A DNA stretch of 63,752 nucleotides from positions 1 through 63,752 of the forward strand of contig JADLBX010000010.1 of NCBI GenBank assembly GCA_020847435.1, written 5' to 3'. The notes beneath the pieces are model-generated. The model saw nothing but the letters and a program-made list of their open reading frames with translations, had not been told where the DNA came from and made no database searches. Position numbers and translations under genes: made by a program. Shown piece by piece: positions 1 through 63,752 of the stretch. The stretch is from Anaerolineales bacterium (GTDB taxonomy: Bacteria > Chloroflexota > Anaerolineae > Anaerolineales > Villigracilaceae). Positions within the stretch are counted from its first letter, which is position 1, and every line of letters starts with the position of its first letter.

Positions 1-111
1 ATAAAATTACTTCCGCAAAAACCTGATGGCATTTTATTAGCTGAGATATTTGAACAAATCGCCCGTTTAGGCATGGTTCACCCTACTTTTGAACCAATTC
101 CTCCTTCATAA
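1..111 (+). CDS. C-terminal end of a protein cut by the window edge
   Basis: The first reading frame is open from base 1 to a TAA at 109-111 and encodes the last 36 residues of a protein that begins outside the window. The visible tail (ending in [10 protein letters not shown]) shows no motif I recognise. It converges on the small zinc-ribbon gene on the other strand and overlaps it by 6 bases. The open frame is short enough to be chance, so confidence is low. Confidence 0.35.
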
Positions 112-258
112 TTGGCGAAGGTATTGACTATTGACGAATATTTTTTCGGAGTTTGTTTGGTTTGATGAAATTACTGCGGCATTCAAATCGCGTCCGCAAT
201 ATCGACAAACAATAGCCTCTTCTTGGATTTCTTCCGCGCAATATGGACATTTCTTCAT
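106..258 (-). CDS. Small zinc-ribbon protein (50 aa)
   Basis: A short minus-strand frame reads [12 protein letters not shown] followed by VCRYCGRDL. This gives two CxxC knuckles, at residues 4-7 and 18-21, typical of the treble-clef/zinc-ribbon module that starts many small bacterial proteins. A GAAGG ribosome site lies about 5 bases before the ATG. After the zinc ribbon comes a polar tail of about 25 residues without features. It lies about 40 bases downstream of the YgiT-type gene on the same strand and may share its transcript. Zinc binding is inferred from the cysteines; the biological role is unknown. Confidence 0.6.
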
Positions 259-297
259 ATCAGCCTTCGTGACGGTCAAGAGTCAGAGCGTTACCAC

Positions 298-528
298 TCA
301 CGCGTACGCAAACACGTCCATTTGCACGGATTTGATTGGCTTCGCTTTCCCGTGAACAAGCAGTCGCACCTTTTCGGTTGTTTCGCGGCTGAAAATCTCT
401 TCCCCGCAACGCAGACACACCTGCGCGGGAATATCTTCCACAAGCACAGGCTTGCCGTCAATTTGAAAAACTTCACTTACTACTTCATCGTGGTATTCTG
501 TTGAACCACATACATGGCACTTAAACAT
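298..528 (-). CDS. YgiT/MqsA-type zinc-finger antitoxin
   Basis: This 76-residue protein has paired cysteines near the N-terminus (CHVC, residues 4-7) and again at CLRCGEE (about residues 38-41). That is the pattern of the YgiT-type zinc finger found in the zinc-binding half of MqsA antitoxins. It lacks the C-terminal helix-turn-helix of full MqsA (about 130 residues), so it is the short form. It starts 2 bases after the stop of the DUF4258 gene, with a GGAGAT ribosome site inside that gene's end. In characterised families such partners neutralise a cognate toxin. Here the pairing is inferred from gene order and family. Confidence 0.72.
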   Translation of the reverse strand: MFKCHVCGSTEYHDEVVSEVFQIDGKPVLVEDIPAQVCLRCGEEIFSRETTEKVRLLVHGKAKPIKSVQMDVFAYA

Positions 529-530
529 GG

Positions 531-839
531 TTATCTCCGTTCTCTATGGTCAATCCATTCTTCAGGGTCAGGCTCGTACAGCGTAATGATTCTAACCTTA
601 TCGGTGTCTGCATAGGATACCTGAATATGCAAAGGGCGATTTTCATTCGTCATACCGAATATCAAACAACTCGGAGAATATTTATCTTGGGGATAGTCTT
701 CGACTAACTCAGCGTCCCTCGCCACTTCACGGATTTCACCTTCCGAGATGTTTCGCTCAACTGCCCGCTTTAACGCGTGACGGGTAAACTCGAATTCTCC
801 TGCGGCAAGTTGGCGGCGAATCTGTTCCAGCGATTTCAT
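531..839 (-). CDS. DUF4258 protein, probable toxin of a type II TA pair
   Basis: This 102-residue protein matches the DUF4258 pattern: an early FTRHALKRAVERNIS segment, a central ISEGEIREV helix, and a strand region with RPLHIQVSYAD and VRIITLYEPDPEEW. DUF4258 proteins commonly precede YgiT-like zinc-finger genes and are related to RelE-like/BrnT-like toxins. The frame extends upstream to 869. I chose the ATG at 837-839 because a TATAAT box at 847-852 lies between the two start choices, so the longer form would begin upstream of its own promoter. Toxin activity is inferred; catalytic residues of this family are not established enough for me to name. Confidence 0.7.
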   Translation of the reverse strand: MKSLEQIRRQLAAGEFEFTRHALKRAVERNISEGEIREVARDAELVEDYPQDKYSPSCLIFGMTNENRPLHIQVSYADTDKVRIITLYEPDPEEWIDHRERR

Positions 840-846
840 TGCAGGC

Positions 847-852
847 ATTATA
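847..852 (-). promoter_or_regulatory. -10 box of the DUF4258/YgiT pair (leaderless)
   Basis: Read on the minus strand this is a perfect TATAAT, ending 7 bases before the chosen ATG, so the transcript would begin at or next to the start codon. No convincing -35 hexamer is seen. Confidence 0.5.
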
Positions 853-887
853 CCCGCGTTGTAAGGCAAGCAAACGCAACAAGTTGT

Positions 888-2684
888 TTACTCCCTAAAC
901 CCCGTCCGATACAACTCAAAATACATCCCCTGATTCGCCAGCAGTTCGGCATGAGTTCCCTGCTCGACAATCTTCCCATCGTGGATGACGACGATCTTAT
1001 CCGCATTCGCAATCGTCGAAAGGCGATGAGCGATGACGAACGACGTGCGTCCCTTCAACAGAGTCGCCAGCGCGTGTTGAATGATCTGCTCGGTCTGCGT
1101 ATCCACTGACGATGTCGCTTCGTCCAAGATCAAAATACGCGGGTCGGCGAGCAACGCGCGGGCGAACGAGATCAACTGCCTCTGCCCCACGCTCAACGTC
1201 GCGCCGCCCTCCTCCACCGCAGTTTCGTATCCGTTTTTCAAGCCCATGATGAAATCGTGCGCGCCCACCGCTTGTGCCGCGCGGATCACTTCATCGTCAC
1301 GCGCGTCGAGCCTGCCGAACAAAATATTTTCCTTCACCGTGCCAGTGAACAAAAACGGATCCTGCAACACCATGCCCATCTGCCGCCGAAGCGACCCCTG
1401 AGTCACCGTCCGCAGGTCAACGCCGTCCACGCGCACCCAGCCCGAAGTCGGGTCATGGAAGCGTGCCAAAAGTTTGACGATGGTCGTCTTGCCCGCGCCC
1501 GTCTCCCCGACGAGCGCAACCGTTTGCCCCGCGTCCACGTTGAGATTAATTTGATTCAGGACGAGAGTCGTGTCATCCGAATAATGAAACTGGACATCTT
1601 CGAATCGGACGCCGCCGACGATTGCCCCTAACCCTTTGGCATTTTCCGCGTCCCGAACTTCGATCGGCTGGCTGAGCAGTTCGAGGATCCGTTCGCCGCC
1701 CGCCATCGTGGACTGAAGCGTGTCGAAGCGCCGACTCAAATCACGGATCGGCTCGAAGAAGCGGTCAATGTACAACACGAAGGCGATCAACACTCCCGCA
1801 GTGATCTCGGTATTCAACACATACTTGCCGCCGACGTACACAACGATGGCGGTCGCGATGGCGCCCAGCACATCCACGACAGGCGTGAACATCGAAGCAA
1901 CCTTCGCCGCGTCGAGACTGCGTTCGAGATAATAACGATTGACGTAGCCGCTGAAATGCGAATAGTTTTTCTCCTGCCGCGAGAACGCCTGCACCACGCG
2001 CACACCGTTGACGTTTTCCGCCAGCACCGAGTTGGTCCACGAGACGGCGGCGCGCACCTTGCGATAATTCTGCCGCGCAACTTTTCGGAATATGACCGTC
2101 GCCAAAACCATGAACGGCAAAACAGTAAACGTGAGAAGAGATAACTTCACGTCGAGCGCGAGCATCGCAAGCAGTGTGCCGATGATGCCAAGCAAATCTC
2201 GGACAATCGCCAGCACCGCCCACGTGATGAACTCACGCAGAGTCCCCACGTCGTTGATGACGCGGGTGATGACGCGCCCGACGCTGTAACGGTTGTAGAA
2301 ACTCAGCGACAGTTTTTGCAAATGCTCAAACATCGCCGTGCGGACATCGTACAGCACGTGTTGTCCCACTCTTGACATGATCCGCACGCGGTAAAAGTTG
2401 GTCACAAGTTGGACAGCGGAGACAATGAAATAAGCCAGCGCTATGTTGCGCAATGCGGGGAGATCGTGATTACCAATTCCCTCGTCAATGGCGAGTTTGA
2501 CGAAATATGGTCCCGACACGGCGGCGGCAGTGACGATGATCATCAACATCAACGCAAAGAACATACGCGGCGCGTACGGCTTGACGAAGCGCAACAATCC
2601 CCGCGCCACTTGCGGGTCATAACCCTTATCGAGTTGTTCTTCCGATTGGGTGATGAAGGAGGGAGGAATGATTTTGGTGGGCAT
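888..2684 (-). CDS. Half-size ABC exporter, subunit with the catalytic glutamate
   Basis: About 598 residues: six membrane helices (about residues 35-320) followed by an ATPase domain, the usual layout of a type IV ABC exporter half-transporter. Walker A is GETGAGKTT, Walker B is ILILDEATSSVD with the catalytic Glu, and the H-loop is VIAHRLS. The signature is LSVGQRQ rather than LSGGQ. The other half (3285-5087) has LSGGQ but Asp in place of the catalytic Glu. In heterodimeric exporters such as TM287/288 or BmrCD this combination makes one active and one degenerate ATP site. An upstream in-frame extension to 2753 is encoded by a palindromic repeat, so I start at MPTKIIPP. The substrate (drug or lipid) cannot be read from the sequence. 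Confidence 0.88.
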   Translation of the reverse strand: MPTKIIPPSFITQSEEQLDKGYDPQVARGLLRFVKPYAPRMFFALMLMIIVTAAAVSGPYFVKLAIDEGIGNHDLPALRNIALAYFIVSAVQLVTNFYRVRIMSRVGQHVLYDVRTAMFEHLQKLSLSFYNRYSVGRVITRVINDVGTLREFITWAVLAIVRDLLGIIGTLLAMLALDVKLSLLTFTVLPFMVLATVIFRKVARQNYRKVRAAVSWTNSVLAENVNGVRVVQAFSRQEKNYSHFSGYVNRYYLERSLDAAKVASMFTPVVDVLGAIATAIVVYVGGKYVLNTEITAGVLIAFVLYIDRFFEPIRDLSRRFDTLQSTMAGGERILELLSQPIEVRDAENAKGLGAIVGGVRFEDVQFHYSDDTTLVLNQINLNVDAGQTVALVGETGAGKTTIVKLLARFHDPTSGWVRVDGVDLRTVTQGSLRRQMGMVLQDPFLFTGTVKENILFGRLDARDDEVIRAAQAVGAHDFIMGLKNGYETAVEEGGATLSVGQRQLISFARALLADPRILILDEATSSVDTQTEQIIQHALATLLKGRTSFVIAHRLSTIANADKIVVIHDGKIVEQGTHAELLANQGMYFELYRTGFRE

Positions 2685-2692
2685 AAGTATTT

Positions 2693-2830
2693 CCGTCCTG
2701 AGCGGAGGGCTGAGCGCTCGTTGCGAAGCCCGCAGTCGAAGGACGGGTTTCAAGTTTGTCTACAATATTCAAGTTACACTGCGCTTCGACTTCGAGACAG
2801 ACAATCACTGTCTCTCCGCTCAGCGCGGAG
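2693..2830. repeat. Palindromic intergenic repeat, copy 1
   Basis: This copy begins CCGTCCTGAGCGGAG and ends CTCCGCTCAGCGCGGAG, with inner segments such as GCGCTTCGAC. The ends are inverted relatives of one another, as in the widespread intergenic palindromes related to GTCCTGAGC/GCTCAGGAC. A second version starting with the same 11 bases lies at 3154-3285, on the other side of the GIY-YIG gene. The last codons of the GIY-YIG gene run into this element. Confidence 0.6.
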
Positions 2831-3143
2831 GTTTGCTTTTGTTCTTTTCTCGCTTTCTTCTTTCCGCTTTTACAATTTCATGAATTGCGTCGAAATCGCC
2901 GCGAATTAATGCCTGCTTCTTTGCGCGGCTCCAACCTTTGATTTGCCGCTCCCAGCGGAGCGCGTCGTAGTAATGTTTCGTTTCTTCCGATGCCCAGACC
3001 AACTTTACAGGACGACGGGAAAATGTGTAGGCGGTAGGTTCTAATCCTTGTTGATGTTGCCAAAGACGTTTGTTTATGTCATCTGTGCTTCCTGTATAGT
3101 AGGAACCATCTGCACATTCAAGAATATAAACAAGGTAAGGCAT
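2820..3143 (-). CDS. GIY-YIG nuclease-fold protein (UPF0213/YhbQ-like)
   Basis: This 107-residue protein opens with YLVYILECADGSYYTGST, the GIY-YIG core. It continues with NKRLWQHQ and an LRWERQIKGWSRAKK segment, typical of small stand-alone GIY-YIG proteins of about 80-100 residues. The family fold is an endonuclease; the physiological role of stand-alone members is mostly unknown. The gene sits between the two halves of a probable heterodimeric ABC exporter and is flanked on both sides by related palindromic repeats, so it may have arrived with them. The final residues (KSKPPR) are encoded inside the repeat at 2693-2830. Confidence 0.85.
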   Translation of the reverse strand: MPYLVYILECADGSYYTGSTDDINKRLWQHQQGLEPTAYTFSRRPVKLVWASEETKHYYDALRWERQIKGWSRAKKQALIRGDFDAIHEIVKAERRKREKNKSKPPR

Positions 3144-3153
3144 AAATTACTCT

Positions 3154-3285
3154 CCGTCCTGAGCAGAGCCGCCGCTCTTTGGCAGCGAAGCCGAAGGGAG
3201 CATCCCGAATCAACCCCTACTACTCTGCTTACTCTCGCTTCGACTACGGAACGGAAGATCGCCGTTCCTCCGCTCAGCGAGGAAC
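3154..3285. repeat. Palindromic intergenic repeat, copy 2
   Basis: This copy starts CCGTCCTGAGCAGAG and ends TCCTCCGCTCAGCGAGGA, with an internal CTCGCTTCGACTACGG. It has the same orientation and nearly the same length as the copy at 2693-2830, so the two behave like direct repeats around the GIY-YIG gene. It abuts the 3' end of the second ABC exporter gene. Confidence 0.6.
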
Positions 3286-5087
3286 TATGCAATTACATGC
3301 GAATCATCATCGAGCGCGGGTTCTCCGATTTGAATCTCTTCCATCTCTTCCGCAAACTTGGCGTGGTCTACCAATTGCAGATCGTGGATTTCTTTGTATA
3401 AGCCGCCTCTTGCAAGCAGTTCTTTGTGTGTGCCTCTTTCGGCGATTTGACCTTTATCTAGGACGAGGATCAAATCCGCGCGGCGGACGGTGGAGAGGCG
3501 GTGCGCGATGACGAACGTGGTGCGACCCTCCATCAGCGTGTCCAACGCGGTTTGGATAAGTTTTTCGGTTTGCGTATCCACCGACGAAGTTGAGTCGTCC
3601 AAAATTAAGATACGGGGATTCATCAACAAGGCGCGCGCAATCGCCACGCGTTGACGTTGTCCTCCAGAAAGCGTCACGCCGCGCTCGCCGACGATGGTGT
3701 CGTAGCCGTTCGTAAAGCCCGTAATAAATTCATGCGCCTGCGCGGCTTTGGCGGCGGCAACGACTTCATCCATCGTCGCGTCGGGGCGACCATAGGCGAT
3801 GTTTGCCTTGATCGAGTCAGAAAACAACAACGAGGTTTGCAACACAATGCCGATCTGTTTCCGCAGTGTGACCAAATCCATCTCACGGACATCCACGCCG
3901 TCCACCAGCACAGCGCCATCGGTAGCGTCGTAAAAGCGCGGGATGAGATTGACGAACGAGGTCTTGCCCGAACCCGTTGGTCCGATCAGCGCGACAATTT
4001 GATTCGATTCAACTTTCACGCTGATTCCATTCAGCGAGGCAGTCTTCTCATCCTTGTAATTCAAGCGGACATCACGGAACTCGACCTCGCCGCGCAGGGA
4101 TTCCAACTTCGCCGCGTTCGGCGCCGATCGAATCGCAGGTTCGATATCCAACACTTCGAGGACGCGTTGCGCGCCCGCCGCCGCTTCGCCTCCTGCGTTG
4201 ACGAGTCCCGTCAACTGTTGGGCTGGTTCCGCCATCATCAAGATGTACGCGTTGAACGCGACGATTGCCCCGATCGTCAACGTGCCGTCCATGACCATTT
4301 GGCCGCCGAACCACAAAATCAAAATGACGCTGATCGAAGTCAACCAGGCGGTGGTCGGCATGATCTTCGACCATTCGTCAATCACATGCACCCATGATTT
4401 AAACACGGCTTGGTTGGCGCTGGTGAAGCGTTTGATCTCGTACTCCTCCCTTGCAAACGCACGGACAACCTGCACGCCGACTACGTTTTCCTGCAAACGG
4501 TTCGAGACGTCGCCCGTCGCTTGGTCCACGACGAAGAATAATTTTCCGACCTTTGTGCCGAAGGTCGAGGTCATAAAGATGAGAGGGATCATCGGCAAGA
4601 GGGCAATGAATGCCAGCGTGGGATTCGATATCGCCATCAGATAAATAACGCCAATCGAGAGCAGGACGAATTTCACCAAGTCCGCGACCGCGCTGCCCGC
4701 AAATTTTTCTATCGAGCGGACGTCCTCGATACAGCGTGAGATCAACTGTCCCGATTGCGTGTGGTCGTGATACGTGAAGGTCAGATGTTGAATGTGATCG
4801 TACATACGGTTACGCAGATCATAGCCAACGCGTGCCGCGATCCATTCGGTGGTGTAACGGTTGATCAGGCTGAGGAAAGCCGAACCAAGCCCAAGTCCGA
4901 GGAGGAGAAGCGCAGAGTTGACGATGGCGCGGAGGTCGCGGCGCGTGAGTCCGTCGTCTACCACCGTCTGAATGATGCGCGGGACGATCAGGTTTAGCGC
5001 GGTAATGATGAACAACATCAAAAGAGTCAAAAGAATTTGACGCATGTATGGCTTGAGAAAAATTCGGATTCTGAGTAAATGTTTCAT
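3285..5087 (-). CDS. Half-size ABC exporter, subunit with degenerate Walker B
   Basis: About 600 residues starting at MKHLLRIRIFLKPY; frames reaching 5180 run past the divergent sucC promoter. Six membrane helices precede the ATPase domain. Walker A is GPTGSGKTS, the signature is a canonical LSGGQRQ, and Walker B is ILILDDSTSSVD, where Asp replaces the catalytic Glu. That Asp is the mark of the degenerate site in heterodimeric exporters, and the neighbour at 888-2684 has the complementary LSVGQ signature. The C-terminus carries an acidic extension (about 30 residues, EEMEEIQIGEPALDDD) beyond the ATPase. Its gene is divergent from sucC. Confidence 0.88.
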   Translation of the reverse strand: MKHLLRIRIFLKPYMRQILLTLLMLFIITALNLIVPRIIQTVVDDGLTRRDLRAIVNSALLLLGLGLGSAFLSLINRYTTEWIAARVGYDLRNRMYDHIQHLTFTYHDHTQSGQLISRCIEDVRSIEKFAGSAVADLVKFVLLSIGVIYLMAISNPTLAFIALLPMIPLIFMTSTFGTKVGKLFFVVDQATGDVSNRLQENVVGVQVVRAFAREEYEIKRFTSANQAVFKSWVHVIDEWSKIMPTTAWLTSISVILILWFGGQMVMDGTLTIGAIVAFNAYILMMAEPAQQLTGLVNAGGEAAAGAQRVLEVLDIEPAIRSAPNAAKLESLRGEVEFRDVRLNYKDEKTASLNGISVKVESNQIVALIGPTGSGKTSFVNLIPRFYDATDGAVLVDGVDVREMDLVTLRKQIGIVLQTSLLFSDSIKANIAYGRPDATMDEVVAAAKAAQAHEFITGFTNGYDTIVGERGVTLSGGQRQRVAIARALLMNPRILILDDSTSSVDTQTEKLIQTALDTLMEGRTTFVIAHRLSTVRRADLILVLDKGQIAERGTHKELLARGGLYKEIHDLQLVDHAKFAEEMEEIQIGEPALDDDSHVIA

Positions 5088-5113
5088 GGCGGACTGGTAG
5101 GATACCATAAATT

Positions 5114-5142
5114 TTGGCAAGTCAAAACGAGGGTGGTATAAT
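5114..5142 (+). promoter_or_regulatory. Sigma-70 type promoter of sucC
   Basis: TTGGCA at 5114-5119, a 17-base spacer and a perfect TATAAT at 5137-5142. The sucC start codon is 36 bases further on and is preceded by a GAAGGGAAAC ribosome site. Confidence 0.75.
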
Positions 5143-5178
5143 GCCCGTGCTTTTATCTCAAACGACTCGAAGGGAAAC

Positions 5179-6309
5179 ATGAAACTTCACGAGTATCAAT
5201 CCAAAACGATTTTTGCAAAATATGGAATCCCGATCCCGAAGGGACGGATAGCGGCTACCGCAGTCGAGGCAAAGCACATCGCCGAAGAACTGGGGGGCCG
5301 CGTTGTTATTAAATCGCAGGTGCTGGTTGGCGGACGCGGCAAGGCGGGCGGGATCAAAGTTGCCAAGAGCGCGGCGGAAGCCGAGCAACTTGCGCAACAG
5401 ATCCTCACGATGGAGATCAAAGGCTTGCCCGTGCGTAAGGTGTTGGTGGATGAAGCCGCGGCAATCGAACATGAAATTTATTTCTCCATCACCAACGATC
5501 GCGCCGCGAAGAAGCCTGTGATGATCGCCTCTGCCGCTGGCGGTATTGACATAGAAGAAGTCGCCGCGAAAACGCCTGAGAAAATTATCAAAGTGCATAT
5601 TGATCCGCTGTTGGGGTTGCGCGATTATCAATCACGCGACATCGCCGCTGGGATTGACCTGCCGCGCGAACATTGGCGCGAGTTCAGCCGCATCGCGGCG
5701 GGACTGTGGCAAGCCTATCTCGAAACCGACGCGACGCTGGCGGAGATCAATCCGCTGGTCATCACAAAAGATAAACGATTGGTGGCTCTCGACGGCAAGA
5801 TGATGATTGACGACAACGCCATGTTCCGTCACGCCGACTTGAACGAGATGCGCGACATTGACGAAGAAGAGCCTGCCGAAACCGAAGCGCGCAAGTATGG
5901 GCTTTCGTACATCAAACTCGACGGCAACATCGGGTGCATGGTCAACGGCGCAGGGCTGGCGATGACCAGCATGGACATCGTCAAACTATTCGGCGGCGAG
6001 CCTGCCAACTTTTTGGACATCGGCGGCGGCGCGGGTTCGGACAAAGTGTCGGCGGCGATGAAAATTATTCTGTCCGACGCCAACGTGAAAGCGGTTCTCT
6101 TCAACATTTTCGGCGGCATCACCCGTTGCGACGAAGTCGCCCGTGGAATTTTGGTCGCGATGGACGAAGTGAAGCCGAAAGTTCCGATGGTGGTGCGGCT
6201 CGTCGGCACGAACGCGGAAGAGGGACGCAGACTCTTGCAAGATGCGAAGATGATCACCGCTGAGACGTTAGCAGACGCGGCGCAAAAGGCTGTGCAGGCG
6301 GCGAAGTAA
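5179..6309 (+). CDS. sucC: Succinate-CoA ligase (ADP-forming), beta subunit
   Basis: This 376-residue protein begins [20 protein letters not shown], the family N-terminus, and continues with an ATP-grasp fold. [10 protein letters not shown] is the nucleotide loop, EINPLV supplies metal ligands, and GGGAGSDKV and [15 protein letters not shown] belong to the CoA-ligase domain. With SucD it converts succinyl-CoA, nucleotide diphosphate and phosphate to succinate, CoA and nucleotide triphosphate in the TCA cycle. Length is close to the usual 385-390. sucD follows after 57 bases that contain a perfect palindrome. Whether ADP or GDP is preferred is not clear from the sequence. Confidence 0.95.
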
Positions 6310-6316
6310 CAACAAT

Positions 6317-6349
6317 AGACCTCACAGGTCTCAAAGACCTGTGAGGTCT
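6317..6349. repeat. Perfect palindrome between sucC and sucD
   Basis: Two perfect 15-base arms (AGACCTCACAGGTCT and its complement) separated by CAA. There is no run of T after it strong enough to argue for full termination. It resembles the palindrome at 61692-61730 (AGACC-C-AAAGGTTT type) and is probably a member of a dispersed palindrome family. It may tune expression of sucD or protect the upstream mRNA. Confidence 0.7.
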
Positions 6350-6366
6350 TTACCCGAGGAAAATCA

Positions 6367-7230
6367 ATGAGCATACTCATCAACAAAAATACAAAACTCA
6401 TCGTGCAGGGAATCACGGGCAACGAAGGACTCTTCCACACCACGCAAATGGTCGCGTATGGGACGAACGTGGTCGGCGGCGTGACGCCAGGCAAAGGCGG
6501 CGAATGGGTCTTGGACGGAAAGATTCCCGTCTTCGATTCGGTCAAACTGGCGAAAGAGGCAACCGACGCAAACTGTTCCGTGATCTTCGTCCCTGCCCGC
6601 TTCGCCCCCGATGCGATGTTCGAAGCGGCAGACGCGGGCATCCCGCTCGTCGTCTGCATCACCGAAGGCGTGGCAGTGCAAGATATGATGCGCGTGAGAA
6701 ATTATCTCGATCAAAAAGGTGTGCGCTTAGTCGGACCCAACTGTCCCGGCATGTTGACCCCCGGCGAGTCAAAAGTTGGCATCATCCCCGGCAACATCGC
6801 CATCCCCGGCAACATTGGCGTTGTATCACGTTCGGGTACTCTTACGTATGAAGTGTTATACGCGTTGAAACTCGTCGGCATGGGCGCGTCCACGTGCGTG
6901 GGCATCGGCGGCGACCCGGTCAACGGGACGAATTTCATTGACGTGTTGGAAATGTTCGAACACGATCCGCACACCGAAAAAGTCGTGCTGATCGGCGAGA
7001 TCGGCGGCACAGACGAAGACAAAGCCGCAGACTTCATCGCCTCGAAGATGACCAAGCCTGTCGTGTCATTTATCGCAGGTCAGACCGCCCCTCCCGGCAA
7101 ACGCATGGGTCACGCGGGAGCCATCATCGAAGGCGGCGCAGGGACCGCCGAAGGCAAGATCAAAGCCCTGCAAGCCGCGGGCGTGAAAGTGGCGAAACAC
7201 CCGGAAGAGATTCCGTCTCTTTTGAAATAA
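6367..7230 (+). CDS. sucD: Succinate-CoA ligase, alpha subunit
   Basis: This 287-residue protein shows the family landmarks: [10 protein letters not shown] near the N-terminus (CoA-binding Rossmann fold), [13 protein letters not shown], and [20 protein letters not shown], which contains the active-site His that becomes phosphorylated. Length is normal (about 290). A CCGAGGAAAA ribosome site precedes the ATG. It partners with SucC, encoded 57 bases upstream, in substrate-level phosphorylation. A palindromic repeat follows immediately after the stop. Confidence 0.95.
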
Positions 7231-7232
7231 AA

Positions 7233-7310
7233 TGTCATTGCGAGCGGAGCGAAGCAATCTCCCGTTATCATGAGATTGCTTCGTCGCAACGAACGCTCCT
7301 CGCAATGACA
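7233..7310. repeat. CATTGCGAG-type long palindrome
   Basis: TGTCATTGCGAG plus GCGAAGCAATCTC on the left pairs with GAGATTGCTTCG plus CTCGCAATGACA on the right, giving an imperfect hairpin of about 78 bases. This sequence family is well known as a dispersed intergenic palindrome in many phyla. It starts 2 bases after the sucD stop. Confidence 0.75.
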
Positions 7311-7325
7311 CAACCAAGTTAAACA

Positions 7326-7356
7326 CGTAGAGCCGTCCTCGTTGGACGGCTCTACG
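7326..7356. repeat. GTAGAG-type palindrome downstream of acpP
   Basis: CGTAGAGCCGTCC and its exact complement (13-base arms) enclose a TCGTT loop. The outer GTAGAGC/GCTCTAC is shared with the palindrome at 55348-55374, while the inner stem differs. It lies just past the 3' end of acpP and between convergent genes, so it could also act as a terminator, though no T-run follows. Confidence 0.65.
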
Positions 7357-7377
7357 GTTATAATCGCCGAAAAGAAT

Positions 7378-7611
7378 TTACTTATGCGAGTCGATGTACG
7401 AGACCGCGTCGCCGACCGTGGCGATCTTCTGCGCCGCTTCGTCCGAGATCTCAGCGCCGAACTTGTCCTCGAACGCCATGATCAACTCCACCAGATCGAG
7501 CGAATCAGCCTCAAGGTCCTCACGGAAGCGAGCCTCGGGCGTGATCTTCGCCTCATCCGCGCCGAGCAAATCCTTGATAATCGCCTTTACGTCGTTGAAT
7601 GTGTCAGACAT
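7378..7611 (-). CDS. acpP: Acyl carrier protein
   Basis: This 77-residue acidic protein contains [19 protein letters not shown], where the Ser of DSLD is the 4'-phosphopantetheine attachment site. It carries growing acyl chains in type II fatty-acid synthesis. I start at MSDTFNDVK because a strong GAGGAGGTTGTC ribosome site sits immediately upstream; a frame nine residues longer lacks this. It is divergent from the IPP isomerase. fabF, an enzyme acting on acyl-ACP, is encoded near the far end of the window rather than next to it. Confidence 0.93.
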
Positions 7612-7672
7612 GACAACCTCCTCAGAGAATTTTTGCAATTGTACTTGATTTCAACCGAAGGAACACTACCCC

Positions 7673-8731
7673 ATGTCAAAAGTTGCGCCGATAGACCAAC
7701 GAAAAGCCGACCACATTAAAATCAATTTAGAGCAGGATGTCCGCTCCGCACTAACCACAGGACTTGAGAACTACCGCTTCACCCACGAAGCGTTACCCGC
7801 ACTGGACTTAAACCGCCTCGATACGACGGTGGAGCTGTTTCGCAAGCGTCTAGCGGCTCCCCTCCTCATCTCTTCGATGACAGGCGGCACAACCGAAGCC
7901 GAGACCATCAACCTGCGTCTCGCCGAAGCCGCGCAAGAAATGAAAATCGCCATGGGCGTCGGCAGTCAACGCGCCGCCATCGAACATCCCGAACAAGAGA
8001 AGACATTTCAAGTGCGCCGCGTCGCGCCCGACATTTTGTTATTCGCCAACCTCGGCGCAGTCCAACTCAACTACGGCTACACCGTTGATCACTGCCGCCG
8101 CGCCGTAGACATGATTCAAGCCGACGCGTTGATCCTCCATTTGAATCCATTACAAGAGGCAGTGCAAGACGCAGGTGATATCAACTTTGAAGGACTTGCA
8201 AAAAGAATCGAAGAAGTTTGCAAACAAATCGAAGTTCCTGTCATTGCGAAAGAAGTCGGCTGGGGAATTTCTGAAAGAACGGCAAAGTTATTAGCCGAGT
8301 GCGGCGTGAGCGCCATTGACGTGGCAGGCGCGGGCGGCACGAGTTGGTCCCAAGTGGAAATGCACCGCGCTCCCGATGAGTTCACCCGTCAACTCGCCGC
8401 CACGTTCGTCGGCTGGGGAATCCCCACCGCCGAATCCATTTTGAATGTGAAGCGAGCCCTGGGAAACGCGGTGGATGCCGTCCCCGGCGTCCACATCTTC
8501 GCCAGCGGCGGCATCAAAGACGGACTCGACATCGCCAAGTGCATCGCCCTCGGCGCAACACTCGGCGGCATGGCAGGTAATTTCCTCAAAGCCGCGGCGG
8601 TTTCAACTGAACAAGCGATGGAAATGATAAAGTTGACAAAGCGACAGATCGAGGTGACGATGTTTGCGTGTGGGGCGGAGAGGGTTAGAGATTTAGAGAT
8701 CGGAAGATTAGTGAAGGAAGAAAAAGGATAA
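7673..8731 (+). CDS. fni: Type 2 isopentenyl-diphosphate delta-isomerase
   Basis: This 352-residue TIM-barrel protein has [53 protein letters not shown] and [10 protein letters not shown], all hallmarks of the FMN- and NAD(P)H-dependent isomerase unrelated to the type 1 enzyme. It interconverts IPP and DMAPP, the building blocks of isoprenoids. A polyprenyl diphosphate synthase at 18639-19640 would use the products. Type 2 enzymes are common in archaea, Firmicutes and Chloroflexota. The gene is divergent from acpP and followed by a toxin-antitoxin pair. Confidence 0.94.
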
Positions 8732-8738
8732 CAGGCTG

Positions 8739-8744
8739 TATAAT
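8739..8744 (+). promoter_or_regulatory. -10 box of the Doc-type TA pair
   Basis: A perfect TATAAT 19 bases before the antitoxin ATG, followed by a CGAGG ribosome site. No good -35 hexamer is visible, as is common where an antitoxin represses its own promoter. Confidence 0.45.
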
Positions 8745-8763
8745 TTGTCGAACGAGGTACCCA

Positions 8764-8961
8764 ATGGTCACTGTTTCTGTTACGCTTTCAGAAGATCGTT
8801 TTCAAAAACTTCAAGCCTTAGCGGAACAATTTAATATTCCTATGGAGCAGTTGCTCCGAATAAGTTTTGAAGAGCTTGCCTTGCGCCCCCAAGAGGATTT
8901 TCAAAAGGCGCTAACGTACGTCTTGAAAACATACAAAGAACTCTACGAGCGCCTGGCGTAA
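8764..8961 (+). CDS. Antitoxin partner of the Doc-like toxin (65 aa)
   Basis: This 65-residue protein starts MVTVSVTLSEDRFQKLQALA, a short strand followed by helices, as in ribbon-helix-helix-type small antitoxins. The C-terminal half (YVLKTYKELYERLA) is a helix that could bind the toxin. The stop overlaps the toxin ATG by one base (TAATG), implying coupled translation. Family assignment rests mainly on its position before a Doc gene; DNA-binding autoregulation is inferred. Confidence 0.7.
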   Translation: MVTVSVTLSEDRFQKLQALAEQFNIPMEQLLRISFEELALRPQEDFQKALTYVLKTYKELYERLA

Positions 8962-9347
8962 TGATTCGCTCCGTCACTCTCACCGAGATTCTCGAAACAT
9001 ACCAGCAGATTATACAACAGACAGGGGGATTAGTCGCTATTCGAGACTTTGGCGCGCTTGAATCTGCTCTTGCTCAGCCCTATATGACTTTTGATGGGCG
9101 CGAACTTTATCCCAGCCTTGTCGAAAAAGCCGCAGCATTAGGGTTTTTTCTGATCCAAAATCATCCATTCGCGGACGGTAACAAGCGTACAGGTCACGCT
9201 GCAACGGCAATGTTTTTGGCAATAAACAATTACGAGATCAGCGCCACTATTGACGAGCAAACTGACATTATCCTGTCGGTTGCCGCAGGGAAAATGAGCC
9301 GACAAGAATTTACGGCTTGGCTTTCTAGCCACATTCAAGAGTTTTAG
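8961..9347 (+). CDS. doc: Doc/Fic-family toxin
   Basis: This 128-residue protein carries the Fic-fold active motif HPFADGNKRTGHAA around residue 68, matching the Doc pattern HxFx(D/A)xNKR. Doc toxins phosphorylate elongation factor Tu and stop translation; true Fic enzymes usually have HPFxxGNGR and transfer AMP. Here the NKR ending points to Doc, while ADG before it is a minor variation. Length is normal for Doc (about 126). It is translationally coupled to the antitoxin gene. Confidence 0.88.
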   Translation: MIRSVTLTEILETYQQIIQQTGGLVAIRDFGALESALAQPYMTFDGRELYPSLVEKAAALGFFLIQNHPFADGNKRTGHAATAMFLAINNYEISATIDEQTDIILSVAAGKMSRQEFTAWLSSHIQEF

Positions 9348-9364
9348 CGCTTATCTAGATTCCC

Positions 9365-10114
9365 TTAATGCCTCAAAATCTGCGATAAAAACAACTTCGT
9401 CCGATCTTCTTTGGGGTTGTTGAAGATCTGCTCGGGCGTCCCCTGTTCCACAATTTCACCCTTATCGAAAAAGATCATGCGGTCCGCAACGGCGCGGGCG
9501 AAGCCCATTTCGTGTGTGACCGCGAGGATGGTCATGCCTGATTTCGCCAACTCGATCATCACATCCAACACTTCTTTGATCATTTCAGGGTCAAGGGCAG
9601 AGGTCGGCTCATCGAAGAGCATAATATTGGGTTGCATCGCCAGCGACCGCGCAATCGCGACGCGTTGCTGTTGCCCGCCTGAAAGTTGACCCGGGTACTT
9701 GTTCGCTTGTTCGGGAATGCCCACCCGTTCGAGTAATTGCATGGCAACTTCCTCCGCTTTTTGCTTCGTCCACTTGCGGACTTGGATGGGGGCAAGCGTG
9801 ATATTTTGCATGACCGTCAAATGCGGGAACAGATTGAACTGCTGGAACACCATGCCCATCTCACTGCGGATCTGTTCAATGTTCCGCACATCGTGGCTCA
9901 ACTCAATGCCATCCACCACGATCGTCCCGCGCTGATGCTCTTCGAGGCGGTTTAACGTGCGGATGAACGTGGATTTTCCCGACCCCGAAGGTCCGAAGAT
10001 CACGATCACTTCGCGCCGCTCCACATCGAGGTTAATCCCCTTGAGCGCGTGGAAGTTCCCATACCATTTATGTACATCCCGCACGGAAATGATCGGTTCT
10101 TTCTCGTGTGTCAT
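9365..10114 (-). CDS. aapP: Amino-acid ABC transporter ATPase (AapP/GlnQ type)
   Basis: This 249-residue ATPase has Walker [11 protein letters not shown]-loop [11 protein letters not shown], signature [16 protein letters not shown] and Walker [13 protein letters not shown], typical of the polar amino-acid importer ATPases. The start at MTHEKEPII is supported by a GAGGAGTATAGG ribosome site; the frame upstream to 10231 overlaps the permease gene. It is the last gene of a minus-strand operon (aapJ, aapQ, aapM, aapP) and energises uptake of L-amino acids from the cell-surface binding protein. Confidence 0.92.
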
Positions 10115-10158
10115 CCTATACTCCTCGTGAGACAATTTGGTAAATTGTCCAACATTGA

Positions 10159-11355
10159 TTAACGCTTGCCGACTCCCAGCCGCACTTCCAACTGCTGGCT
10201 GAGATACGACATGCCATAACTCAACACCCAAAAGATCAACGAAATAAACGCGTACACTTCGCGCTGTAAGCCGAGAAACTGCGGCTGTGCCAGCACAGTC
10301 TTGCCAATGCCGAGCAGGTCGAGCAAACCGACGATCGCCACCAGCGACGTATCCTTGAAAACGCCGATGAATTGCCCGACAAGAATGGGGATGATCAACC
10401 GCAACGCTTGCGGCAAAATAATGAAGATCATCGTCTGCACGCCGTTCAACCCCAAAGCCTCCGCCGCTTCGTATTGTCCTTTTGGAATCGCCTGCAAGCC
10501 GCCGCGCACATTCTCCGCGAGATATGCCGCGCTGAACAACGTAATGCCCACCATCGCGCGCAAGACACGATCCAACGTCCAGCCGTCGGGCAGGAAGAGC
10601 GGCAACATCAATTGCGCCATGAATAGGATCGTGATCAACGGCACGCCGCGCACCAACTCAATGTATCCCACGCTGAACCAGCGGATGACCGACAACTCCG
10701 AGCGGCGCCCCAGCGCAAGCGCCACGCCCATCGGGAACGAGAACAGGATGCCAACCACCGTAAGCAGGAACGTGAGCAACAAGCCGCCCCACAAGGTGGT
10801 ACGAACAACGGGCATGAATCCCGTCTCGGAACTTGACAGTCCATGTGTCAGGATGACGATGATGGGAAGCGAGACGACCCACCCCGCAATCACGCTTCGC
10901 TTCAGGACCTCGGGCTTGCCTCGCCCTAGCCCCCAGCCGACCAACCCCGTGAGGGTTAACGCGACAAGCCAACGCTTCGGCTCACTGCCGAATGGCGCCA
11001 AGGCAAGCGCCGCAGGAGCCAGCAAAAGCAGAAAGGCATAGCGCGACCCGCGCGCCCAAATGCCGATCGAGTTTCCCGCCAGGAAGACCAGAAACCCGAG
11101 CCAGAGCCATAACCTGCCCGCGTGTTCGATGGGATATTGCCCGATCATCAGCAGGCGCATGTTAGCGGAGATGACTTCCCACTCGGCGACGTTCAGCGCC
11201 CAATTCAAAAAGCCGCGCATCGCCCAATAGGCGATCAACGCGCCCACTACGGTCAGAAGCGAATCGGTCCATGAGCCGAAGAGGTTCTTGCGCGCCCAGC
11301 GCAGGATGTTGGAGCGTTCGGTCACGGGCGGCATCATAGTGTCAAGGTTTGCCAT
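10159..11355 (-). CDS. aapM: Amino-acid ABC transporter permease (AapM type)
   Basis: This 398-residue membrane protein has several N-terminal helices and a C-terminal permease domain with the EAAxxLGL coupling motif ([15 protein letters not shown]). The long N-terminal half with extra helices is typical of the AapQ/AapM pair rather than the shorter HisQ/M proteins. It starts 1 base after the end of aapQ. With AapQ it forms the membrane channel of a general L-amino acid importer. Confidence 0.9.
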
Positions 11356-11356
11356 G

Positions 11357-12541
11357 TTAGCGCTCCACCAATTTGATGCGCTGGTTGTACCAGTTCATCA
11401 ACACGGATGTGAGGAGGCTGATGCTCAAGTATGTGAGCATAACCAATGAGATCATTTCCACCGCGCGCCCGGTTTGATTCTGAATCGTGTTGGATACATA
11501 GAATACATCTGGATAGCCGACGGCAATGGCGAGCGAGGAGTTTTTGACCAGATTCAAATACTGGCTGGTGAGCGGCGGGATGATGACGCGCAACGCCTGT
11601 GGAAAGACGATCAGCCGCAAAGTTTGGAAGCCGTTCAAGCCGAGCGCCCGCGCCGCCTCAGATTGTCCTTTGGAGACCGATTGGATGCCCGCCCGCACCA
11701 CCTCGCCGATGAACGCGGCGGTGTAGAGGACGAGTCCCGAGGTCAACGCCATAAATTCGGGGGTGAGAATTTTTCCGCCTGAAAGGTTCAAGCCTTTGAC
11801 AAAGGGCAGGTCAAAGATGAGCGGCTTTTCGGGGAGCAGGAGCCAGCCAAGCGCGCCGACAACGATGAGGGTCAGGATGCTCCAGAGCAACGTCAATGGG
11901 GCGCGACCCGTGCGCTGGCTGTAGGCGCGCAGGGCGAAGAAAACGATCAGGGCGAGAATCAAGCCGAAGAGCAGAATCAGTCGAAACGTCGGAAAAGAAG
12001 CGGTGGGAATCCCCCACGGAATCCCGACGCCGCGATTCGTCAGAATAATATCGCCGGGCCAGATGACGGCGTTTTGTACGCGCGGGAGTTTGAGAAAAAC
12101 TCCGAGATACCAGAAGATCAAAAAGACCAGCAGGGAGAGGTTGCGGATGAGTTCGAGGTAGAACGCGGCGAGGCGATTGATGATGAAGTTGGTTGAGAGG
12201 CGCGCCACGCCCAGAATAACGCCGAGGATCGTGGAAAAGACGATGCCGACTGAGCCGACCGTTACGGTGTTGACCAGCCCAATGAGAAAGGCTTGCCAAT
12301 AGGTTGAATTGCGGTCGTAGGGAAAGGCGGTCTCGGCGATGTCGAAGCCGGAAACGTTTTTGAAGAAGGAGTAACTTAATGTGATGCCTTGCTTGGCTAA
12401 CCCAACGCGCATGTTGTGGAAGATCAGCGCGCCGATAATCAGGACGATGATGACGAAGATAATCTGCCCGAGAACTTTTAGCGCGCGTTCGTCGCGCCAG
12501 AATGGAATTGTGGTCTGCTGGGGTTGGGCGTCGCGTTGCAT
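11357..12541 (-). CDS. aapQ: Amino-acid ABC transporter permease (AapQ type)
   Basis: This 394-residue membrane protein carries the motif SEAARALGLNGFQTLRLIV for docking the ATPase and a NSSLAIAVGYPDVF region typical of AapQ/GltJ permeases. A long periplasm-facing segment separates the early helices, as in other AapQ proteins (about 400 residues). It follows aapJ after 68 bases and is tightly linked to aapM. Substrate range is inferred from the Aap family as broad L-amino acids. Confidence 0.9.
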   Translation of the reverse strand: MQRDAQPQQTTIPFWRDERALKVLGQIIFVIIVLIIGALIFHNMRVGLAKQGITLSYSFFKNVSGFDIAETAFPYDRNSTYWQAFLIGLVNTVTVGSVGIVFSTILGVILGVARLSTNFIINRLAAFYLELIRNLSLLVFLIFWYLGVFLKLPRVQNAVIWPGDIILTNRGVGIPWGIPTASFPTFRLILLFGLILALIVFFALRAYSQRTGRAPLTLLWSILTLIVVGALGWLLLPEKPLIFDLPFVKGLNLSGGKILTPEFMALTSGLVLYTAAFIGEVVRAGIQSVSKGQSEAARALGLNGFQTLRLIVFPQALRVIIPPLTSQYLNLVKNSSLAIAVGYPDVFYVSNTIQNQTGRAVEMISLVMLTYLSISLLTSVLMNWYNQRIKLVER

Positions 12542-12609
12542 GATGTGGCGGCTGATATAAACGATGGAGGGCAGGGAGCAACTCCCCGCCCTCCATAATT
12601 CAAAATGGT

Positions 12610-13734
12610 TTAGCGGAACGGCGGAGCGTAGAGCAAGCCGCCATCGGTGTACAGGCTGTTGTAGCCGCGCGGGATGTAAGTGGGCGTGTCGGGACCGAGG
12701 TTGCGATTGTAGATTTCTTCGTAATTGCCGACCAACTTGATGATGTTGTAAGCCCAGTCGTTGGTGAGACCCAGTTTCAAGCCCAGGTCGCCTTCAAGCC
12801 CCAACAGGCGGCGGACTTCGGGCGCAGTGGCTGAGGCGCGCATGTCGTCAACATTGGCGGAGGTGAGTCCAAATTCTTCGCCGGAGAACAGCGTGAACAC
12901 GGTCCATTGGGCGATATCGAACCATTGATCGTCGCCATGGCGGACCATCGGACCGAGCGGTTCCTTCGACATGGTCACATCCATGATGACATGAGCGGCC
13001 GGGTCGGGCAGAACCGAGCGGCGGGAAACCAAGCCCGATTTGTCGGTGGTGACCGCGTCACAGCGACCTTCCGCGTAGGCGGCAAAGGTGGAGTCGGCGT
13101 CTTCAAAAACGGCGGGGGTGTAAGAAACGCCTTCAGCCGCCATCACGTCGGCGAGGTTCAGTTCGGTGGTTGTGCCGGTCTGAACGCAGATGGTGCCGCC
13201 GTCGAGGTCTTTCAAGGTGGTGAATCCGCTATCCTTCGGAACCATCATGCCCTGACCGTCATAGAACGTGGTGTGGACGAAGTTGCCGCCCAACTCGGTA
13301 TCGCGCACGAGCGACCAAGTGGTGTTGCGGCTGAGGATATCGATCTCGCCAGATTGCAACGCGGTGAAGCGTTCGGCGGCGGTCACAGGGCGGAATTCCA
13401 CTTTGGAAGCGTCGCCAAAGATCGCGGCGGCGAGGGCGCGGCAGTAATCCACGTCAATGCCGGCGAAGTTGCCGTTGGCGTCCACGTAACCAAAGCCAGG
13501 CACCTGTGAGTTAACGCCGCAGACCAACTTGCCGCGTTCTTGCACAGCCTTAAGTGTTACGCCGTAACCGGTCGGCGCGACAACGACTGGCGCTGAGGAG
13601 GTCACCTCAACAACCACGGTTTCCACAACAGTGACGGTATCGCCGCCAGAGGGCGCGGGAGCTGCGGTTCCACATGCGGCGAGCGCTAAAGCAACCAACA
13701 CAAGCAAGGTAAAGATGGTGTAAGTCTTACGCAT
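12610..13734 (-). CDS. aapJ: Amino-acid binding lipoprotein (AapJ type)
   Basis: This 374-residue protein has a lipoprotein signal (MRKTYTIFTL, then hydrophobic residues, then LALAAC with Cys21), so it should be anchored outside the membrane by lipid. A Pro/Ser/Val-rich linker follows, then the periplasmic-binding-protein type 2 fold with GKLVCGVNSQVPGFGYVD and GIDVDYCRALAAAIFGD, which is characteristic of AapJ. It binds amino acids and hands them to AapQM. A strong AAAGGAGGAGAA ribosome site precedes the ATG. It is the first gene of the operon, divergent from the phosphotransferase gene. Confidence 0.92.
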   Translation of the reverse strand: MRKTYTIFTLLVLVALALAACGTAAPAPSGGDTVTVVETVVVEVTSSAPVVVAPTGYGVTLKAVQERGKLVCGVNSQVPGFGYVDANGNFAGIDVDYCRALAAAIFGDASKVEFRPVTAAERFTALQSGEIDILSRNTTWSLVRDTELGGNFVHTTFYDGQGMMVPKDSGFTTLKDLDGGTICVQTGTTTELNLADVMAAEGVSYTPAVFEDADSTFAAYAEGRCDAVTTDKSGLVSRRSVLPDPAAHVIMDVTMSKEPLGPMVRHGDDQWFDIAQWTVFTLFSGEEFGLTSANVDDMRASATAPEVRRLLGLEGDLGLKLGLTNDWAYNIIKLVGNYEEIYNRNLGPDTPTYIPRGYNSLYTDGGLLYAPPFR

Positions 13735-13935
13735 TTCTCCTCCTTTGAGAAATTTTAATTTTGATTCAGCAGAACTACGAACAGACGAACAAGGTGAATT
13801 CTCAATGGCGCGCCTCCTTTCCTTTTCAAAGGTTTTTACTGCATTTTCGGGAAAAAATCAAGGAAACCGCGCAAAGGACATTGGCAAACGCCAAGTCAAA
13901 TCGCTGTATAATCTGCGCAAGTTTACAGGTCAACT
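13735..13935. other. Divergent intergenic region between aapJ and the phosphotransferase gene
   Basis: This 201-base gap holds the control regions of two divergent genes. A TATAAT at 13907-13912 points toward the phosphotransferase gene, with TTGGCA at 13881-13886 (spacer 20, long). TTGGC and GCCAA around 13881-13895 form a small inverted repeat that could be an operator. I see no clear promoter for aapJ. Confidence 0.4.
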
Positions 13936-14832
13936 GTGGATATTCAACCCATTCTCCAACGCGTGCCACAATTCGTTTCTGCCAAATCGCTGGAGGTCGT
14001 CGAACTGACCGGCGGCATCACCAACAAGAATTACAAGATCACCGCCGACGGCGAATCGTTCGTCTTGCGGATGGGCGGCAACGAGACGAAATATCTCGGC
14101 ATTGACCGCGCGGTGGAATACGAATGTTCCCGCCTCGCCGCGCAGAGTGGAGTTGCCCCAGACCCTGTCGCCTTTCTCGCCCCCGAAGGATTCATTGTCG
14201 CGCGGTTCGTGTCTGGCAAAGGGATGTCGGCTGAAGAGATAGGAACGGAAGAGAACATCGCCCGCGTCGTCGCTTCGATGAAATCCTATCACGCCATCGA
14301 AAAATTTCCAGGCTACTTCTCCCCTTTCCGCGTGGCGGAAGACTATCGCAAGACGGCAGAGAGTTTCAACGTCAAACTCCCCGCGAAAATGGACTGGTAT
14401 CTCGAAAAGTCTGCCGAAATCGAAAAAGCGATGTACGCGCGTGAGCCGCTCACTCTCCGTCCCTGCCACAACGACCTGCTCAACGGCAACTTCATAGACG
14501 ACGGCGCTCGCATTGTGATTTTAGATTGGGAATATGGCGGCATGGGCGACATCTTCTTTGACCTCGGCAACTTCGCCGTGCAACACGAGTTCACAGTAGA
14601 GCAAGATGATATCTTGCTCCGCACATATTTCGGCAACCCAACAGACTCGCAACGCGCGCATCAAAAACTGATGAAGATCATGTCCGATCTGAGGGAGGCG
14701 ATGTGGGCACAAGTCCAGCGCGGAGTCTCGAAATTGGATTTTGATTACGAAGGTTATGGACAGAAGTATTTTGAGAGATTTGAATCGAATACGAGTGGAG
14801 GCGATTATCAAATGTGGTTAGAGGAAGTTTGA
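13936..14832 (+). CDS. Choline/ethanolamine kinase-like phosphotransferase (APH fold)
   Basis: This 298-residue protein starts with GTG. It shows the aminoglycoside/choline-kinase fold: a GGITNKNYKI nucleotide loop, the catalytic HNDLLNGNF (Brenner motif, with catalytic Asp) near residue 177, and ILDWEYGGMGDIFFDLGNFA for metal binding. The DWEY.G pattern is typical of choline and ethanolamine kinases, which make phosphocholine or phosphoethanolamine from ATP. A substrate such as another amino alcohol or a thiamine precursor remains possible. A choline-related role fits loosely with the dimethylglycine-dehydrogenase-like gene downstream, but a four-helix-bundle element lies between them. Confidence 0.82.
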   Translation: MDIQPILQRVPQFVSAKSLEVVELTGGITNKNYKITADGESFVLRMGGNETKYLGIDRAVEYECSRLAAQSGVAPDPVAFLAPEGFIVARFVSGKGMSAEEIGTEENIARVVASMKSYHAIEKFPGYFSPFRVAEDYRKTAESFNVKLPAKMDWYLEKSAEIEKAMYAREPLTLRPCHNDLLNGNFIDDGARIVILDWEYGGMGDIFFDLGNFAVQHEFTVEQDDILLRTYFGNPTDSQRAHQKLMKIMSDLREAMWAQVQRGVSKLDFDYEGYGQKYFERFESNTSGGDYQMWLEEV

Positions 14833-14834
14833 AT

Positions 14835-14920
14835 CGTGAGGCGAACTGGGCGCGGAGCGTGAGGTGAACAGAACGTGGAGCGTGAGGCGAGTTGGGCGTA
14901 GTGCGTGAGGCGAGTTTTGT
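14835..14920 (+). repeat. 23-bp direct repeat array, upstream arm (3.7 copies)
   Basis: Units begin at 14835, 14858, 14881 and 14904, exactly 23 bases apart. Each starts CGTGAGGYGA and most end in GGAG; the last is partial. The array begins 3 bases after the phosphotransferase stop. Part of it (GTGGAGCGTGAGGCG, 14875-14889) is the exact reverse complement of 15360-15374 on the far side of the four-helix-bundle gene. Confidence 0.85.
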
Positions 14921-14971
14921 AAAGTATGAAGTTTCATTCAACCAAAAGCAGATTCCCCAAAGGAGGAAGAA

Positions 14972-15358
14972 ATGGCTATCGCAAAATCGCATCGTGAGTT
15001 ACGGGTGTATCAACTGGCATTCGAATCGGCAACACAGATCCATGAAGTGACGAAGAAATTCCCATCCGAAGAAAAATACAGCCTCACCGACCAGATCAGG
15101 CGTTCGTCGCGTTCGGTGTGCGCCAACATCGCAGAAGCATGGCGAAGACGCAAGTACCCGAAAAACTTCGTCAGCAAATTGACCGACTCCGACTCGGAAG
15201 CCACGGAAACATCGGTCTGGCTTGATTTTGCATTACACTTCGGCTACCTGACCGTCGAACAGCACAAAAAACTAGCCGACCACTACGACCACATATGCAG
15301 TCAACTATCCATTATGATGTCCCAACCCAACAAGTGGACGCCGCGTACCGACGAATAA
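14972..15358 (+). CDS. Four-helix-bundle protein, S23/IVP family
   Basis: This 128-residue protein matches the family once called ribosomal protein S23, encoded in intervening sequences of some 23S rRNA genes. It starts SHRELRVYQLAFESATQIHE and contains the hallmark LTDQIRRSSRSVCANIAEA, ending with SQLSIMMS. The fold is four helices; relatives include Avd, the accessory protein of diversity-generating retroelements. A perfect AGGAGG site lies just before the ATG. Here the gene is not in an rRNA gene and has no reverse transcriptase nearby; it lies between two inverted arrays of 23-bp repeats. Function of the family is poorly known (nucleic-acid binding is suggested for some members). Confidence 0.9.
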   Translation: MAIAKSHRELRVYQLAFESATQIHEVTKKFPSEEKYSLTDQIRRSSRSVCANIAEAWRRRKYPKNFVSKLTDSDSEATETSVWLDFALHFGYLTVEQHKKLADHYDHICSQLSIMMSQPNKWTPRTDE

Positions 15359-15359
15359 C

Positions 15360-15478
15360 CGCCTCACGCTCCACGCCTCACGCCCTCACGCATCCTCGCC
15401 TCACGCCCTCACGCATCCTCGCCTCACACTCTCACGCTCCACGCCTCACGAACCCACGCCTCACGTCTCTCACTCTCA
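15360..15478 (-). repeat. Repeat array, downstream arm, inverted (about 5.5 units)
   Basis: CGCCTCAC recurs at 15360, 15374, 15397, 15420, 15442 and 15457, giving spacings of 14, 23, 23, 22 and 15 bases. Two consecutive units (15374-15396, 15397-15419) are identical over 23 bases. The core is the complement of the CGTGAGGCG core in the upstream array, so the arrays face each other. The array begins 1 base after the stop of the four-helix-bundle gene. A reading frame passes through it by chance into the dehydrogenase gene. Confidence 0.85.
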
Positions 15479-15504
15479 AACACCCACAAAGGAAATCACC
15501 ATAC

Positions 15505-17943
15505 ATGGAACTACCCACACACGCACAAGCAGTCATCATCGGGGGAGGAGTCGGCGGGGCGAGCATTGCCTATCACCTCACTCAAATGGGATGGAAAGAT
15601 ATCGTCGTCATCGAACGCCACGAACTGACCAGCGGCTCGACATTTCACTCAGCAGGGTTGGTCGGTCAATTGCGGACATCGTCCAGCCTCACCAAGATGA
15701 TGCGTTACAGCACGGACTTGTATCGTCGACTCAAAAGCGAGACAGGCGTTGACCCAGGTTGGAACGAAGTGGGAAGTTTGCGAATTGCATCGTCCGAGGC
15801 GCGGCTAGAGGAACTCAAACGTGTGGTGGGATATTCCAAAGCGTTCGGGATGCCGCTTGAAATTATTTCTCCGAAAGAATGTCAGGAATTATTTCCGTTG
15901 ATGTCGTTGAAAGACGTCAAAGGCGGAGTCCACCTCCCCACCGACGGGCAGATCGACCCGACGGGTTTGACGAACGCGCTCGCGACAGGAGCGAAGAGTC
16001 GCGGCGCAAAGTTCATGCTCAACACGCGCGTGACGGGAATCGCTGTAAGTGGGAATGAGGTTCGGGGTGTGATAACAGACAAAGGTGAGATAAGAACCGA
16101 GGTCGTCATCAACGCGGCGGGACTGTGGGGCAACGTCATCGCCAACACGGTGGGGCTGAGTCTGCCGATCATCCCGATGGCGCATTTGTATCTCATCACC
16201 AAACCCGTGAAGGATCAACCGCAGACAATGCCGACGATGCGTGATCCCGATAATCTCGTTTATTTCCGCGGCAGTGACAGCGGCATGGTCGCGGGCGGAT
16301 ACGAACGCCAGCCCGCGCCGTGGGGACTCGACGGAGCGCCGCAAGATTGGAATTTCAAATTACTCGAACCCGATTGGGATCGCTTCACGCCGCTGATGGA
16401 AAATATTATCAAGCGCGTGCCGTCAATGGAAAGCGTTGAGATCGTGCAACTGCTCAACGGACCCGAAGGCTTCACGCCCGATTCAGAATATTTGTTGGGT
16501 CCAACTTCGGTGCGCGGCTTTTGGGTGGCGTGCGCGTTTTGCGCGCATGGCATCGCGGGCGCGGGCGGCATCGGCAAAGCGATGGCGGAGTGGATCATTG
16601 ACGGTCATCCCGAGTGGGACATGTGGAAACTCGACGCGCGCCGCTTCGGAAATCAATATGCGAGTCAATCGTTCACGCTCGCGCGCACGATCGAAACCTA
16701 CGCAAAATATTATGACATCCACATGCCGTATGAAGAACGTGAATCGGCGCGTCCGTTGCGCGTCTCGCCCGCGTATCGCCGCTTGCAGGATTTGGGCGCG
16801 GTCTTCGGCGAAAAAGGCGGATGGGAACGCCCGAACTGGTTCGCTCCAAATGAAAAGGACTCAAGAGCCGCTTCGCTTCCCGACCTTTCGAGCTGGGCGC
16901 GCGACAATTGGTCCCCCGCCATCGCCGCAGAGACGCACGCCACGCGCGAAGCCGCAGGCTTGTTCGACGAAACGTCGTTCTCGAAAATTGAAATTCAAGG
17001 TCCAGGCGCGTGCGACTTTTTGCAGAAGTTATGCGCCAACGACATTGACAAACCCATCGGCGCGGTGACGTACACGCAAATGCTCAACGCACGCGGCGGC
17101 ATCGAATGTGATTTCACTGTGACGCGGCTGGCGAGCGACAGATTTCAGATCGTCACAGGCACAGCCTTCGGCACACACGACATGACTCACCTGCGAAGAT
17201 ACATGCCGCTGGATGGAACGGTCTACATCAACGACATCACATCCGCAAGGACTTGCTTTGGTTTGTGGGGACCAAAAGCGAGAGATATTTTACAGAAGGT
17301 CACACGGGATGATGTATCTAATGAAGCGTTCCCTTACATGACGGCAAAACAAATCACGATTGGAAATGTCCCCGCGTTGGCGTTGCGCGTCACGTACGTC
17401 GGCGAACTCGGCTGGGAGTTTTACGCGCCCTCGGAGTATGGCGAGCAGTTGTGGGATACGCTCTGGGAAGCAGGTAAACCGTTCGGCATGGTCGCGGCGG
17501 GATACAAAGCCATCGAGTCCATGCGGCTGGAAAAAGGCTATCGCTACTGGAGCGCGGACATCACACCCGATTACACTCCGTATGAAGCGGGGTTGGGTTT
17601 TGCGGTGGCGTTGAATAAATCCGTTGACTTCATGGGCAAGGCTGCATTGATAAAACAGAAGGCAGAAGGCATAAAGCAGAAATTGTGTTGCCTTGTTTTG
17701 GATGACCCAAATACGGTTGTCTTCGGCAGTGAGCCGATTCGCTGCGATGGCAAAGTTGTCGGCTGGGTCACTTCGGGCGGATATGGGTATTCGATCAACA
17801 AGTCCATTGCGTACACGTATTTGCCTGTCGAACTCGCAAAAGTGGGAACGCGTGTAACCGTAGAATGTTTTGGAATCGAGATTCAAGCAGAAGTACAGAA
17901 AGAGCCGTTGTTCGATCCGAAGGGCGAAAGAGTCAAGGCGTAA
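15505..17943 (+). CDS. FAD oxidoreductase with GcvT domain (dimethylglycine/sarcosine dehydrogenase-like)
   Basis: About 812 residues. The N-terminal half is a DAO-type FAD domain: AVIIGGGVGGASIAYHL is the dinucleotide loop, and GSTFHSAGLVGQ (His about residue 48) matches the region where dimethylglycine dehydrogenase binds FAD covalently. The C-terminal half is a GcvT/aminomethyltransferase domain (FLQKLCANDIDKPIG, GWEFYAPSEYGEQLW, ESMRLEKGYRYW), which in known enzymes passes a one-carbon unit to tetrahydrofolate. Length matches that group (about 800-850). I start at MELPTHAQAV because the upstream extension reads through the repeat array. The exact N-methyl substrate is unknown. Confidence 0.88.
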   Translation: MELPTHAQAVIIGGGVGGASIAYHLTQMGWKDIVVIERHELTSGSTFHSAGLVGQLRTSSSLTKMMRYSTDLYRRLKSETGVDPGWNEVGSLRIASSEARLEELKRVVGYSKAFGMPLEIISPKECQELFPLMSLKDVKGGVHLPTDGQIDPTGLTNALATGAKSRGAKFMLNTRVTGIAVSGNEVRGVITDKGEIRTEVVINAAGLWGNVIANTVGLSLPIIPMAHLYLITKPVKDQPQTMPTMRDPDNLVYFRGSDSGMVAGGYERQPAPWGLDGAPQDWNFKLLEPDWDRFTPLMENIIKRVPSMESVEIVQLLNGPEGFTPDSEYLLGPTSVRGFWVACAFCAHGIAGAGGIGKAMAEWIIDGHPEWDMWKLDARRFGNQYASQSFTLARTIETYAKYYDIHMPYEERESARPLRVSPAYRRLQDLGAVFGEKGGWERPNWFAPNEKDSRAASLPDLSSWARDNWSPAIAAETHATREAAGLFDETSFSKIEIQGPGACDFLQKLCANDIDKPIGAVTYTQMLNARGGIECDFTVTRLASDRFQIVTGTAFGTHDMTHLRRYMPLDGTVYINDITSARTCFGLWGPKARDILQKVTRDDVSNEAFPYMTAKQITIGNVPALALRVTYVGELGWEFYAPSEYGEQLWDTLWEAGKPFGMVAAGYKAIESMRLEKGYRYWSADITPDYTPYEAGLGFAVALNKSVDFMGKAALIKQKAEGIKQKLCCLVLDDPNTVVFGSEPIRCDGKVVGWVTSGGYGYSINKSIAYTYLPVELAKVGTRVTVECFGIEIQAEVQKEPLFDPKGERVKA

Positions 17944-17950
17944 ACAATCT

Positions 17951-18004
17951 GCCACAGAGACACAGAATCGCGGAGAACAATCAATTTCTCTGCGTCTCCG
18001 TGAC
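17951..18004. repeat. CACAGAG-type palindrome
   Basis: GCCACAGAGACACAGA and GGAGAA pair imperfectly with TTCTC and TGCGTCTCCGTG across an AATCAA loop region. A related element (CCACAGAG/CTCTGTGG) is at 62176-62235. It fills most of the gap between the dehydrogenase and HAD genes. Confidence 0.55.
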
Positions 18005-18023
18005 TGTATGTCAAAATTATCAC

Positions 18024-18635
18024 ATGACCAACATCACCGCCATCATCTTCGATTTCGGAAACGTCCTGCTTGAGTGGGATCCGAGATTTGTCTATCGCCG
18101 ATATTTTCCGAACGACGAAAAAGGCATGGAAGACTTTCTCGAAGAAATCAAATTCATGGAATGGAACGCCCAACAGGATAAAGGGCGTCCATTCGAGGAA
18201 GGTATTGCGATCCTCTCGCGCGAATTCCCACACCGCGCCACATTGATCCAGGCGTATCACGATCACTGGCAGGATTCCATCGGCAGTGAGATCGCAGGCT
18301 CAGTTAAGATTTTGACGCGCCTCAAAGCGAAAGGCTATCCGCTTTATGGGTTGAGCAACTGGTCGCCGGAAACATTCCCCTACGCGCTCACCAAATATGA
18401 TTTCTTCGAACTGTTCGACGACAAAGTGGTTTCGGGTTACGTTGGACTGGTCAAACCCGATCCGGCGATTTTCACCTTGGCGCTCGACACGATCGGCAAG
18501 CCCGCGCAAGACTGCCTGTTCATTGACGACTCGGCGAAAAACATCGAGCAAGCAAAGCGAATGGGTTTTGTTACCATCCATTTCACTTCGCCTGAGCGCT
18601 TGGAAAACGAATTAAAAGAAATGGAACTCCTCTAA
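18024..18635 (+). CDS. HAD-superfamily hydrolase, subfamily IA
   Basis: This 203-residue protein has motif I IIFDFGNVLLEWDP, with the nucleophile and acid Asp pair partly changed (DFGN; the second Asp is replaced by Asn as in a subgroup of phosphatase-like HADs). Motif II is YGLSNW, the Lys motif is VGLVKPDPAIF and motif III is LFIDDSAKNIEQAK. The cap is helical. The start ATG is chosen because the upstream extension is coded by a palindromic repeat. Likely a phosphatase or dehalogenase-like enzyme of unknown substrate. It sits 3 bases before the polyprenyl synthase gene, suggesting co-transcription. Confidence 0.85.
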   Translation: MTNITAIIFDFGNVLLEWDPRFVYRRYFPNDEKGMEDFLEEIKFMEWNAQQDKGRPFEEGIAILSREFPHRATLIQAYHDHWQDSIGSEIAGSVKILTRLKAKGYPLYGLSNWSPETFPYALTKYDFFELFDDKVVSGYVGLVKPDPAIFTLALDTIGKPAQDCLFIDDSAKNIEQAKRMGFVTIHFTSPERLENELKEMELL

Positions 18636-18638
18636 CGC

Positions 18639-19640
18639 ATGGACACAAAAGAACTCCTCCCAGCCATTGAAGCCGAACTGCAAAAACAAGTGTCGCGGTT
18701 GGATGCACCGCGCACAAAAGATTTCCACGCGATGCTCACCTACCACATGGGTTGGACGGGCGAAGACGCCGGTTCAGAAGCGACGGGCAAGCGGATTCGC
18801 CCCATTTTGGCTTTGCTCACAACTGCCGCGTGCGGCGCAAGTTGGCAACCCGCGCTGCCCGCCGCCGCGGCAATCGAATTGGTTCACAACTTTTCGCTTG
18901 TCCACGATGATATTCAGGACAACTCACCCACTCGCCGTGGACGCAAAACTGTGTGGACGAAGTGGGGCGCGCCGATGGCAATCAACGTTGGCGACGCGTT
19001 GTTTGTGATGTCGAGCCAGGCAATTGTTGATTTGAAAAAAGATTATCCCGCCGAGACTGTGTTGAAAGCGGCGGAAATTTTGCACAACACCTGTCTCGAC
19101 TTGACTCGCGGACAATATCTCGATATGTCGTATGAAGAACGAAACGATCTGGGCGTGGAAGATTACTGGCACATGATCTCAGGCAAGACTTCGGCGCTTA
19201 TCGCCGCGTGCTGTCACATCGGCGCGCTGTTGGGCGGCGCAGATGAGGAGAAGCAGGAGGTCTATCGCTCGTTCGGGCATTATCTCGGTCTCGCGTTTCA
19301 AGTGCAGGATGATATTCTGGGAATCTGGGGTGATGAAAAAGTGACGGGCAAATCCGTGGCGAGCGATCTAGTGGAAGGAAAAAACTCGCTTCCTGTTTTG
19401 GCTGGGCTGGACAAAAAAGGAAAATTTGCAGAACGCTGGGCGCAAGGACCGATCAAGGCAGAGGAAGTTGGCGAAGTCGCGCGGTTGCTGGCGAGTGAAG
19501 GCGGCTTGCTCGTCGCGCAAGAAGCCGCGAAGCAGATGACCGATCTCGCGTTGATGAATCTACGCGAGGCGGATCCGCAGGGTGAGACGGGCGAGGCGTT
19601 GTTCGAGTTGACGAATCGTTTGCTAGGGCGCGCGCAGTAG
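18639..19640 (+). CDS. Polyprenyl diphosphate synthase (geranylgeranyl/farnesyl type)
   Basis: This 333-residue all-helical prenyltransferase has the first Asp-rich motif LVHDDIQDNSPTRRG and the second QVQDDILGIWGD, which bind the allylic and homoallylic diphosphates through magnesium. Other landmarks are GKRIRPIL and GKNSLPVL-like EGKNSLPVLAG. It condenses IPP onto allylic primers to make a C15-C25 or longer isoprenoid. Chain length cannot be fixed by eye. It relies on DMAPP from the type 2 isomerase encoded at 7673-8731. A weak hairpin (ACCCG/CGGGT with TTTT) follows the stop. Confidence 0.9.
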   Translation: MDTKELLPAIEAELQKQVSRLDAPRTKDFHAMLTYHMGWTGEDAGSEATGKRIRPILALLTTAACGASWQPALPAAAAIELVHNFSLVHDDIQDNSPTRRGRKTVWTKWGAPMAINVGDALFVMSSQAIVDLKKDYPAETVLKAAEILHNTCLDLTRGQYLDMSYEERNDLGVEDYWHMISGKTSALIAACCHIGALLGGADEEKQEVYRSFGHYLGLAFQVQDDILGIWGDEKVTGKSVASDLVEGKNSLPVLAGLDKKGKFAERWAQGPIKAEEVGEVARLLASEGGLLVAQEAAKQMTDLALMNLREADPQGETGEALFELTNRLLGRAQ

Positions 19641-19671
19641 ACCCGTCGGAATGAAGCGGGTTTTATCCGCA

Positions 19672-19700
19672 TTGACACATCAAATTTGGGTGGCTATAAT
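19672..19700 (+). promoter_or_regulatory. Consensus promoter of tRNA-Gly
   Basis: Perfect TTGACA at 19672-19677, 17-base spacer, and perfect TATAAT at 19695-19700, 12 bases before the tRNA. This is the strongest promoter by eye in the window. Confidence 0.85.
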
Positions 19701-19712
19701 CCAAAACATCAA

Positions 19713-19784
19713 GCGGGTGTAGTTCAGTGGTAGAACGCTTGCTTCCCAAGCAAGATATCGTGGGTTCGAGTCCCATCACCCGCT
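19713..19784 (+). tRNA. tRNA-Gly, anticodon CCC
   Basis: A 72-base cloverleaf: acceptor GCGGGTG/CACCCGC, D-loop AGTGGTAGA, anticodon stem CTTGC/GCAAG with loop TTCCCAA (anticodon CCC, reading GGG), T-loop GTTCGAGTC and discriminator T. The CCA end is not encoded. It has its own consensus promoter and a downstream terminator, so it is probably a single-gene unit. Confidence 0.95.
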
Positions 19785-19792
19785 CACGCAGG

Positions 19793-19828
19793 AAAATGTC
19801 GAGGCGAACCGTCCTCGACATTTTTGTT
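19793..19828 (+). terminator. Rho-independent terminator after tRNA-Gly
   Basis: AAATGTCGAGG pairs with CCTCGACATTT across CGAACCGT, followed by TTGTTT. It separates the tRNA from the signalling cluster that begins at 19903. Confidence 0.8.
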
Positions 19829-19902
19829 TGGCAATTTGTAAGGTTGCTGTCATGTCATCCCCCAAAGGTAGTATGTAAAATCGGCTCAGAGGTTATTGAA
19901 GA

Positions 19903-20295
19903 ATGACACCGATCGCGAAAGGCACAATTTTATATGTGGAAGATAACCCCGATAACCGCATGCTCGTGCGGCGGGTGTTGCTTTCGGAGGATTATTCGTT
20001 GTTGGAAGCGACGAGCGCCGGGCAGGCAATGTCTGTCTTGGAATCGAACCGCCCGGATCTGATCTTGATGGATATCAACATGCCCGATATGGACGGGTAT
20101 ACCCTGACTTCACAGATCAAGTCCATGTCGGGTTTCGAGGGCATTCCGATCATTGCGATCACAGCCAATGTGATGCGCGGCGACCGCGAAAAAACTCTTC
20201 AGGCGGGTTGCGACGGGTACATACAAAAACCGATTGACATTGACCAGTTGACACGAGAGATCGAGAAGTTCCTGGCGAGGAGACACGATGCCTGA
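19903..20295 (+). CDS. Stand-alone response-regulator receiver protein 1
   Basis: This 130-residue CheY-like receiver has all key residues: acidic pair VEDN, phosphorylation site LILMDINMPDMDG, Thr switch in AITANVM and Lys in IQKPID. There is no output domain. It opens the 29-kb sensor cluster and overlaps the next gene by 8 bases. It resembles receivers such as DivK/CheY that signal by protein contact. The likely phosphodonor is the hybrid kinase at 41882-46519, the only kinase in the operon; that link is inferred. Confidence 0.9.
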   Translation: MTPIAKGTILYVEDNPDNRMLVRRVLLSEDYSLLEATSAGQAMSVLESNRPDLILMDINMPDMDGYTLTSQIKSMSGFEGIPIIAITANVMRGDREKTLQAGCDGYIQKPIDIDQLTREIEKFLARRHDA

Positions 20296-20731
20296 AAATG
20301 TTTTGGATACTCAACCGATTCGCAAGCCGACCATTCCCAAGGACGCGACCGTTCTGGTGGTGGAGGACAACGTCGCCAATTTTGTATTGATCGCGAGGAT
20401 GCTCGGTTATTTGGGAATCCACTGCGAGTGGAAGACCTCCGGGTATGAAGTGGTGGAATACGCGGATACGCTTTCGCGTTTGGATTTGATTCTGATGGAT
20501 ATCCGTTTGCCGTATGAGGACGGGTATGGCGCGCTAAAGAAGATCCGCGCCTCCGATAAGTTGCGCGCCATCCCCATCGTTGCCGTGACCGCCGAAGCCA
20601 GCACCGATCAAATGAACAAGGCGAAAGACTCGGGCTTCGACGGCTTCCTCGGCAAACCTTTAGACCCCGATAAATTCCCCGATCAGATCCGCCGCATCCT
20701 CAACGGTGAATCGGTATGGGAGTTCATTTAG
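20288..20731 (+). CDS. Stand-alone response-regulator receiver protein 2
   Basis: This 147-residue receiver has a short proline-containing N-terminal extension, acidic pair VEDN, phosphorylation site LILMDIRLPYEDG, switch AVTAEAS and Lys in LGKPLD. It has no output domain. It is translationally linked to receiver 1 (8-base overlap) and followed 13 bases later by the soluble GAF protein. Two single-domain receivers in tandem suggest a branched or phosphate-sink arrangement, which is inference. Confidence 0.9.
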   Translation: MPENVLDTQPIRKPTIPKDATVLVVEDNVANFVLIARMLGYLGIHCEWKTSGYEVVEYADTLSRLDLILMDIRLPYEDGYGALKKIRASDKLRAIPIVAVTAEASTDQMNKAKDSGFDGFLGKPLDPDKFPDQIRRILNGESVWEFI

Positions 20732-20744
20732 AAACCGCGATCCC

Positions 20745-22862
20745 ATGACTGAAAACAGCCTCGCAGGAACCGAGTTCTTGGTCACGGCATATTTCGTTGC
20801 CAATGCAGACCGCTTGCAACTCACGCACTATTCCGACTCACAGGAACGCGGGATGCAAACGGCGGCTTCACGCGTCTTTGAATTGCCGTTGCGCGAAGTA
20901 GAAGCCCACTTGAAGGAGGGCGTTTTGAGGGTGGATCAATCGAAACCCTCCACCCTGCCGACTTCGTTGGTCATGTTCCCGCGGCAAATGGGCTGTGACG
21001 CGGCGGCGTTCATACCGGTCCATTGGAACGGAGCCTTGACGGGAGCGCTGATGCTCGGCGCGCGCGGCGGACAAACTTTCAGCGACGAACTGATCGACGC
21101 GTTCCAACGCACGATTCGCTTCGCCGTTTCGATGGCAGAGAAGGCGACGCAACCGGCGCCGGCGGAGACCGACCGCCGCGTCCGTGAAGCGCGCGCGTTG
21201 AATTACCTCGCCTCAAGCGCCGCGACGATCAGCGACCTGAGATCGTTCTATGCTTCGATCCACGACCAGTTCCGCAGTGTGCTCGGCGACTTCAGTTTTG
21301 TGATCGCGCTGTACGACGAGGCTACAAATTCGATCAACATTCCATATCTATATGAAGAAGGTCGCTACTCTTCCCTTGAAACCTTCCCACTTGGCGAAGG
21401 CTTGACCTCGATCCTAATCCGCACGAAGGAGCCTCTGCTCATCGTTGAGGATACTGAAAAACGAACGACTGCCATGGGCGCAAAAGTTTCCGGCAGACCC
21501 CCGAAATCGTGGATGGGCGTTCCGCTGCTCGCGCGCGGCGAAGCCATCGGCGCGGTCATTATCCAGGATTTGGACAAGGAGCACGCCTTCAACGAGGACG
21601 ATCTACGCTTTGCAAGCGCCGTAGCCAACCAGATTTCCGGCTCACTGCACAACGTCCGGCTGTTACAGGGGAGTCAGCAACTTGCCCTGCAATTCGAAAC
21701 GGCGGCTGAGATCGCGCGCGACATCAGCAGTTCGCTTAATCTGGATGAGTTATTGCTCAAGGCTGTGGATTTGATCCGCTCAAGGTTTAACTTCTATCAC
21801 GCCGCGGTCTTGCTGAAAGACCTGCCCGGCGAATTTGTTGTCGTGCGCGAAGCCACCAGCGAAGCCGGGGCGCAGTTCAAACGGTCCGGCTACAAATTGG
21901 AAGTAGGCTCCAAATCCATTATCGGGTCGGTGGCTGAAAAAGGCGAAACGCTCGTGGCAAACGACGTCTCACGCGACCTGCTCTATATGCCTCACCCTGC
22001 TTTGCCGGACACGAAATCGGAGGCGGCGATCGCGCTCAAGCTCGGCGAGCGCATTCTCGGCGTGTTAGACGTTCAAAGCGAGCAGACATATGCCTTCTCG
22101 AACGACAACCTGCGCATCCTGCAAATTCTCGCGGACCAGCTCGCGATCGCAGTGATCAACACGGAACTCTTCGCGGAAACACAGGAACATCTGGCGCAAC
22201 ACCGCCTCCTCCACCACGTCACCACCACAGCCGCCTCCGGCACCACGCTGGATGAAGCGCTTCAATCCGCGGTCAACGGGTTACAGGTGACGTTAGGCGG
22301 AGACCGTGTCACCATCCTGCTCCTCGACCGCGAGAAAAAAGCCCTCGAGGTCAAAGCCGCGGTGGGCTATGCCGAGGAGATCTACCGGATCAAAGTGCCG
22401 CTCGGAGGCGGCGTCACCGGTTGGAGCGCGCTTCACCGCCGCCCTCTGCGAGTGAACAACGTGTCACAAGACCCGCGTTATATCGAAAGCAGTCCGAACA
22501 CAAAATCGGAACTGGCGCTCCCGTTGCTTTATCGCGGCGAACTGCTGGGGGTGTTGAATGTGGAAAGCGAGCAAGTCGCGGCGTATGCCGATAACGACGA
22601 GGAACTGCTTGGCACGCTGGGCGGCAGTCTCGCCGCGATCATCGCCAATGCGCGCCTGCTCGAGCAGATCCGTTCGCAAGCGGAACGCGAACGCGTGATC
22701 TTCGAGATCACCGACAAGATCCGCCGCACCACCGACATGCAGACCATCCTAGCCACGACAGCCAGCGAACTCACCCGCGTCGTCGGCGCGAGCGGGGCGC
22801 ATATCAAACTTGGCGCAAACCTAAAGCCCACATCTCAACCGTCGGGAGCGCGCGATGAATAG
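20745..22862 (+). CDS. Soluble multi-GAF sensor without output domain (sensor 1)
   Basis: About 705 residues with no membrane segment. A GAF-like N-terminal region (about residues 5-130) is followed by three clear GAF domains (about 150-315, 325-490 and 500-660), for example SEAAIALKLGERILGVLDVQSE and SELALPLLYRGELLGVLNVESE. It ends with the family tail RERVIFEITDKIRR...ILATTASELTRVVGAS, the first helix and strand of another GAF. There is no HisKA, HATPase, GGDEF, phosphatase or DNA-binding domain. GAF domains bind small molecules or serve as dimer interfaces; no chromophore Cys-His motif is seen. The start at MTENSL avoids overlap with receiver 2. It overlaps sensor 2 by 8 bases. Confidence 0.88.
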   Translation: MTENSLAGTEFLVTAYFVANADRLQLTHYSDSQERGMQTAASRVFELPLREVEAHLKEGVLRVDQSKPSTLPTSLVMFPRQMGCDAAAFIPVHWNGALTGALMLGARGGQTFSDELIDAFQRTIRFAVSMAEKATQPAPAETDRRVREARALNYLASSAATISDLRSFYASIHDQFRSVLGDFSFVIALYDEATNSINIPYLYEEGRYSSLETFPLGEGLTSILIRTKEPLLIVEDTEKRTTAMGAKVSGRPPKSWMGVPLLARGEAIGAVIIQDLDKEHAFNEDDLRFASAVANQISGSLHNVRLLQGSQQLALQFETAAEIARDISSSLNLDELLLKAVDLIRSRFNFYHAAVLLKDLPGEFVVVREATSEAGAQFKRSGYKLEVGSKSIIGSVAEKGETLVANDVSRDLLYMPHPALPDTKSEAAIALKLGERILGVLDVQSEQTYAFSNDNLRILQILADQLAIAVINTELFAETQEHLAQHRLLHHVTTTAASGTTLDEALQSAVNGLQVTLGGDRVTILLLDREKKALEVKAAVGYAEEIYRIKVPLGGGVTGWSALHRRPLRVNNVSQDPRYIESSPNTKSELALPLLYRGELLGVLNVESEQVAAYADNDEELLGTLGGSLAAIIANARLLEQIRSQAERERVIFEITDKIRRTTDMQTILATTASELTRVVGASGAHIKLGANLKPTSQPSGARDE

Positions 22863-24798
22863 GCTGTACTCGTTGTTGCGCACGCGCCAGACCAACGACG
22901 GCAAACAGTTCCTGTTTGCCCATGTCGCCGCGCAAGTCATTGCCTGGTTGGGCGCAATCCCCGGCGTACTCTCGATCTTATTCAACGCAGAGTTCGACGC
23001 GCCTCAGGCATTATCTCTGGCGCGCTTCGCCACAGTGACGTTCGTGATTTGTTTTGCCGCCACTCTCCTGTTCAGTTGGCTAATCACGCGCGTCGCCCGA
23101 AAAAGACTGGATGAAATTGCCGCAGGCTCCGCCAGACCCGATGCAAAAGCCGAACTCCTCGCCTGGCGCGAGATCACAAGATTTTCGGTGCGTTTCGGAA
23201 TCTCCTCGGCGGCGGTGTTCTTCGTATTCCTCGTCCTGCCTACCGTGACCATCGCCTCCATCCAAAGCGCCACGATCACCTCTCCGTTTCAACCCAATTC
23301 GCTTACCTCCCCCAATCCCCTCTATGTGTTAACCGGCGGAACTGCCGCCATCATGGGCTGGGTCATCCTCTGCATCCTATTGACCGAACGCTTCACGCGC
23401 CCATTACGGCTGACTCTCGTCCCCCCCGACTTTAACACCCAACGGGAAGGACGCGGCGGCGCGCTCGTCGTCAGCAAATTCCTCATCCTGACACTGGCGT
23501 TAATCGCGATCGGCATCCTGTTAATCGCCCCCATCGGCTACCAGCAAACAGTCCGCATCCTGTATACCGAAGTCAGTTCGCTCGATGTATTCCGCGACCT
23601 GCGGACTCAATCCATCCTGTTTAGCGCGCTGGCGCTGGTCCTCGGCATCGGCTATTCCTATCTCGTATCCAAGTCAATTTCCGATCCAGTCAAAGAACTG
23701 ATTGACACATTCAACAAAGTCGAACTCGGAAACCTCTCGGCGCGCGCGCCGATCAGCGCGACCGACGAACTGGGCATCGTCACCATGCACTTCAACCGCA
23801 CGATCGCCCGCCTGGAGATCCTCCAGAATACGCTCGAACATCAGGTAACCGAGCGCACGAAACTGCTCGAAGCCTCCATTGAAGTGGGACGCGTTGCCTC
23901 ATCGAGCCTTAACCCGGACGAACTCCTCGCGCGCGTGGTTAACTTATTCACCGATCAATTCGGCTATTATTTCGCCGCGATCTACCTGCTGGACCCCAGC
24001 GAGAAATGGGCAGAGATCCGCGCCGCCACCGGCGAGATCGGAGACCTGCTCAAACAGAACCGCCAGAAACACGAAGTCTCAAGCCGGAGCATGGTCGGTA
24101 GCGCCATCCGCGAAAAATCCGCCAGGATCGCCCAGATCGCACAACAAGAAACGAACCGCTTTCAAAATCCGTTGCTGCCCTACACCCGCTCGGAGATCGC
24201 CCTGCCCATCCTCGCAGGCGACAAAATTCTCGGAGCGCTCGACGTACAATCCACCAAGGAATCAGATTTCGGTCCCGACGCGATCCGCACAATGGAAAGC
24301 ATGGCTGGACACGTGGCGATCGCGCTCGAAAACGCCCGCTTGTTCCAAGAGGCACAACAAAGTATTCACGAAATGCGCGCCGCCCAACAACAATATCTCC
24401 TCACCGGCTGGAGCGCCCTCTCCAACCCGGCCGAAGAAACGGAATATGACGTCGGCGACGAACCCGAATTCAGCGCGCGACAGATCGAAATTCCCATTAG
24501 CTTGCGCGATCAAGTCCTGGGTCAGATCCGCCTCGATAATCCGGAAATCTGGACTCCGGAGCAGGAAAATCTGGTAAATGCTGTGGCGGCGCAAGCGGCA
24601 GTCGCCCTCGAAAACGCAAGATTGGTCAGCGAATCGCGGCAGACCGCCTTGCGTGAGCGGATGATCGCAGAGATCAACTCAAAGATTTGGTCGTCGGCGA
24701 CCATCGAAGGCATCCTGCAAACCGCCGCGAAGGAACTGGGCAGAAGGCTGGACGCCTCGCGCGCGACGATCGAATTGAATCTGGATGAGGTCAAGTAA
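22855..24798 (+). CDS. Membrane GAF sensor without output domain (sensor 2)
   Basis: This 647-residue protein has about five to six hydrophobic segments in the first 270 residues (for example AAVFFVFLVLPTVTIAS and FLILTLALIAIGILLIAPI). A HAMP domain follows (SDPVKELIDTFNKVELGNL, about 275-330), then a coiled coil, a full GAF (about 345-500, with PYTRSEIALPILAGDKILGA) and a reduced GAF (about 535-610, IPISLRDQVLGQIRLD). It ends in the shared tail RERMIAEINSKIW...LDASRATIELN. It has no catalytic output. The architecture suggests signals from the membrane pass through HAMP to GAF interfaces, which must then act on another protein. Confidence 0.88.
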   Translation: MNRLYSLLRTRQTNDGKQFLFAHVAAQVIAWLGAIPGVLSILFNAEFDAPQALSLARFATVTFVICFAATLLFSWLITRVARKRLDEIAAGSARPDAKAELLAWREITRFSVRFGISSAAVFFVFLVLPTVTIASIQSATITSPFQPNSLTSPNPLYVLTGGTAAIMGWVILCILLTERFTRPLRLTLVPPDFNTQREGRGGALVVSKFLILTLALIAIGILLIAPIGYQQTVRILYTEVSSLDVFRDLRTQSILFSALALVLGIGYSYLVSKSISDPVKELIDTFNKVELGNLSARAPISATDELGIVTMHFNRTIARLEILQNTLEHQVTERTKLLEASIEVGRVASSSLNPDELLARVVNLFTDQFGYYFAAIYLLDPSEKWAEIRAATGEIGDLLKQNRQKHEVSSRSMVGSAIREKSARIAQIAQQETNRFQNPLLPYTRSEIALPILAGDKILGALDVQSTKESDFGPDAIRTMESMAGHVAIALENARLFQEAQQSIHEMRAAQQQYLLTGWSALSNPAEETEYDVGDEPEFSARQIEIPISLRDQVLGQIRLDNPEIWTPEQENLVNAVAAQAAVALENARLVSESRQTALRERMIAEINSKIWSSATIEGILQTAAKELGRRLDASRATIELNLDEVK

Positions 24799-24802
24799 GT
24801 TT

Positions 24803-26674
24803 ATGGATACCAACCGCTATCCACCGCTCCGATTCAGACTGGCTCTCGTTTGGATTTTGCTTGCGATCCTGTTCGTCGCAGGTATCTCAATCGCGCTGTA
24901 TCTCAACTTCAGGGCAGAACTGTATAACAGCCTCCGTCACCGCCTCGAAAACATCACCACGCTGGCGGCGTTACAACAGGATGGCGACGCGTTCTCCAAA
25001 GTGGAAGCGGAAGGCGACCCATACTTCAATCAAATTCAGGCGCAAAACCTGAAGATCAGAAGGTCCGATCCTGAACTGCGGTTCGTCTACACCATGCGGC
25101 GCGACACCGAGGGAATCTACTTTGTGGTTGACGGCGGCCTCCCAAGCGAAGAGGGCTACTCACCCTTTGGCATGAGGTATTTCGAGCCGGGACCGGCGCT
25201 CGAGGAAAACTTTGACCGCATGTCCGGGACCCTCCTCGAACCCGATTTCTATACCGACGAATACGGAACCTTCCTCTCCGGGTATGCCCCTATCCTAAAC
25301 TCACGCGGGCAACAAGTCGGCGTCATCGGCGTGGACATCACCGCCAATACCATCCTCGCACAAGAGCGCGCGTATCTCGTCCAGATCGCTACAATTGATC
25401 TCATTGCGCTTCTCCTGATCGTGATCGCCGGCTTTCTTGCCGCAAATTACCTTGCCAAACCGATCGTCCACTTGCGCGACGCCGCCAACCGCATCAGCCA
25501 GGGCGAATTCTCCCATCGCATCACGGAGATTCCGAGCGCACGCGAACTAGCGGAACTGGCTGTGGACTTCAACACAATGACCGCCAACCTCAGCGGGTTG
25601 ATCACCGATCTCGAACTCCGCGTGGCAGAGCGCACGGAAGACCTGACGCGCAAATCCGATCAACTCCGGTCAGCGTCCTACATCGCCCGTCAAAGCGCTG
25701 AAGTGCAAGACCTGCACGCCTTGATCAACACGGTGGTAAATCTCGTTACGGACCAGTTTGGGTACTATCATACCGGCATCTATTTGATCAACGAAGCAGG
25801 CGCTGAGGTCTCTCTAATGGCGGCGTCCTCCGATGGCGGAAAGCGGATGATCGAAAAGGGACACGCGCATAAAATCGGCGCGCAGGGAATCGTCGGATCC
25901 GTCGCGGCGGAGAAAAAGAGCCGCGTCACGCTCGACGGGGATGCGGGCGCCGCCGCCTTCAACAACCCCGACCTCCCACAAACCCGTTCAGCAATCGCCC
26001 TCCCGCTTCTGGCGCGCGGACGACTCCTCGGCGTGTTGGATATTCAATCGAATAAACCCAATGATTTCACCCCGCAGGACATGGATGTGTTCCAAACGCT
26101 TGCCGACCAAGTTGCGGTCGCCATCGAAAAGGCTCAACTGCTCGACGCCTCGCAAGCGGCATTCAGCCAGCTCGAAGCGTTGACGACCGTCCGCACGCGT
26201 GAATCGTGGGCGCAAAAATTGAAGGAAAAAGAACGGGTGGTTACTTATACGCCGCTAGGACTGCGCGCGGAAAAGATCTCCAAAATAGAACCCAACGCCC
26301 TCACCGTTCCGATCGTCCTCAGGGGTATTCAAATCGGAACGATCTCGATGGCGCGTAAAGGCAATGCGGGTTGGAGCAAACAAGACGAGGATACGATCCG
26401 CGAGGTCGCCACGCAAACCGGGCTGGCGGTAGACAATATCCGCTTGCTGGAGGAAGCAACCGAGCGCGCGCGGCAGGAACAAACCGTAGGCGAACTCGCG
26501 TTCCGGTTTAGCCAGGCATTGGATATGGACTCATTGCTCCAGACCGCCGCTCGCGAACTGGGACAACTCCCCGGCATCGAGGAAACCACCGTCTTCATCG
26601 GTCAGCCTGGCGAGGCGGAAGATCAGGTGGGAACAGGCGGCAGGCAAAAGTCCGCGAGGAGAAACGGCTCATGA
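24803..26674 (+). CDS. Membrane GAF sensor with extracellular sensing domain (sensor 3)
   Basis: About 623 residues from MDTNRYPPLRF. TM1 (about 11-33) and TM2 (about 198-218) enclose an extracytoplasmic PAS/Cache-like domain of about 165 residues (TDEYGTFLSGYAPILNSRG, QVGVIGVDITANTI). HAMP (KPIVHLRDAANRISQGEFSH), a coiled coil, a full GAF (PQTRSAIALPLLARGRLLGV) and a reduced GAF with Trp (ESWAQKLKE) follow. It ends with the shared tail MDSLLQTAARELGQLPGIEE. It has no output domain. I take the second in-frame ATG because the first lies inside sensor 2. It overlaps sensor 4 by 4 bases. Confidence 0.87.
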   Translation: MDTNRYPPLRFRLALVWILLAILFVAGISIALYLNFRAELYNSLRHRLENITTLAALQQDGDAFSKVEAEGDPYFNQIQAQNLKIRRSDPELRFVYTMRRDTEGIYFVVDGGLPSEEGYSPFGMRYFEPGPALEENFDRMSGTLLEPDFYTDEYGTFLSGYAPILNSRGQQVGVIGVDITANTILAQERAYLVQIATIDLIALLLIVIAGFLAANYLAKPIVHLRDAANRISQGEFSHRITEIPSARELAELAVDFNTMTANLSGLITDLELRVAERTEDLTRKSDQLRSASYIARQSAEVQDLHALINTVVNLVTDQFGYYHTGIYLINEAGAEVSLMAASSDGGKRMIEKGHAHKIGAQGIVGSVAAEKKSRVTLDGDAGAAAFNNPDLPQTRSAIALPLLARGRLLGVLDIQSNKPNDFTPQDMDVFQTLADQVAVAIEKAQLLDASQAAFSQLEALTTVRTRESWAQKLKEKERVVTYTPLGLRAEKISKIEPNALTVPIVLRGIQIGTISMARKGNAGWSKQDEDTIREVATQTGLAVDNIRLLEEATERARQEQTVGELAFRFSQALDMDSLLQTAARELGQLPGIEETTVFIGQPGEAEDQVGTGGRQKSARRNGS

Positions 26675-28860
26675 TCCTCACGCGCAAATTGATCGCTCCT
26701 GCCGCGATCTTATTCACTGTGTTTCTCGCTGTGCTGTTCGCTTATTTCTTCAACAGCCTGCATCAGGTTTACCATGAAGCGGAAGAGCGCGACCTCGCGA
26801 CCTTCAGCAACGCCTTTTCGGTTGAGATCGAAAACCAAAAAAATCTCGCCTTGTCGCTGGCGGTCACTGCGGCAGATAACCCGGCGATCCAGCAGGCGTT
26901 TGCCGAGCGCGAGCGTGAACGCTTGAGCGAGTTGGCATTACCGGGCTACTCCATGCTGGTAGACGCCGGAGCGAATATCTCGCAAAGCCGCTACTATCTC
27001 GCGGATGGAAGTTTGTTCTTCAGCGCAAGCCCGGAGGCAGGCGCTTCAGCGATTGCCAGCCCGGCCGTCCTGCTTGTCCTTTCTGAACAACAAGCGCTCG
27101 CGGGCTTGGAAATTCAGGGCGGCGCGCTGGCGATCCGCGGCATTTCCCCGGCGTTTTACGAAAACCGCTTCATCGGCGCGGTCGAATACGAGATCAAACT
27201 TAACGCGGCGGCGCTGGAAGCGATGCAGAAAAAGTATGGCGCAGACTGGCGCATCCTGATTCTCAAAGACCTGACGTCAAGCGACGCGGCGCTGGAGCCG
27301 GGACCGGTCGAGAATTTGCTGGTGGTCACACGCACAAAGAATGCGATCATCTCGAACGACGCAGATAGCTACCGCCGCGCCCTGCTGGGCGAATCGGTTA
27401 TCACCCATCCCAGCCAGGACGGCCGCGATTACGCCCTTCAAACTTCGCCCATCTACGATTATTCGGGTAAAACCATCGGCGCGCTCGACATTGTGTACGA
27501 CCACACACACATCTCAGTCGCACAAAATAGACGCCTGATCTTCGCCGGGTTGGCAAGCGCGGCAGCGCTGATCCTCGGACTCATCGGTTTATTTCTGCTC
27601 ATGAGCCGGACGCTCCAGCCGATCCAGACGCTCACCAACGCCGCCTCCGCAATCTCAACCGGGAAAGCCTTGCCGCATATCAACCTCAAGCCGGAGAACG
27701 ACGAGATCGGGATCCTGGTTTCAGCCTTCAACCGGATGACCGCTCAATTGAACGCCTCGATCTCAAACCTGGAAGAACGCGTATCCGAGCGCACGCGCGA
27801 ACTGGAGGAGCAATCTCTGCGCCTGCGGGTGGCGGCTGAAATTTCCCAAAATTCTGTCGCCATGCGTCGGCTGGATATGGTATTGGAAAGTTCGGCGCGG
27901 TTGATCCTCGATCGCTTTAATTATTATCACGTCGGCATTTTCCTGGTGGACAAGGAAAATAAACTCGCGGCGCTGGCGGCATCGCCCACCGAGGCGGGGC
28001 GCCAAATGTTGGACGCTGGATTCCAAATTCAGATCGGGGAACCGACTCCCTTGGGTCGTGCGGCGGCAAGCGGCGAACCGCGCGTTCTCTCCGGTAACGC
28101 GAGCGAAGTGTCTGTCGTCAAAAACGAACTCCTGCCCGCCTCCCGTTCGGAGTTGGTCCTGCCGCTCAAGGTCGAAGATCGGGTGATCGGCATCCTGGAC
28201 ATCCACAGCGTACACGACCAGGCATTTAAACCCGAAGAAGTTTCGGTCATGCTGGTGCTGGCTGACCAACTCGCCAGCGCCATCGAACGCACGCGCCTGC
28301 TCGAAGAATCGACGTTCACGCTCAACGAACTGGAACGCGCCTACGGTCAATTCACACGAACCGGGTGGCAAAGATATGCCGCCAGTGGCAGGGCGCGCAA
28401 CGTCGGTTATCGCTTCAACAACATCCGCATCGAACCGGTTGCCAGCCCGCCGCCGGCAGGGAAGGAAGCGCTGACCACAGGCGCCCCAGTCATCCCCGTC
28501 GGTAATGACGCGGGCCGCGAGGCGGCGCTTCCGCTGAAATTCCGCGGTCAAACGATCGGCGTCGTCCATGCAAAATTGCGCGAGGGGCAGAGCGACAGCG
28601 CGCTTGCCACTCTGCAACAGGCGGTTGATCGTCTGGCTTCCGCGTTGGAAAGCGCGCGCTTGTACGAAGAGGCGCGGATCAGGGCGGACCGCGAACAAGC
28701 GATTTCGCAGATCACAAGCGCGATCAGTTTATCCAGCGATTACGAGAGTATCTTACGCACGACCATTCGCGAGATCGGACATGCGCTGCCGGACACCGAG
28801 GTCGGCATCCAAATCATTGACGATTCAAATCAGGCTTCGCTTGCCGAGGGAAGGGATTAA
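26671..28860 (+). CDS. Membrane GAF sensor with double-Cache-like domain (sensor 4)
   Basis: This 729-residue protein has TM1 (about 9-30) and an extracytoplasmic region to about 285 that resembles a double Cache domain (GALAIRGISPAFYENRFIGA, YALQTSPIYDYSGKTIGALD), then TM2 (about 288-312). HAMP (LQPIQTLTNAASAISTGK), a coiled coil, a GAF (about 390-545; PASRSELVLPLKVEDRVIGI), a Trp linker (RTGWQRYAASG), a reduced GAF (ALPLKFRGQTIGVV) and the shared tail (REQAISQITSAIS) follow. Cache domains usually bind small extracellular metabolites. It has no output domain. The stop lies 1 base before the sensor 5 start. Confidence 0.88.
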   Translation: MILTRKLIAPAAILFTVFLAVLFAYFFNSLHQVYHEAEERDLATFSNAFSVEIENQKNLALSLAVTAADNPAIQQAFAERERERLSELALPGYSMLVDAGANISQSRYYLADGSLFFSASPEAGASAIASPAVLLVLSEQQALAGLEIQGGALAIRGISPAFYENRFIGAVEYEIKLNAAALEAMQKKYGADWRILILKDLTSSDAALEPGPVENLLVVTRTKNAIISNDADSYRRALLGESVITHPSQDGRDYALQTSPIYDYSGKTIGALDIVYDHTHISVAQNRRLIFAGLASAAALILGLIGLFLLMSRTLQPIQTLTNAASAISTGKALPHINLKPENDEIGILVSAFNRMTAQLNASISNLEERVSERTRELEEQSLRLRVAAEISQNSVAMRRLDMVLESSARLILDRFNYYHVGIFLVDKENKLAALAASPTEAGRQMLDAGFQIQIGEPTPLGRAAASGEPRVLSGNASEVSVVKNELLPASRSELVLPLKVEDRVIGILDIHSVHDQAFKPEEVSVMLVLADQLASAIERTRLLEESTFTLNELERAYGQFTRTGWQRYAASGRARNVGYRFNNIRIEPVASPPPAGKEALTTGAPVIPVGNDAGREAALPLKFRGQTIGVVHAKLREGQSDSALATLQQAVDRLASALESARLYEEARIRADREQAISQITSAISLSSDYESILRTTIREIGHALPDTEVGIQIIDDSNQASLAEGRD

Positions 28861-28861
28861 G

Positions 28862-30568
28862 ATGAACGCCATGTTTTCAAAGTGGTTCACGCCCCCGGTG
28901 TTCGAGGGAGACGAAGAAAGAACCCGCGTGGCCGGGCTGCTTAACTCCATCTTGTTGTTTGTCATTATGGTGACGGCCGCCGCATTGCCTTTTCTGCTCC
29001 TGTTTACAGAACCAGCAGACGTTCCGGCGCTCCTGATCCTGTTGCTGCCGTATATTCTGGTCAACATTGTAGCCTGGGCGCTGATGCGACGCGGTTCGGT
29101 CGCCTTCGCCTCCTACTTATTTCTGTTCAACATTGGTCTGGCAATCTTCGGGTCGTATGCGGTCAGTTCCGCCACAAGCAACGGTTCTCTGCTCGCCATT
29201 ACCATTGTGATCGCGTTTACAAACGTGTTACTCGGCGCGCGCGCCGTCGGCCGCTTGATCGCCTTTGTTATTTTATTTACTTTCGCGGTCACAGTCGCTC
29301 AGGCGCAAGGCTGGATCACGCCCCTGTTTGCCCCCGCGACCGGCGTCTACGGCAATTGGGTCGCGAGCGCGATCGTGTTTGCCCTGACCGGCGTCGGCGT
29401 GTATCTGTCCTCTGTCAGTCTGCGCAAGGCGCTGGATCGCTCACTCGCCGACCGTCACAGCCTGCAGACCACAAACCAGGAAATGACCAGTTTGCAAAAG
29501 GTTCTTGAAGCGCGCGTTCAGGAACGTACCGCAGATTTGGAAAAACGCGCCGCGCAACTCGAGACCGTGTCGAACGTCGCCAGCGCCATCGCCTCGGTGC
29601 AAGCATTAGACAAACTCCTGCCTGCGATCACAAATCTGGTCAGCGAAAAATTTGGGTTTTATCATACGGGCATTTTTCTGGTTGATGAAGAAAATCAATT
29701 CGCCATCTTGCGGGCTGCCAATAGCGAAGGAGGCAGGCGCATGCTTGCACGCCAGCACAAGTTGCCGCGCGATACCAAAAGCATGGTCGGCTATACCGTA
29801 ACCCTCGCCCAGCCGCGCATTGCGCTGGATGTCGAACTCGACACGGTCCATTTTCGCAACCCCGACCTGCCGGAGACACGCTCCGAACTGACGCTCCCTT
29901 TGCGCGTCGCCGAGCGCACCATCGGCGCGCTGGATGTGCAGAGTACACAGACGAATGCCTTTGCGCAGGAAGACGTCGAAGTCTTGACGATCCTTGCCGA
30001 CCAGATCGCGATCGCCATCGAAAATGCACAGTTGTTCAGCAATGCGAGGCACGCGCTCAACGAATCGCAAGCCACCATGGATCATTATGTAAAGCAGGAG
30101 TGGAAAAGTTTTAGCCGCCAGATGCGGCAAAACAGTTTCACATTTGACGGCCGACAGGTCGCCCCGGTCGCCGCCCCGGGGCAGGCTGAACGCGCGAGAC
30201 ACACCGCGCAAACGGGCAGGCTTTCACTCGAAAAATACTCAGCCAACCTCACTGTACCGATCAAATTGCGCGGTCAAACCATCGGCACGCTCGAAGTGCG
30301 GCCCAGGCAAGGACAGCGGAACTGGACCGAAGACGAGATCATCCTGCTTGAAGCCGCGGCCGACCGCGCCGCATTCGCCCTCGAAAACGCGCGGCTCGTG
30401 GAAAGCGCCCAACGCAGGGCGTCACGCGAACGGGCGATCGGCGAAATCTCCAGCAAGATCGGTATCATCGTCGAACAAGACCAGATCCTCCAAACTGCGG
30501 TGGAAGAGTTGGGACGCAAGATCGGCAATTCCGAGATCGTTATCGAACTCGATCGCGAAAGTCCATAG
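28862..30568 (+). CDS. Six-TM GAF sensor without output domain (sensor 5)
   Basis: 568 residues from MNAMFSKW; the frame upstream to 28568 runs through sensor 4. The N-terminus FTPPVFEGDEERTRVAGLLN is a motif shared with sensors 6 and 9, followed by six membrane helices (about 24-187). Then come a coiled coil (ARVQERTADLEKRAAQLE, about 200-240), a full GAF (245-393; NPDLPETRSELTLPL), the Trp linker (EWKSFSRQ, W414), a reduced GAF (462-512) and the shared tail (522-562). There is no extracellular domain of size, so the signal may be membrane-borne. A GGGAAGGGA ribosome site lies at the end of sensor 4. Confidence 0.88.
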   Translation: MNAMFSKWFTPPVFEGDEERTRVAGLLNSILLFVIMVTAAALPFLLLFTEPADVPALLILLLPYILVNIVAWALMRRGSVAFASYLFLFNIGLAIFGSYAVSSATSNGSLLAITIVIAFTNVLLGARAVGRLIAFVILFTFAVTVAQAQGWITPLFAPATGVYGNWVASAIVFALTGVGVYLSSVSLRKALDRSLADRHSLQTTNQEMTSLQKVLEARVQERTADLEKRAAQLETVSNVASAIASVQALDKLLPAITNLVSEKFGFYHTGIFLVDEENQFAILRAANSEGGRRMLARQHKLPRDTKSMVGYTVTLAQPRIALDVELDTVHFRNPDLPETRSELTLPLRVAERTIGALDVQSTQTNAFAQEDVEVLTILADQIAIAIENAQLFSNARHALNESQATMDHYVKQEWKSFSRQMRQNSFTFDGRQVAPVAAPGQAERARHTAQTGRLSLEKYSANLTVPIKLRGQTIGTLEVRPRQGQRNWTEDEIILLEAAADRAAFALENARLVESAQRRASRERAIGEISSKIGIIVEQDQILQTAVEELGRKIGNSEIVIELDRESP

Positions 30569-30577
30569 GCAATCGTC

Positions 30578-32299
30578 ATGCGGAAATTTCTAGCAAAACT
30601 ACTTACCCCTCCGTCCTTTGGGGAGGACGAAAACAAAACCCGCGTCGCGCTCTACGTGCATTGGATCGCGCTGGTCTTCATGGCGGCGATCTTACTCGTG
30701 GTTTTCTTCGGAAAAATCAACGCAGGCTCCTTCGCGCTGAATTTTTTCGACGCGGCGCTTCTCGGGGTTTTGCTTCTGCTTGGGCTCATTTTCTGGCTAT
30801 CCAGAAGAGGCGGAGTACGCGCGGCAAGCCTGCTCCTGGTTGCGATCTTATGGGTGGCGGTGAACGGCGTTGCCTTTCTTGGGTCAGGCGTACGCGACAC
30901 TTCGTTCATCGCCAATTTCGTCGTTTTGATCGCGGCTGGCTTGTTGCTTGGCTGGAAGGCGGCAGTCGCGCTCTCTGCGTTAACGATCGCGACGGGTTTT
31001 CTCCTTGCAAATGCCGAATTGGCGGGCATCACGCTGGGAGTCTACACGCCCAAATCGCCGATAATTTTTATCAGCGAAACAGCCTATATCTTCGCCATCT
31101 TCGCCGCGTTTATCTGGTTGCTCATCAGCGGTCTTGAAAACGCGCTCGAAAAGGCGCGGAAAGGCGCGGCGGAACTTAAAGACACCAACCTCGAACTGAA
31201 TGCCGCAACGCGCAACCTGGAAGAAAATCAAAACGCATTATTGGTTGCCAACCAACAACTCTCCCAACGCGCCGAGAGGATTAACACGATCGCGAACATT
31301 TCCAAGACCATCACACTGGTCCAGGAGATCGAGAACCTGCTTCCCTCGCTGGCGGCAACCATCGGCGAGCGGTTTGGTTACTACCATGTCGGCATCTTCC
31401 TGCTGGTTGAAACGGGAGGCGCGGCGCTCTTGCGCGCCGCCAACAGCGAGGGCGGCGCGCAGATGATCCAGCGCCAGTACCGCGTCCAAGTCCCCTCCAG
31501 CGACACGATCGGAATGGTGGCTGAACGCGGCGAAGCGCGCATTGCCGACGCCGCTGAACTCCAAGCCGCACGCGTCCGCCAACCCGAACTGCCCGAAACG
31601 CAGTCTCAGCTTGCCCTGCCATTAAAAGTTCGAGAGCTCGCGATCGGCGTCTTGGACATTCAATCCACGAAGCCGTCGGCGTTTACCGACGAGGATGTTT
31701 CCACACTGCAAATCCTTGCCGACCAAGCCGCGATTGCGATCCAAAACGCCCGCTCGTCTGAGCAGGCAAAAGACGCCCTGCTCAAGGCTGAGATCGTCTC
31801 GCGCCAGTTAACCACACAAGCCTGGCGCGAATATGCCGAAGCGCAAGACCACAGAGGCTATCGCTACGACGGCATCAAACCTGAACCCATTCGAGAGACG
31901 GTCCAATTCGCCGAAAACGAACGACCCTTAATTGTCCCGATCCGCTTACGCGGGCAGGTGATCGGCAATTTGAAACTCAACTCAACCGAAGCCGCCCGCC
32001 GCTGGACCGAGGATGAAAAAGCCATGGCAGAAGCCACCGCAGAACGCGTTGCGCTGGCGCTCGAAAGCGCGCGACTCCTCGAAGAGGCGCAAAACCGCGC
32101 CCGCCGTGAGGCGTTCCTGTCTGAGGTCTCCACCAAACTCGGCGCATCCTTTCAACTGGATTCGATCCTGCGCGATACAGTTGAAGAATTGGGACAGACC
32201 TTTCGCAGCGCCCGCGTTTCCTTTCAACTAACCAACCCAGAGGCGGTTAGCCTCGCCCGCTCCAGCAACGACAACCACGCCGACAGTGAAACGGACTGA
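30578..32299 (+). CDS. Six-TM GAF sensor without output domain (sensor 6)
   Basis: This 573-residue protein has N-terminal motif LLTPPSFGEDENKTRVALY, then six membrane helices (about 25-185), a coiled coil, a full GAF (about 240-390) with an AANSEGGAQM segment and PETQSQLALPLKVRELAIGV, the Trp linker (QAWREYAEAQD), a reduced GAF (VPIRLRGQVIGNLKL) and the shared tail (REAFLSEVSTKLGASFQL). The usual TRSE of the GAF is TQSQ here, so ligand contacts may differ. It has no output domain and lies 9 bases after sensor 5. Confidence 0.88.
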   Translation: MRKFLAKLLTPPSFGEDENKTRVALYVHWIALVFMAAILLVVFFGKINAGSFALNFFDAALLGVLLLLGLIFWLSRRGGVRAASLLLVAILWVAVNGVAFLGSGVRDTSFIANFVVLIAAGLLLGWKAAVALSALTIATGFLLANAELAGITLGVYTPKSPIIFISETAYIFAIFAAFIWLLISGLENALEKARKGAAELKDTNLELNAATRNLEENQNALLVANQQLSQRAERINTIANISKTITLVQEIENLLPSLAATIGERFGYYHVGIFLLVETGGAALLRAANSEGGAQMIQRQYRVQVPSSDTIGMVAERGEARIADAAELQAARVRQPELPETQSQLALPLKVRELAIGVLDIQSTKPSAFTDEDVSTLQILADQAAIAIQNARSSEQAKDALLKAEIVSRQLTTQAWREYAEAQDHRGYRYDGIKPEPIRETVQFAENERPLIVPIRLRGQVIGNLKLNSTEAARRWTEDEKAMAEATAERVALALESARLLEEAQNRARREAFLSEVSTKLGASFQLDSILRDTVEELGQTFRSARVSFQLTNPEAVSLARSSNDNHADSETD

Positions 32300-32306
32300 G
32301 ACCACG

Positions 32307-34001
32307 ATGAAGAATACCCCACCCACCTCCTCCTCCGAACACGTCACACCGCCCGCCGATTCTTCGCAGATCAAGCTCCTGCGCGCGCTTTTAATCGTCA
32401 CTATCCTGGCAGACATTGGAGGGTTCGTAACCACAGTGACGGGCGGCTACGGCTTGGAATTTGCCCTGCCTCTCGGCATTTTCCTGCTGATCGCCATCGG
32501 CAGCCTGGTTGCATTGAGGCGCGGCATTAGTTTCCCCGCCAGAGTCCTGCTCCCAGCCGCGCTCTACCTGATGGTCACCGCCTTCCTGATGTTCCCCTCG
32601 GGCTACGGCTTACATGACATCAACCTCCTCACCTACTCACTCGTCATCAGCCTGGCAAGCCTCACGTTAGGGCAACCAGGCATTGTGGCTTTCACCGCCC
32701 TCGTCATACTGGCTGTTTTCGGCATCGGCATCGCCGAAATGCGCGGCATTCTTGTTTCGCCAACCAGCGCGCTCACCCTGCCGGTGACCCCGTTCATCAT
32801 CTCCATCATCGTGCTGGCGATCGCTTTTATCCTCCGCGCCCTGATCAATCTTTTCAATGAAACCTTGCGCCGCGCCCAACAAAGCGAACAAGAGGTCGCC
32901 AAACGCAATGCAGAATTACAAACCTTTAACGTCGGGCTTGAACAGACCGTCCACGAGCGCACTGCCTCGCTCGAAAAACGGGCGGCGCAACTACAAACCA
33001 TCGCCGAACTCGCACAAGCCATCTCGCAAGTGCAAAACCCGAACGAAATTTTCTCCGCCGCCTCCAAATTGATCAGCGAACGCTTCGGCTTCTACCACGT
33101 GGGCATCTTCCTCACCGACCACGACCGTGAGAACGTCGTCTTGCAAGCCGCCAACAGCGAAGGCGGGCAGAAGATGCTCGCCCGCGGACACCGCCTGGCT
33201 TTGGGTACCGGCGTGGTGGGTTTCGCCGCACAGACTGGCAAACCCCGCATCGCCCTCGACGTGGGAGCGGACGCAGTTTTCTTCAACAACCCCGACCTCC
33301 CCGACACCCGCTCTGAAATTGCCCTGCCCCTCAGTTACGGCGAGCAAACCATCGGCGTGCTGGATGTGCAAAGCGTCATCGCTAGCGCGTTTTCAGAAGA
33401 CGATTTTCGCGTGCTAGGCACGCTCGCCAACCAACTGGCGATCGCCATCGAAAACGTCCGCCTGCTCTCGGAAGCGCGCGCCTCTGCCAAACAGGTAGAG
33501 GAGGTCTACAACGCCTTCGTCCGCACACAGTGGAGCCGCACAAATGAAAAGTTGGGACACGCCGGTTTCCGCTATAACGCCGGGCGCATCGAGATGCTCG
33601 AGCCGGCGGCAGACGAAGGAGCCGCATCAAACAGCCTGAGCGCGGGGCAACTCGACCCGTCGGCAAAGAACCGGGGGAGCGTCGCAGTGCCGGTGAAACT
33701 GCGCGGCGAGACAATCGGCATGTTGAATATCGAGGCGCACGATCCGCTGAAACAGTGGCGGGCAGACGAAGTGAGCCTCGTCGAAGCGGTGGCAGAACGG
33801 GCAGCGCTGGCTATGGAAAACGCCCGCCTCTTCCAAGACGCCCGCCGCCGCGCCGCCAAGGAACGCATGATCGCAGAGGCGACGTCGCACATCACCAGTT
33901 CGATGAACATCGAAAACATTTTGCAAGCCACCGCCGCCGAACTCGAACGCGTGCTGGGCGGCTCTGAGGTTGTGATCCAATTCAACAAGGATGCCGCATG
34001 A
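32307..34001 (+). CDS. Multi-TM GAF sensor without output domain (sensor 7)
   Basis: About 564 residues from MKNTPPTSSSEH, with a polar N-terminus of about 20 residues, then about six membrane helices (to about residue 185). A coiled coil (TASLEKRAAQLQTIAELAQA), a GAF (about 235-385; NPDLPDTRSEIALPLSYGEQ), the Trp linker (RTQWSRTNEKL), a reduced GAF (AVPVKLRGETIGMLNIE) and the shared tail (KERMIAEATSHIT) follow. Part of its GAF coding DNA is about nine-tenths identical to that of sensor 9, although flanking DNA has diverged. An ATG 7 codons upstream is also possible. It overlaps sensor 8 by 4 bases (ATGA). Confidence 0.87.
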   Translation: MKNTPPTSSSEHVTPPADSSQIKLLRALLIVTILADIGGFVTTVTGGYGLEFALPLGIFLLIAIGSLVALRRGISFPARVLLPAALYLMVTAFLMFPSGYGLHDINLLTYSLVISLASLTLGQPGIVAFTALVILAVFGIGIAEMRGILVSPTSALTLPVTPFIISIIVLAIAFILRALINLFNETLRRAQQSEQEVAKRNAELQTFNVGLEQTVHERTASLEKRAAQLQTIAELAQAISQVQNPNEIFSAASKLISERFGFYHVGIFLTDHDRENVVLQAANSEGGQKMLARGHRLALGTGVVGFAAQTGKPRIALDVGADAVFFNNPDLPDTRSEIALPLSYGEQTIGVLDVQSVIASAFSEDDFRVLGTLANQLAIAIENVRLLSEARASAKQVEEVYNAFVRTQWSRTNEKLGHAGFRYNAGRIEMLEPAADEGAASNSLSAGQLDPSAKNRGSVAVPVKLRGETIGMLNIEAHDPLKQWRADEVSLVEAVAERAALAMENARLFQDARRRAAKERMIAEATSHITSSMNIENILQATAAELERVLGGSEVVIQFNKDAA

Positions 34002-36526
34002 GCCTGAACCAGATTCTCTTGAGCGCGGCAGTCCTCGTCATCTTTTCGTTTCTGGGGGTCGGGTTATCGAGACGTTTCAGAAGACGAAGCCTGCGGAGTC
34101 GGATCACGCTGGGTATCCTTTTCACCGGCGGGATTGCAGTCGGATTCCTAGCCATCTATGCGATCAACAGTACGGTTAACATCACCAACCTGCTTTCCAA
34201 CCGCCTCGAGACAAGCGTCCAATTGCTCGCCGAGGAGCAGTTGGTCAATACGGTCAACACGGAAGCCGCGCAAGCGGACCTGTCTTTTGACCAGATCGAA
34301 GGAGATATTCTTGAACTTGCCGCGCATTGGAGCGCGTTGATCAAAGAGCAGGAAAAACTCGGGCAAGGCACGTATTGGGATGCGCGCACTGCGTTAACTC
34401 AATCGGCTGGGGGTCAGCGCGGAAATTCGACGGACGACGTTTCGTCGGTGTATGTGCCGGCAAAAGTTGCGCTGAGCGAAGAAGCGTTGAACGATTTGAA
34501 TACCTCGGCGTATCTGGATTTTTCCGCGCCCTCGGCGCTTGCCTCGAACGCCAGCCTGCTTGCGGTCTACGCGATCGATACGCGCGGCGCCACGCGGTAT
34601 TATCCCAACATCAATCTGGCGTCGCTCGTGCCGCCCGATTTTGACCCGACCGAACGCCCCTACTACAAGATCACTGCGCCGTTGTTCAACCCCACTCGAG
34701 CCGCACGCTGGTCAATCCCGTATGTGGACGCGACCGGCGGCGGACTGGTTGTAACGGTGGCGGCGCCCGTGTACGACGGCGAACTCTTCAAGGGAATCCT
34801 CGCGGCAGATATGCAACTCACAACGATCACCAGCCAGATCGAGCAGATCAAGATCGGTCAGACCGGCTACGCCTTCATGGTGGACGATGCGGGTCGAATC
34901 ATCTCGATGCCGCCGGCGGGCTACAAACTTTTCGACATTAACCCGGCGCAGGTTAATTCGGAGGAATATTTCAAGATCACCGTTCTCGGCGCGGGGCAAC
35001 CGGAACTGATCGAGATTACCAACCGCATGGCGGCAGGCGGCAACGGTTTGATCGTGCTACCCGTCAACGGCGTGGATACATATCTGGCGTTTGCGCCGGT
35101 CCGCTCCAACGGCTACTCCGTTGCAATCGTTGTGCCGGTGGCTGAGTTACAAACCGCCATTGTCACAGCACAGAACGAGACCCAAGCGCAGATCCTCTCC
35201 GCCGCGCGGCTTGCCGCGCTCATCCTCGCCATCCTGTTCGTGGCGGCATTCCTGATCAGCCTGCGGATCAGCGGACGCATTTCAGCGCCGATCGTCAGCC
35301 TGACAGAGACCGCGAACCGAATCGTCCAAGGCGACCTGCGCGCGCGCGCAAGCGCAACCCCCGGCGACGAGATCGGCGCCCTTGCCCACGCCTTCAACAC
35401 CATGACAAGCCGCTTAAGCGAAACCCTCACCGGACTCGAACAGCGCGTGGCAGACCGCACCTCCGACCTGACCGCCGCCAACCAGCAGATCGAACAACGC
35501 GCCGCGCAACTCGAAACCATCGCCAGGGTGGCGCAAGCCATCGGCTCAACACGAGACCTCGACACGCTCCTGCCACAGATCACAATCGCCATCAGCCGAC
35601 AGTTCGGCTTTTATCACGTCGGCATCTTTCTGCTCGATCAACATCGGGAATATGCGGTGTTGAGCGCGGCAAACAGCGCCGGCGGCAAACAGATGCTCGC
35701 CAACATCCACAAACTCAAAGTCGGCGAGACCGGCATCGTCGGCTACGTCACCGGCTCCGGCAAACCACGCGTCGCCTTGAACACCGGCGCCGACGCGGTC
35801 TTCTTCAACAACCCATACCTCCCGGAAACGCGTTCCGAGATCGCCCTACCCCTCCGCACCGGGGTAGAAATCATCGGCGCGCTCGATGTGCAAAGCGAGG
35901 AACCGAACGCGTTCGGAGAACAGGATGTGAACATCCTGACGATTCTCGCCGACCAGGTCAGCGTCGCCATCCAAAACGCGAGGTTGTACGAGGAAACGCA
36001 ACGCGCCCTCGCAGAATCGGAAACGCTCTCGCGGCAATTGGCGCACGCGGGCTGGCAGGAATTCTCGAAGGGCAGAAAACTACTCGGCATCCGACATTCG
36101 GGCGCGCGCGCCACCCTGCTCTACGCGCAGAAGAACGGTCAGGCGACCGAGCAGGTTGGGCTCAAGGCGGAGGAAGCCGCGTCCAAGCCGCGCGGCACAT
36201 CCATCGCCCTGCCGATCAAACTACGCGGCGAAACCATCGGCTCGGTGGAAGTCCGCGCCCCGGGCAACCGCCGCTGGGACCCGGATGAAATGGACATCGT
36301 GTCGGCGATCATCGAACGCGCCGCGCTCACGCTCGAAAACGCCCGCTTCCTCGAGGAAAGCCAGAAACGCGCGGCAAAAGAACGGACCATCGGCGAGATC
36401 GCCTCGAAGATCAGCGCCCATAGCGCCATCGAAGAGCTGATCAAAACTGCCGCGCTCGAACTGAGCCGCACCCTGCCCGGTGCCGAAGTCGCGATCCAGT
36501 TCAAGAAAGATACGGAGTCGGAATGA
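33998..36526 (+). CDS. Membrane GAF sensor with dCache domain (sensor 8)
   Basis: This 842-residue protein has TM1 about 30-52, an extracytoplasmic dCache-type domain to about 395 (PTERPYYKITAPLFNPTRAA, GGLVVTVAAPVYDGELFKGI, GYAFMVDDAGRIIS), and TM2 about 400-422. HAMP (SAPIVSLTETANRIVQGDLR), a coiled coil, a GAF (about 505-655; NPYLPETRSEIALPLRTG), the Trp linker (HAGWQEFSKG), a reduced GAF (ALPIKLRGETIGSVEVRA) and the shared tail (KERTIGEIASKIS) follow. dCache domains commonly bind amino acids and other small metabolites in chemoreceptors. Coupled to both neighbours by ATGA overlaps. It has no output domain. Confidence 0.89.
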   Translation: MSLNQILLSAAVLVIFSFLGVGLSRRFRRRSLRSRITLGILFTGGIAVGFLAIYAINSTVNITNLLSNRLETSVQLLAEEQLVNTVNTEAAQADLSFDQIEGDILELAAHWSALIKEQEKLGQGTYWDARTALTQSAGGQRGNSTDDVSSVYVPAKVALSEEALNDLNTSAYLDFSAPSALASNASLLAVYAIDTRGATRYYPNINLASLVPPDFDPTERPYYKITAPLFNPTRAARWSIPYVDATGGGLVVTVAAPVYDGELFKGILAADMQLTTITSQIEQIKIGQTGYAFMVDDAGRIISMPPAGYKLFDINPAQVNSEEYFKITVLGAGQPELIEITNRMAAGGNGLIVLPVNGVDTYLAFAPVRSNGYSVAIVVPVAELQTAIVTAQNETQAQILSAARLAALILAILFVAAFLISLRISGRISAPIVSLTETANRIVQGDLRARASATPGDEIGALAHAFNTMTSRLSETLTGLEQRVADRTSDLTAANQQIEQRAAQLETIARVAQAIGSTRDLDTLLPQITIAISRQFGFYHVGIFLLDQHREYAVLSAANSAGGKQMLANIHKLKVGETGIVGYVTGSGKPRVALNTGADAVFFNNPYLPETRSEIALPLRTGVEIIGALDVQSEEPNAFGEQDVNILTILADQVSVAIQNARLYEETQRALAESETLSRQLAHAGWQEFSKGRKLLGIRHSGARATLLYAQKNGQATEQVGLKAEEAASKPRGTSIALPIKLRGETIGSVEVRAPGNRRWDPDEMDIVSAIIERAALTLENARFLEESQKRAAKERTIGEIASKISAHSAIEELIKTAALELSRTLPGAEVAIQFKKDTESE

Positions 36527-38262
36527 TTCGAAAATTCTTCAGCCCACCGGCATTCGGAACCGAGGATGAAAATTTCCGCGCCAAGTTCATCAACTGGTTT
36601 GCATGGGCAGGCGTGGGGTTGCTCTCGGTGGGGCTTATACCGTATCTGATTTCACCCGGTCGAAGCTTCATCGTCGCGGTTCTCTCAGTCTTGATCGTCG
36701 TATTTCTTGCGGCGCTCTTTCTGTTGCGGCGCGGCAAAGTTATGGCAAGCGGCTGGCTGATCGTCAGCCTAAGCTGGCTTGGAATCGCGTTTCAAACCTT
36801 CACATCGAACGGCGTGCGGAGCACGTTTGCGATCGCCTTTATTGCGATTGGGCTTTTGGCTAGCATTGTGATCAATGCCCGTACTGGTAGTCTGCTCCTT
36901 TTCGCAAGCGTCGGCGTGATTGCCTTGCTCGCATTTGGCGAGGTGAATGGCTCGATCACGCCAGTCTCGCAGAGTCCCTTCACCTTTGGGCGCAATCTGG
37001 GGCTGATCTTTTTTGCCATTGCAATACTGATCAACCTCAACGCCACCAGCCTCAAAGACGCGGTCACGCGCGCCAACCAGAGCGAAGAAAGGTTGCGAAC
37101 ATCGAATACTTCATTGCTCGAATTGAACCGAACGCTCGAAGAGCGCATCGCCTCGCGCACCGCCGAATTGGAACAGGCAAACCGGCGCAACGAACGCCGC
37201 GCCCGTCAATTCGAAGCGATCGCGCAAGTGACCAAAGCCGCCACGGGCGGTCAGAGCCTCACCGAACTGCTCCCTGTGCTGGTACAAGTGATCAGCGATA
37301 AGTTTGATTATTATCACGCGGGCATCTTCCTGCTGGACGACAACCGCGAGTATGCCGAACTGCGCGCGGCTAACAGCGCGGGCGGGAAAAAGATGCTGAG
37401 TCGCAACCATAAACTCCACATCGGTCAAACCGGCATCGTTGGCTATGTTGTTGCGACGGGCGAACCACGCATCGCCCTCGACGTGGGAACAGACGCAGTT
37501 TTCTTCGACAACCCCGACCTCCCCGACACGCGCTCGGAAATGGCTCTGCCGCTTAAATTCTCAGGGGTCACGATCGGCGCGCTCGATATCCAAAGCGCTG
37601 ACCAGAACGCGTTCACCGCCGAAGATATCGAAGTCCTTTCAACACTGGCAGACCAGGTCGCCACGGCGATCCAGAACGCCCTATATTTTGAAACGACCCA
37701 AGCAATGATGGGCGAAGCGGAAAGGATGACCGGTTCCTACCTGCGGGAATCGTGGCGTTCGCTCGTCTCGCAGACAAATGAACTGGGCGTGGTCGCCCAC
37801 GACGCCACACTTAAAACAACCGGCGCAAGCCTGGACAAATCCATCTTTGCAAAAGTCTCGAATCCAGACCAAATGGCGATCGAGCATGGAGACAGACCCA
37901 GCCTTGCCTTACCGATCCGCCTCGCGGGAACGGTAGCCGGCGTGATGAACATCAATTTGAGCGAGGATCACGCCTGGGAAACCGACGAGATTGATATCGC
38001 GAAAGCGGTGGCAGAACGCCTCTCGCTCGCCTTGGAAGCCGCCACCCTGCTCGAAACCACACAAAAACGCGCGGAGATCGAACGCCTCACGTCGGAAATC
38101 TCCGGCAAGATCGGCGCCAGCACACAATTCGATTCAATCTTGCGCACCGCCGCAGAAGAACTGAGCCAGGCGCTCGGCGGGTCAGACGTGCTCGTGCAGA
38201 TCAACGCGCAGGCGCCGCAAACCCTGCAAGAGACTAGCCAACTCAGTGCAGAGAAGAAGTAG
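36523..38262 (+). CDS. Six-TM GAF sensor without output domain (sensor 9)
   Basis: This 579-residue protein has N-terminal motif RKFFSPPAFGTEDENFRAK like sensors 5 and 6, about six membrane helices (to about 180), then a coiled coil (IASRTAELEQANRRNERRAR), a full GAF (about 240-390; NPDLPDTRSEMALPLKFSGV), the Trp linker (RESWRSLVSQ), a reduced GAF (ALPIRLAGTVAGVMNINLS) and the shared tail (IERLTSEISGKIGASTQF). It has no output domain. A 27-base gap separates it from sensor 10, the longest gap between sensor genes in the cluster. Confidence 0.88.
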   Translation: MIRKFFSPPAFGTEDENFRAKFINWFAWAGVGLLSVGLIPYLISPGRSFIVAVLSVLIVVFLAALFLLRRGKVMASGWLIVSLSWLGIAFQTFTSNGVRSTFAIAFIAIGLLASIVINARTGSLLLFASVGVIALLAFGEVNGSITPVSQSPFTFGRNLGLIFFAIAILINLNATSLKDAVTRANQSEERLRTSNTSLLELNRTLEERIASRTAELEQANRRNERRARQFEAIAQVTKAATGGQSLTELLPVLVQVISDKFDYYHAGIFLLDDNREYAELRAANSAGGKKMLSRNHKLHIGQTGIVGYVVATGEPRIALDVGTDAVFFDNPDLPDTRSEMALPLKFSGVTIGALDIQSADQNAFTAEDIEVLSTLADQVATAIQNALYFETTQAMMGEAERMTGSYLRESWRSLVSQTNELGVVAHDATLKTTGASLDKSIFAKVSNPDQMAIEHGDRPSLALPIRLAGTVAGVMNINLSEDHAWETDEIDIAKAVAERLSLALEAATLLETTQKRAEIERLTSEISGKIGASTQFDSILRTAAEELSQALGGSDVLVQINAQAPQTLQETSQLSAEKK

Positions 38263-38289
38263 ACCGGGCATCCCGGTCAAAGAGAAACC

Positions 38290-41118
38290 ATGACGCTGAA
38301 CAAACCTCAAGGCAAGAACTTCCCGTCCACCTCGGCAACCGACCCGCGGCGGCAAGCCGCGATCCGGATCAACTTTGCGGCAGGGCTGTTGCTTTTTCTG
38401 GCTTCTATTCCAACGCTAGCGACTCGGACGCCCGAAATTTCGCTGACGTACATCGGCAATCTCATCACGCTGGCAATGGCGCTCATCTCGTTCCTCAGCG
38501 CCTGGGTCTGCTACCGATATGACGCCACACGCGGGAGTGTATTGTTTATCGCCGCGCTCTTGTTCGTCTCGCTCGGCATCCCCGTGTATGCCCATGGGCT
38601 GGGGTTGCAATCCGGGATCATCGTCGCCATCCTTGTGACCGGGGTTGCCGCGACCACCCTCCCAGCCGGGCTGGCGGCGCGCGTCAGCGCCCTCGCAGTG
38701 GTCGTGGAATCGGCTGTGATCCTCGCCGATCTGTATTTGCCCGATCTTGGAATCGGCAAGTTACAAAGCGCTTACATCAACTTATTCCTAGTCGTGATTG
38801 TCCTTGTCTTTGCCTATTATTCCCTACGGCAATATGCCAGTTATGCTTTCCGCGCCAAGTTGATCATTGCCTTCGCCCTCGTCGCAGTGACTGCCGTCAG
38901 CGCGGCGGCGATCGGCTTAAATACCATCGGCAAAAACGAATTGACCCGGCAGGCTGGTTCAAAACTAAACGAACTTGCAAACACCCTGGCAGAAACGGTT
39001 GGCACCAACCTGTCCTCCGAAACTGTCCTGCTGCAAACTGTTGGGGCTCAATTCGAAGATTTCGCCGGCGAAGCCTCGCAGGCATATTCAGGTAAAAAGA
39101 AAACAGAAATCCTGGAACAAATCAACGCGGTGGACGCCTCGTGGCGCGTCGCGGCAGACAACAGCCAACTGGTTCAATCGGTGGTCTCCAACCCGGTCGC
39201 CGATAAACTCCGTGAATTTCAGAAAGTGGCGCCACAGCACGTTGAACTCTTCATCACCGACCGGTTCGGGGCTAACTTGGCGGCGACCAACCGCACCTCC
39301 GACTACTTCCAAGCCGACGAAGAGTGGTGGCAAACGGCATACAACGACGGTGAAGGCACGGTGTATATCAGCCAACCGGAATTCGACGAAAGCAGTAACA
39401 CCTACGCCGTACTCATGGCAATCCCGATCTTCAGCGATAACAAACTGGTGGGGATCCTTCGGAGTACCCTGAACGTGACTGCCATTCGGACACTGCTCGA
39501 CAAGGAAAAAGACGCCGACCTCGGTCATGCCGATATCCTTGTGAGCGGCAACCAATTCATTAGCTCCGATACGCTAACCCCCGAGGAAATAACGGGATTA
39601 AAAAAGATCACCGGTTCGTTCGGCGAGTTCACTTTCGAAGGAGAACCGAGCCTGGTCAGTCAACAGAAAATCCACGCGCTTGCCGATTCGCCTGCATGGC
39701 AATCGGTAGAAGCGCTGAACTGGAACGTAATCATCCATCAACCTTTGGAACAAGCCCTGCTCCCGGTCGAAAACCAAACGCGCGCCACCATCTCCATCTC
39801 CATGCTCGTCTTGGCGCTCGCAGTCCTCTTCGGCTATCTGGTATCGCAACGTCTCGCCTCCCCCATCGTCAACCTCACCCACGTGACGAGCCAGATCGCG
39901 CAAGGAGATTTGAAAGTACGCGCAAACAGCCAGACCCAGGATGAGATCGGCGCCCTGTCCGATTCATTCAACCGGATGACCGACCAATTACAAGAAACGC
40001 TCAACAGCCTCGAAAACCGCGTCGCCGAACGCACAACCGACCTCGAGCAAGCGCGGCTACAAAGCGAAAAACGGGCGCGCGACCTCCAATCCATCAGCGA
40101 AATCTCGCGGATCATCTCCAGCGAACAACGTCTCGACATCCTCCTCCCGTTGATCACACGGCTCGTCAGCGAAAAATTCGACTTCTATCACGCGGGTATT
40201 TTTCTCACAGACGAAACCCGCCAATCGGTTGCCCTGCAAGCCGCCAACAGCGAAGGCGGGCAACGGATGTTGAACCGCAGTCACCGCCTCGAACTGGGGA
40301 CCGGCATCGTAGGCAACGTCGCCCAGACGGGAACCGCCCGCGTCACCCGCGACGTGGGAGCGGACGCAGTTTTCTTCGACAACCCCGACCTCCCGGCGAC
40401 CCGCTCCGAGATGGCGATTCCACTCAATGCCCGCGGCACGACCATCGGCGTGCTGGATGTCCAAAGCGCCAAACCCGGCGAGTTCACCGACAACATCGTG
40501 AACACACTGGGCATCCTCGGCGATCAAATCGCCATCGCCATCGAAAATGCACGCCTATTTTCCCGCACCCAACAGGCGCTCGCCGAGGCGCAAACGCTCT
40601 ACAGCCAATACCTGCAAAAAGAATGGAAAGCCTTCCGCGGCAAGACGTCGAACGTTGGCTACCACCAATCCACGCTCGGCGGCAAGCCGCTCGAAACTCC
40701 GATGGAATCGACCGGGATCAAGCAAGCCCTGCAACACGGCGAGGTCGTCCTCGGCGGCAGCGACGCGAACACCGAGCCGGCGGTGATCGTCCCGATCAAA
40801 TTGCGCGGCGAAACGATCGGCGTGTTGAACATCAAAGCCTCGTCAAAAAATTATGCATGGAGTAAAGACGAGATCAACATGATCGAATCGGTCTCCGAAA
40901 GATTGGCGCTCGCGCTCGAAAACGCGCGCCTGTTCGAGGAAACGAACCGGCGCGCGGAGCGCGAAAGGATCGTCTCGGAGATCACCGGAAAAATCCGAAG
41001 CGTGAACGATCCGCAAACCATGATCCAAACCGCGCTCGAAGAGTTGCGCAACGCGCTGGGCGCAAGCCGCATCCAGATGATTCCGCAAGCTTCAACCAGC
41101 GCGGGCAAAACGAATTAA
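38290..41118 (+). CDS. Composite membrane GAF sensor: multi-TM plus Cache domain (sensor 10)
   Basis: This 942-residue protein is the largest sensor. It joins both membrane designs of the family: about six helices in the first 185 residues, then another TM (about 193-213) followed by a double-Cache-like extracytoplasmic domain (HVELFITDRFGANLAATNRT, EEWWQTAYNDGEGTVYISQP). A TM near 500, HAMP (ASPIVNLTHVTSQIAQGDLK), a coiled coil, a GAF (about 600-750; NPDLPATRSEMAIPLNARG), the Trp linker (KEWKAFRGK), a reduced GAF (VPIKLRGETIGVLNIKAS) and the shared tail (RERIVSEITGKIR) follow. It has no output domain. The parA gene follows after 12 bases. Confidence 0.88.
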   Translation: MTLNKPQGKNFPSTSATDPRRQAAIRINFAAGLLLFLASIPTLATRTPEISLTYIGNLITLAMALISFLSAWVCYRYDATRGSVLFIAALLFVSLGIPVYAHGLGLQSGIIVAILVTGVAATTLPAGLAARVSALAVVVESAVILADLYLPDLGIGKLQSAYINLFLVVIVLVFAYYSLRQYASYAFRAKLIIAFALVAVTAVSAAAIGLNTIGKNELTRQAGSKLNELANTLAETVGTNLSSETVLLQTVGAQFEDFAGEASQAYSGKKKTEILEQINAVDASWRVAADNSQLVQSVVSNPVADKLREFQKVAPQHVELFITDRFGANLAATNRTSDYFQADEEWWQTAYNDGEGTVYISQPEFDESSNTYAVLMAIPIFSDNKLVGILRSTLNVTAIRTLLDKEKDADLGHADILVSGNQFISSDTLTPEEITGLKKITGSFGEFTFEGEPSLVSQQKIHALADSPAWQSVEALNWNVIIHQPLEQALLPVENQTRATISISMLVLALAVLFGYLVSQRLASPIVNLTHVTSQIAQGDLKVRANSQTQDEIGALSDSFNRMTDQLQETLNSLENRVAERTTDLEQARLQSEKRARDLQSISEISRIISSEQRLDILLPLITRLVSEKFDFYHAGIFLTDETRQSVALQAANSEGGQRMLNRSHRLELGTGIVGNVAQTGTARVTRDVGADAVFFDNPDLPATRSEMAIPLNARGTTIGVLDVQSAKPGEFTDNIVNTLGILGDQIAIAIENARLFSRTQQALAEAQTLYSQYLQKEWKAFRGKTSNVGYHQSTLGGKPLETPMESTGIKQALQHGEVVLGGSDANTEPAVIVPIKLRGETIGVLNIKASSKNYAWSKDEINMIESVSERLALALENARLFEETNRRAERERIVSEITGKIRSVNDPQTMIQTALEELRNALGASRIQMIPQASTSAGKTN

Positions 41119-41130
41119 GGCAGAGCAACT

Positions 41131-41916
41131 ATGGCATACACGATCGCAGTCTCGAACGAAAAAGGCGGCGTCGCCAAGACGACCACCACCCTCTCCCTCG
41201 GCGCGGCGCTTGCCGAGTTGGGTCACCGCGTCTTGTTAATCGACCTCGACCCGCAAGCCAACTTGAGCCTCGCGCTGGGGCTGGAGACCGGTGAGGCGGA
41301 GATCACATCCGCGAACGTGTTGATCGAAAACACGCCGCTCAAATCCGCCATCCGCAGGACGGATGTGGCCAACCTCGAACTCATCCCGTCCAATTCGCGG
41401 ATCGAAAGCGCCGAACAATACCTGCCCATGCGGAGCAATTATCTTGCCACTCTTCGTCAGGCGCTTCAGACCGGCGCGCTCAGCCATGAATACATCCTAT
41501 TCGATTGCCCGCCCGCCCTGGGCGCCATCACCCTGAATGCCCTCTCGGCGGCAGACTTGCTGATCATACCCACCCAAGCCGAATATTTTTCGGCATATGC
41601 CCTGCGGAATATGATGGGCTCAATCCGCCGCATCCGGCAGGAGAGCAACCCGAATCTCGCGTATCGCATCCTGGTGACATTGTTGGATCGTAGAAACCGC
41701 ACCCATCGCAATATCTTCGAGCAATTACAGGCAACCTTCGGGCAAGGCGTCTTTACCAGCGTCATCGAAATTGACACAAAACTTAGGGAAAGTCCCATTG
41801 CCGGAATGCCGATCACGCAATATCGCCCAACGAGCCGTGGCTCGCAACAATATCGTGTGCTTGCCCAGGAGTTAATCGAGTATGCCAAAGAAGAAGCCGG
41901 CCGCCAAACGGCTTGA
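41131..41916 (+). CDS. ParA/Soj-type ATPase, orphan
   Basis: This 261-residue deviant-Walker ATPase has Walker A EKGGVAKTTTTLS (KGGxxKT), switch IDLDPQANLSLALG and Walker B YILFDCPPALGAITLNAL, then IPTQAEYFSAYALRNM typical of ParA/Soj. No ParB gene or parS-like site is present, and genes on both sides encode sensors and a kinase. ParA-like proteins outside plasmid partition (ParC, PpfA, McdA) position chemoreceptor arrays or other cargo on the nucleoid or at a pole. A role in placing this sensor assembly is inferred. The gene overlaps the hybrid kinase by 35 bases, which implies tight co-expression. Confidence 0.92.
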   Translation: MAYTIAVSNEKGGVAKTTTTLSLGAALAELGHRVLLIDLDPQANLSLALGLETGEAEITSANVLIENTPLKSAIRRTDVANLELIPSNSRIESAEQYLPMRSNYLATLRQALQTGALSHEYILFDCPPALGAITLNALSAADLLIIPTQAEYFSAYALRNMMGSIRRIRQESNPNLAYRILVTLLDRRNRTHRNIFEQLQATFGQGVFTSVIEIDTKLRESPIAGMPITQYRPTSRGSQQYRVLAQELIEYAKEEAGRQTA

Positions 41917-44900
41917 CAAGTTATTCCAGAATATCACGCCGGAAGATACTTCCTCGAAACCTGCGCGCAAAGCGCCGCTCGAGGAAGCGCTTATCGTTCC
42001 GCCTCCCGTCGCGCCGGAACAGGTCCGCACCGTTTCCCCCCCAACGCGCCCGGTGGAGTTGATCCAACGCGCCCCAGCCAGCACGCGGACGATCTCCATG
42101 CCGTTTCAGGCGGGACAAAATAATTGGGCGACCTTGCAAGTGCTGGACGACAAGCCAGAAACACAATGGACCCCGGACGATGAACTGCTCGTCCGCCAGG
42201 TGGTGGACCAACTTTCGCTGGCGCTCGAGAACGCACGGTTATTTCAAGAGACCGAGTTGCGCGCGAAAGAAATGTCCGTCTTGAACGAAATGGGACAGGC
42301 GCTCGCCGCTACGTTGAACATCGAACAGATCATCGAGATCACCTACGCCGGCATCTCGCGCCTGTTCGATACCAGGAATTTCTACATCGCGTTCTACGAT
42401 CAGCCGAAAAACGAGATCGTATTTCCACGCAACGTGTCCGATTCGATCGCGGACCGCTCCATCACGCGCATCCCCATGGGCACAGGCATCACCACGCACA
42501 TCATCCGCGCGCGCGAGAGCGTCCTCATCACAGATGGAAGCGATAACTGGATGCGGCAACGCGGCGAGACTCCCGTCGGCGAACCGGCGCAGTCCTTCCT
42601 GGGTGTGCCGCTGGTAGCCAGCGATACGGTCCTGGGCGCCATCGCCATTCAGGATTACACCACGCCGAAAAAATACGATGAACACGACCTGCGATTGCTC
42701 ACCTCCTTTGCCAGTCAGGCGGCGATCGCCATCGAGAATGCGCGTTTGTTCGAAGAAGCCCAACGCCGCGCCCAGGAAACCTCCGCGTTGGCTGAGGTCG
42801 GGCGCGAAATTTCATCGTCACTCCAGTTGGAGACCGTTCTCGAAAAGATCGCGTCGTACGCGTTCGATCTCCTGCAAGCCACAACCAGCGCGGCATACCT
42901 GCCGATCGAACAGGGCGAAAAATGGCGCGCCGTCGCCGCAGTAGGCTCCGAGGCAAAAGAACTCCAGGGCGACCTCGTCATTCGCGGCCGGGGTATTCTT
43001 GGGAATGCGATTCTTCAGGCAAGCGGCGCCATCTTCAACAACGCGGAAAATATCTCCGAAGGAGTGCTGGTACAAGGCACAGAACCCGTGCCGGCATTTG
43101 AGCACCTGATGGCGGTGCCCGTGCTTTCCAACGAGCGGGCGACAGGGTTGCTGGCAGTCTGGCGCGAAGGCGAAGGACGTGAGTTCAAGCCAACCGAACT
43201 GGATTTCTTAACCAGCCTCTCGCGACAGACCGCGATCGCCATTGCAAACGCGCAACTCTTTCAGGAAGCGACCTCCAGCCAGGCAACGCTCTCCGAGGCG
43301 TTACGCATCGCCCGGATCGGTTATTTCGAGGTGGACGCGGCGACCCAGACCATCAGCATTACCGACGAATTGCTTGCAATCCTCGACACAACCGCCGAAA
43401 AAGAAGGGGGACGACAACTCCCTGCGCGCAGAGTGCTAAGAAAATTTGTCCACCCAGACGATTACAAATCGGCGATTGCCGCGTATATCAAAGCGTTCAA
43501 ATCCGGTAACACCGGGCAGGAAGTCGCCGTCGAAACGCGCTACCGCCTCCGCGACGGCAGGACGATCTGGGTCAACACAACCTACAAGGCAGAACTCGAC
43601 GAGAAAGGCCGGGTGTATAAGGTCGCCGGTTCGTCGCAGGATATTACCGACCGCAAAACGAACGAGTTAGTCCAAACCGCCATTACACAGATCTCAGACG
43701 CCACATTAACCGCCGCAAGCATCGAAGAACTTATCCGGGCGATCCACGCGGCGATCGGCAAACTAGTCCCTGCAAAAAATTTCTACATTGCCCTCTACGA
43801 TACGCAAGCGGATTGGATGACTTTCCCCTATTACGAGGACGAACACGATCAACCCATGCCGCCGCAAAAACTCGGGCGCGGATTGACCAGTTACGTCATC
43901 CGCACTGGACGGGCGTTACGGACCACACCGGAACTTTACGCAGAATTGGTGGCTTCCGGCGAAGTCGTTGGCGGAGGCACAACCAGCGTAGATTGGCTTG
44001 GCATCCCGCTCCGCAGTGAAACGGCGGTCCGCGGCGTCATGGCAGTGCAGTCCTACAACAGCGCGGAACGGATCACAAAACAACATCAGGATATTCTGTC
44101 CATTCTCGGCACACAAGTTGCCGCCGCCATCGAGCGGTTGCTTTCACGACAGGCGCTGGCAAAATCTGAAGCCGATCTACGCGCCCTGTTTTCGTCCATG
44201 CAGGATGTGGTGCTGGTCGTGGACCAGGATACGCGCTACGTCCGCATCGCGCCCACCAACCCTTCGCGTCTCTTCCGCCCGCCGGAAGAATTGCTTGGCA
44301 AACGCATGGACGAACTGTTGCCGCCTGAAACGCACGAGCCGATCCGCGCCGCGATTCATAAGGCTCTTGAATCGAACGAGTCCGTTCAAATCGAATACCG
44401 TTTACCGATCGAAGATCAGGAATATTGGTTTCTCGCCAACATTTCACGCCTGAACAAAAACGAAGTTTTTTGGGTTGCCCGCGATATCACCGAGCGCAAA
44501 CGGTCTGAGGAAGCCCTCCAACGGCGCAATAAATACCTCGCCATTTCAGCCGAGATCGGGAAACTGGTCACCTCGACCCTTGACCTGAACCGGATCTTCA
44601 CCGAGACCGTGAACAGCGTGAAGGATGGGTTTGAATTAAATTTCGCCTCAATTTACAACATCGAAGAGACGGGTTTTAATGCCATGCTCCGCGGGGCGAC
44701 CGGCGAAGCGGGCGAACAATTGATCGCCGAAAAACATTCCGTCGCAGTCGGCTCGCAATCCATCGTCGGGTTGGTGGCAGAATCGGGAACCGCCAGATTG
44801 ATCGAAGACGTGGACAGCGAACCTCTCTACCAGCCCCATCCGCTCCTCACCAGGACTCGCTCTGAAGTCGCGATTCCCTTGCGTATCGGGCAGAGGATCA

Positions 44901-46519
44901 TCGCCGTTCTCGACCTGCACTCGGATCGCGCCAGCGCCTTCACCGAGGACGACATCTCCGTCCTGCAATTGTTGAGCGATCAGGTGGCGGTGGCGATCGA
45001 TAACGCCCGCTCCTACGAACTCTCGCAACAGTTGATCAAGGATTTGCGCGAGGTGGACAAACTCAAAAGCCAGTTCCTCGCGAACATGAGCCACGAACTA
45101 CGCACGCCGCTGAACTCCATTATCGGCTTCTCACGCGTGATCCTGAAAGGGATTGACGGTCCCATCACCGACATGCAGCAACAGGACTTGACCGCGATCT
45201 ACAACTCCGGTCAACACCTGCTGGGCTTGATCAACGACGTGCTCGACCTCGCCCGCATCGAAGCGGGGAAGATGGAACTCAACTTCGAGGAAGTCAACCT
45301 CGCGGATATGATCCAGAGCGTATTATCCACGGCAAAAGGCTTGGTGAAGGAAAAGCCCATCCAACTGGTTTCCAACATCGCGGCGGGAACCCCCACCGTG
45401 CGCGGCGATACCATGCGCGTAAGACAAGTCTTCATCAACCTGCTCTCAAACGCCTCAAAATTCACAGACGAAGGCGCGATCAAGGTTGAAGCCCAAAACC
45501 AAAAAGACGCGGACGGCAAAACCGAAGTCTTGATCCGCGTCACCGATACCGGACCCGGCATCTCGATCGAAGATCAGGAAAAACTCTTCAAAGCCTTCTC
45601 GCAGGTGGACGGCTCTGCCACGCGCAAAAGCGGCGGGACCGGCTTGGGGCTTTCCATTTGCGCCAACCTCGTGCAACTGCACGGCGGGCGCATCGGCGTT
45701 GAAAGCGAACCGGGCAAAGGTTCGACATTCTGGTTCACACTTCAACCCTATCACCAACAACTGGATGAAATTCCAGCGGACCGCAAAGTGGTCATCGCCA
45801 TTGACGACGACCCCAAGGTTGTCAGCCTGTACGAACGCTATCTCACCCCACAGGGATATTACGTCATTCCGTTCATCGACGCGAAAGGCGCAAAGGAACG
45901 GATCATCGCCATCAAGCCCCACGCCATTACCCTCGACGTGATGATGCCCAACGTTGACGGCTGGACGCTTCTTTCCGACTTGAAGTCTGACCCCGCCACC
46001 CGCGACATCCCGGTCATCGTCTGCTCAATCCTCGAACAGGCGGACAAAGGCTTCAACCTCGGCGCGGCAGACTATTTGACCAAGCCGATTCTGGAAGAAG
46101 ACCTTGTCCAAGCCATGCAGCGACTTGATAAAAAAGGACAGATCCGCAACATCCTTGTCATTGACGACAGCCCGGACGACCGCCGCCTGATCGAAAAGAT
46201 CCTCGGCGCAAATGGGAAGTATGAGGTCGTCTCGGCAGACGGTGGACGGCAAGGCTGGGAGGCGATCAAAGCCAACCCGCCTCAGGCGGTGATCCTCGAC
46301 CTGTTCATGCCTGATTGGGACGGATTCGCAGTGCTGGAAAAACTTCGCGAAGACCCGGTCTTGCGCGATCTGCCGGTGCTCGTCGTCAGCGGCGGAGGGT
46401 TGACGGAGGAACAATCAAAGCAACTGCAAGATTTCGGGAAACGCCTGCTCTTGAAAGGATCGTTCAAGGAAGGCGAACTGATTACCAGTATCGAACACGC
46501 ACTGGACCTGTTAGGCTAA
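41882..46519 (+). CDS. Soluble hybrid histidine kinase, GAF/PAS/HK/REC/REC
   Basis: 1545 residues, no membrane helix. Order: basic N-terminus with KKK, a proline-rich linker, a C-terminal half-GAF (about 70-122), GAF (130-292), GAF (300-463), PAS (475-590), GAF (595-752), PAS (762-872), GAF (885-1050), HisKA with phospho-His at [12 protein letters not shown] (His1081), HATPase (about 1185-1292; [14 protein letters not shown]), REC1 (1302-1415, Asp1352, Lys1401) and REC2 (1422-1543, Asp1473). It is the only kinase in the 29-kb operon and starts with the reduced-GAF module seen near the end of each sensor. That suggests it pairs with the sensors and is their common output. REC2 resembles the receiver fused to the next gene's enzyme. 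Confidence 0.92.
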
Positions 46520-46564
46520 ACTATGCGAGCAATTCATATCCCCAAGTAGAGGTTCGGTTTACGA

Positions 46565-48241
46565 ATGTTATTTGTCATTCGATGTCTTGACTGCGGGCAC
46601 GCCGCGCCGTTCATGCCGCGCTCCATGCACTGCCCCAACTGCAACAGCCAATGGCGCGAAGCGGAATACAATCTCGAAGAAGTTGCGAAAACGTTTCCCG
46701 CCGCGCTTAAAGATCGCTCATTCGACCTGTGGCGCTACCGCGAATTACTTCCGATACACTCGCCCAACCCAACCCTGCGCTTGGGCGAGGGCGGCACACC
46801 GCTTATTAAAGCCGCCAACCTCGGCAACATGCTTGGCTTGCCGAACTTGTACATCAAAGACGAGCGGCAGGGACCAACCTCCTCCTTCAAGGATCGGCAG
46901 GCGGCAGTCACGATTGCCGCGCTGAAGGAAGGCGGCGTGACCGAGATGGTCGCGGCTTCGACCGGCAACGTCGCTATCGCGCTATCCGCGTACGCGGCGC
47001 GGGCGGGGATCAAACTGTGGGCGTTCGTCACCAGCCTCGTTCCCGGGGTAAAGATGCGTGAGATCGCACTCTACGGCAGCCAGGTGGTGAAGATCACCGG
47101 TTCGTACGACCAGGCGAAACAAGTCGCGGCGGAGTTTGCGCGTCAACGCGGCTTATATCAGGACATGGGCGCGCGGACGGTCACTGCGGTGGAGGCGATG
47201 AAGACCATCGCTTTTGAGATTGCGGAACAACTGACCATGGAGGCTGGCGCGCCCGGATCAATGACCGGAGGCGCGTCTAAATGGAGGACGCCCGACTGGT
47301 ACGTCCAAGCGGTCAGCGGCGGGATGGGTCCGCTCGGCGTCTACAAAGGCTTTCGTGAATTAAAACAACTCGGGCTGATCGACCGCATCCCGGCGCTCGT
47401 GCCGATCCAGGCGGAAGGTTGTGCGCCAATGGTGGACGGCTGGAAAAGAGGGCTTGAAAAAGCGGAGCCCGTCCTTTCACCGAACACGCGTATCGAAACT
47501 CTCGCCACCGGGGATCCCGGTCGGACGTATACCATGCTCCGCAGGCAAGTGATCGAAACGAACGGCGTCTTCGAAAGCGTGACCGACGACGATGCCTTCC
47601 GCGCCATGCACGTGCTGGCAAAGCTTGAGGGTATTTCCGCCGAACCTGCGGCGGGCGCGGCGTTTGCCGGGTTGTTCAAACTCGTCCGCAACGGGGTCAT
47701 TAATTCGACGGATACGGTCGTCGTCAATTGCACCGGTCATACCCTCCCGGCGGAACAATTCCTCTTCGACGATAACTGGACGCGTGACGTGGATTACCCC
47801 CGGGTAATGGCGCAATCCGAAACGCCACAGGAGGGATTGCTCGCCGCGCTCAACAACGTGACGCCGAACCGCTTCCCGCGCGTGGCAGTGGTGGATGACA
47901 GCCCCGAAGCGCGCCGCCTGATCCGTCGCATTCTGCAATCACAGGGTGATTTCGAAATTTCCGAAGCGGCAGACGGGCGCGAAGCCATCGAACTCGTCAC
48001 ACGCGAACGACCCGATATCGTCATCCTCGACCTGATGATGCCGGAGGTGGACGGGTTCGCGGTGCTGGATGCCCTGCGCGGCAAACCAGAAACAGCAAAC
48101 ATCCCGGTCATCGTTGCCACCGCCAAGGAATTAACGGTCAACGAAAAGAGCCGGTTACAGGGCCAGATCCAATCGCTGATGCAAAAGGGCGACTTTTTGA
48201 ACGATGATTTCCTCGACGAAGTCCGTTCGCTGATCCGCTAA
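46565..48241 (+). CDS. Threonine synthase fused to a C-terminal receiver domain
   Basis: 558 residues. A zinc-ribbon start (CLDCG, residues 7-11; CPNC, 23-26) precedes a PLP-dependent fold-type II domain with the Schiff-base Lys109 in SSFKDRQAA, ASTGNVAIALSAYAARAG and a late CTGHTLP phosphate site. These match threonine synthase, which converts O-phosphohomoserine to threonine. Residues about 437-556 form a receiver: VVDDSPEARRLI, Asp489 in VILDLMMPEVDG and Lys541 in MQKGDF. The frame is continuous, so the fusion is genuine as sequenced. I know of no established enzyme of this family with a receiver. Phosphorylation by the neighbouring kinase could control activity or location; this is inference. 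Confidence 0.9.
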   Translation: MLFVIRCLDCGHAAPFMPRSMHCPNCNSQWREAEYNLEEVAKTFPAALKDRSFDLWRYRELLPIHSPNPTLRLGEGGTPLIKAANLGNMLGLPNLYIKDERQGPTSSFKDRQAAVTIAALKEGGVTEMVAASTGNVAIALSAYAARAGIKLWAFVTSLVPGVKMREIALYGSQVVKITGSYDQAKQVAAEFARQRGLYQDMGARTVTAVEAMKTIAFEIAEQLTMEAGAPGSMTGGASKWRTPDWYVQAVSGGMGPLGVYKGFRELKQLGLIDRIPALVPIQAEGCAPMVDGWKRGLEKAEPVLSPNTRIETLATGDPGRTYTMLRRQVIETNGVFESVTDDDAFRAMHVLAKLEGISAEPAAGAAFAGLFKLVRNGVINSTDTVVVNCTGHTLPAEQFLFDDNWTRDVDYPRVMAQSETPQEGLLAALNNVTPNRFPRVAVVDDSPEARRLIRRILQSQGDFEISEAADGREAIELVTRERPDIVILDLMMPEVDGFAVLDALRGKPETANIPVIVATAKELTVNEKSRLQGQIQSLMQKGDFLNDDFLDEVRSLIR

Positions 48242-49257
48242 TGGATAAAAGCAAGGAAACCCCCGCCAGCGTCAACGAGGTGACCTATCCGTCGTTGAAG
48301 TTAAAAACCCAACTGCTCAAAAAAATGAAACTGCGCGGGATCAATGCCGCGCTACTCTCAGCCATGTTCCTCGGCATGGCGCCCGTATTTGGCAAAGCTG
48401 CCATGGGTGCGGAGCGTTTCTCGCCGCTCGCGGTCGTTGCCATCCGCACCAGCCTCGCCGCGCTTTTGCTCGTCTTATTCTTTGCTGTCGTCAACCGGCG
48501 GGCGTTATACATCTATCCTGCGGCGTTGTACATGACCATGTTCGCCGGCGCGATCAACGGCATTGGCTCGATCTTTTACTACATTGGTTTAAGCAAATTG
48601 AATGCGAGCGTCGCGCAGTTGTTATATTCGCTCTATCCGTTCTTCGTCGCCTTTTGGCTGCAACTGGACCGTCAGCCGCCCTCCCGCTTGACGCTTGTCA
48701 GAATCGGTCTGGCAATTTTTTCCGTTTATTTTCTGACGCGAGGGACAACCGGCGCCATTGACCCGCTCGGCGCCATCTTCATGCTCGTCGCCGCCGCGCT
48801 CTACGCTTTGCACCTGCCCATTAACCAACGCGCCCTTTACGATGTGCCGCCGCCGACAGTGACGGTGTATACCCTGCTTGCCATGAGCGCCATCGTTGTG
48901 CCGGCTTATTTTATTTTCGACGGAAGCGCACCCGGTCCTTCGGCAAACTGGGCGCCGGTCCTGCTGTTGACCGGCGTGACGTTTTTCTCGCGCCTGACGC
49001 TCTTCTTCGGCGTCAAACACATCGGCGGGATGCAGACGGCTCTGCTCGGGCTGGCGGAATTGATCGTCGCCATTGTGTTGAGTCACCTGTTGTTGGGCGA
49101 TAATTTCACATGGCTTCAATGGATTGGCATCGTTGGCTTGGGATTCAGCCTGTTGCTCGTTTGGTTTGAAAAGCCGCCCTCGAATATGCCGCCGACGCAC
49201 GGTTTACTCGGCTGGCTCCAACCGCCGGATTTCCCTAAGGATTTCTTCAAGCATTAA
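48241..49257 (+). CDS. EamA/DMT-family transporter
   Basis: This 338-residue protein has ten predicted membrane helices in two five-helix halves (AALLSAMFLGMAPVFGKAAM in the first, GMQTALLGLAELIVAIVLSH in the second), typical of drug/metabolite exporters. A polar, Lys-rich N-terminus of about 30 residues precedes helix 1. Its ATG shares one base with the stop of the threonine synthase fusion, so translation is coupled. DMT proteins often export amino acids (RhtA exports threonine and homoserine). Export of threonine or a related compound is therefore a reasonable but unproven guess. Confidence 0.87.
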   Translation: MDKSKETPASVNEVTYPSLKLKTQLLKKMKLRGINAALLSAMFLGMAPVFGKAAMGAERFSPLAVVAIRTSLAALLLVLFFAVVNRRALYIYPAALYMTMFAGAINGIGSIFYYIGLSKLNASVAQLLYSLYPFFVAFWLQLDRQPPSRLTLVRIGLAIFSVYFLTRGTTGAIDPLGAIFMLVAAALYALHLPINQRALYDVPPPTVTVYTLLAMSAIVVPAYFIFDGSAPGPSANWAPVLLLTGVTFFSRLTLFFGVKHIGGMQTALLGLAELIVAIVLSHLLLGDNFTWLQWIGIVGLGFSLLLVWFEKPPSNMPPTHGLLGWLQPPDFPKDFFKH

Positions 49258-49314
49258 AAAGATTCATCGAAGGGTGGCGCACAAGCTCGGCACAATGCTT
49301 GCGCGGCAGTTGAA

Positions 49315-49342
49315 CTGACCTGCAAACACAATCAGTTATACT
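49315..49342 (+). promoter_or_regulatory. Probable leaderless promoter of murI
   Basis: CTGACC at 49315-49320, 16-base spacer, TATACT at 49337-49342. The box ends 7 bases before the murI ATG, so transcription would begin at or beside the start codon. No ribosome site is visible. Confidence 0.45.
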
Positions 49343-49349
49343 TCCCAGC

Positions 49350-50174
49350 ATGGATTCATCGTCAAAAGCGCCCATTGGCGTCTTCGACTCCGGCGTAGGC
49401 GGACTTTCCGTCCTGCGCGCCATGCGTGAACAACTGCCGAACGAAGCGCTCCTTTATTTCGGCGATCAGGCGCATATCCCCTACGGTCCGCGCCCGATGG
49501 AGCAAATTCGGCGATTCTCCGAGACGATCACAAATTTTTTGTTGGCACACAACGCCAAGATCGTTGTCGTCGCCTGCAATACCGCCTCTGCCGCGGCATT
49601 GAAATACTTACGTGAACGATTCCCGGATACGCAATTCGTGGGCATGGAACCGGCGGTCAAACCGGCGGCGGAACATACGCGCACAGGCAAGGTGGGAGTC
49701 CTTGCCACGCCGGCGACATTTCAGGGCGAGTTGTACGCGTCGGTGGTGGAACGGTTCGCCAACGGAGTGGAGTTGTTTCAGGATACGTGCAACGGACTGG
49801 TGCAACAGATCGAACAGGGGAACTTAAGCGGCGTTGAAACGCGGAGAATCTTACAGGACGCGCTTGCCCCGATGCTCGAAAAAAATATTGACATGGTCGT
49901 GTTGGGATGCACGCATTATCCGTTCGTTATCCCGTTGATTCGGGAGATCGTCGGGGAGAACGTGCGGGTGATTGACCCGGCTCCCGCTGTGGCGAGGCAG
50001 GTCGAACGTCGGCTTGAAGCGAGCGGAACGACGAATCGATCGCCGAGGCGCGGGAGCGTCGAACTGTTTACGTCCGGCGATCCGAAGTCCATTAAATCCA
50101 TGTTGCCGAAGTTGTTAGGGGAAGAGGCTGAAGTCCGGCACGTTGAATGGTTATCCGATTTCCAGATAACGTAA
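49350..50174 (+). CDS. murI: Glutamate racemase
   Basis: This 274-residue protein has the two catalytic cysteine motifs of the family: VACNTASAAALKYLRE and LGCTHYPFVIPLI, plus the N-terminal GVFDSGVGGLSVLRAM. It makes D-glutamate from L-glutamate for peptidoglycan. Length is normal (about 265-285). The putative promoter gives a leaderless mRNA. It ends just before a minus-strand gene group; the genes converge. Confidence 0.94.
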   Translation: MDSSSKAPIGVFDSGVGGLSVLRAMREQLPNEALLYFGDQAHIPYGPRPMEQIRRFSETITNFLLAHNAKIVVVACNTASAAALKYLRERFPDTQFVGMEPAVKPAAEHTRTGKVGVLATPATFQGELYASVVERFANGVELFQDTCNGLVQQIEQGNLSGVETRRILQDALAPMLEKNIDMVVLGCTHYPFVIPLIREIVGENVRVIDPAPAVARQVERRLEASGTTNRSPRRGSVELFTSGDPKSIKSMLPKLLGEEAEVRHVEWLSDFQIT

Positions 50175-50197
50175 CCTCACGGTTCTGCGGCTACGAT

Positions 50198-50410
50198 TTA
50201 CAACGCCCACGCGAGCATGAAGCCGAAGATGGCGACGACCACGCCGAGATGCAAAAACAGATTCGTACCGGTGACGAACGTGAAAGGTCCAAAGATGAAC
50301 GGCAGGATGTAATTCAGAATCACCAGCGCGATGCCGATCAGCGGCAGTAAGCCTTTGCGATGCGCGAAGTAGTTCGATGCGTTGTCCACGAGTTTTGAGA
50401 GCCAGTTCAT
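50198..50410 (-). CDS. Small two-helix membrane protein, unknown function
   Basis: 70 residues, with a basic/polar N-terminus (MNWLSKLVDNASNYFAHRKG) and two hydrophobic segments (about 21-43 and 50-68) separated by FTFVTGTN. Its ATG overlaps the hflX stop by 4 bases, so the two are probably co-translated. I do not recognise a named family. Confidence 0.75.
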   Translation of the reverse strand: MNWLSKLVDNASNYFAHRKGLLPLIGIALVILNYILPFIFGPFTFVTGTNLFLHLGVVVAIFGFMLAWAL

Positions 50411-51756
50411 AGTTCCTCCTCCAGTTGACGATGCTTGCCAGCGACTTCCCAGCCGATGAATTGCGCGACGAGCCGCCCAGGGATGCGCCCCTGCATGACC
50501 ACGCCGCCGCGTCCATGTTCGACGCGCTCCACCTGCCCCGCTTCGTGAAATAACGAGATTAACGCGCCTTGTTGATATGGTAGGCGGACATGGATGGGCG
50601 TGTAAGTCTCATACAATTCCGCCTGGATCAAATGCAGTAATTCGGGAATCCCGCTTCCTTTCAGGCTTGAGATGGCCGCGGCTTTCGGGTAGCGTTCAAC
50701 GACTGCCCGCGCGTTCTGCGGATCGCGCAAGCGGTCCATTTTGTTCAATGCGGTGACGATCGGGATGCGCTGTGCGCCAAGTTCATCGAGGGTTTGCTGA
50801 ACGGCGTTGAATTGATTCAACGCGTTGGGATGCGAAATATCCACCACGTGCAACAACAGGTCGGCTTCAAGGATTTCCTCGAGCGTGGCATGGAAGGCTT
50901 CGATCAATGTCGTCGGCAACTTTTGGATGAATCCGACTGTGTCGGTCATCAACGCTTGATAGCCGCCGGGCAATTCGACGCGGCGCGTGGTTGGGTCGAG
51001 CGTGGCAAAGAGTTGATCTGCCACGTACACGTCGGATTTAGTCAGTTTATTCAACAGCGTGGATTTGCCCGCGTTGGTGTACCCCACCAGCGCGACCGTT
51101 GGGACCCGGGAGCGTTTGCGCTGGGCGCGGTAACGCTGGCGATGCGCGCTGACCTTTTCCAATTCCTTTTTTAGGTGCGCGATCTGCCGGCGGATGGCGC
51201 GCTTGTCCACTTCGAGTTGTGTTTCGCCGGGACCGCGCAAGCCGACGCCGCCAGTCGCCCCGGAGCGCCCGCCTCCGCCGCCCGCCTGCCGCTCCAAGTG
51301 CGTCCATTGACCGGTGAGGCGCGGCAAATAATATTCGTATTGGGCAAGTTCCACTTGCAACATGCCTTCTTTGGTGTGGGCGTGTTGTGCGAAGATGTCG
51401 AGGATCAGCGCGGTGCGGTCCAGCACGCGGACGTTTCTGCCGAGCGCTTCCTGCAGTTCGCGCTGGTGACGCGGCGAGAGTTCGTCGTCGAAGATGACCA
51501 CCTGCGCGCGCGTCTCCTCGACGAGCATTTTCAACTCGTCCACTTTGCCGGGACCGATGTAGGTTTTGACGTGCGGGCGGTCTAATTTTTGGGTCAGTTC
51601 GCCCGCTACATCCAGCCCGGAGGTGTCGGCAAGTAACGCCAACTCGGCGAGCGAATCTTCCAACGCGAGGAACGATTTGTGCTGGTACAGGTCAACGCCG
51701 ACGAGGAATGCCTTTTCATGCGGAGGCGTTGTGGGTTGCGGAATTCGTTTTGACAT
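50407..51756 (-). CDS. hflX: GTPase HflX
   Basis: This 449-residue protein has the HflX N-terminal domain (KTYIGPGKVDELKMLVEE, a Gly-rich linker GGGGRSGATGG, RGPGETQLEVDKR) and a G domain with G1 VGYTNAGKSTLLNKL, G3 DTVGFIQKLP and G4 ALNKMD. HflX binds the 50S subunit and helps rescue or split stalled 70S ribosomes under stress. Length is normal. It lies downstream of a sensor kinase gene on the same strand with an 18-base gap. Confidence 0.94.
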   Translation of the reverse strand: MSKRIPQPTTPPHEKAFLVGVDLYQHKSFLALEDSLAELALLADTSGLDVAGELTQKLDRPHVKTYIGPGKVDELKMLVEETRAQVVIFDDELSPRHQRELQEALGRNVRVLDRTALILDIFAQHAHTKEGMLQVELAQYEYYLPRLTGQWTHLERQAGGGGGRSGATGGVGLRGPGETQLEVDKRAIRRQIAHLKKELEKVSAHRQRYRAQRKRSRVPTVALVGYTNAGKSTLLNKLTKSDVYVADQLFATLDPTTRRVELPGGYQALMTDTVGFIQKLPTTLIEAFHATLEEILEADLLLHVVDISHPNALNQFNAVQQTLDELGAQRIPIVTALNKMDRLRDPQNARAVVERYPKAAAISSLKGSGIPELLHLIQAELYETYTPIHVRLPYQQGALISLFHEAGQVERVEHGRGGVVMQGRIPGRLVAQFIGWEVAGKHRQLEEEL

Positions 51757-51774
51757 ATCTGCGCTCGCCGGCGG

Positions 51775-53043
51775 TCATTCTGCCGTCGGGTTTGTCTCCT
51801 GATCTTTCTTTCCAAGTTTATCAAACAACTTTGCCATCGTTGGGTCGGGCGCTTCGGCGCGCGCAGGCGCCAGGATGTGAAACGTGGAGCCCGGGCAGGC
51901 TTTTTCGTCGTAGCCCGGCGATTCGACCCAGATCGCGCCGCCGTGCGCTTCGAGAATACCGCGTGCAATGGGCAGACCCAACCCGGGTCCCCCGCCCTTG
52001 AATTTGGTCTTGCCGCTGGAGTGCCGACCCACGCTTCCCAGTTGACCGAATTTCTCGAAAATCGAATTTTGGTTCTCCGGCGATATGCCGATACCGGTAT
52101 CGGTTACAGTCACTTCGACAAAGCCGGGCAACATACGCCCGTCAATCGCGATCGTGCCGTTGTCGGGCGTAAACTTGATCGCGTTGCTGATCACGTTCCG
52201 CAACGCCTGCGTCATGCGGATCGAATCGAGGTAGACCCACTGGCGGCTTCCCTCAAAACTTGCCAAGCTCAGCGTCAGGTTTCTGCTCCGCACCACTGGC
52301 TCGAATTCCTTTCGCAAGACCTCCAGCAAAGTTCCCAATTGCGCCGGTTGAAAATTTAAACGCAACAGGTCATTATCAATCATCGAGACGTCAATCATAT
52401 CGTCCACAATGACGCGCAGACGGTCAATGCCGACGGTCATGCCTGCCAGCAAACTTTTCAACTGACCGTCCGCCTGCTTGTCGGTCAGGTCGTCCATCAT
52501 GGACGAGTAGCCTTCGATCAGCGTCAACGGCGTCTTTAACTCGTGCGCGGCGACGGAGATAAACGCGGACTTGCTCCGATCCACCCGTTCCATTTGCTTT
52601 TGCGCTTTTTCCATCTCAGCCGAAATGTGCGTTACACGCGTCTCCATTTCGTAACGCGCCACCACGCCCAGCCCGTAGGTGTAGATCGGAATGATCGCGG
52701 CAAGCAGGTCGAGCGCCTGCTGTTTCGTGAGCGTTTCGTTCGCCACCTGAATCGTCAGCGCGATCATGCGGTTGATGAGGAAGGAGACGTGATACAACCC
52801 TTCCTCCAAATTCGTTTCCGTCGAAGACTTCGCCCAATCGAGCAGGATCGAATCCATCCAGGCTGGGTCGCCGGTGGCGACCGATTGCTCCAGCAGATCG
52901 AAAAACCTCCCCAACTGCTCTTCAAAACCCGCCCGAACTTCCATGCCACGCGCCAGATCCTGACCGACATGCTCGATCCAAGCTGGGCGAATCTTTTTCA
53001 GGATCAGCGGAATTGACGGGGCTTTCGTCTTCTTCTTGGGCAT
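51775..53043 (-). CDS. Soluble sensor histidine kinase
   Basis: About 422 residues starting at MPKKKTKAPSIP; the longer frame reaches into the M28 peptidase gene. A helical N-terminal region (about 1-160) of unknown type is followed by HisKA with AAHELKTPLTLIEGYSSMM (phospho-His in HELKTP) and HATPase with the N box NVISNAIKF, DTGIGISPENQ and GPGLGLPIARGILEAHGG. There are no membrane helices and no receiver nearby on this strand. A target regulator is not evident; the regulators at 59668-60402 or 19903-20731 are possible. Confidence 0.88.
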   Translation of the reverse strand: MPKKKTKAPSIPLILKKIRPAWIEHVGQDLARGMEVRAGFEEQLGRFFDLLEQSVATGDPAWMDSILLDWAKSSTETNLEEGLYHVSFLINRMIALTIQVANETLTKQQALDLLAAIIPIYTYGLGVVARYEMETRVTHISAEMEKAQKQMERVDRSKSAFISVAAHELKTPLTLIEGYSSMMDDLTDKQADGQLKSLLAGMTVGIDRLRVIVDDMIDVSMIDNDLLRLNFQPAQLGTLLEVLRKEFEPVVRSRNLTLSLASFEGSRQWVYLDSIRMTQALRNVISNAIKFTPDNGTIAIDGRMLPGFVEVTVTDTGIGISPENQNSIFEKFGQLGSVGRHSSGKTKFKGGGPGLGLPIARGILEAHGGAIWVESPGYDEKACPGSTFHILAPARAEAPDPTMAKLFDKLGKKDQETNPTAE

Positions 53044-53078
53044 AATGAATCGGTGTCTCGAACCTGAAACAAATTGTA

Positions 53079-53987
53079 TCAGTTTTGCGCGTCTGGCTGA
53101 ACGATCCAAACCCACAGCGTCCTGCCGACCGCTTCGAGGCTTGCCGGCGCAACCTTGTTCGCCGTATCGCCCAGCGTGTGCCAGAAGGGGTAATCGAAGT
53201 CAATCAAGTCCACAGCGGGAATGCCCGCTTCGAGGAACGGGGTGTGGTCGTCGAGCATGGAATATTTGTACTCAGGGATGAATTGATCCTCGTGCCCCAA
53301 ACTCTGCGCCGCCGACCAGATTTCATCCGTCAGCGCGGGGTCGGAATTCCGTTCTTTGTAAATGTTCAAGTCGGCATCGCCGACCATGTCCACAACCACC
53401 ACCGCGCGCGGCTGAAGCGCGTTGTTCGCGACAAATTCGCGCGAGCCGAGAATCCAATCCCAGCCTGCGATGCGTCCGTTATCCTCCGCGTCGAAAAACA
53501 CCAGCCACACATTGGTCGTATCCTTGGGCAATGAACGCGCCAACTCAAGCAAGACCGCCACACCGGAGGCGCCGTCGTTTGCGCCGGGCACAGGCAGGGA
53601 ATGGTTCGCGGCGACGGGGTCGTTATCGGCAACCATGCGCGAATCGTAGTGCGCGCCGAGGATGATCTGCGGCGGCGCGTCGGAGCGCTTCGCGATGAGG
53701 TTGAGGATGGGATGCCCCAACGCTTCCGATTCCTGGACCTCGACGTGCCAGCCCGCGGATTCCAACTCTGCCCGCATCCACGCGCGGACTTGAGCATGCC
53801 CCTCCGTGCCGGGGATGCGCGGACCGAAGGCGACTTGTGTTTTCACATCCTCGTAGGCGCGGAATCCGTCGAAGGAGGTCGCGTCAGGCTCAGGCTGGGA
53901 AAGATCCGAGTATGCGTACCAGCCGAGAACCGCCGCGAGCAGAAGTCCGATGACCGCCAGATACGTCGCGATGGATCGCTTCGTCAC
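53079..53987 (-). CDS. M28-family zinc aminopeptidase-like protein, membrane anchored
   Basis: This 302-residue protein has an N-terminal signal anchor ([18 protein letters not shown]). Its M28 catalytic domain shows the zinc ligands and base: [26 protein letters not shown] and FFDAEDNG, with a late His in [15 protein letters not shown]. Bacterial relatives are aminopeptidases or glutaminyl cyclase-like enzymes; DYPFWHT is typical of the latter's outer loop too, so both are possible. It should act outside the cytoplasm. It overlaps trmFO by 4 bases. Confidence 0.87.
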
Positions 53988-55330
53988 GCTGTAACCATCT
54001 CATCCAACGCCGTTTGCAAGTCCGCCAGCGAACGTTCCGCGTATGTCGCGCCGCGCTCGCGCTTGCCGACTTTCGATGCGAATTCGAGCGGCGGAAGGAT
54101 TCCGAAATTGGCTTTCATCGGTTGGAAATCTTTCAGGTCGGCGTGTGTCACATAATGACAGAGCGCGCCGAGCATTGTGGTTTGCGGCAATGTGAGAGGC
54201 GCCTGGCTGTGATGAAGCCGCGCCGCGTTGACGCCCGCCAGCAAACCGGTGGCAATGTTGCCCATGTAGCCCTCCACGCCGGTGATCTGACCCGCGAAGA
54301 AAAGATCGTCGCGCGTTTTGTGTTGAAGCGTGGCGCGCAATAACTTCGGCGAGGCGATGAACGTGTTGCGGTGCATTTGTCCGTAGCGCATGAACTCGGC
54401 GTTTTCCAGCCCGGGAATCATGCGGAGCACGCGTTTCTGTTCGGGAAATTTGAGGTTGGTTTGAAAGCCAACAAGATTGTACAAACTACCGGCGAGATTA
54501 TCCTGCCGTAATTGCACGACTGTGTGCGGACGCTTCCCGGTGCGCGGATCGCGCAAACCGACCGGGCGCATGGGACCGAAGGCGAGCGAATCCACGCCGC
54601 GTTCGGCGATGATCTCGACCGGTAGACAGCCCTCGAAGAAATGTCCCGCCTTCACACCGGACTTGATCGCGTCTTCGAAAGCGCGCAATTCGATTCGCTC
54701 GGCTTGCAAGAGCGCACCGACAAACGCGTAGTATTCCTCTTTCGTGAAGGGACAGTTGATGTAATCGCCATCGTCCTGGTCGCCTTTGTCGTAGCGCGAG
54801 GCGCGGAAGGCGATCCGCATGTTCACACTTTCCGCGTGAACGATGGGCGCGATGGCGTCGAAGAAAAATAGATGCCCTTCGCCGCTCAACCCCACAATGG
54901 ATTGCGACAGCGCGGGCGAGGTCAACGGTCCGCTGGCGATAATGGTCGGCGAGTTCGGAATCGTTTCGACCTCCTCGCGTACGATCTCGATGTTGGGATG
55001 CTCTTCCAACCTCTCAGTGACCTTCTGCGCGAAGAGTTCGCGGTCCACCGCCAACGCGCCGCCCGCAGGCAGTGACGCCCCCTCGGCGCACTCCACCAAC
55101 AACGAGCCAAGCAAGCGCGCTTCATTTTTCAACAAGCCAGAGGCGCGGTCGGGCAGGTTCGAGCCGAGTGAGTTGGAGCAAACCAGTTCAGCCAGCGCGT
55201 CGGTCTGGTGGGCGCCGGTCTGCAAGACCGGGCGCATCTCGAAGAGGCGTACCTTCAATCCGCGTTGCGCGGCTTGCCACGCGGCTTCGCTCCCTGCCAA
55301 CCCGCCGCCGATCACGATTAAATCAGTCAT
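53984..55330 (-). CDS. trmFO: Methylenetetrahydrofolate-tRNA (uracil-5-)-methyltransferase
   Basis: This 448-residue protein starts [20 protein letters not shown] (FAD loop) and has [17 protein letters not shown] and [20 protein letters not shown], matching TrmFO. It uses folate and FAD to methylate U54 in the tRNA T-loop, instead of the SAM-dependent TrmA. It is the first gene of a minus-strand run and diverges from the GAF kinase at 55396. Its probable -10 box ends 6 bases before the ATG. Confidence 0.95.
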
Positions 55331-55336
55331 GCGTTG

Positions 55337-55364
55337 ATTCTACCATTGTAGAGCAAGATGGCAT
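55337..55364 (-). promoter_or_regulatory. Probable leaderless promoter of trmFO
   Basis: On the minus strand: ATGCCA (-35, inside a palindrome), 16-base spacer, TAGAAT (-10) ending 6 bases before the trmFO ATG. The matching plus-strand promoter uses the same palindrome centre. Confidence 0.4.
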
Positions 55365-55374
55365 CTTGCTCTAC
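55348..55374. repeat. GTAGAG-type palindrome between trmFO and the GAF kinase
   Basis: Perfect 12-base arms (GTAGAGCAAGAT and its complement) around GGC. The outer GTAGAGC is shared with the element at 7326-7356. The centre supplies a TGGCA/TGCCA sequence at the right place to serve as -35 element for both divergent genes. Confidence 0.75.
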
Positions 55375-55387
55375 GTCGTCGTATAAT
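55358..55387 (+). promoter_or_regulatory. Probable leaderless promoter of the GAF kinase
   Basis: ATGGCA (-35, four of six consensus bases), 18-base spacer and perfect TATAAT at 55382-55387, which ends 8 bases before the ATG. No ribosome site is visible. Confidence 0.5.
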
Positions 55388-55395
55388 TACACTGC

Positions 55396-58020
55396 ATGAC
55401 CGCTCAAACGGACATCGAATTCCAGCTCAAGGAAACCGCGCAACTCACCGAGACCGCGTGGTCGGCGCTTGTCGAGCGCGAAGCGGGCATGTGGCGCGTC
55501 CTCTCGCATCACCACCTCGCCAAAAAGAATCAACCGGAACTCATCAAATTTCTCAGCCAAGCCGAAGTGGACGCGTGGCTGTGCGGCGCGCTCAGCGGCG
55601 GGCAGAGCCGCTCCGTTTCACTGCCCCAATCAAGCGCTCTCGACGTGGGGCGGCTCTTTGCCTTCCCGCTGAAGGGGATGTCGCGCGTCGTTTTGGCTGG
55701 AGCAGACCAACTCAGCGCCGATTCGCAGAGGCTGTGGCGGCTCGTCGTCTCCAACATGCAGAACGGAAACGCGCCCGCGGATTCGTCCGCATCCGCGTCG
55801 GTTGCCGCCTCGTTGCTCGTCCCCGATCTGGATTCGGAAAATCCCTACGACATGCCGCGCGCGCTCGACCGCGCCCTCACCTCCTTCTTGCGCCTCGTTT
55901 CTGTACAAGGAGCCTGGCTCGCCGTTCGCCGCGGCGACTCGCTGGAAGTGCGCGCCCAGTGGAACGCGCCCTCCTGCGCCAACCTCGACCTCCCCATCGA
56001 ATCGAACGCCCTGCTCCGGCGCATGAACCGCAACCTCACGCCGATGGTCGTCAACCGCGAAGACCCGTTGTGGGAATCCATCCCGCACACAGGCTTGAAA
56101 TCCAACACAAAATTGTGGACGTGCATCCCCATCGTCATCGGACAACGCATGATCGCCACGCTGGTCGTCTGGCGCACGTCCGCTTTCAAACGCGACGAAT
56201 GGAATCGCCTGACCGAACTCATCACGCAGACCGCGCCCGCCATCGAAACGATCATCACGTTTGCCGAAATGGCGAACCATTTACGACGGCTCGCCATGCT
56301 CAACGATTTCTCGCTGACGATTTCGACCGGGCGAAACCTCGAACAAATTGCGCGGCGCGTCTTTGCCTTGCTGGCGCGCGCCTTCGGCACCGAACTCATC
56401 GTACTCGATCTGCTCTCCGCTGATAACCGACTCGTCACCGAGTTCCGCACCAAGGACGGCAATGTGATCTCCTCCTTGCGCAGCGCGAACGAACAATGGA
56501 TCGCGTCCACGCTCAAAGGCAGTCAGAAAGCGAGACTTGGCGACGAACTACTGGCGGGCATCGCGCCGCTGTATGAAAACGCGCTCTCCGGGGTGTATGT
56601 ACCGCTGCGGTTTCGCGGACAGATCATCGGCTCGCTCTGCATCGAAAACGCCAAAGCGGACGCGTTCAACTTTTACGATGAAAGCCTGATCGTGGTCATC
56701 GCCAGTCACCTCGCCAGCCTCGCGGACTACACCCGCGTGCGCGAAGAAGCGGAAGGACGCGCGCGAAATTTGGGCTTGATCCACGAAGTGGTCGGGCAGG
56801 TCGTCGGCTTGACCGACTCTCAGCAAGTGGCGCAGATCACCGCCGAACTGCTGGCGCGCTATTTTGCCTACGAACTCGCGGCGGTCTTCATCGCCGACCC
56901 CAAAGGCAACCTCACCATCGGCGGCTTCGGCGGCGCCAGCCAAAACGTGGTCAAACGCGCCATGCAATCGTTCGAGTACCCGGTCAGCGGAGGCATCACC
57001 GGTCACGTCTTCGAGACCGGCGATAGCGTGGTCGTAAACGATGTGTTGCAGGATGGTCGCTATCGTTCGATCAAAGGCTGGCAGGCAGGTTCCGAAATGT
57101 GCGTGGCGATCCGCGACGGTATGAAGATTCTCGGCATCATTGACGTGGAAAGCAGTTCGCGCAACGCCTTCACGCACAACGACTTCATGGCGCTGGAATC
57201 GCTCGCCGGCATCCTCGCCAGCGTCATCACCAGCGCGGATCAATATCAGCGACTGGAATCAACCATCAACCAATTGCGCGCCACCCAGATCGAACTGCGC
57301 GAGCGGATGGATGCCCAACGCAAAGCCGAGAACCGACTGTTGCAAGCCGCCAAACTAGCGGCGGTCGGCGAGATGGCAGCAGGCATCGCCCACGAGTTGA
57401 ACAACCCGCTGACTTCGGTCACCGGCTTTGCCGAACTGGCGCTCGGCGAACTCCCGGATGAGAACCAGACGCGCAAAGACCTTGAACTTGTCGTCCGTGA
57501 AGCCAAGCGCGCACGTGACGTGGTGCGCCGCCTGCTGGATTTCGCGCGGCAGGGTGAAAGCACGCGCGCCCGCGCCTCCCTGAACGAGGTCACAGACGAC
57601 GTGGTCGCGCTGAGCCGGCATCTCATCCACACCAGCGGCGTAACGTTGAAAATCCATTTCGAGGAATCCCTCTCGTGGGTGATGATTGACGCGAACCAGA
57701 TCAAGCAAGTCGCGCTCAACCTTGTGCACAATGCCTTGCAAGCCATGCCCGATGGAGGCGCGCTGGAAATCACGACCGCCCTGGGAAAAAGAAATGAGCG
57801 CGATTGGGCTCTGCTTACCGTCCGCGATACCGGTGTGGGAATTCCGCAGGAAGACCTTTCAAGAATCTTCGAACCGTTCTTTACCACCAAAAGCGACCGC
57901 GGCGGCACAGGGCTTGGATTATCGGTTACGTATGGAATTGTCACAGATCACGGAGGCACAATCGAAGTGGAAAGCGAACCGGGCAAGGGATCGAAATTTA
58001 CCGTGTGGTTGCCGATATGA
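55396..58020 (+). CDS. Soluble multi-GAF histidine kinase
   Basis: 874 residues, no membrane helix. A divergent GAF-like N-terminus (about 1-125) is followed by GAF domains at about 150-290, 300-450 and 455-615 (LGEMCVA-type interior EMCVAIRDGMKILGIIDVES). A coiled coil, HisKA (MAAGIAHELNNPLTSVTGFA, phospho-His in HELNNP) and HATPase (NLVHNALQAM, GTGLGLSVTYGIVTDHGG) complete it. HELNNPL belongs to the NtrB-like/HisKA group. It is the first of three overlapping signalling genes (kinase, REC-kinase, regulator). Confidence 0.92.
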   Translation: MTAQTDIEFQLKETAQLTETAWSALVEREAGMWRVLSHHHLAKKNQPELIKFLSQAEVDAWLCGALSGGQSRSVSLPQSSALDVGRLFAFPLKGMSRVVLAGADQLSADSQRLWRLVVSNMQNGNAPADSSASASVAASLLVPDLDSENPYDMPRALDRALTSFLRLVSVQGAWLAVRRGDSLEVRAQWNAPSCANLDLPIESNALLRRMNRNLTPMVVNREDPLWESIPHTGLKSNTKLWTCIPIVIGQRMIATLVVWRTSAFKRDEWNRLTELITQTAPAIETIITFAEMANHLRRLAMLNDFSLTISTGRNLEQIARRVFALLARAFGTELIVLDLLSADNRLVTEFRTKDGNVISSLRSANEQWIASTLKGSQKARLGDELLAGIAPLYENALSGVYVPLRFRGQIIGSLCIENAKADAFNFYDESLIVVIASHLASLADYTRVREEAEGRARNLGLIHEVVGQVVGLTDSQQVAQITAELLARYFAYELAAVFIADPKGNLTIGGFGGASQNVVKRAMQSFEYPVSGGITGHVFETGDSVVVNDVLQDGRYRSIKGWQAGSEMCVAIRDGMKILGIIDVESSSRNAFTHNDFMALESLAGILASVITSADQYQRLESTINQLRATQIELRERMDAQRKAENRLLQAAKLAAVGEMAAGIAHELNNPLTSVTGFAELALGELPDENQTRKDLELVVREAKRARDVVRRLLDFARQGESTRARASLNEVTDDVVALSRHLIHTSGVTLKIHFEESLSWVMIDANQIKQVALNLVHNALQAMPDGGALEITTALGKRNERDWALLTVRDTGVGIPQEDLSRIFEPFFTTKSDRGGTGLGLSVTYGIVTDHGGTIEVESEPGKGSKFTVWLPI

Positions 58021-59621
58021 ACGCCGCGACAACGACCGCCTCCGCCTCCATCCTTGTGGTTGACGACGAGCCCGGCATCGCCGCATTGTGCGACCGCGTG
58101 CTCAGCCGCGAGGGCTACCGCGTCACCGCGCTGATCAACCCGCACGCGGCGATCGAACACCTGCAACAAACGCGCTCCGATCTCCTGCTCGTTGACATCC
58201 GCATGCCCGAAGTGGACGGCTTCGACGTGATCTCGCGCGCCAAGATCGTCCAACCCGACATTGCCGTGTTGGTGATGACCGGCTTCGGCACGGTCGAAAC
58301 CGCCATCCGTGCGCTGAGGCAGGGTGTGGACGGGCTCTTGTTGAAGCCGTTCGAAAAAGGCGACGAACTTGTGCAAGCGGTCGCGCAGGCAATCAACGAT
58401 AACCACCGCAAGCGCGACGCGGCGCGCGTGCAAGCCCTGCGCCCGCTGTTCAACGTCACCGAAACGCTGTTTGCCGAGACGGATCAAAACAAATTGATCG
58501 GACTCATCGCCGGCGCGATCCGCGATCACCTGAATTGCTCGAATGTCGCTTACTATCGCGTGGATAATGGAACGGTCGCGGCGGTGGCGCAGGTCGGAAA
58601 AGCCCTCCCCGTCGAAACGGACTCGGGCGCCGCCGCCCTGATCCGCCGCGTCGCCGAAGACCGGGACCCGATGATCATCCACGCGACGGGACCGGGCGAA
58701 GTGGACGCGCAATCGCTTCTTTCCACGGTTGGGCTTGGTTCAGTTATCCTCATCCCAGTCCCCCGTGTGAACATGAACAGCGTGCTGTTCGCGGGGCGCG
58801 ATTCGTCCGGCGCGCAATTCCGCGGCGCCGACCTCGAACTCTTTTTCGTGTTGGCGCGCCAGGCGGTGGTAGCGATGGAGAACGCGCGCTTGTACGCGGA
58901 CTTGCGGGACACGCTCCGCCGCGTCGAAGAATCGCAAGAGGCATTGTTGCGCGCGGAAAAAATGGCGGCGGCAGGCAGGCTCACCGCCTCCATCGCGCAC
59001 GAGGTGAATAACCCGCTTCAATCGGTGCAAAACTGTTTGCACCTGGCTGGGCGCGAAGACCTGCCCGCCGAAAAGCGGAAGGAATATTTTGAACTCGCGC
59101 GGGCAGAACTCGACCGCCTGATGAAAACCATGCAAAGAATGCTCGAGTTCTATCGTCCGGGCGCTGTGCGCGTCGAACACGTGGACGCGCTCGAACTGCT
59201 CAAGCATGTAATTAGCCTGACTTCGCCGCAACTCAGCCAACGAAATATCCAGATCAAAGTCGACCTGCCGGATTCGCTCCCGTTCATCTACGCGGTGAGC
59301 GGGCAAATCCAACAGATCTTCATTAACCTGATCCTCAACGCGCACGATGCCATGCCCTCGGGCGGAGAAATGAAGATCGGCGCGCGCGCGTTGGATGGCG
59401 GCGTCGAACTGACCTTTAGCGACAACGGGCCCGGCATTCCCGAAGATCAACGCAACAATATCTTTGAACCGTTCTTCAGCACAAAGGAAGGCGGCACCGG
59501 CTTGGGGTTGACTGTGAGTTACAATATCGTCACCGCGCACGGCGGGAAGTTGGACCTTGTGGATCGCGACGAGCCGGGCGCCTGTTTCCGATTATTCCTG
59601 CCGACGGGAGATAAGCAGTAG
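58017..59621 (+). CDS. REC-GAF-histidine kinase
   Basis: 534 residues from MNAATTTASASIL; the ATG overlaps the upstream stop by 4 bases. A receiver comes first (ILVVDDEPGIAALC, Asp in LLLVDIRMPEVDG, Lys in LLKPFEKG; about 10-125), then a GAF (about 140-295), HisKA (LTASIAHEVNNPLQSVQN) and HATPase (NLILNAHDAMP, GTGLGLTVSYNIVTAHGG). A receiver placed before a kinase allows phosphorelay from the upstream kinase. This is a typical NtrB-like arrangement in Chloroflexota. Confidence 0.92.
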   Translation: MNAATTTASASILVVDDEPGIAALCDRVLSREGYRVTALINPHAAIEHLQQTRSDLLLVDIRMPEVDGFDVISRAKIVQPDIAVLVMTGFGTVETAIRALRQGVDGLLLKPFEKGDELVQAVAQAINDNHRKRDAARVQALRPLFNVTETLFAETDQNKLIGLIAGAIRDHLNCSNVAYYRVDNGTVAAVAQVGKALPVETDSGAAALIRRVAEDRDPMIIHATGPGEVDAQSLLSTVGLGSVILIPVPRVNMNSVLFAGRDSSGAQFRGADLELFFVLARQAVVAMENARLYADLRDTLRRVEESQEALLRAEKMAAAGRLTASIAHEVNNPLQSVQNCLHLAGREDLPAEKRKEYFELARAELDRLMKTMQRMLEFYRPGAVRVEHVDALELLKHVISLTSPQLSQRNIQIKVDLPDSLPFIYAVSGQIQQIFINLILNAHDAMPSGGEMKIGARALDGGVELTFSDNGPGIPEDQRNNIFEPFFSTKEGGTGLGLTVSYNIVTAHGGKLDLVDRDEPGACFRLFLPTGDKQ

Positions 59622-59667
59622 CAATCTCATGAACTCAACCAAACGATCATTCCATGGGAGATAAACA

Positions 59668-60402
59668 ATGAAGTCAAACATTCTGGTGGTAGACGACGAA
59701 CCCGTAGCGCGCCAATCCATGAGCGACATTTTGCGGCTGGAGGGATTCGCCGTCAACTCCGTGCCGAACGGTCAGGCGGCGATCGAATACGTCCGCACGC
59801 ATCCGGTCGAATTGATGATCGTTGACTTGCGGATGCCCGGCATGGACGGTTTGGAAGTTGTGCAAGTAGTCAACCAGATCTCGCCGGAAACCGAAGTCGT
59901 CTTGCTGACCGCGTTCGCCACCACCGAGTCCGCGATCCAGGCGCTACGCCTGCGCATCCACGATTATTTGCTCAAACCCGCCTCGCCCACGCAGGTGATC
60001 GCCAGCGTCAAAAAAGGACTCTCCCGCCGCGACGCACGCTTGAAAGCGCGCGCCGGCAACGCCATCACAGAAGTGGACGAAGGCAATGCAGAGTTCAATT
60101 TGAAAGACGGCACATACATTGACCTCTCCCGCCGCTTGATCCGCAAAAAAGACAACATCATCCACCTTACCCCTGCCGAGGGACGCCTGCTGCGCGTGCT
60201 GATCGAAAACCCGGGACGCGTCTACTCGCACCGCGAGTTGGTCCTGCTCGTGCAAGGCTACGACACCTCCCAGCGCGAAGCGCCCGAAATCCTGCGCCCG
60301 CTGGTAAGCCGCTTGCGCCACAAACTGGAATCCTTCCCCTCGCTGTCTGATCGCATCGTCAGCGTGAGAGGGACAGGATATTTGTATGAGGGCGATAAGT
60401 AA
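59668..60402 (+). CDS. OmpR-family response regulator
   Basis: This 244-residue protein has a receiver (VVDDEPVARQSM, Asp in LMIVDLRMPGMDG, Lys in YLLKPASPTQ; about 1-120), a linker (about 120-150) and a winged-helix DNA-binding domain (LTPAEGRLLRVLIENPGRVY to RIVSVRGTGYLYEG). It would bind promoter DNA when phosphorylated, presumably by one of the two kinases upstream. It follows them after 46 bases, with a GGGAGATAAACA ribosome region before the ATG, and ends in a clear terminator. Confidence 0.93.
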   Translation: MKSNILVVDDEPVARQSMSDILRLEGFAVNSVPNGQAAIEYVRTHPVELMIVDLRMPGMDGLEVVQVVNQISPETEVVLLTAFATTESAIQALRLRIHDYLLKPASPTQVIASVKKGLSRRDARLKARAGNAITEVDEGNAEFNLKDGTYIDLSRRLIRKKDNIIHLTPAEGRLLRVLIENPGRVYSHRELVLLVQGYDTSQREAPEILRPLVSRLRHKLESFPSLSDRIVSVRGTGYLYEGDK

Positions 60403-60413
60403 ACAAATACAAG

Positions 60414-60449
60414 AAGGACAATCGCCAAATGGATTGTCCTTTTTATTTC
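60414..60449 (+). terminator. Rho-independent terminator of the three-gene signalling operon
   Basis: AAGGACAATC pairs perfectly with GATTGTCCTT across GCCAAATG, followed by TTTTATTT. It lies 12 bases after the response regulator stop. Confidence 0.85.
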
Positions 60450-60451
60450 AC

Positions 60452-60516
60452 CTTCTGCCGCTTCGACAAACTTCCTGAACAACTTTCTCGTCAGTACCTA
60501 ATCCGCCAGCTATTCT
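60452..60516 (-). pseudogene. Decayed 3' fragment of a puuD-like gene
   Basis: On the minus strand this stretch matches the end of the puuD-like gene at 60972-61036. It encodes TRKLFRKFVEAAEG, versus TRNLFRKFVEAAEG in the intact gene. Two in-frame stops interrupt the region just before it (E*LAD*V versus EWLTDQE). The fragment lies upstream of the ridA-like gene, whose other side borders the intact gene, so the 3' end has been duplicated around ridA. Confidence 0.7.
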
Positions 60517-60532
60517 GAACCACAGGTAAAAC

Positions 60533-60940
60533 ATGCCGAAAGAATACATCAACCCAAAAGAACTGTTCCCCAGCCTGCAATATGGCTTTTCCCAAATTGT
60601 CACTAGCGGAAGCGGCAAAATGGTATTTTTATCCGGGCAGGTCGGCTGGGATGAACAACAGCAGATCGTTGGAGCCAACGACCTGCGGGCGCAAACCTGG
60701 CAAGCGTTTAGAAATACCGAAATCGCCATAAAAGCGGCGGGCGGCGCATTGACAGATATCGTTTCGATGCGGATTTATATTGTCGAGGAAAAGATGGAAG
60801 AAAGCCGTCATATTCAAGCCGCCCTAAAAGAATTTTTTCCAGCGGAGAAGGCGCCGACCACAACCTGGATTGGGGCGCCAAGGCTGGCAAACAAAGACTT
60901 TTTGATCGAGATAGAAGCCGTCGGGGTGATCGAGAATTAA
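60533..60940 (+). CDS. RidA/YjgF/UK114-family protein
   Basis: This 135-residue protein is a one-domain RidA-fold with VFLSGQVGWD, an AFRNTEIAIKAAGG region and a closing WIGAPRLANKDFLIEIEAVG. RidA proteins hydrolyse reactive enamines/imines made by PLP enzymes such as threonine dehydratase. The usual conserved Arg of RidA (in the IRVG-like loop) is not obvious: the equivalent segment reads WIGAPRL, so activity may differ. It lies between the decayed and intact puuD-like sequences, on the opposite strand. Confidence 0.85.
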   Translation: MPKEYINPKELFPSLQYGFSQIVTSGSGKMVFLSGQVGWDEQQQIVGANDLRAQTWQAFRNTEIAIKAAGGALTDIVSMRIYIVEEKMEESRHIQAALKEFFPAEKAPTTTWIGAPRLANKDFLIEIEAVGVIEN

Positions 60941-60957
60941 CGGCAGGCAATCTCAAT

Positions 60958-61680
60958 CTACGAAGTTCGTCCCTCCGCCGCCTCGACAAACTTCCTGAAC
61001 AAATTTCTCGTCGGTTCCTGATCGGTCAGCCATTCAGGGTGCCATTGCACGGCGAGACCGAAGGGATGGTCGGGCAGTTCCACCGCTTCCACCACCCCAT
61101 CGGGAGCGTAACCTGCCACACGAAGAGCGGGCGCAATGTCTTTTAGCCCTTGGTGGTGATGGCTGTTGACGCGCACGATCGGCTCGCCCAGTACATCTGC
61201 AAAGCGTGTGCCTTCTTCGATCTTCACTTGATGCACCAACACGTGCCGCATGTTGCCGGGATACGAATGATCGAGCGCGTTGGGAAATTGATCGGGCAAA
61301 TGCGTGTACAACGTCCCGCCGAGCGCGACATTGACGACTTGGCATCCACGGCAGATGCCGAGGAAGGGTTTGCCATCGTCTGCCACGGCACGCGCCAACT
61401 TCAATTCGAGAGAATCGCGTTGTGGCTCCACATCCGAAATACGCGGATGGGCGTCACCGGCGAAATGGTCGAGGGCAACGTCGCCGCCGCCGGAAAGCAG
61501 AATCCCATCGAGGCGCGCGTACAATACGTCCCAGCCGTCGTCCGCGATCAACGAGGGAATCAACACCGGTACGCCGCCGGCTTGTATCACCGCGTCCGCA
61601 TACGCCTTTTGCAGGACAATGCGCGGTTGCCCATATTCGTTATCCGATAAATGCGTGGTAATTCCAATGACTGGCTTCAT
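60958..61680 (-). CDS. Class I glutamine amidotransferase-like hydrolase (PuuD type)
   Basis: This 240-residue protein starts KPVIGITTHLSD. It contains GILLSGGGDVALDHFAG, the nucleophile motif PFLGICRGCQVVNVALGGTL (Cys in GICRG), and the catalytic His in AVQWHPEW. These match gamma-glutamyl-GABA hydrolase and related peptidase C26 enzymes. The substrate is not certain, since no putrescine pathway genes are nearby. A degraded copy of its last ~65 bases is at 60452-60516. Confidence 0.9.
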   Translation of the reverse strand: MKPVIGITTHLSDNEYGQPRIVLQKAYADAVIQAGGVPVLIPSLIADDGWDVLYARLDGILLSGGGDVALDHFAGDAHPRISDVEPQRDSLELKLARAVADDGKPFLGICRGCQVVNVALGGTLYTHLPDQFPNALDHSYPGNMRHVLVHQVKIEEGTRFADVLGEPIVRVNSHHHQGLKDIAPALRVAGYAPDGVVEAVELPDHPFGLAVQWHPEWLTDQEPTRNLFRKFVEAAEGRTS

Positions 61681-61691
61681 GCCCCTATTGT

Positions 61692-61730
61692 AAAAGACCC
61701 CAAAGGTTTTGAAAACCTTTGGGGTCTTTT
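61692..61730. terminator. Perfect palindrome after rplS (probable bidirectional terminator)
   Basis: 19-base arms (AAAAGACCCCAAAGGTTTT and its complement) around a single G; either strand ends in TTTT. It lies 3 bases past the rplS stop and just before the puuD-like start. The AGACC...GGTCT outline resembles the element at 6317-6349, so it may also belong to a dispersed family. Confidence 0.75.
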
Positions 61731-61733
61731 CGT

Positions 61734-62087
61734 TTAGTTATCGAACTTCTGCTTGAGGCGGGCAGATTTACCCGTGCGCCCGCGCATGAAATACAACTGC
61801 GCCCGGCGGACCTGGTTGTGGCGTTCGACCACGACCTTGTCCACGCGCGGCGAGCGGAGCAGGAACGTGCGCTCCACGCCGACGCCGTTGGACGCCACGC
61901 GTCGAACCGTGATGGACTGCTCGGTCCCGCCCTTCCTCATGCGGATGACCGTGCCTTTGAACTCCTGCACACGTTCGCGTTCGCCTTCCTTGATCTTCAC
62001 ATGTACACTAACCGAATCGCCAGACTGGATTTCCGGCACTTTTTCATTCTTTTTGGCTTCGAGAGCCTTGAGGATCTGCTGTGACAT
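61734..62087 (-). CDS. rplS: 50S ribosomal protein L19
   Basis: This 117-residue protein from MSQQILKALEAK has the family signature FKGTVIRMRKGGTEQSITVR and ends RAQLYFMRGRTGKSARLKQK. L19 sits at the interface of the 30S and 50S subunits. The longer frame to 62189 starts within repeat DNA, and an AAGGAAGA ribosome site supports the shorter start. Usual neighbours trmD and rimM are not here. Confidence 0.95.
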   Translation of the reverse strand: MSQQILKALEAKKNEKVPEIQSGDSVSVHVKIKEGERERVQEFKGTVIRMRKGGTEQSITVRRVASNGVGVERTFLLRSPRVDKVVVERHNQVRRAQLYFMRGRTGKSARLKQKFDN

Positions 62088-62124
62088 TCTTTCTTCCTTA
62101 CAGTGGTTTTTTGAGCGACGGCGG

Positions 62125-62153
62125 ATTATAGCATGGCTTTTCAGGCTGGACAA
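62125..62153 (-). promoter_or_regulatory. Promoter of rplS
   Basis: On the minus strand: TTGTCC (62148-62153), 17-base spacer, perfect TATAAT (62125-62130), about 37 bases before the rplS ATG. Confidence 0.75.
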
Positions 62154-62175
62154 GCGGAGATTTATAACAACTTCA

Positions 62176-62235
62176 GCCACAGAGTTCACAGAGATTTTGA
62201 GTTTTATTTCTCAGAGTCTCAGTGATCTCTGTGGC
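62176..62235. repeat. CACAGAG-type palindrome between rplS and fabF
   Basis: GCCACAGAG and its complement CTCTGTGGC close a 60-base element with inner TCACAGAGA/TCAGAGTCTCAGTGA segments. It is related to the element at 17951-18004. Confidence 0.6.
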
Positions 62236-62242
62236 TAAATTA

Positions 62243-63478
62243 CTACGAATACTTCCGGATCGCCAGCACCGCGTTATGCCCGCCAAAGCCGAAGGCGTTA
62301 CTGACGGCAAGCGAGATTTTCTTCTCGCGCGCCTTGTTTGGGATGTAATCCAGATCACAATCCGGGTCGGGCGTCTCGTAGTGGATCGTCGGCGGCAGGA
62401 CGCCCTCGCGCACCGCCCGTACGCAAAAGATTGCCTCCAACGCACCGGTCGCGCCGAGCATGTGCCCGGTCATGGACTTTGTTGACGAAATGGGAATCTG
62501 ATACGCCAACTCGCCGAACGCGCCTTTGATCACCATCGTCTCCGATTTATCGTTCAACGGCGTACCGGTCCCGTGCGCGTTGATGTAGCCGACCTCGTCC
62601 ACGTTGGCGCCCGCCGACTGGAGCGCCATCCGAATGGCGGCGGCTCCGCCCTCCCCTTTTTCGTGAGGCGCCGTGATGTGATACGCGTCCGCCGTCGCGC
62701 CATAGCCCGCGAGTTCCGCGTAGATCTGCGCGCCGCGCGCCTGCGCGTGAGATTCGGTTTCCAACACCAAGACTGCCGCGCCTTCGCCCATCACCAACCC
62801 GTCGCGGTTTTTATCGAACGGCTGCGGCGTCATCGAGTAATCGCCGTCGCGCCGCGACATCGCCCCGATGCGGTCGAAGGCGCCCACGCCCACCGAGCAG
62901 ATCGTCGCCTCCGACGCGCCCGCCAGCGCCGCGTCGATCATCCCGGCTTTCAACATCATAAACGCGATGCCGATCCCATCTGACCCCGAAGCGCATGCCG
63001 AAGCCACCGACAACGCGGGCCCCTTGAGCCCATAATCTATCGCGGCAAGTCCCGCCGCGCCGTTCGACATCAACATCGGGATCAAAAACGGGCTGATGCG
63101 CCGCGGTCCGTCTTTTTGATTCGTGATCACCGCCTCTTCAAGCGAAGTAATCCCGCCGATCGCTGAAGAAACCAGAACGCCGATGCGCCCGGCGTTTTTT
63201 TCATTGATCGCCAAGCCAGAGTCTTGCAATGCGTCTTTCACCGCCGCCGCGCCGAGCGCCTCGAAGCGGTCGCGCCGCCGCGCTTCCTTCACATCCATGT
63301 AATTTTCTGGCTTGAAATTCTTGACCTCTGCCGCAAAATGAACGTTATGAGGCGCGGAATCAAACAGCGTGATCGGGCCCACGCCCGAAACCCCGTTCAG
63401 CGCGTTACGCCACGATTCCTCGACCGTCAGCCCAAGAGGGTTGACCGTCCCCATCCCTGTGATCACAATTTTTTCCAT
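62243..63478 (-). CDS. fabF: 3-oxoacyl-[acyl-carrier-protein] synthase II
   Basis: This 411-residue protein has the KAS II triad: nucleophile Cys in SVASACASGSDGIG, His in NAHGTGTPLND and His in STKSMTGHMLGATG. The start MEKIVITGMGTVNPLGLTVE and late FGFGGHNAVL are typical. It condenses malonyl-ACP with acyl-ACP for chain elongation. It is separate from acpP (7378-7611), unlike the common acpP-fabF pairing. Length is normal (about 410-415). Confidence 0.95.
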   Translation of the reverse strand: MEKIVITGMGTVNPLGLTVEESWRNALNGVSGVGPITLFDSAPHNVHFAAEVKNFKPENYMDVKEARRRDRFEALGAAAVKDALQDSGLAINEKNAGRIGVLVSSAIGGITSLEEAVITNQKDGPRRISPFLIPMLMSNGAAGLAAIDYGLKGPALSVASACASGSDGIGIAFMMLKAGMIDAALAGASEATICSVGVGAFDRIGAMSRRDGDYSMTPQPFDKNRDGLVMGEGAAVLVLETESHAQARGAQIYAELAGYGATADAYHITAPHEKGEGGAAAIRMALQSAGANVDEVGYINAHGTGTPLNDKSETMVIKGAFGELAYQIPISSTKSMTGHMLGATGALEAIFCVRAVREGVLPPTIHYETPDPDCDLDYIPNKAREKKISLAVSNAFGFGGHNAVLAIRKYS

Positions 63479-63752
63479 TCAGCCTCACAATTCTTGATGA
63501 TTCAACTCGTGCAATTTTAACACCGCATCTTGAGCATCGTCACGGACTTCAACGCGCTTCACTCCACGGGATGACTGATTCGGCTTGGCAACTTAATCCG
63601 CGCTTCGCCGCCTCTCCCTTTGGGATTCAGGGGCGGACAGGGTTGAGTCTCGGCTTGATTTCTTGAACCGCCAAGCCCGCTAAGGGCGCCAAGTCTTAAT
63701 TCTTTCTTTGCGTTCTTCGCGCTCTTGGCGGTAAATCTTATGACCTGTCCGC
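63479..63752. other. Intergenic region before fabF, no gene, nested inverted repeats
   Basis: I see no credible gene in these 274 bases. ACCGCCAAG at 63667-63675 pairs with CTTGGCGGT at 63724-63732. Outside it GCGGACAGG (63633-63641) pairs with CCTGTCCGC (63744-63752), which reaches the window edge. This looks like a dispersed palindromic element that may continue beyond the window. Confidence 0.6.

Follow-up and report, generated by a model that had tools for sequence, protein, structure and literature searches.

We identified in an Anaerolineales bacterium a conserved row of genes that probably encodes a many-receptor, one-kinase apparatus positioned by a ParA-type ATPase, with receptors and kinase docked via split GAF domains. 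The row lies on contig JADLBX010000010.1 of a draft genome (GCA_020847435.1, 88.6% complete), in a stretch of 63,752 nt that is called the window here. Gene calls and Pfam searches confirmed the gene set and order between 19903 and 49257 (Table 1). A sequence-only reading made earlier had described ten tandem GAF sensors between 20745 and 41118 with overlaps or gaps of at most 27 bases, preceded by two bare receivers and followed by ParA, a hybrid kinase, a receiver-enzyme fusion, and a transporter. Gene calls agree on the sensors, whose junctions range from a 14-base overlap to a 27-base gap, and gene calls and Pfam agree on the flanks. The ParA and kinase genes overlap by 35 bases. The sole kinase of the row is of the HisKA type (HisKA plus HATPase_c). 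Pfam found no STAS, CheA, or RsbT-like kinase among the row's proteins, no CheW among the 16 proteins, and no MCPsignal in the ten sensors (E ≤ 0.01).

Table 1 Features of the sensor row, with positions in the window
Feature	Position	Strand	Description
tRNA-Gly(CCC)	19713..19785	+	Directly upstream of the array; still adjoins ParA in L077, which lacks the array
Bare receiver (REC) protein 1	19903..20295	+	Gene call, Pfam
Bare receiver (REC) protein 2	20288..20731	+	Gene call, Pfam
S1	20745..22862	+	Soluble; three GAFs and C-terminal half-GAF stub
S2	22855..24798	+	6 hydrophobic segments, HAMP, GAF, tail
S3	24785..26674	+	2 hydrophobic segments, HAMP, GAF, tail
S4	26671..28860	+	dCache_3, HAMP, GAF, tail
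S5	28862..30568	+	6 hydrophobic segments, GAF, tail; start set at ATG 28862 (longest ORF begins inside S4)
S6	30578..32299	+	5 hydrophobic segments, GAF, tail
S7	32286..34001	+	5 hydrophobic segments, GAF, tail; GTG start
S8	33998..36526	+	dCache_1, HAMP, GAF, tail
S9	36523..38262	+	5 hydrophobic segments, GAF, tail
S10	38290..41118	+	8 hydrophobic segments, Cache-type domain (MCP-like_PDC_1), HAMP, GAF, tail
Constant tail, S10 example	40534..41115	+	Helix with near-invariant Trp, compact GAF-like unit, ~58 residues matching first part of GAF
Orphan ParA-type ATPase	41131..41916	+	Pfam; deviant Walker A KGGVAKTT
Soluble hybrid histidine kinase	41882..46519	+	GAFs, PAS, HisKA, HATPase_c, two receivers (Pfam)
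N-terminal basic peptide of kinase	41882..41941	+	KRLDKLF core; proposed ParA-activating peptide
Kinase linker	41942..42067	+	Predicted disordered, pLDDT about 34
Kinase N-terminal half-GAF	42074..42307	+	Beta-hairpin and long helix; last part of GAF model only
Threonine-synthase-like PALP enzyme fused to receiver	46565..48241	+	Pfam
EamA transporter	48241..49257	+	Pfam

The N-terminus is the variable part of the ten sensors, with 2, 3, 5, 6, or 8 hydrophobic segments and dCache_1, dCache_3, HAMP, or nothing named. No HisKA, HATPase, GGDEF, phosphatase, MCP signaling, or DNA-binding output domain exceeded its cut-off in any of the ten (Pfam, E ≤ 0.01), as the earlier reading had claimed. That reading took the GAF domains for the variable sensors, which the identities contradict, the GAF being more conserved than the tail (mean identity 0.43 versus 0.32 inside the window and 0.50 versus 0.33 across genera). 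Of the ten sensors that it counted, S1 keeps only the tail's final half-GAF, so the full tail is a property of nine proteins and not ten. These nine carry the only full tails in the draft genome (E ≤ 1e-49), the next best hit being a partial match in S1 (1e-22). Because full tails are confined to these nine and the arrangement recurs in relatives, it is not a product of chance. A weak hit to SpoVT_C in S1 scores 19.8 bits, where the cut-off is 27.5.

Sensors end, and the kinase begins, in complementary parts of the same fold. AlphaFold predicts two helices and no sheet at the sensor end and, for the tail, a compact GAF-like unit with a very long helix; the nearest folds to the tail are single and tandem GAF domains. 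Across 31 array loci (our own and 30 relatives, chosen by strong tail hits) there are 256 GAF-plus-tail sensors, 4–12 per locus. Cut at the stub itself, all 256 sensor ends match just the opening part of the GAF model; 72-residue pieces put 82 of the 256 in the model's second half because they took in the preceding GAF helix. The sensors were picked by a tail profile that itself includes the stub. The proteins after ParA, 30 of 31 of which are the kinase, begin with the other part: their whole N-termini match just its closing part (31/31). For the kinase start, AlphaFold predicts a short helix, disorder, and then hairpin and helix, from an alignment of 17 sequences only. Sequence and models together suggest that the half-GAF ends offer a concrete way for sensor and kinase to dock.

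Among complete GAF ORFs of the fetched loci that have neither kinase nor receiver, 418 of 430 likewise end in the stub, a count that is not an independent background because nearly all loci behind it are arrays or type-B loci; several of the other 12 are cut, frame-broken, or carry long C-terminal extensions. Further half-GAF control sets held S1-type and type-B proteins and array kinases, and were left out as background. At L164, the one other locus fetched from our own genome, both GAF proteins have conventional output domains at their ends: a kinase in one and, judging by its sequence, a phosphatase-like domain in the other.

A shared apparatus could be built without split-GAF docking if coiled coil and compact GAF-like unit let the tails pair in a lattice that the stub only caps, and the kinase joined by its own GAF coiled coil. 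The predicted tail and its nearest folds suit such a lattice, as does the homology of the kinase hairpin-helix to the tail's own hairpin-helix (42077–42403 matches the tail profile at 1.8e-16). We nonetheless regard it as unlikely, since it leaves unexplained the complementary break points, with sensors stopping and post-ParA proteins starting within the same fold in every case counted above.

Concerted evolution of the tails, which would have pointed to co-adaptation to one kinase, was considered and rejected. In a set with one locus per genus (103 of the 256 sensors, 13 of the 31 loci), tail identity is the same within loci as between them (0.331 versus 0.335). Only 4% of tails have their nearest neighbor in their own locus and the rest match other loci, as would be expected of old orthologous lineages.

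Gene content around the sensors is strongly conserved. Exactly one kinase lies between the first tail sensor and EamA in 31/31 array loci, and ParA, as well as a PALP-receiver followed by EamA, is present in all 31; a strong hit to the tail was what qualified a locus for this set. In a wider set of 101 relatives, the tail (E ≤ 1e-25) occurs in 67 of 70 genomes with this ParA versus 5 of 31 without, counts that ignore phylogeny; the sequence-only reading had proposed co-occurrence in relatives as a check, and the counts bear it out. In the same relatives the figures are 70/70 versus 9/31 at 1e-20 and 60 versus 3 at 1e-40. The type-A PALP-receiver is found in 69/70 ParA genomes versus 7/31 others, and shares a contig with ParA, 2.7–9.2 kb apart, in 61/70. 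Tail sensors also follow ParA class at the named loci, accompanying the closest ParA in 22/24 cases, the intermediate in 8/19, and ordinary ParA in 0/37. One carrier is a named strain, Anaerolinea thermolimosa IMO-1 (locus L087).

Relatives also contain sensor-kinase fusions (L196, L198, L199, L200, L206, L207, and L216). The half-GAF is absent from the old sensor/kinase junction in the fused proteins, and they therefore show coupling of sensor and kinase rather than a split-GAF fit. Evidence against a common apparatus, according to the earlier reading, would be relatives with a kinase for each sensor or sensor loss that spares kinase and ParA. No locus with a separate kinase for each sensor occurs among the loci read, but parts of the row do separate: G032 keeps kinase, PALP-receiver, and transporter, with sensors and ParA not found, and L077 keeps an intact ParA open frame in a genome without the tail, a close kinase, or the PALP-receiver. 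Because of these two cases ParA is not strictly tied to the kinase. The proposal of many inputs served by a single kinase is otherwise strengthened by the constant kinase number, by the ParA and PALP-receiver that travel with the sensors, and by the fusions.

It could be argued that the sensors never touch the kinase, the locus being a genomic cluster of regulators acting via other proteins while the kinase responds to inputs at GAF and PAS domains of its own. It does contain such domains, four or five GAF and two PAS, and in G032 it persists without sensors. However, the presence of exactly one kinase beside kinase-less sensors in 31 array loci, the existence of fusions, and the complementary half-domains make this reading very unlikely. 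We take the kinase to be soluble because its one marginal hydrophobic segment (aa 238–256) sits within a GAF domain (145–285).

The best PDB matches of the ParA are ParA/Soj chains, and its Walker A motif is invariant across 21 aligned orthologues. No ParB lies beside it, and the only ParB_N match of the draft genome sits on contig C51. In the loci read, the gene after ParA usually opens with a basic peptide and linker, whatever its type. The gene with this peptide is a sensor in L097, L099, and L216, another kinase-less GAF protein in L085, G041, and also L101 (cut by a contig end), and CheW in L105, L108, L109, and L110. In L106 ParA is partnered by a LytR-CpsA-Psr protein. By profile, the peptide fails to stand out in L104, L107, L108, L198, and L217; the background of the peptide test includes type-B kinases and the post-ParA kinases of L070, L095, and L202, which the rule for picking the next gene missed. 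At L098 that rule picked a wrong ORF. Neither the half-GAF ends nor a peptide resembling that of ParA partners appeared in the sequence-only reading. The N-terminus of our own ParB, MAKRTGLGKGLDALI, resembles the kinase start, a likeness by eye only, because ParB N-termini do not score with the peptide profile.

Type-B loci complicate the link between peptide and ATPase. The type-B companion locus of our own genome (contig C35) has a sensor, kinase, and PALP-receiver without ParA. Split type-B kinases carry the peptide in 10/10 cases by eye with no adjacent ParA (L163, L185–L191, L193, and L194), a count outside which the L192 kinase falls as it was not called; L200 is cut at its start. The peptide is absent from the soluble kinases of L195 and L197, which have other N-terminal domains and lie beside a PALP-receiver, and from the fused L196 and L199. 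The idea that the peptide serves ParA accounts for the type-B kinases only in part. That ParA has some other job, chromosome-linked or regulatory for example, and the peptide another use would suit these kinases, the ParA left in L077, the L106 partner, and the profile's failure to match ParB, but seems most improbable given that such a peptide follows ParA on unrelated partners, CheW included, and that in the 101 relatives full tails are seldom missing where this ParA occurs.

We therefore return to the ParA-positioned apparatus with split-GAF docking. Ten receptors that differ in their N-termini (membrane bundles, Cache domains, or soluble GAFs) and have GAF and tail in common would feed one soluble hybrid kinase. 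The receptor end would supply the opening portion of a GAF, with two helices and the first strand, and the kinase, past its flexible linker, the closing portion, with hairpin and long helix. Contact between them would rebuild a GAF-like unit, and the receptor's signaling helix would run on into the kinase. Phosphoryl groups may then pass from the kinase to the receivers in its own chain, to that of the threonine-synthase-like enzyme, giving a putative metabolic output, and perhaps to the two bare receivers. ParA would be stimulated by the basic peptide at the kinase N-terminus and might spread or segregate the assembly across the nucleoid, much as orphan ParAs such as PpfA do with their cargo.

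In MCP arrays, many receptors with a constant signaling end share a common kinase. The row, too, appears to encode a sensory array, but of a type that differs from the one known in chemotaxis. It resembles the ParA-positioned chemosensory arrays of Rhodobacter sphaeroides (PpfA/TlpT) and Vibrio (ParC/ParP), where a ParA-like protein positions the array. It differs in lacking an MCP signaling domain, CheA, or CheW, and in having a HisKA hybrid kinase, GAF-based receptor ends, and an enzyme-receiver as apparent output. Several paralogous inputs also feed one kinase in the stressosome (RsbR paralogues, RsbS, and RsbT), as described in the accessible part of its literature. RsbR paralogues have a common C-terminal part and differ in the N-terminal part. 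Unlike the stressosome, the row has no STAS domain and no RsbT-like kinase was found in it, its inputs are mostly membrane proteins, and ParA is present. As in the hybrid histidine kinases of two-component systems, HisKA, HATPase_c, and receivers lie in one chain, but the membrane inputs are separate genes, with ten GAF proteins per kinase. Among the top-ranked results of a literature search, whose reach into subscription journals was poor, no published description of such a system appeared. Tentatively, and with some doubt, we raise the possibility of a further type of machine beside chemoreceptor arrays and stressosomes, in which membrane receptors and a soluble hybrid kinase, each bearing part of a GAF, signal by rebuilding it in trans, the kinase also serves as the ParA partner through which the whole assembly is partitioned along the nucleoid, and a metabolic enzyme is driven directly by the phosphoryl group.

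If the proposed apparatus is real, evolution in Chloroflexota built another modular sensory array, with the same kind of tie to ParA, that uses GAF domains with a HisKA kinase instead of MCP, CheA, and CheW. How many receptors share one histidine kinase becomes a question that can be tested on soluble fragments of short length, namely sensor tail, kinase N-terminus, ParA, and PALP-receiver, and the split domain suggests a route by which receptors and kinases become separate genes. A receiver on a threonine-synthase-like enzyme would, in that case, link a two-component system directly to a biosynthetic enzyme, a connection that to our knowledge is rare. The PALP domain itself passes in Pfam; the curated threonine synthase cut-offs are not reached (261 bits versus 303 for PRK08197, thrC, and 151.8 versus 167.1 for TIGR00260).

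Partners of ParA/MinD ATPases such as ParB/Spo0J, PomX, and McdB have a positively charged N-terminal peptide, and PomX also an Ala/Pro-rich stretch, according to the part of the source available to us (PMC7993993). The row would resemble ParA/MinD ATPases with short-peptide activators, in that a ParA-type ATPase is paired with a partner predicted to bear a basic N-terminal peptide and linker. It differs from the known activator systems in that the partner is a sensor kinase. As a separate observation, L098 has an overlooked ORF that begins MSDDRLTGFIDDVFSGL and includes a proline-rich stretch; it stood outside the peptide scoring.

Gene calls and Pfam searches upheld the gene order described in the sequence-only reading: two bare receivers, ten GAF proteins, ParA, one hybrid kinase, a PALP enzyme fused to a receiver (PALP-receiver), and an EamA transporter. 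That reading had also found no output domains in the GAF proteins, and 0/10 carry one over the Pfam cut-off. The surrounding draft genome comprises 3.05 Mb and is 88.6% complete. The N-termini of the ten proteins contain 2, 3, 5, 6, 8 or zero hydrophobic segments and bear dCache_1 or dCache_3, HAMP, or no named domain. Nine share a GAF with a tail of ~160–200 residues; the first, S1, carries just the tail’s end. GAF and tail are thus the constant part, so the earlier picture of GAFs as varied sensors should be reversed, with the N-termini as the part that differs. Within its own genome the full tail is confined to these nine proteins (E ≤ 1e-49), the next-best match being the partial one in S1 (1e-22).

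Thirty relatives were picked for strong tail matches and ~40 kb around each was examined, giving 31 loci with our own. In these loci, selected by tail matches, the sensors bearing both GAF and full tail number 256 (4–12 per locus), and all the loci contain ParA (31/31) and PALP-receiver followed by EamA (31/31). The stretch from the first tail sensor to EamA includes exactly one kinase in 31/31 loci, so the earlier suggestion of many inputs sharing a single kinase gains support; their assembly into a complex is proposed. No concerted evolution of the tails was found, which counts against this reading.

Because the 31 loci had been picked by tail matches, the count was extended to all 101 genomes, scored for this ParA at E ≤ 1e-70; here, as in the 31 loci, each was counted singly regardless of kinship. 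On that basis, tails were detected in 70/70 genomes with ParA versus 9/31 without at E ≤ 1e-20, 67/70 versus 5/31 at E ≤ 1e-25, and 60/70 versus 3/31 at E ≤ 1e-40; the PALP-receiver of ParA-bearing arrays (type A) occurred in 69/70 versus 7/31, and in 61/70 it shared a contig with ParA at a distance of 2.7–9.2 kb. Among the matches listed, relatives of the window’s ParA include Anaerolineales MAGs, of which one is assigned to Candidatus Villigracilaceae, and Anaerolinea thermolimosa IMO-1. In a scan of named genomes using the best 80 of 579 ParA matches, tail sensors accompany 22 of the 24 closest ParAs (L069–L091 and L135; at least 297 bits against the ParA of the window), 8/19 intermediate ones (L092–L110; mixed layouts, several short contigs) and 0/37 ordinary ParAs (L111–L134, L136–L148). 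At L097 ParA stands behind two receivers and a kinase with HAMP and ahead of the sensors, indicating that array parts stay together despite changed order.

The two loci of the closest 24 that lack tail sensors are L086, whose contig starts 113 bases ahead of ParA, and L077. The latter counts against the shared-array reading: it retains an intact ParA frame followed by GidA-type and HflX-type genes; its neighbour genes also flank the window’s array, with the downstream GidA/HflX block inverted. Sensors, kinase, PALP-receiver and transporter were all absent from the 20 kb examined, and the L077 genome contained no tail at E ≤ 1e-20, no PALP-receiver and no close kinase (best match 193 bits, HisKA-HATPase only). 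Genome G032 also counts against it, retaining kinase, PALP-receiver and transporter, and sensors and ParA were not found there; inspected by eye, that kinase may keep a remnant of the peptide and shows no linker of the array-kinase kind. Two genomes scored without ParA have broken contigs: ParA is cut by a contig end in G036 (L202), and the contig begins inside the kinase in G045 (L203). In G004 (88% complete) the tails score strongly and ParA gave no match. The closest kinase match in the L085 genome sits several genes past ParA, on the contig of the array.

A helix with a near-invariant tryptophan opens the tail; a compact GAF-like unit comes next, then a long helix and, at the end, a further segment. 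When compared with a 180-position GAF model made from window sequences, this end segment maps solely to the first part (median positions 2–49) in 256/256 sensors, which had been selected by a tail profile of which it forms part. The next protein after ParA is the kinase in 30/31 loci; in G041 a 1082-aa kinase-less GAF protein appears to intervene. This post-ParA protein opens with a short basic peptide, followed by a linker (median 19% proline) and a partial-GAF segment mapping solely to the last part of the model (median 115–177) in 31/31 loci, with first-half matches above 5 bits in 0/31. The sensor tail end and the kinase start may join into one GAF. The AlphaFold model of S10 GAF and tail (mean pLDDT 92.8) ends in two terminal helices with no strand beyond them, and by fold this piece lies closest to GAF domains, both single and tandem. 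The model of kinase residues 1–300 (17 sequences, mean pLDDT 76.6) has a short helix at 8–14, disorder at 18–62, then a hairpin and long helix ahead of the first full GAF. We favour, with moderate confidence, a shared ParA-linked apparatus with docking through this split GAF; most of the remaining weight falls to a shared apparatus that docks by other means.

The following loci concern natural fusions and REARRANGEMENTS. The genome has a second, simpler locus on contig C35 (type B) with one sensor and a kinase whose N-terminal peptide, KRVEKLFSDI, is of the same kind as the array kinase’s. In related loci a single kinase goes with one to several sensors. Receptor and kinase form a single chain in L196, L199 and L200, and likewise in L198, there with an adjacent ParA; membrane receptor-kinase fusions also occur in L206, L207 and L216, and the L206 and L207 genomes have no ParA at E ≤ 1e-70. 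The fused type-B proteins examined have complete units at the junction, and the half-GAF stub was not seen in them. A further PALP (threonine-synthase-like) gene follows the C35 locus.

As to the ParA link of the favoured split-GAF apparatus, the window’s ParA is an orphan, since the sole ParB_N match of the draft genome sits on contig C51. The basic peptide goes with the position after ParA and not with the kinase itself. Reading by eye places it on a sensor in L097, L099 and L216, on another kinase-less GAF protein in L085, G041 and L101 (cut by the contig end), on a PAS protein in L096, and on a CheW protein in L105, L108, L109 (with an MCP just upstream) and L110; in L091, one sensor and ParA precede a 413-aa peptide-bearing protein without a kinase domain. 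A peptide profile trained on 29 family N-termini was scored on a background of 1214 ORFs, whose 99th percentile is 4.15 bits. Background fractions were 0.2% for L216, 0.4% for L101, 0.7% for L109, 1.1% for L106, 1.2% for L096, 1.6% for L097, 3.7% for L105, 4.5% for L110, 5.7% for L099 and 24% for L108; L198 (18%), L104, L107 and L217 were not distinct from this background, and the L098 score was taken on the wrong ORF. ParB neighbours of ordinary ParAs did not match the profile, so the peptide resembles the N-termini of ParB on visual comparison only. The L106 LytR-CpsA-Psr protein hints at cell-envelope cargo for a related ParA.

In an excerpt of PMC7993993, ParA/MinD ATPase activators are described as a positively charged N-terminal stretch grafted onto an interaction domain, and TlpT and McdB are grouped with ParB, MinE, ParG and PomX. 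Excerpts of two further papers describe ParP as a ParC-binding N-terminus, long proline-rich linker and CheW-like domain (PMC5706961), and PpfA homologues without ParB in the che operons of 77/206 species (PMC2829493). With the peptide after ParA, the design of published activators and an orphan ParA, the kinase is built like a ParA partner and is a candidate for that role.

Threonine synthase is the closest match of the PALP part, which nevertheless falls under the curated cut-offs (261 of 303 bits, 151.8 of 167.1 bits), and the genome has ten PALP matches, including two PALP-receiver proteins. Three receivers, the one on this protein and the two of the kinase, exceed the Response_reg cut-off. 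Gene order and co-occurrence suggest that the kinase may phosphorylate the PALP-protein receiver. Solitary array-like PALP-receiver genes occur at L210 and L219, with no other array parts recognised in 20 kb around each. An Asp/Glu racemase-family gene directly after EamA, together with PALP and EamA, hints at amino-acid metabolism as output. A kinase-kinase-receiver block similar to the window’s directly follows EamA in many of the 30 relatives, there on the opposite strand.

Locations of features in the window and in related loci
Feature	Locus	Positions	Remark
Asp/Glu racemase-family gene	window	49350-50174	
Two histidine kinases and a receiver-Trans_reg_C regulator	window	55396-60402	downstream of array
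Second locus	L163 (own contig C35)	4615-10526	HAMP-GAF membrane sensor, soluble kinase, second-type PALP-receiver; ParA absent
Array-less region	L077	8661-16897	of the array only ParA remains, after polyprenyl synthetase and tRNA-Gly
Post-ParA LytR-CpsA-Psr protein	L106	10801-12456	peptide-like N-terminus, by eye
Solitary PALP-receiver gene	L210	10293-11957	
Solitary PALP-receiver gene	L219	9599-11407
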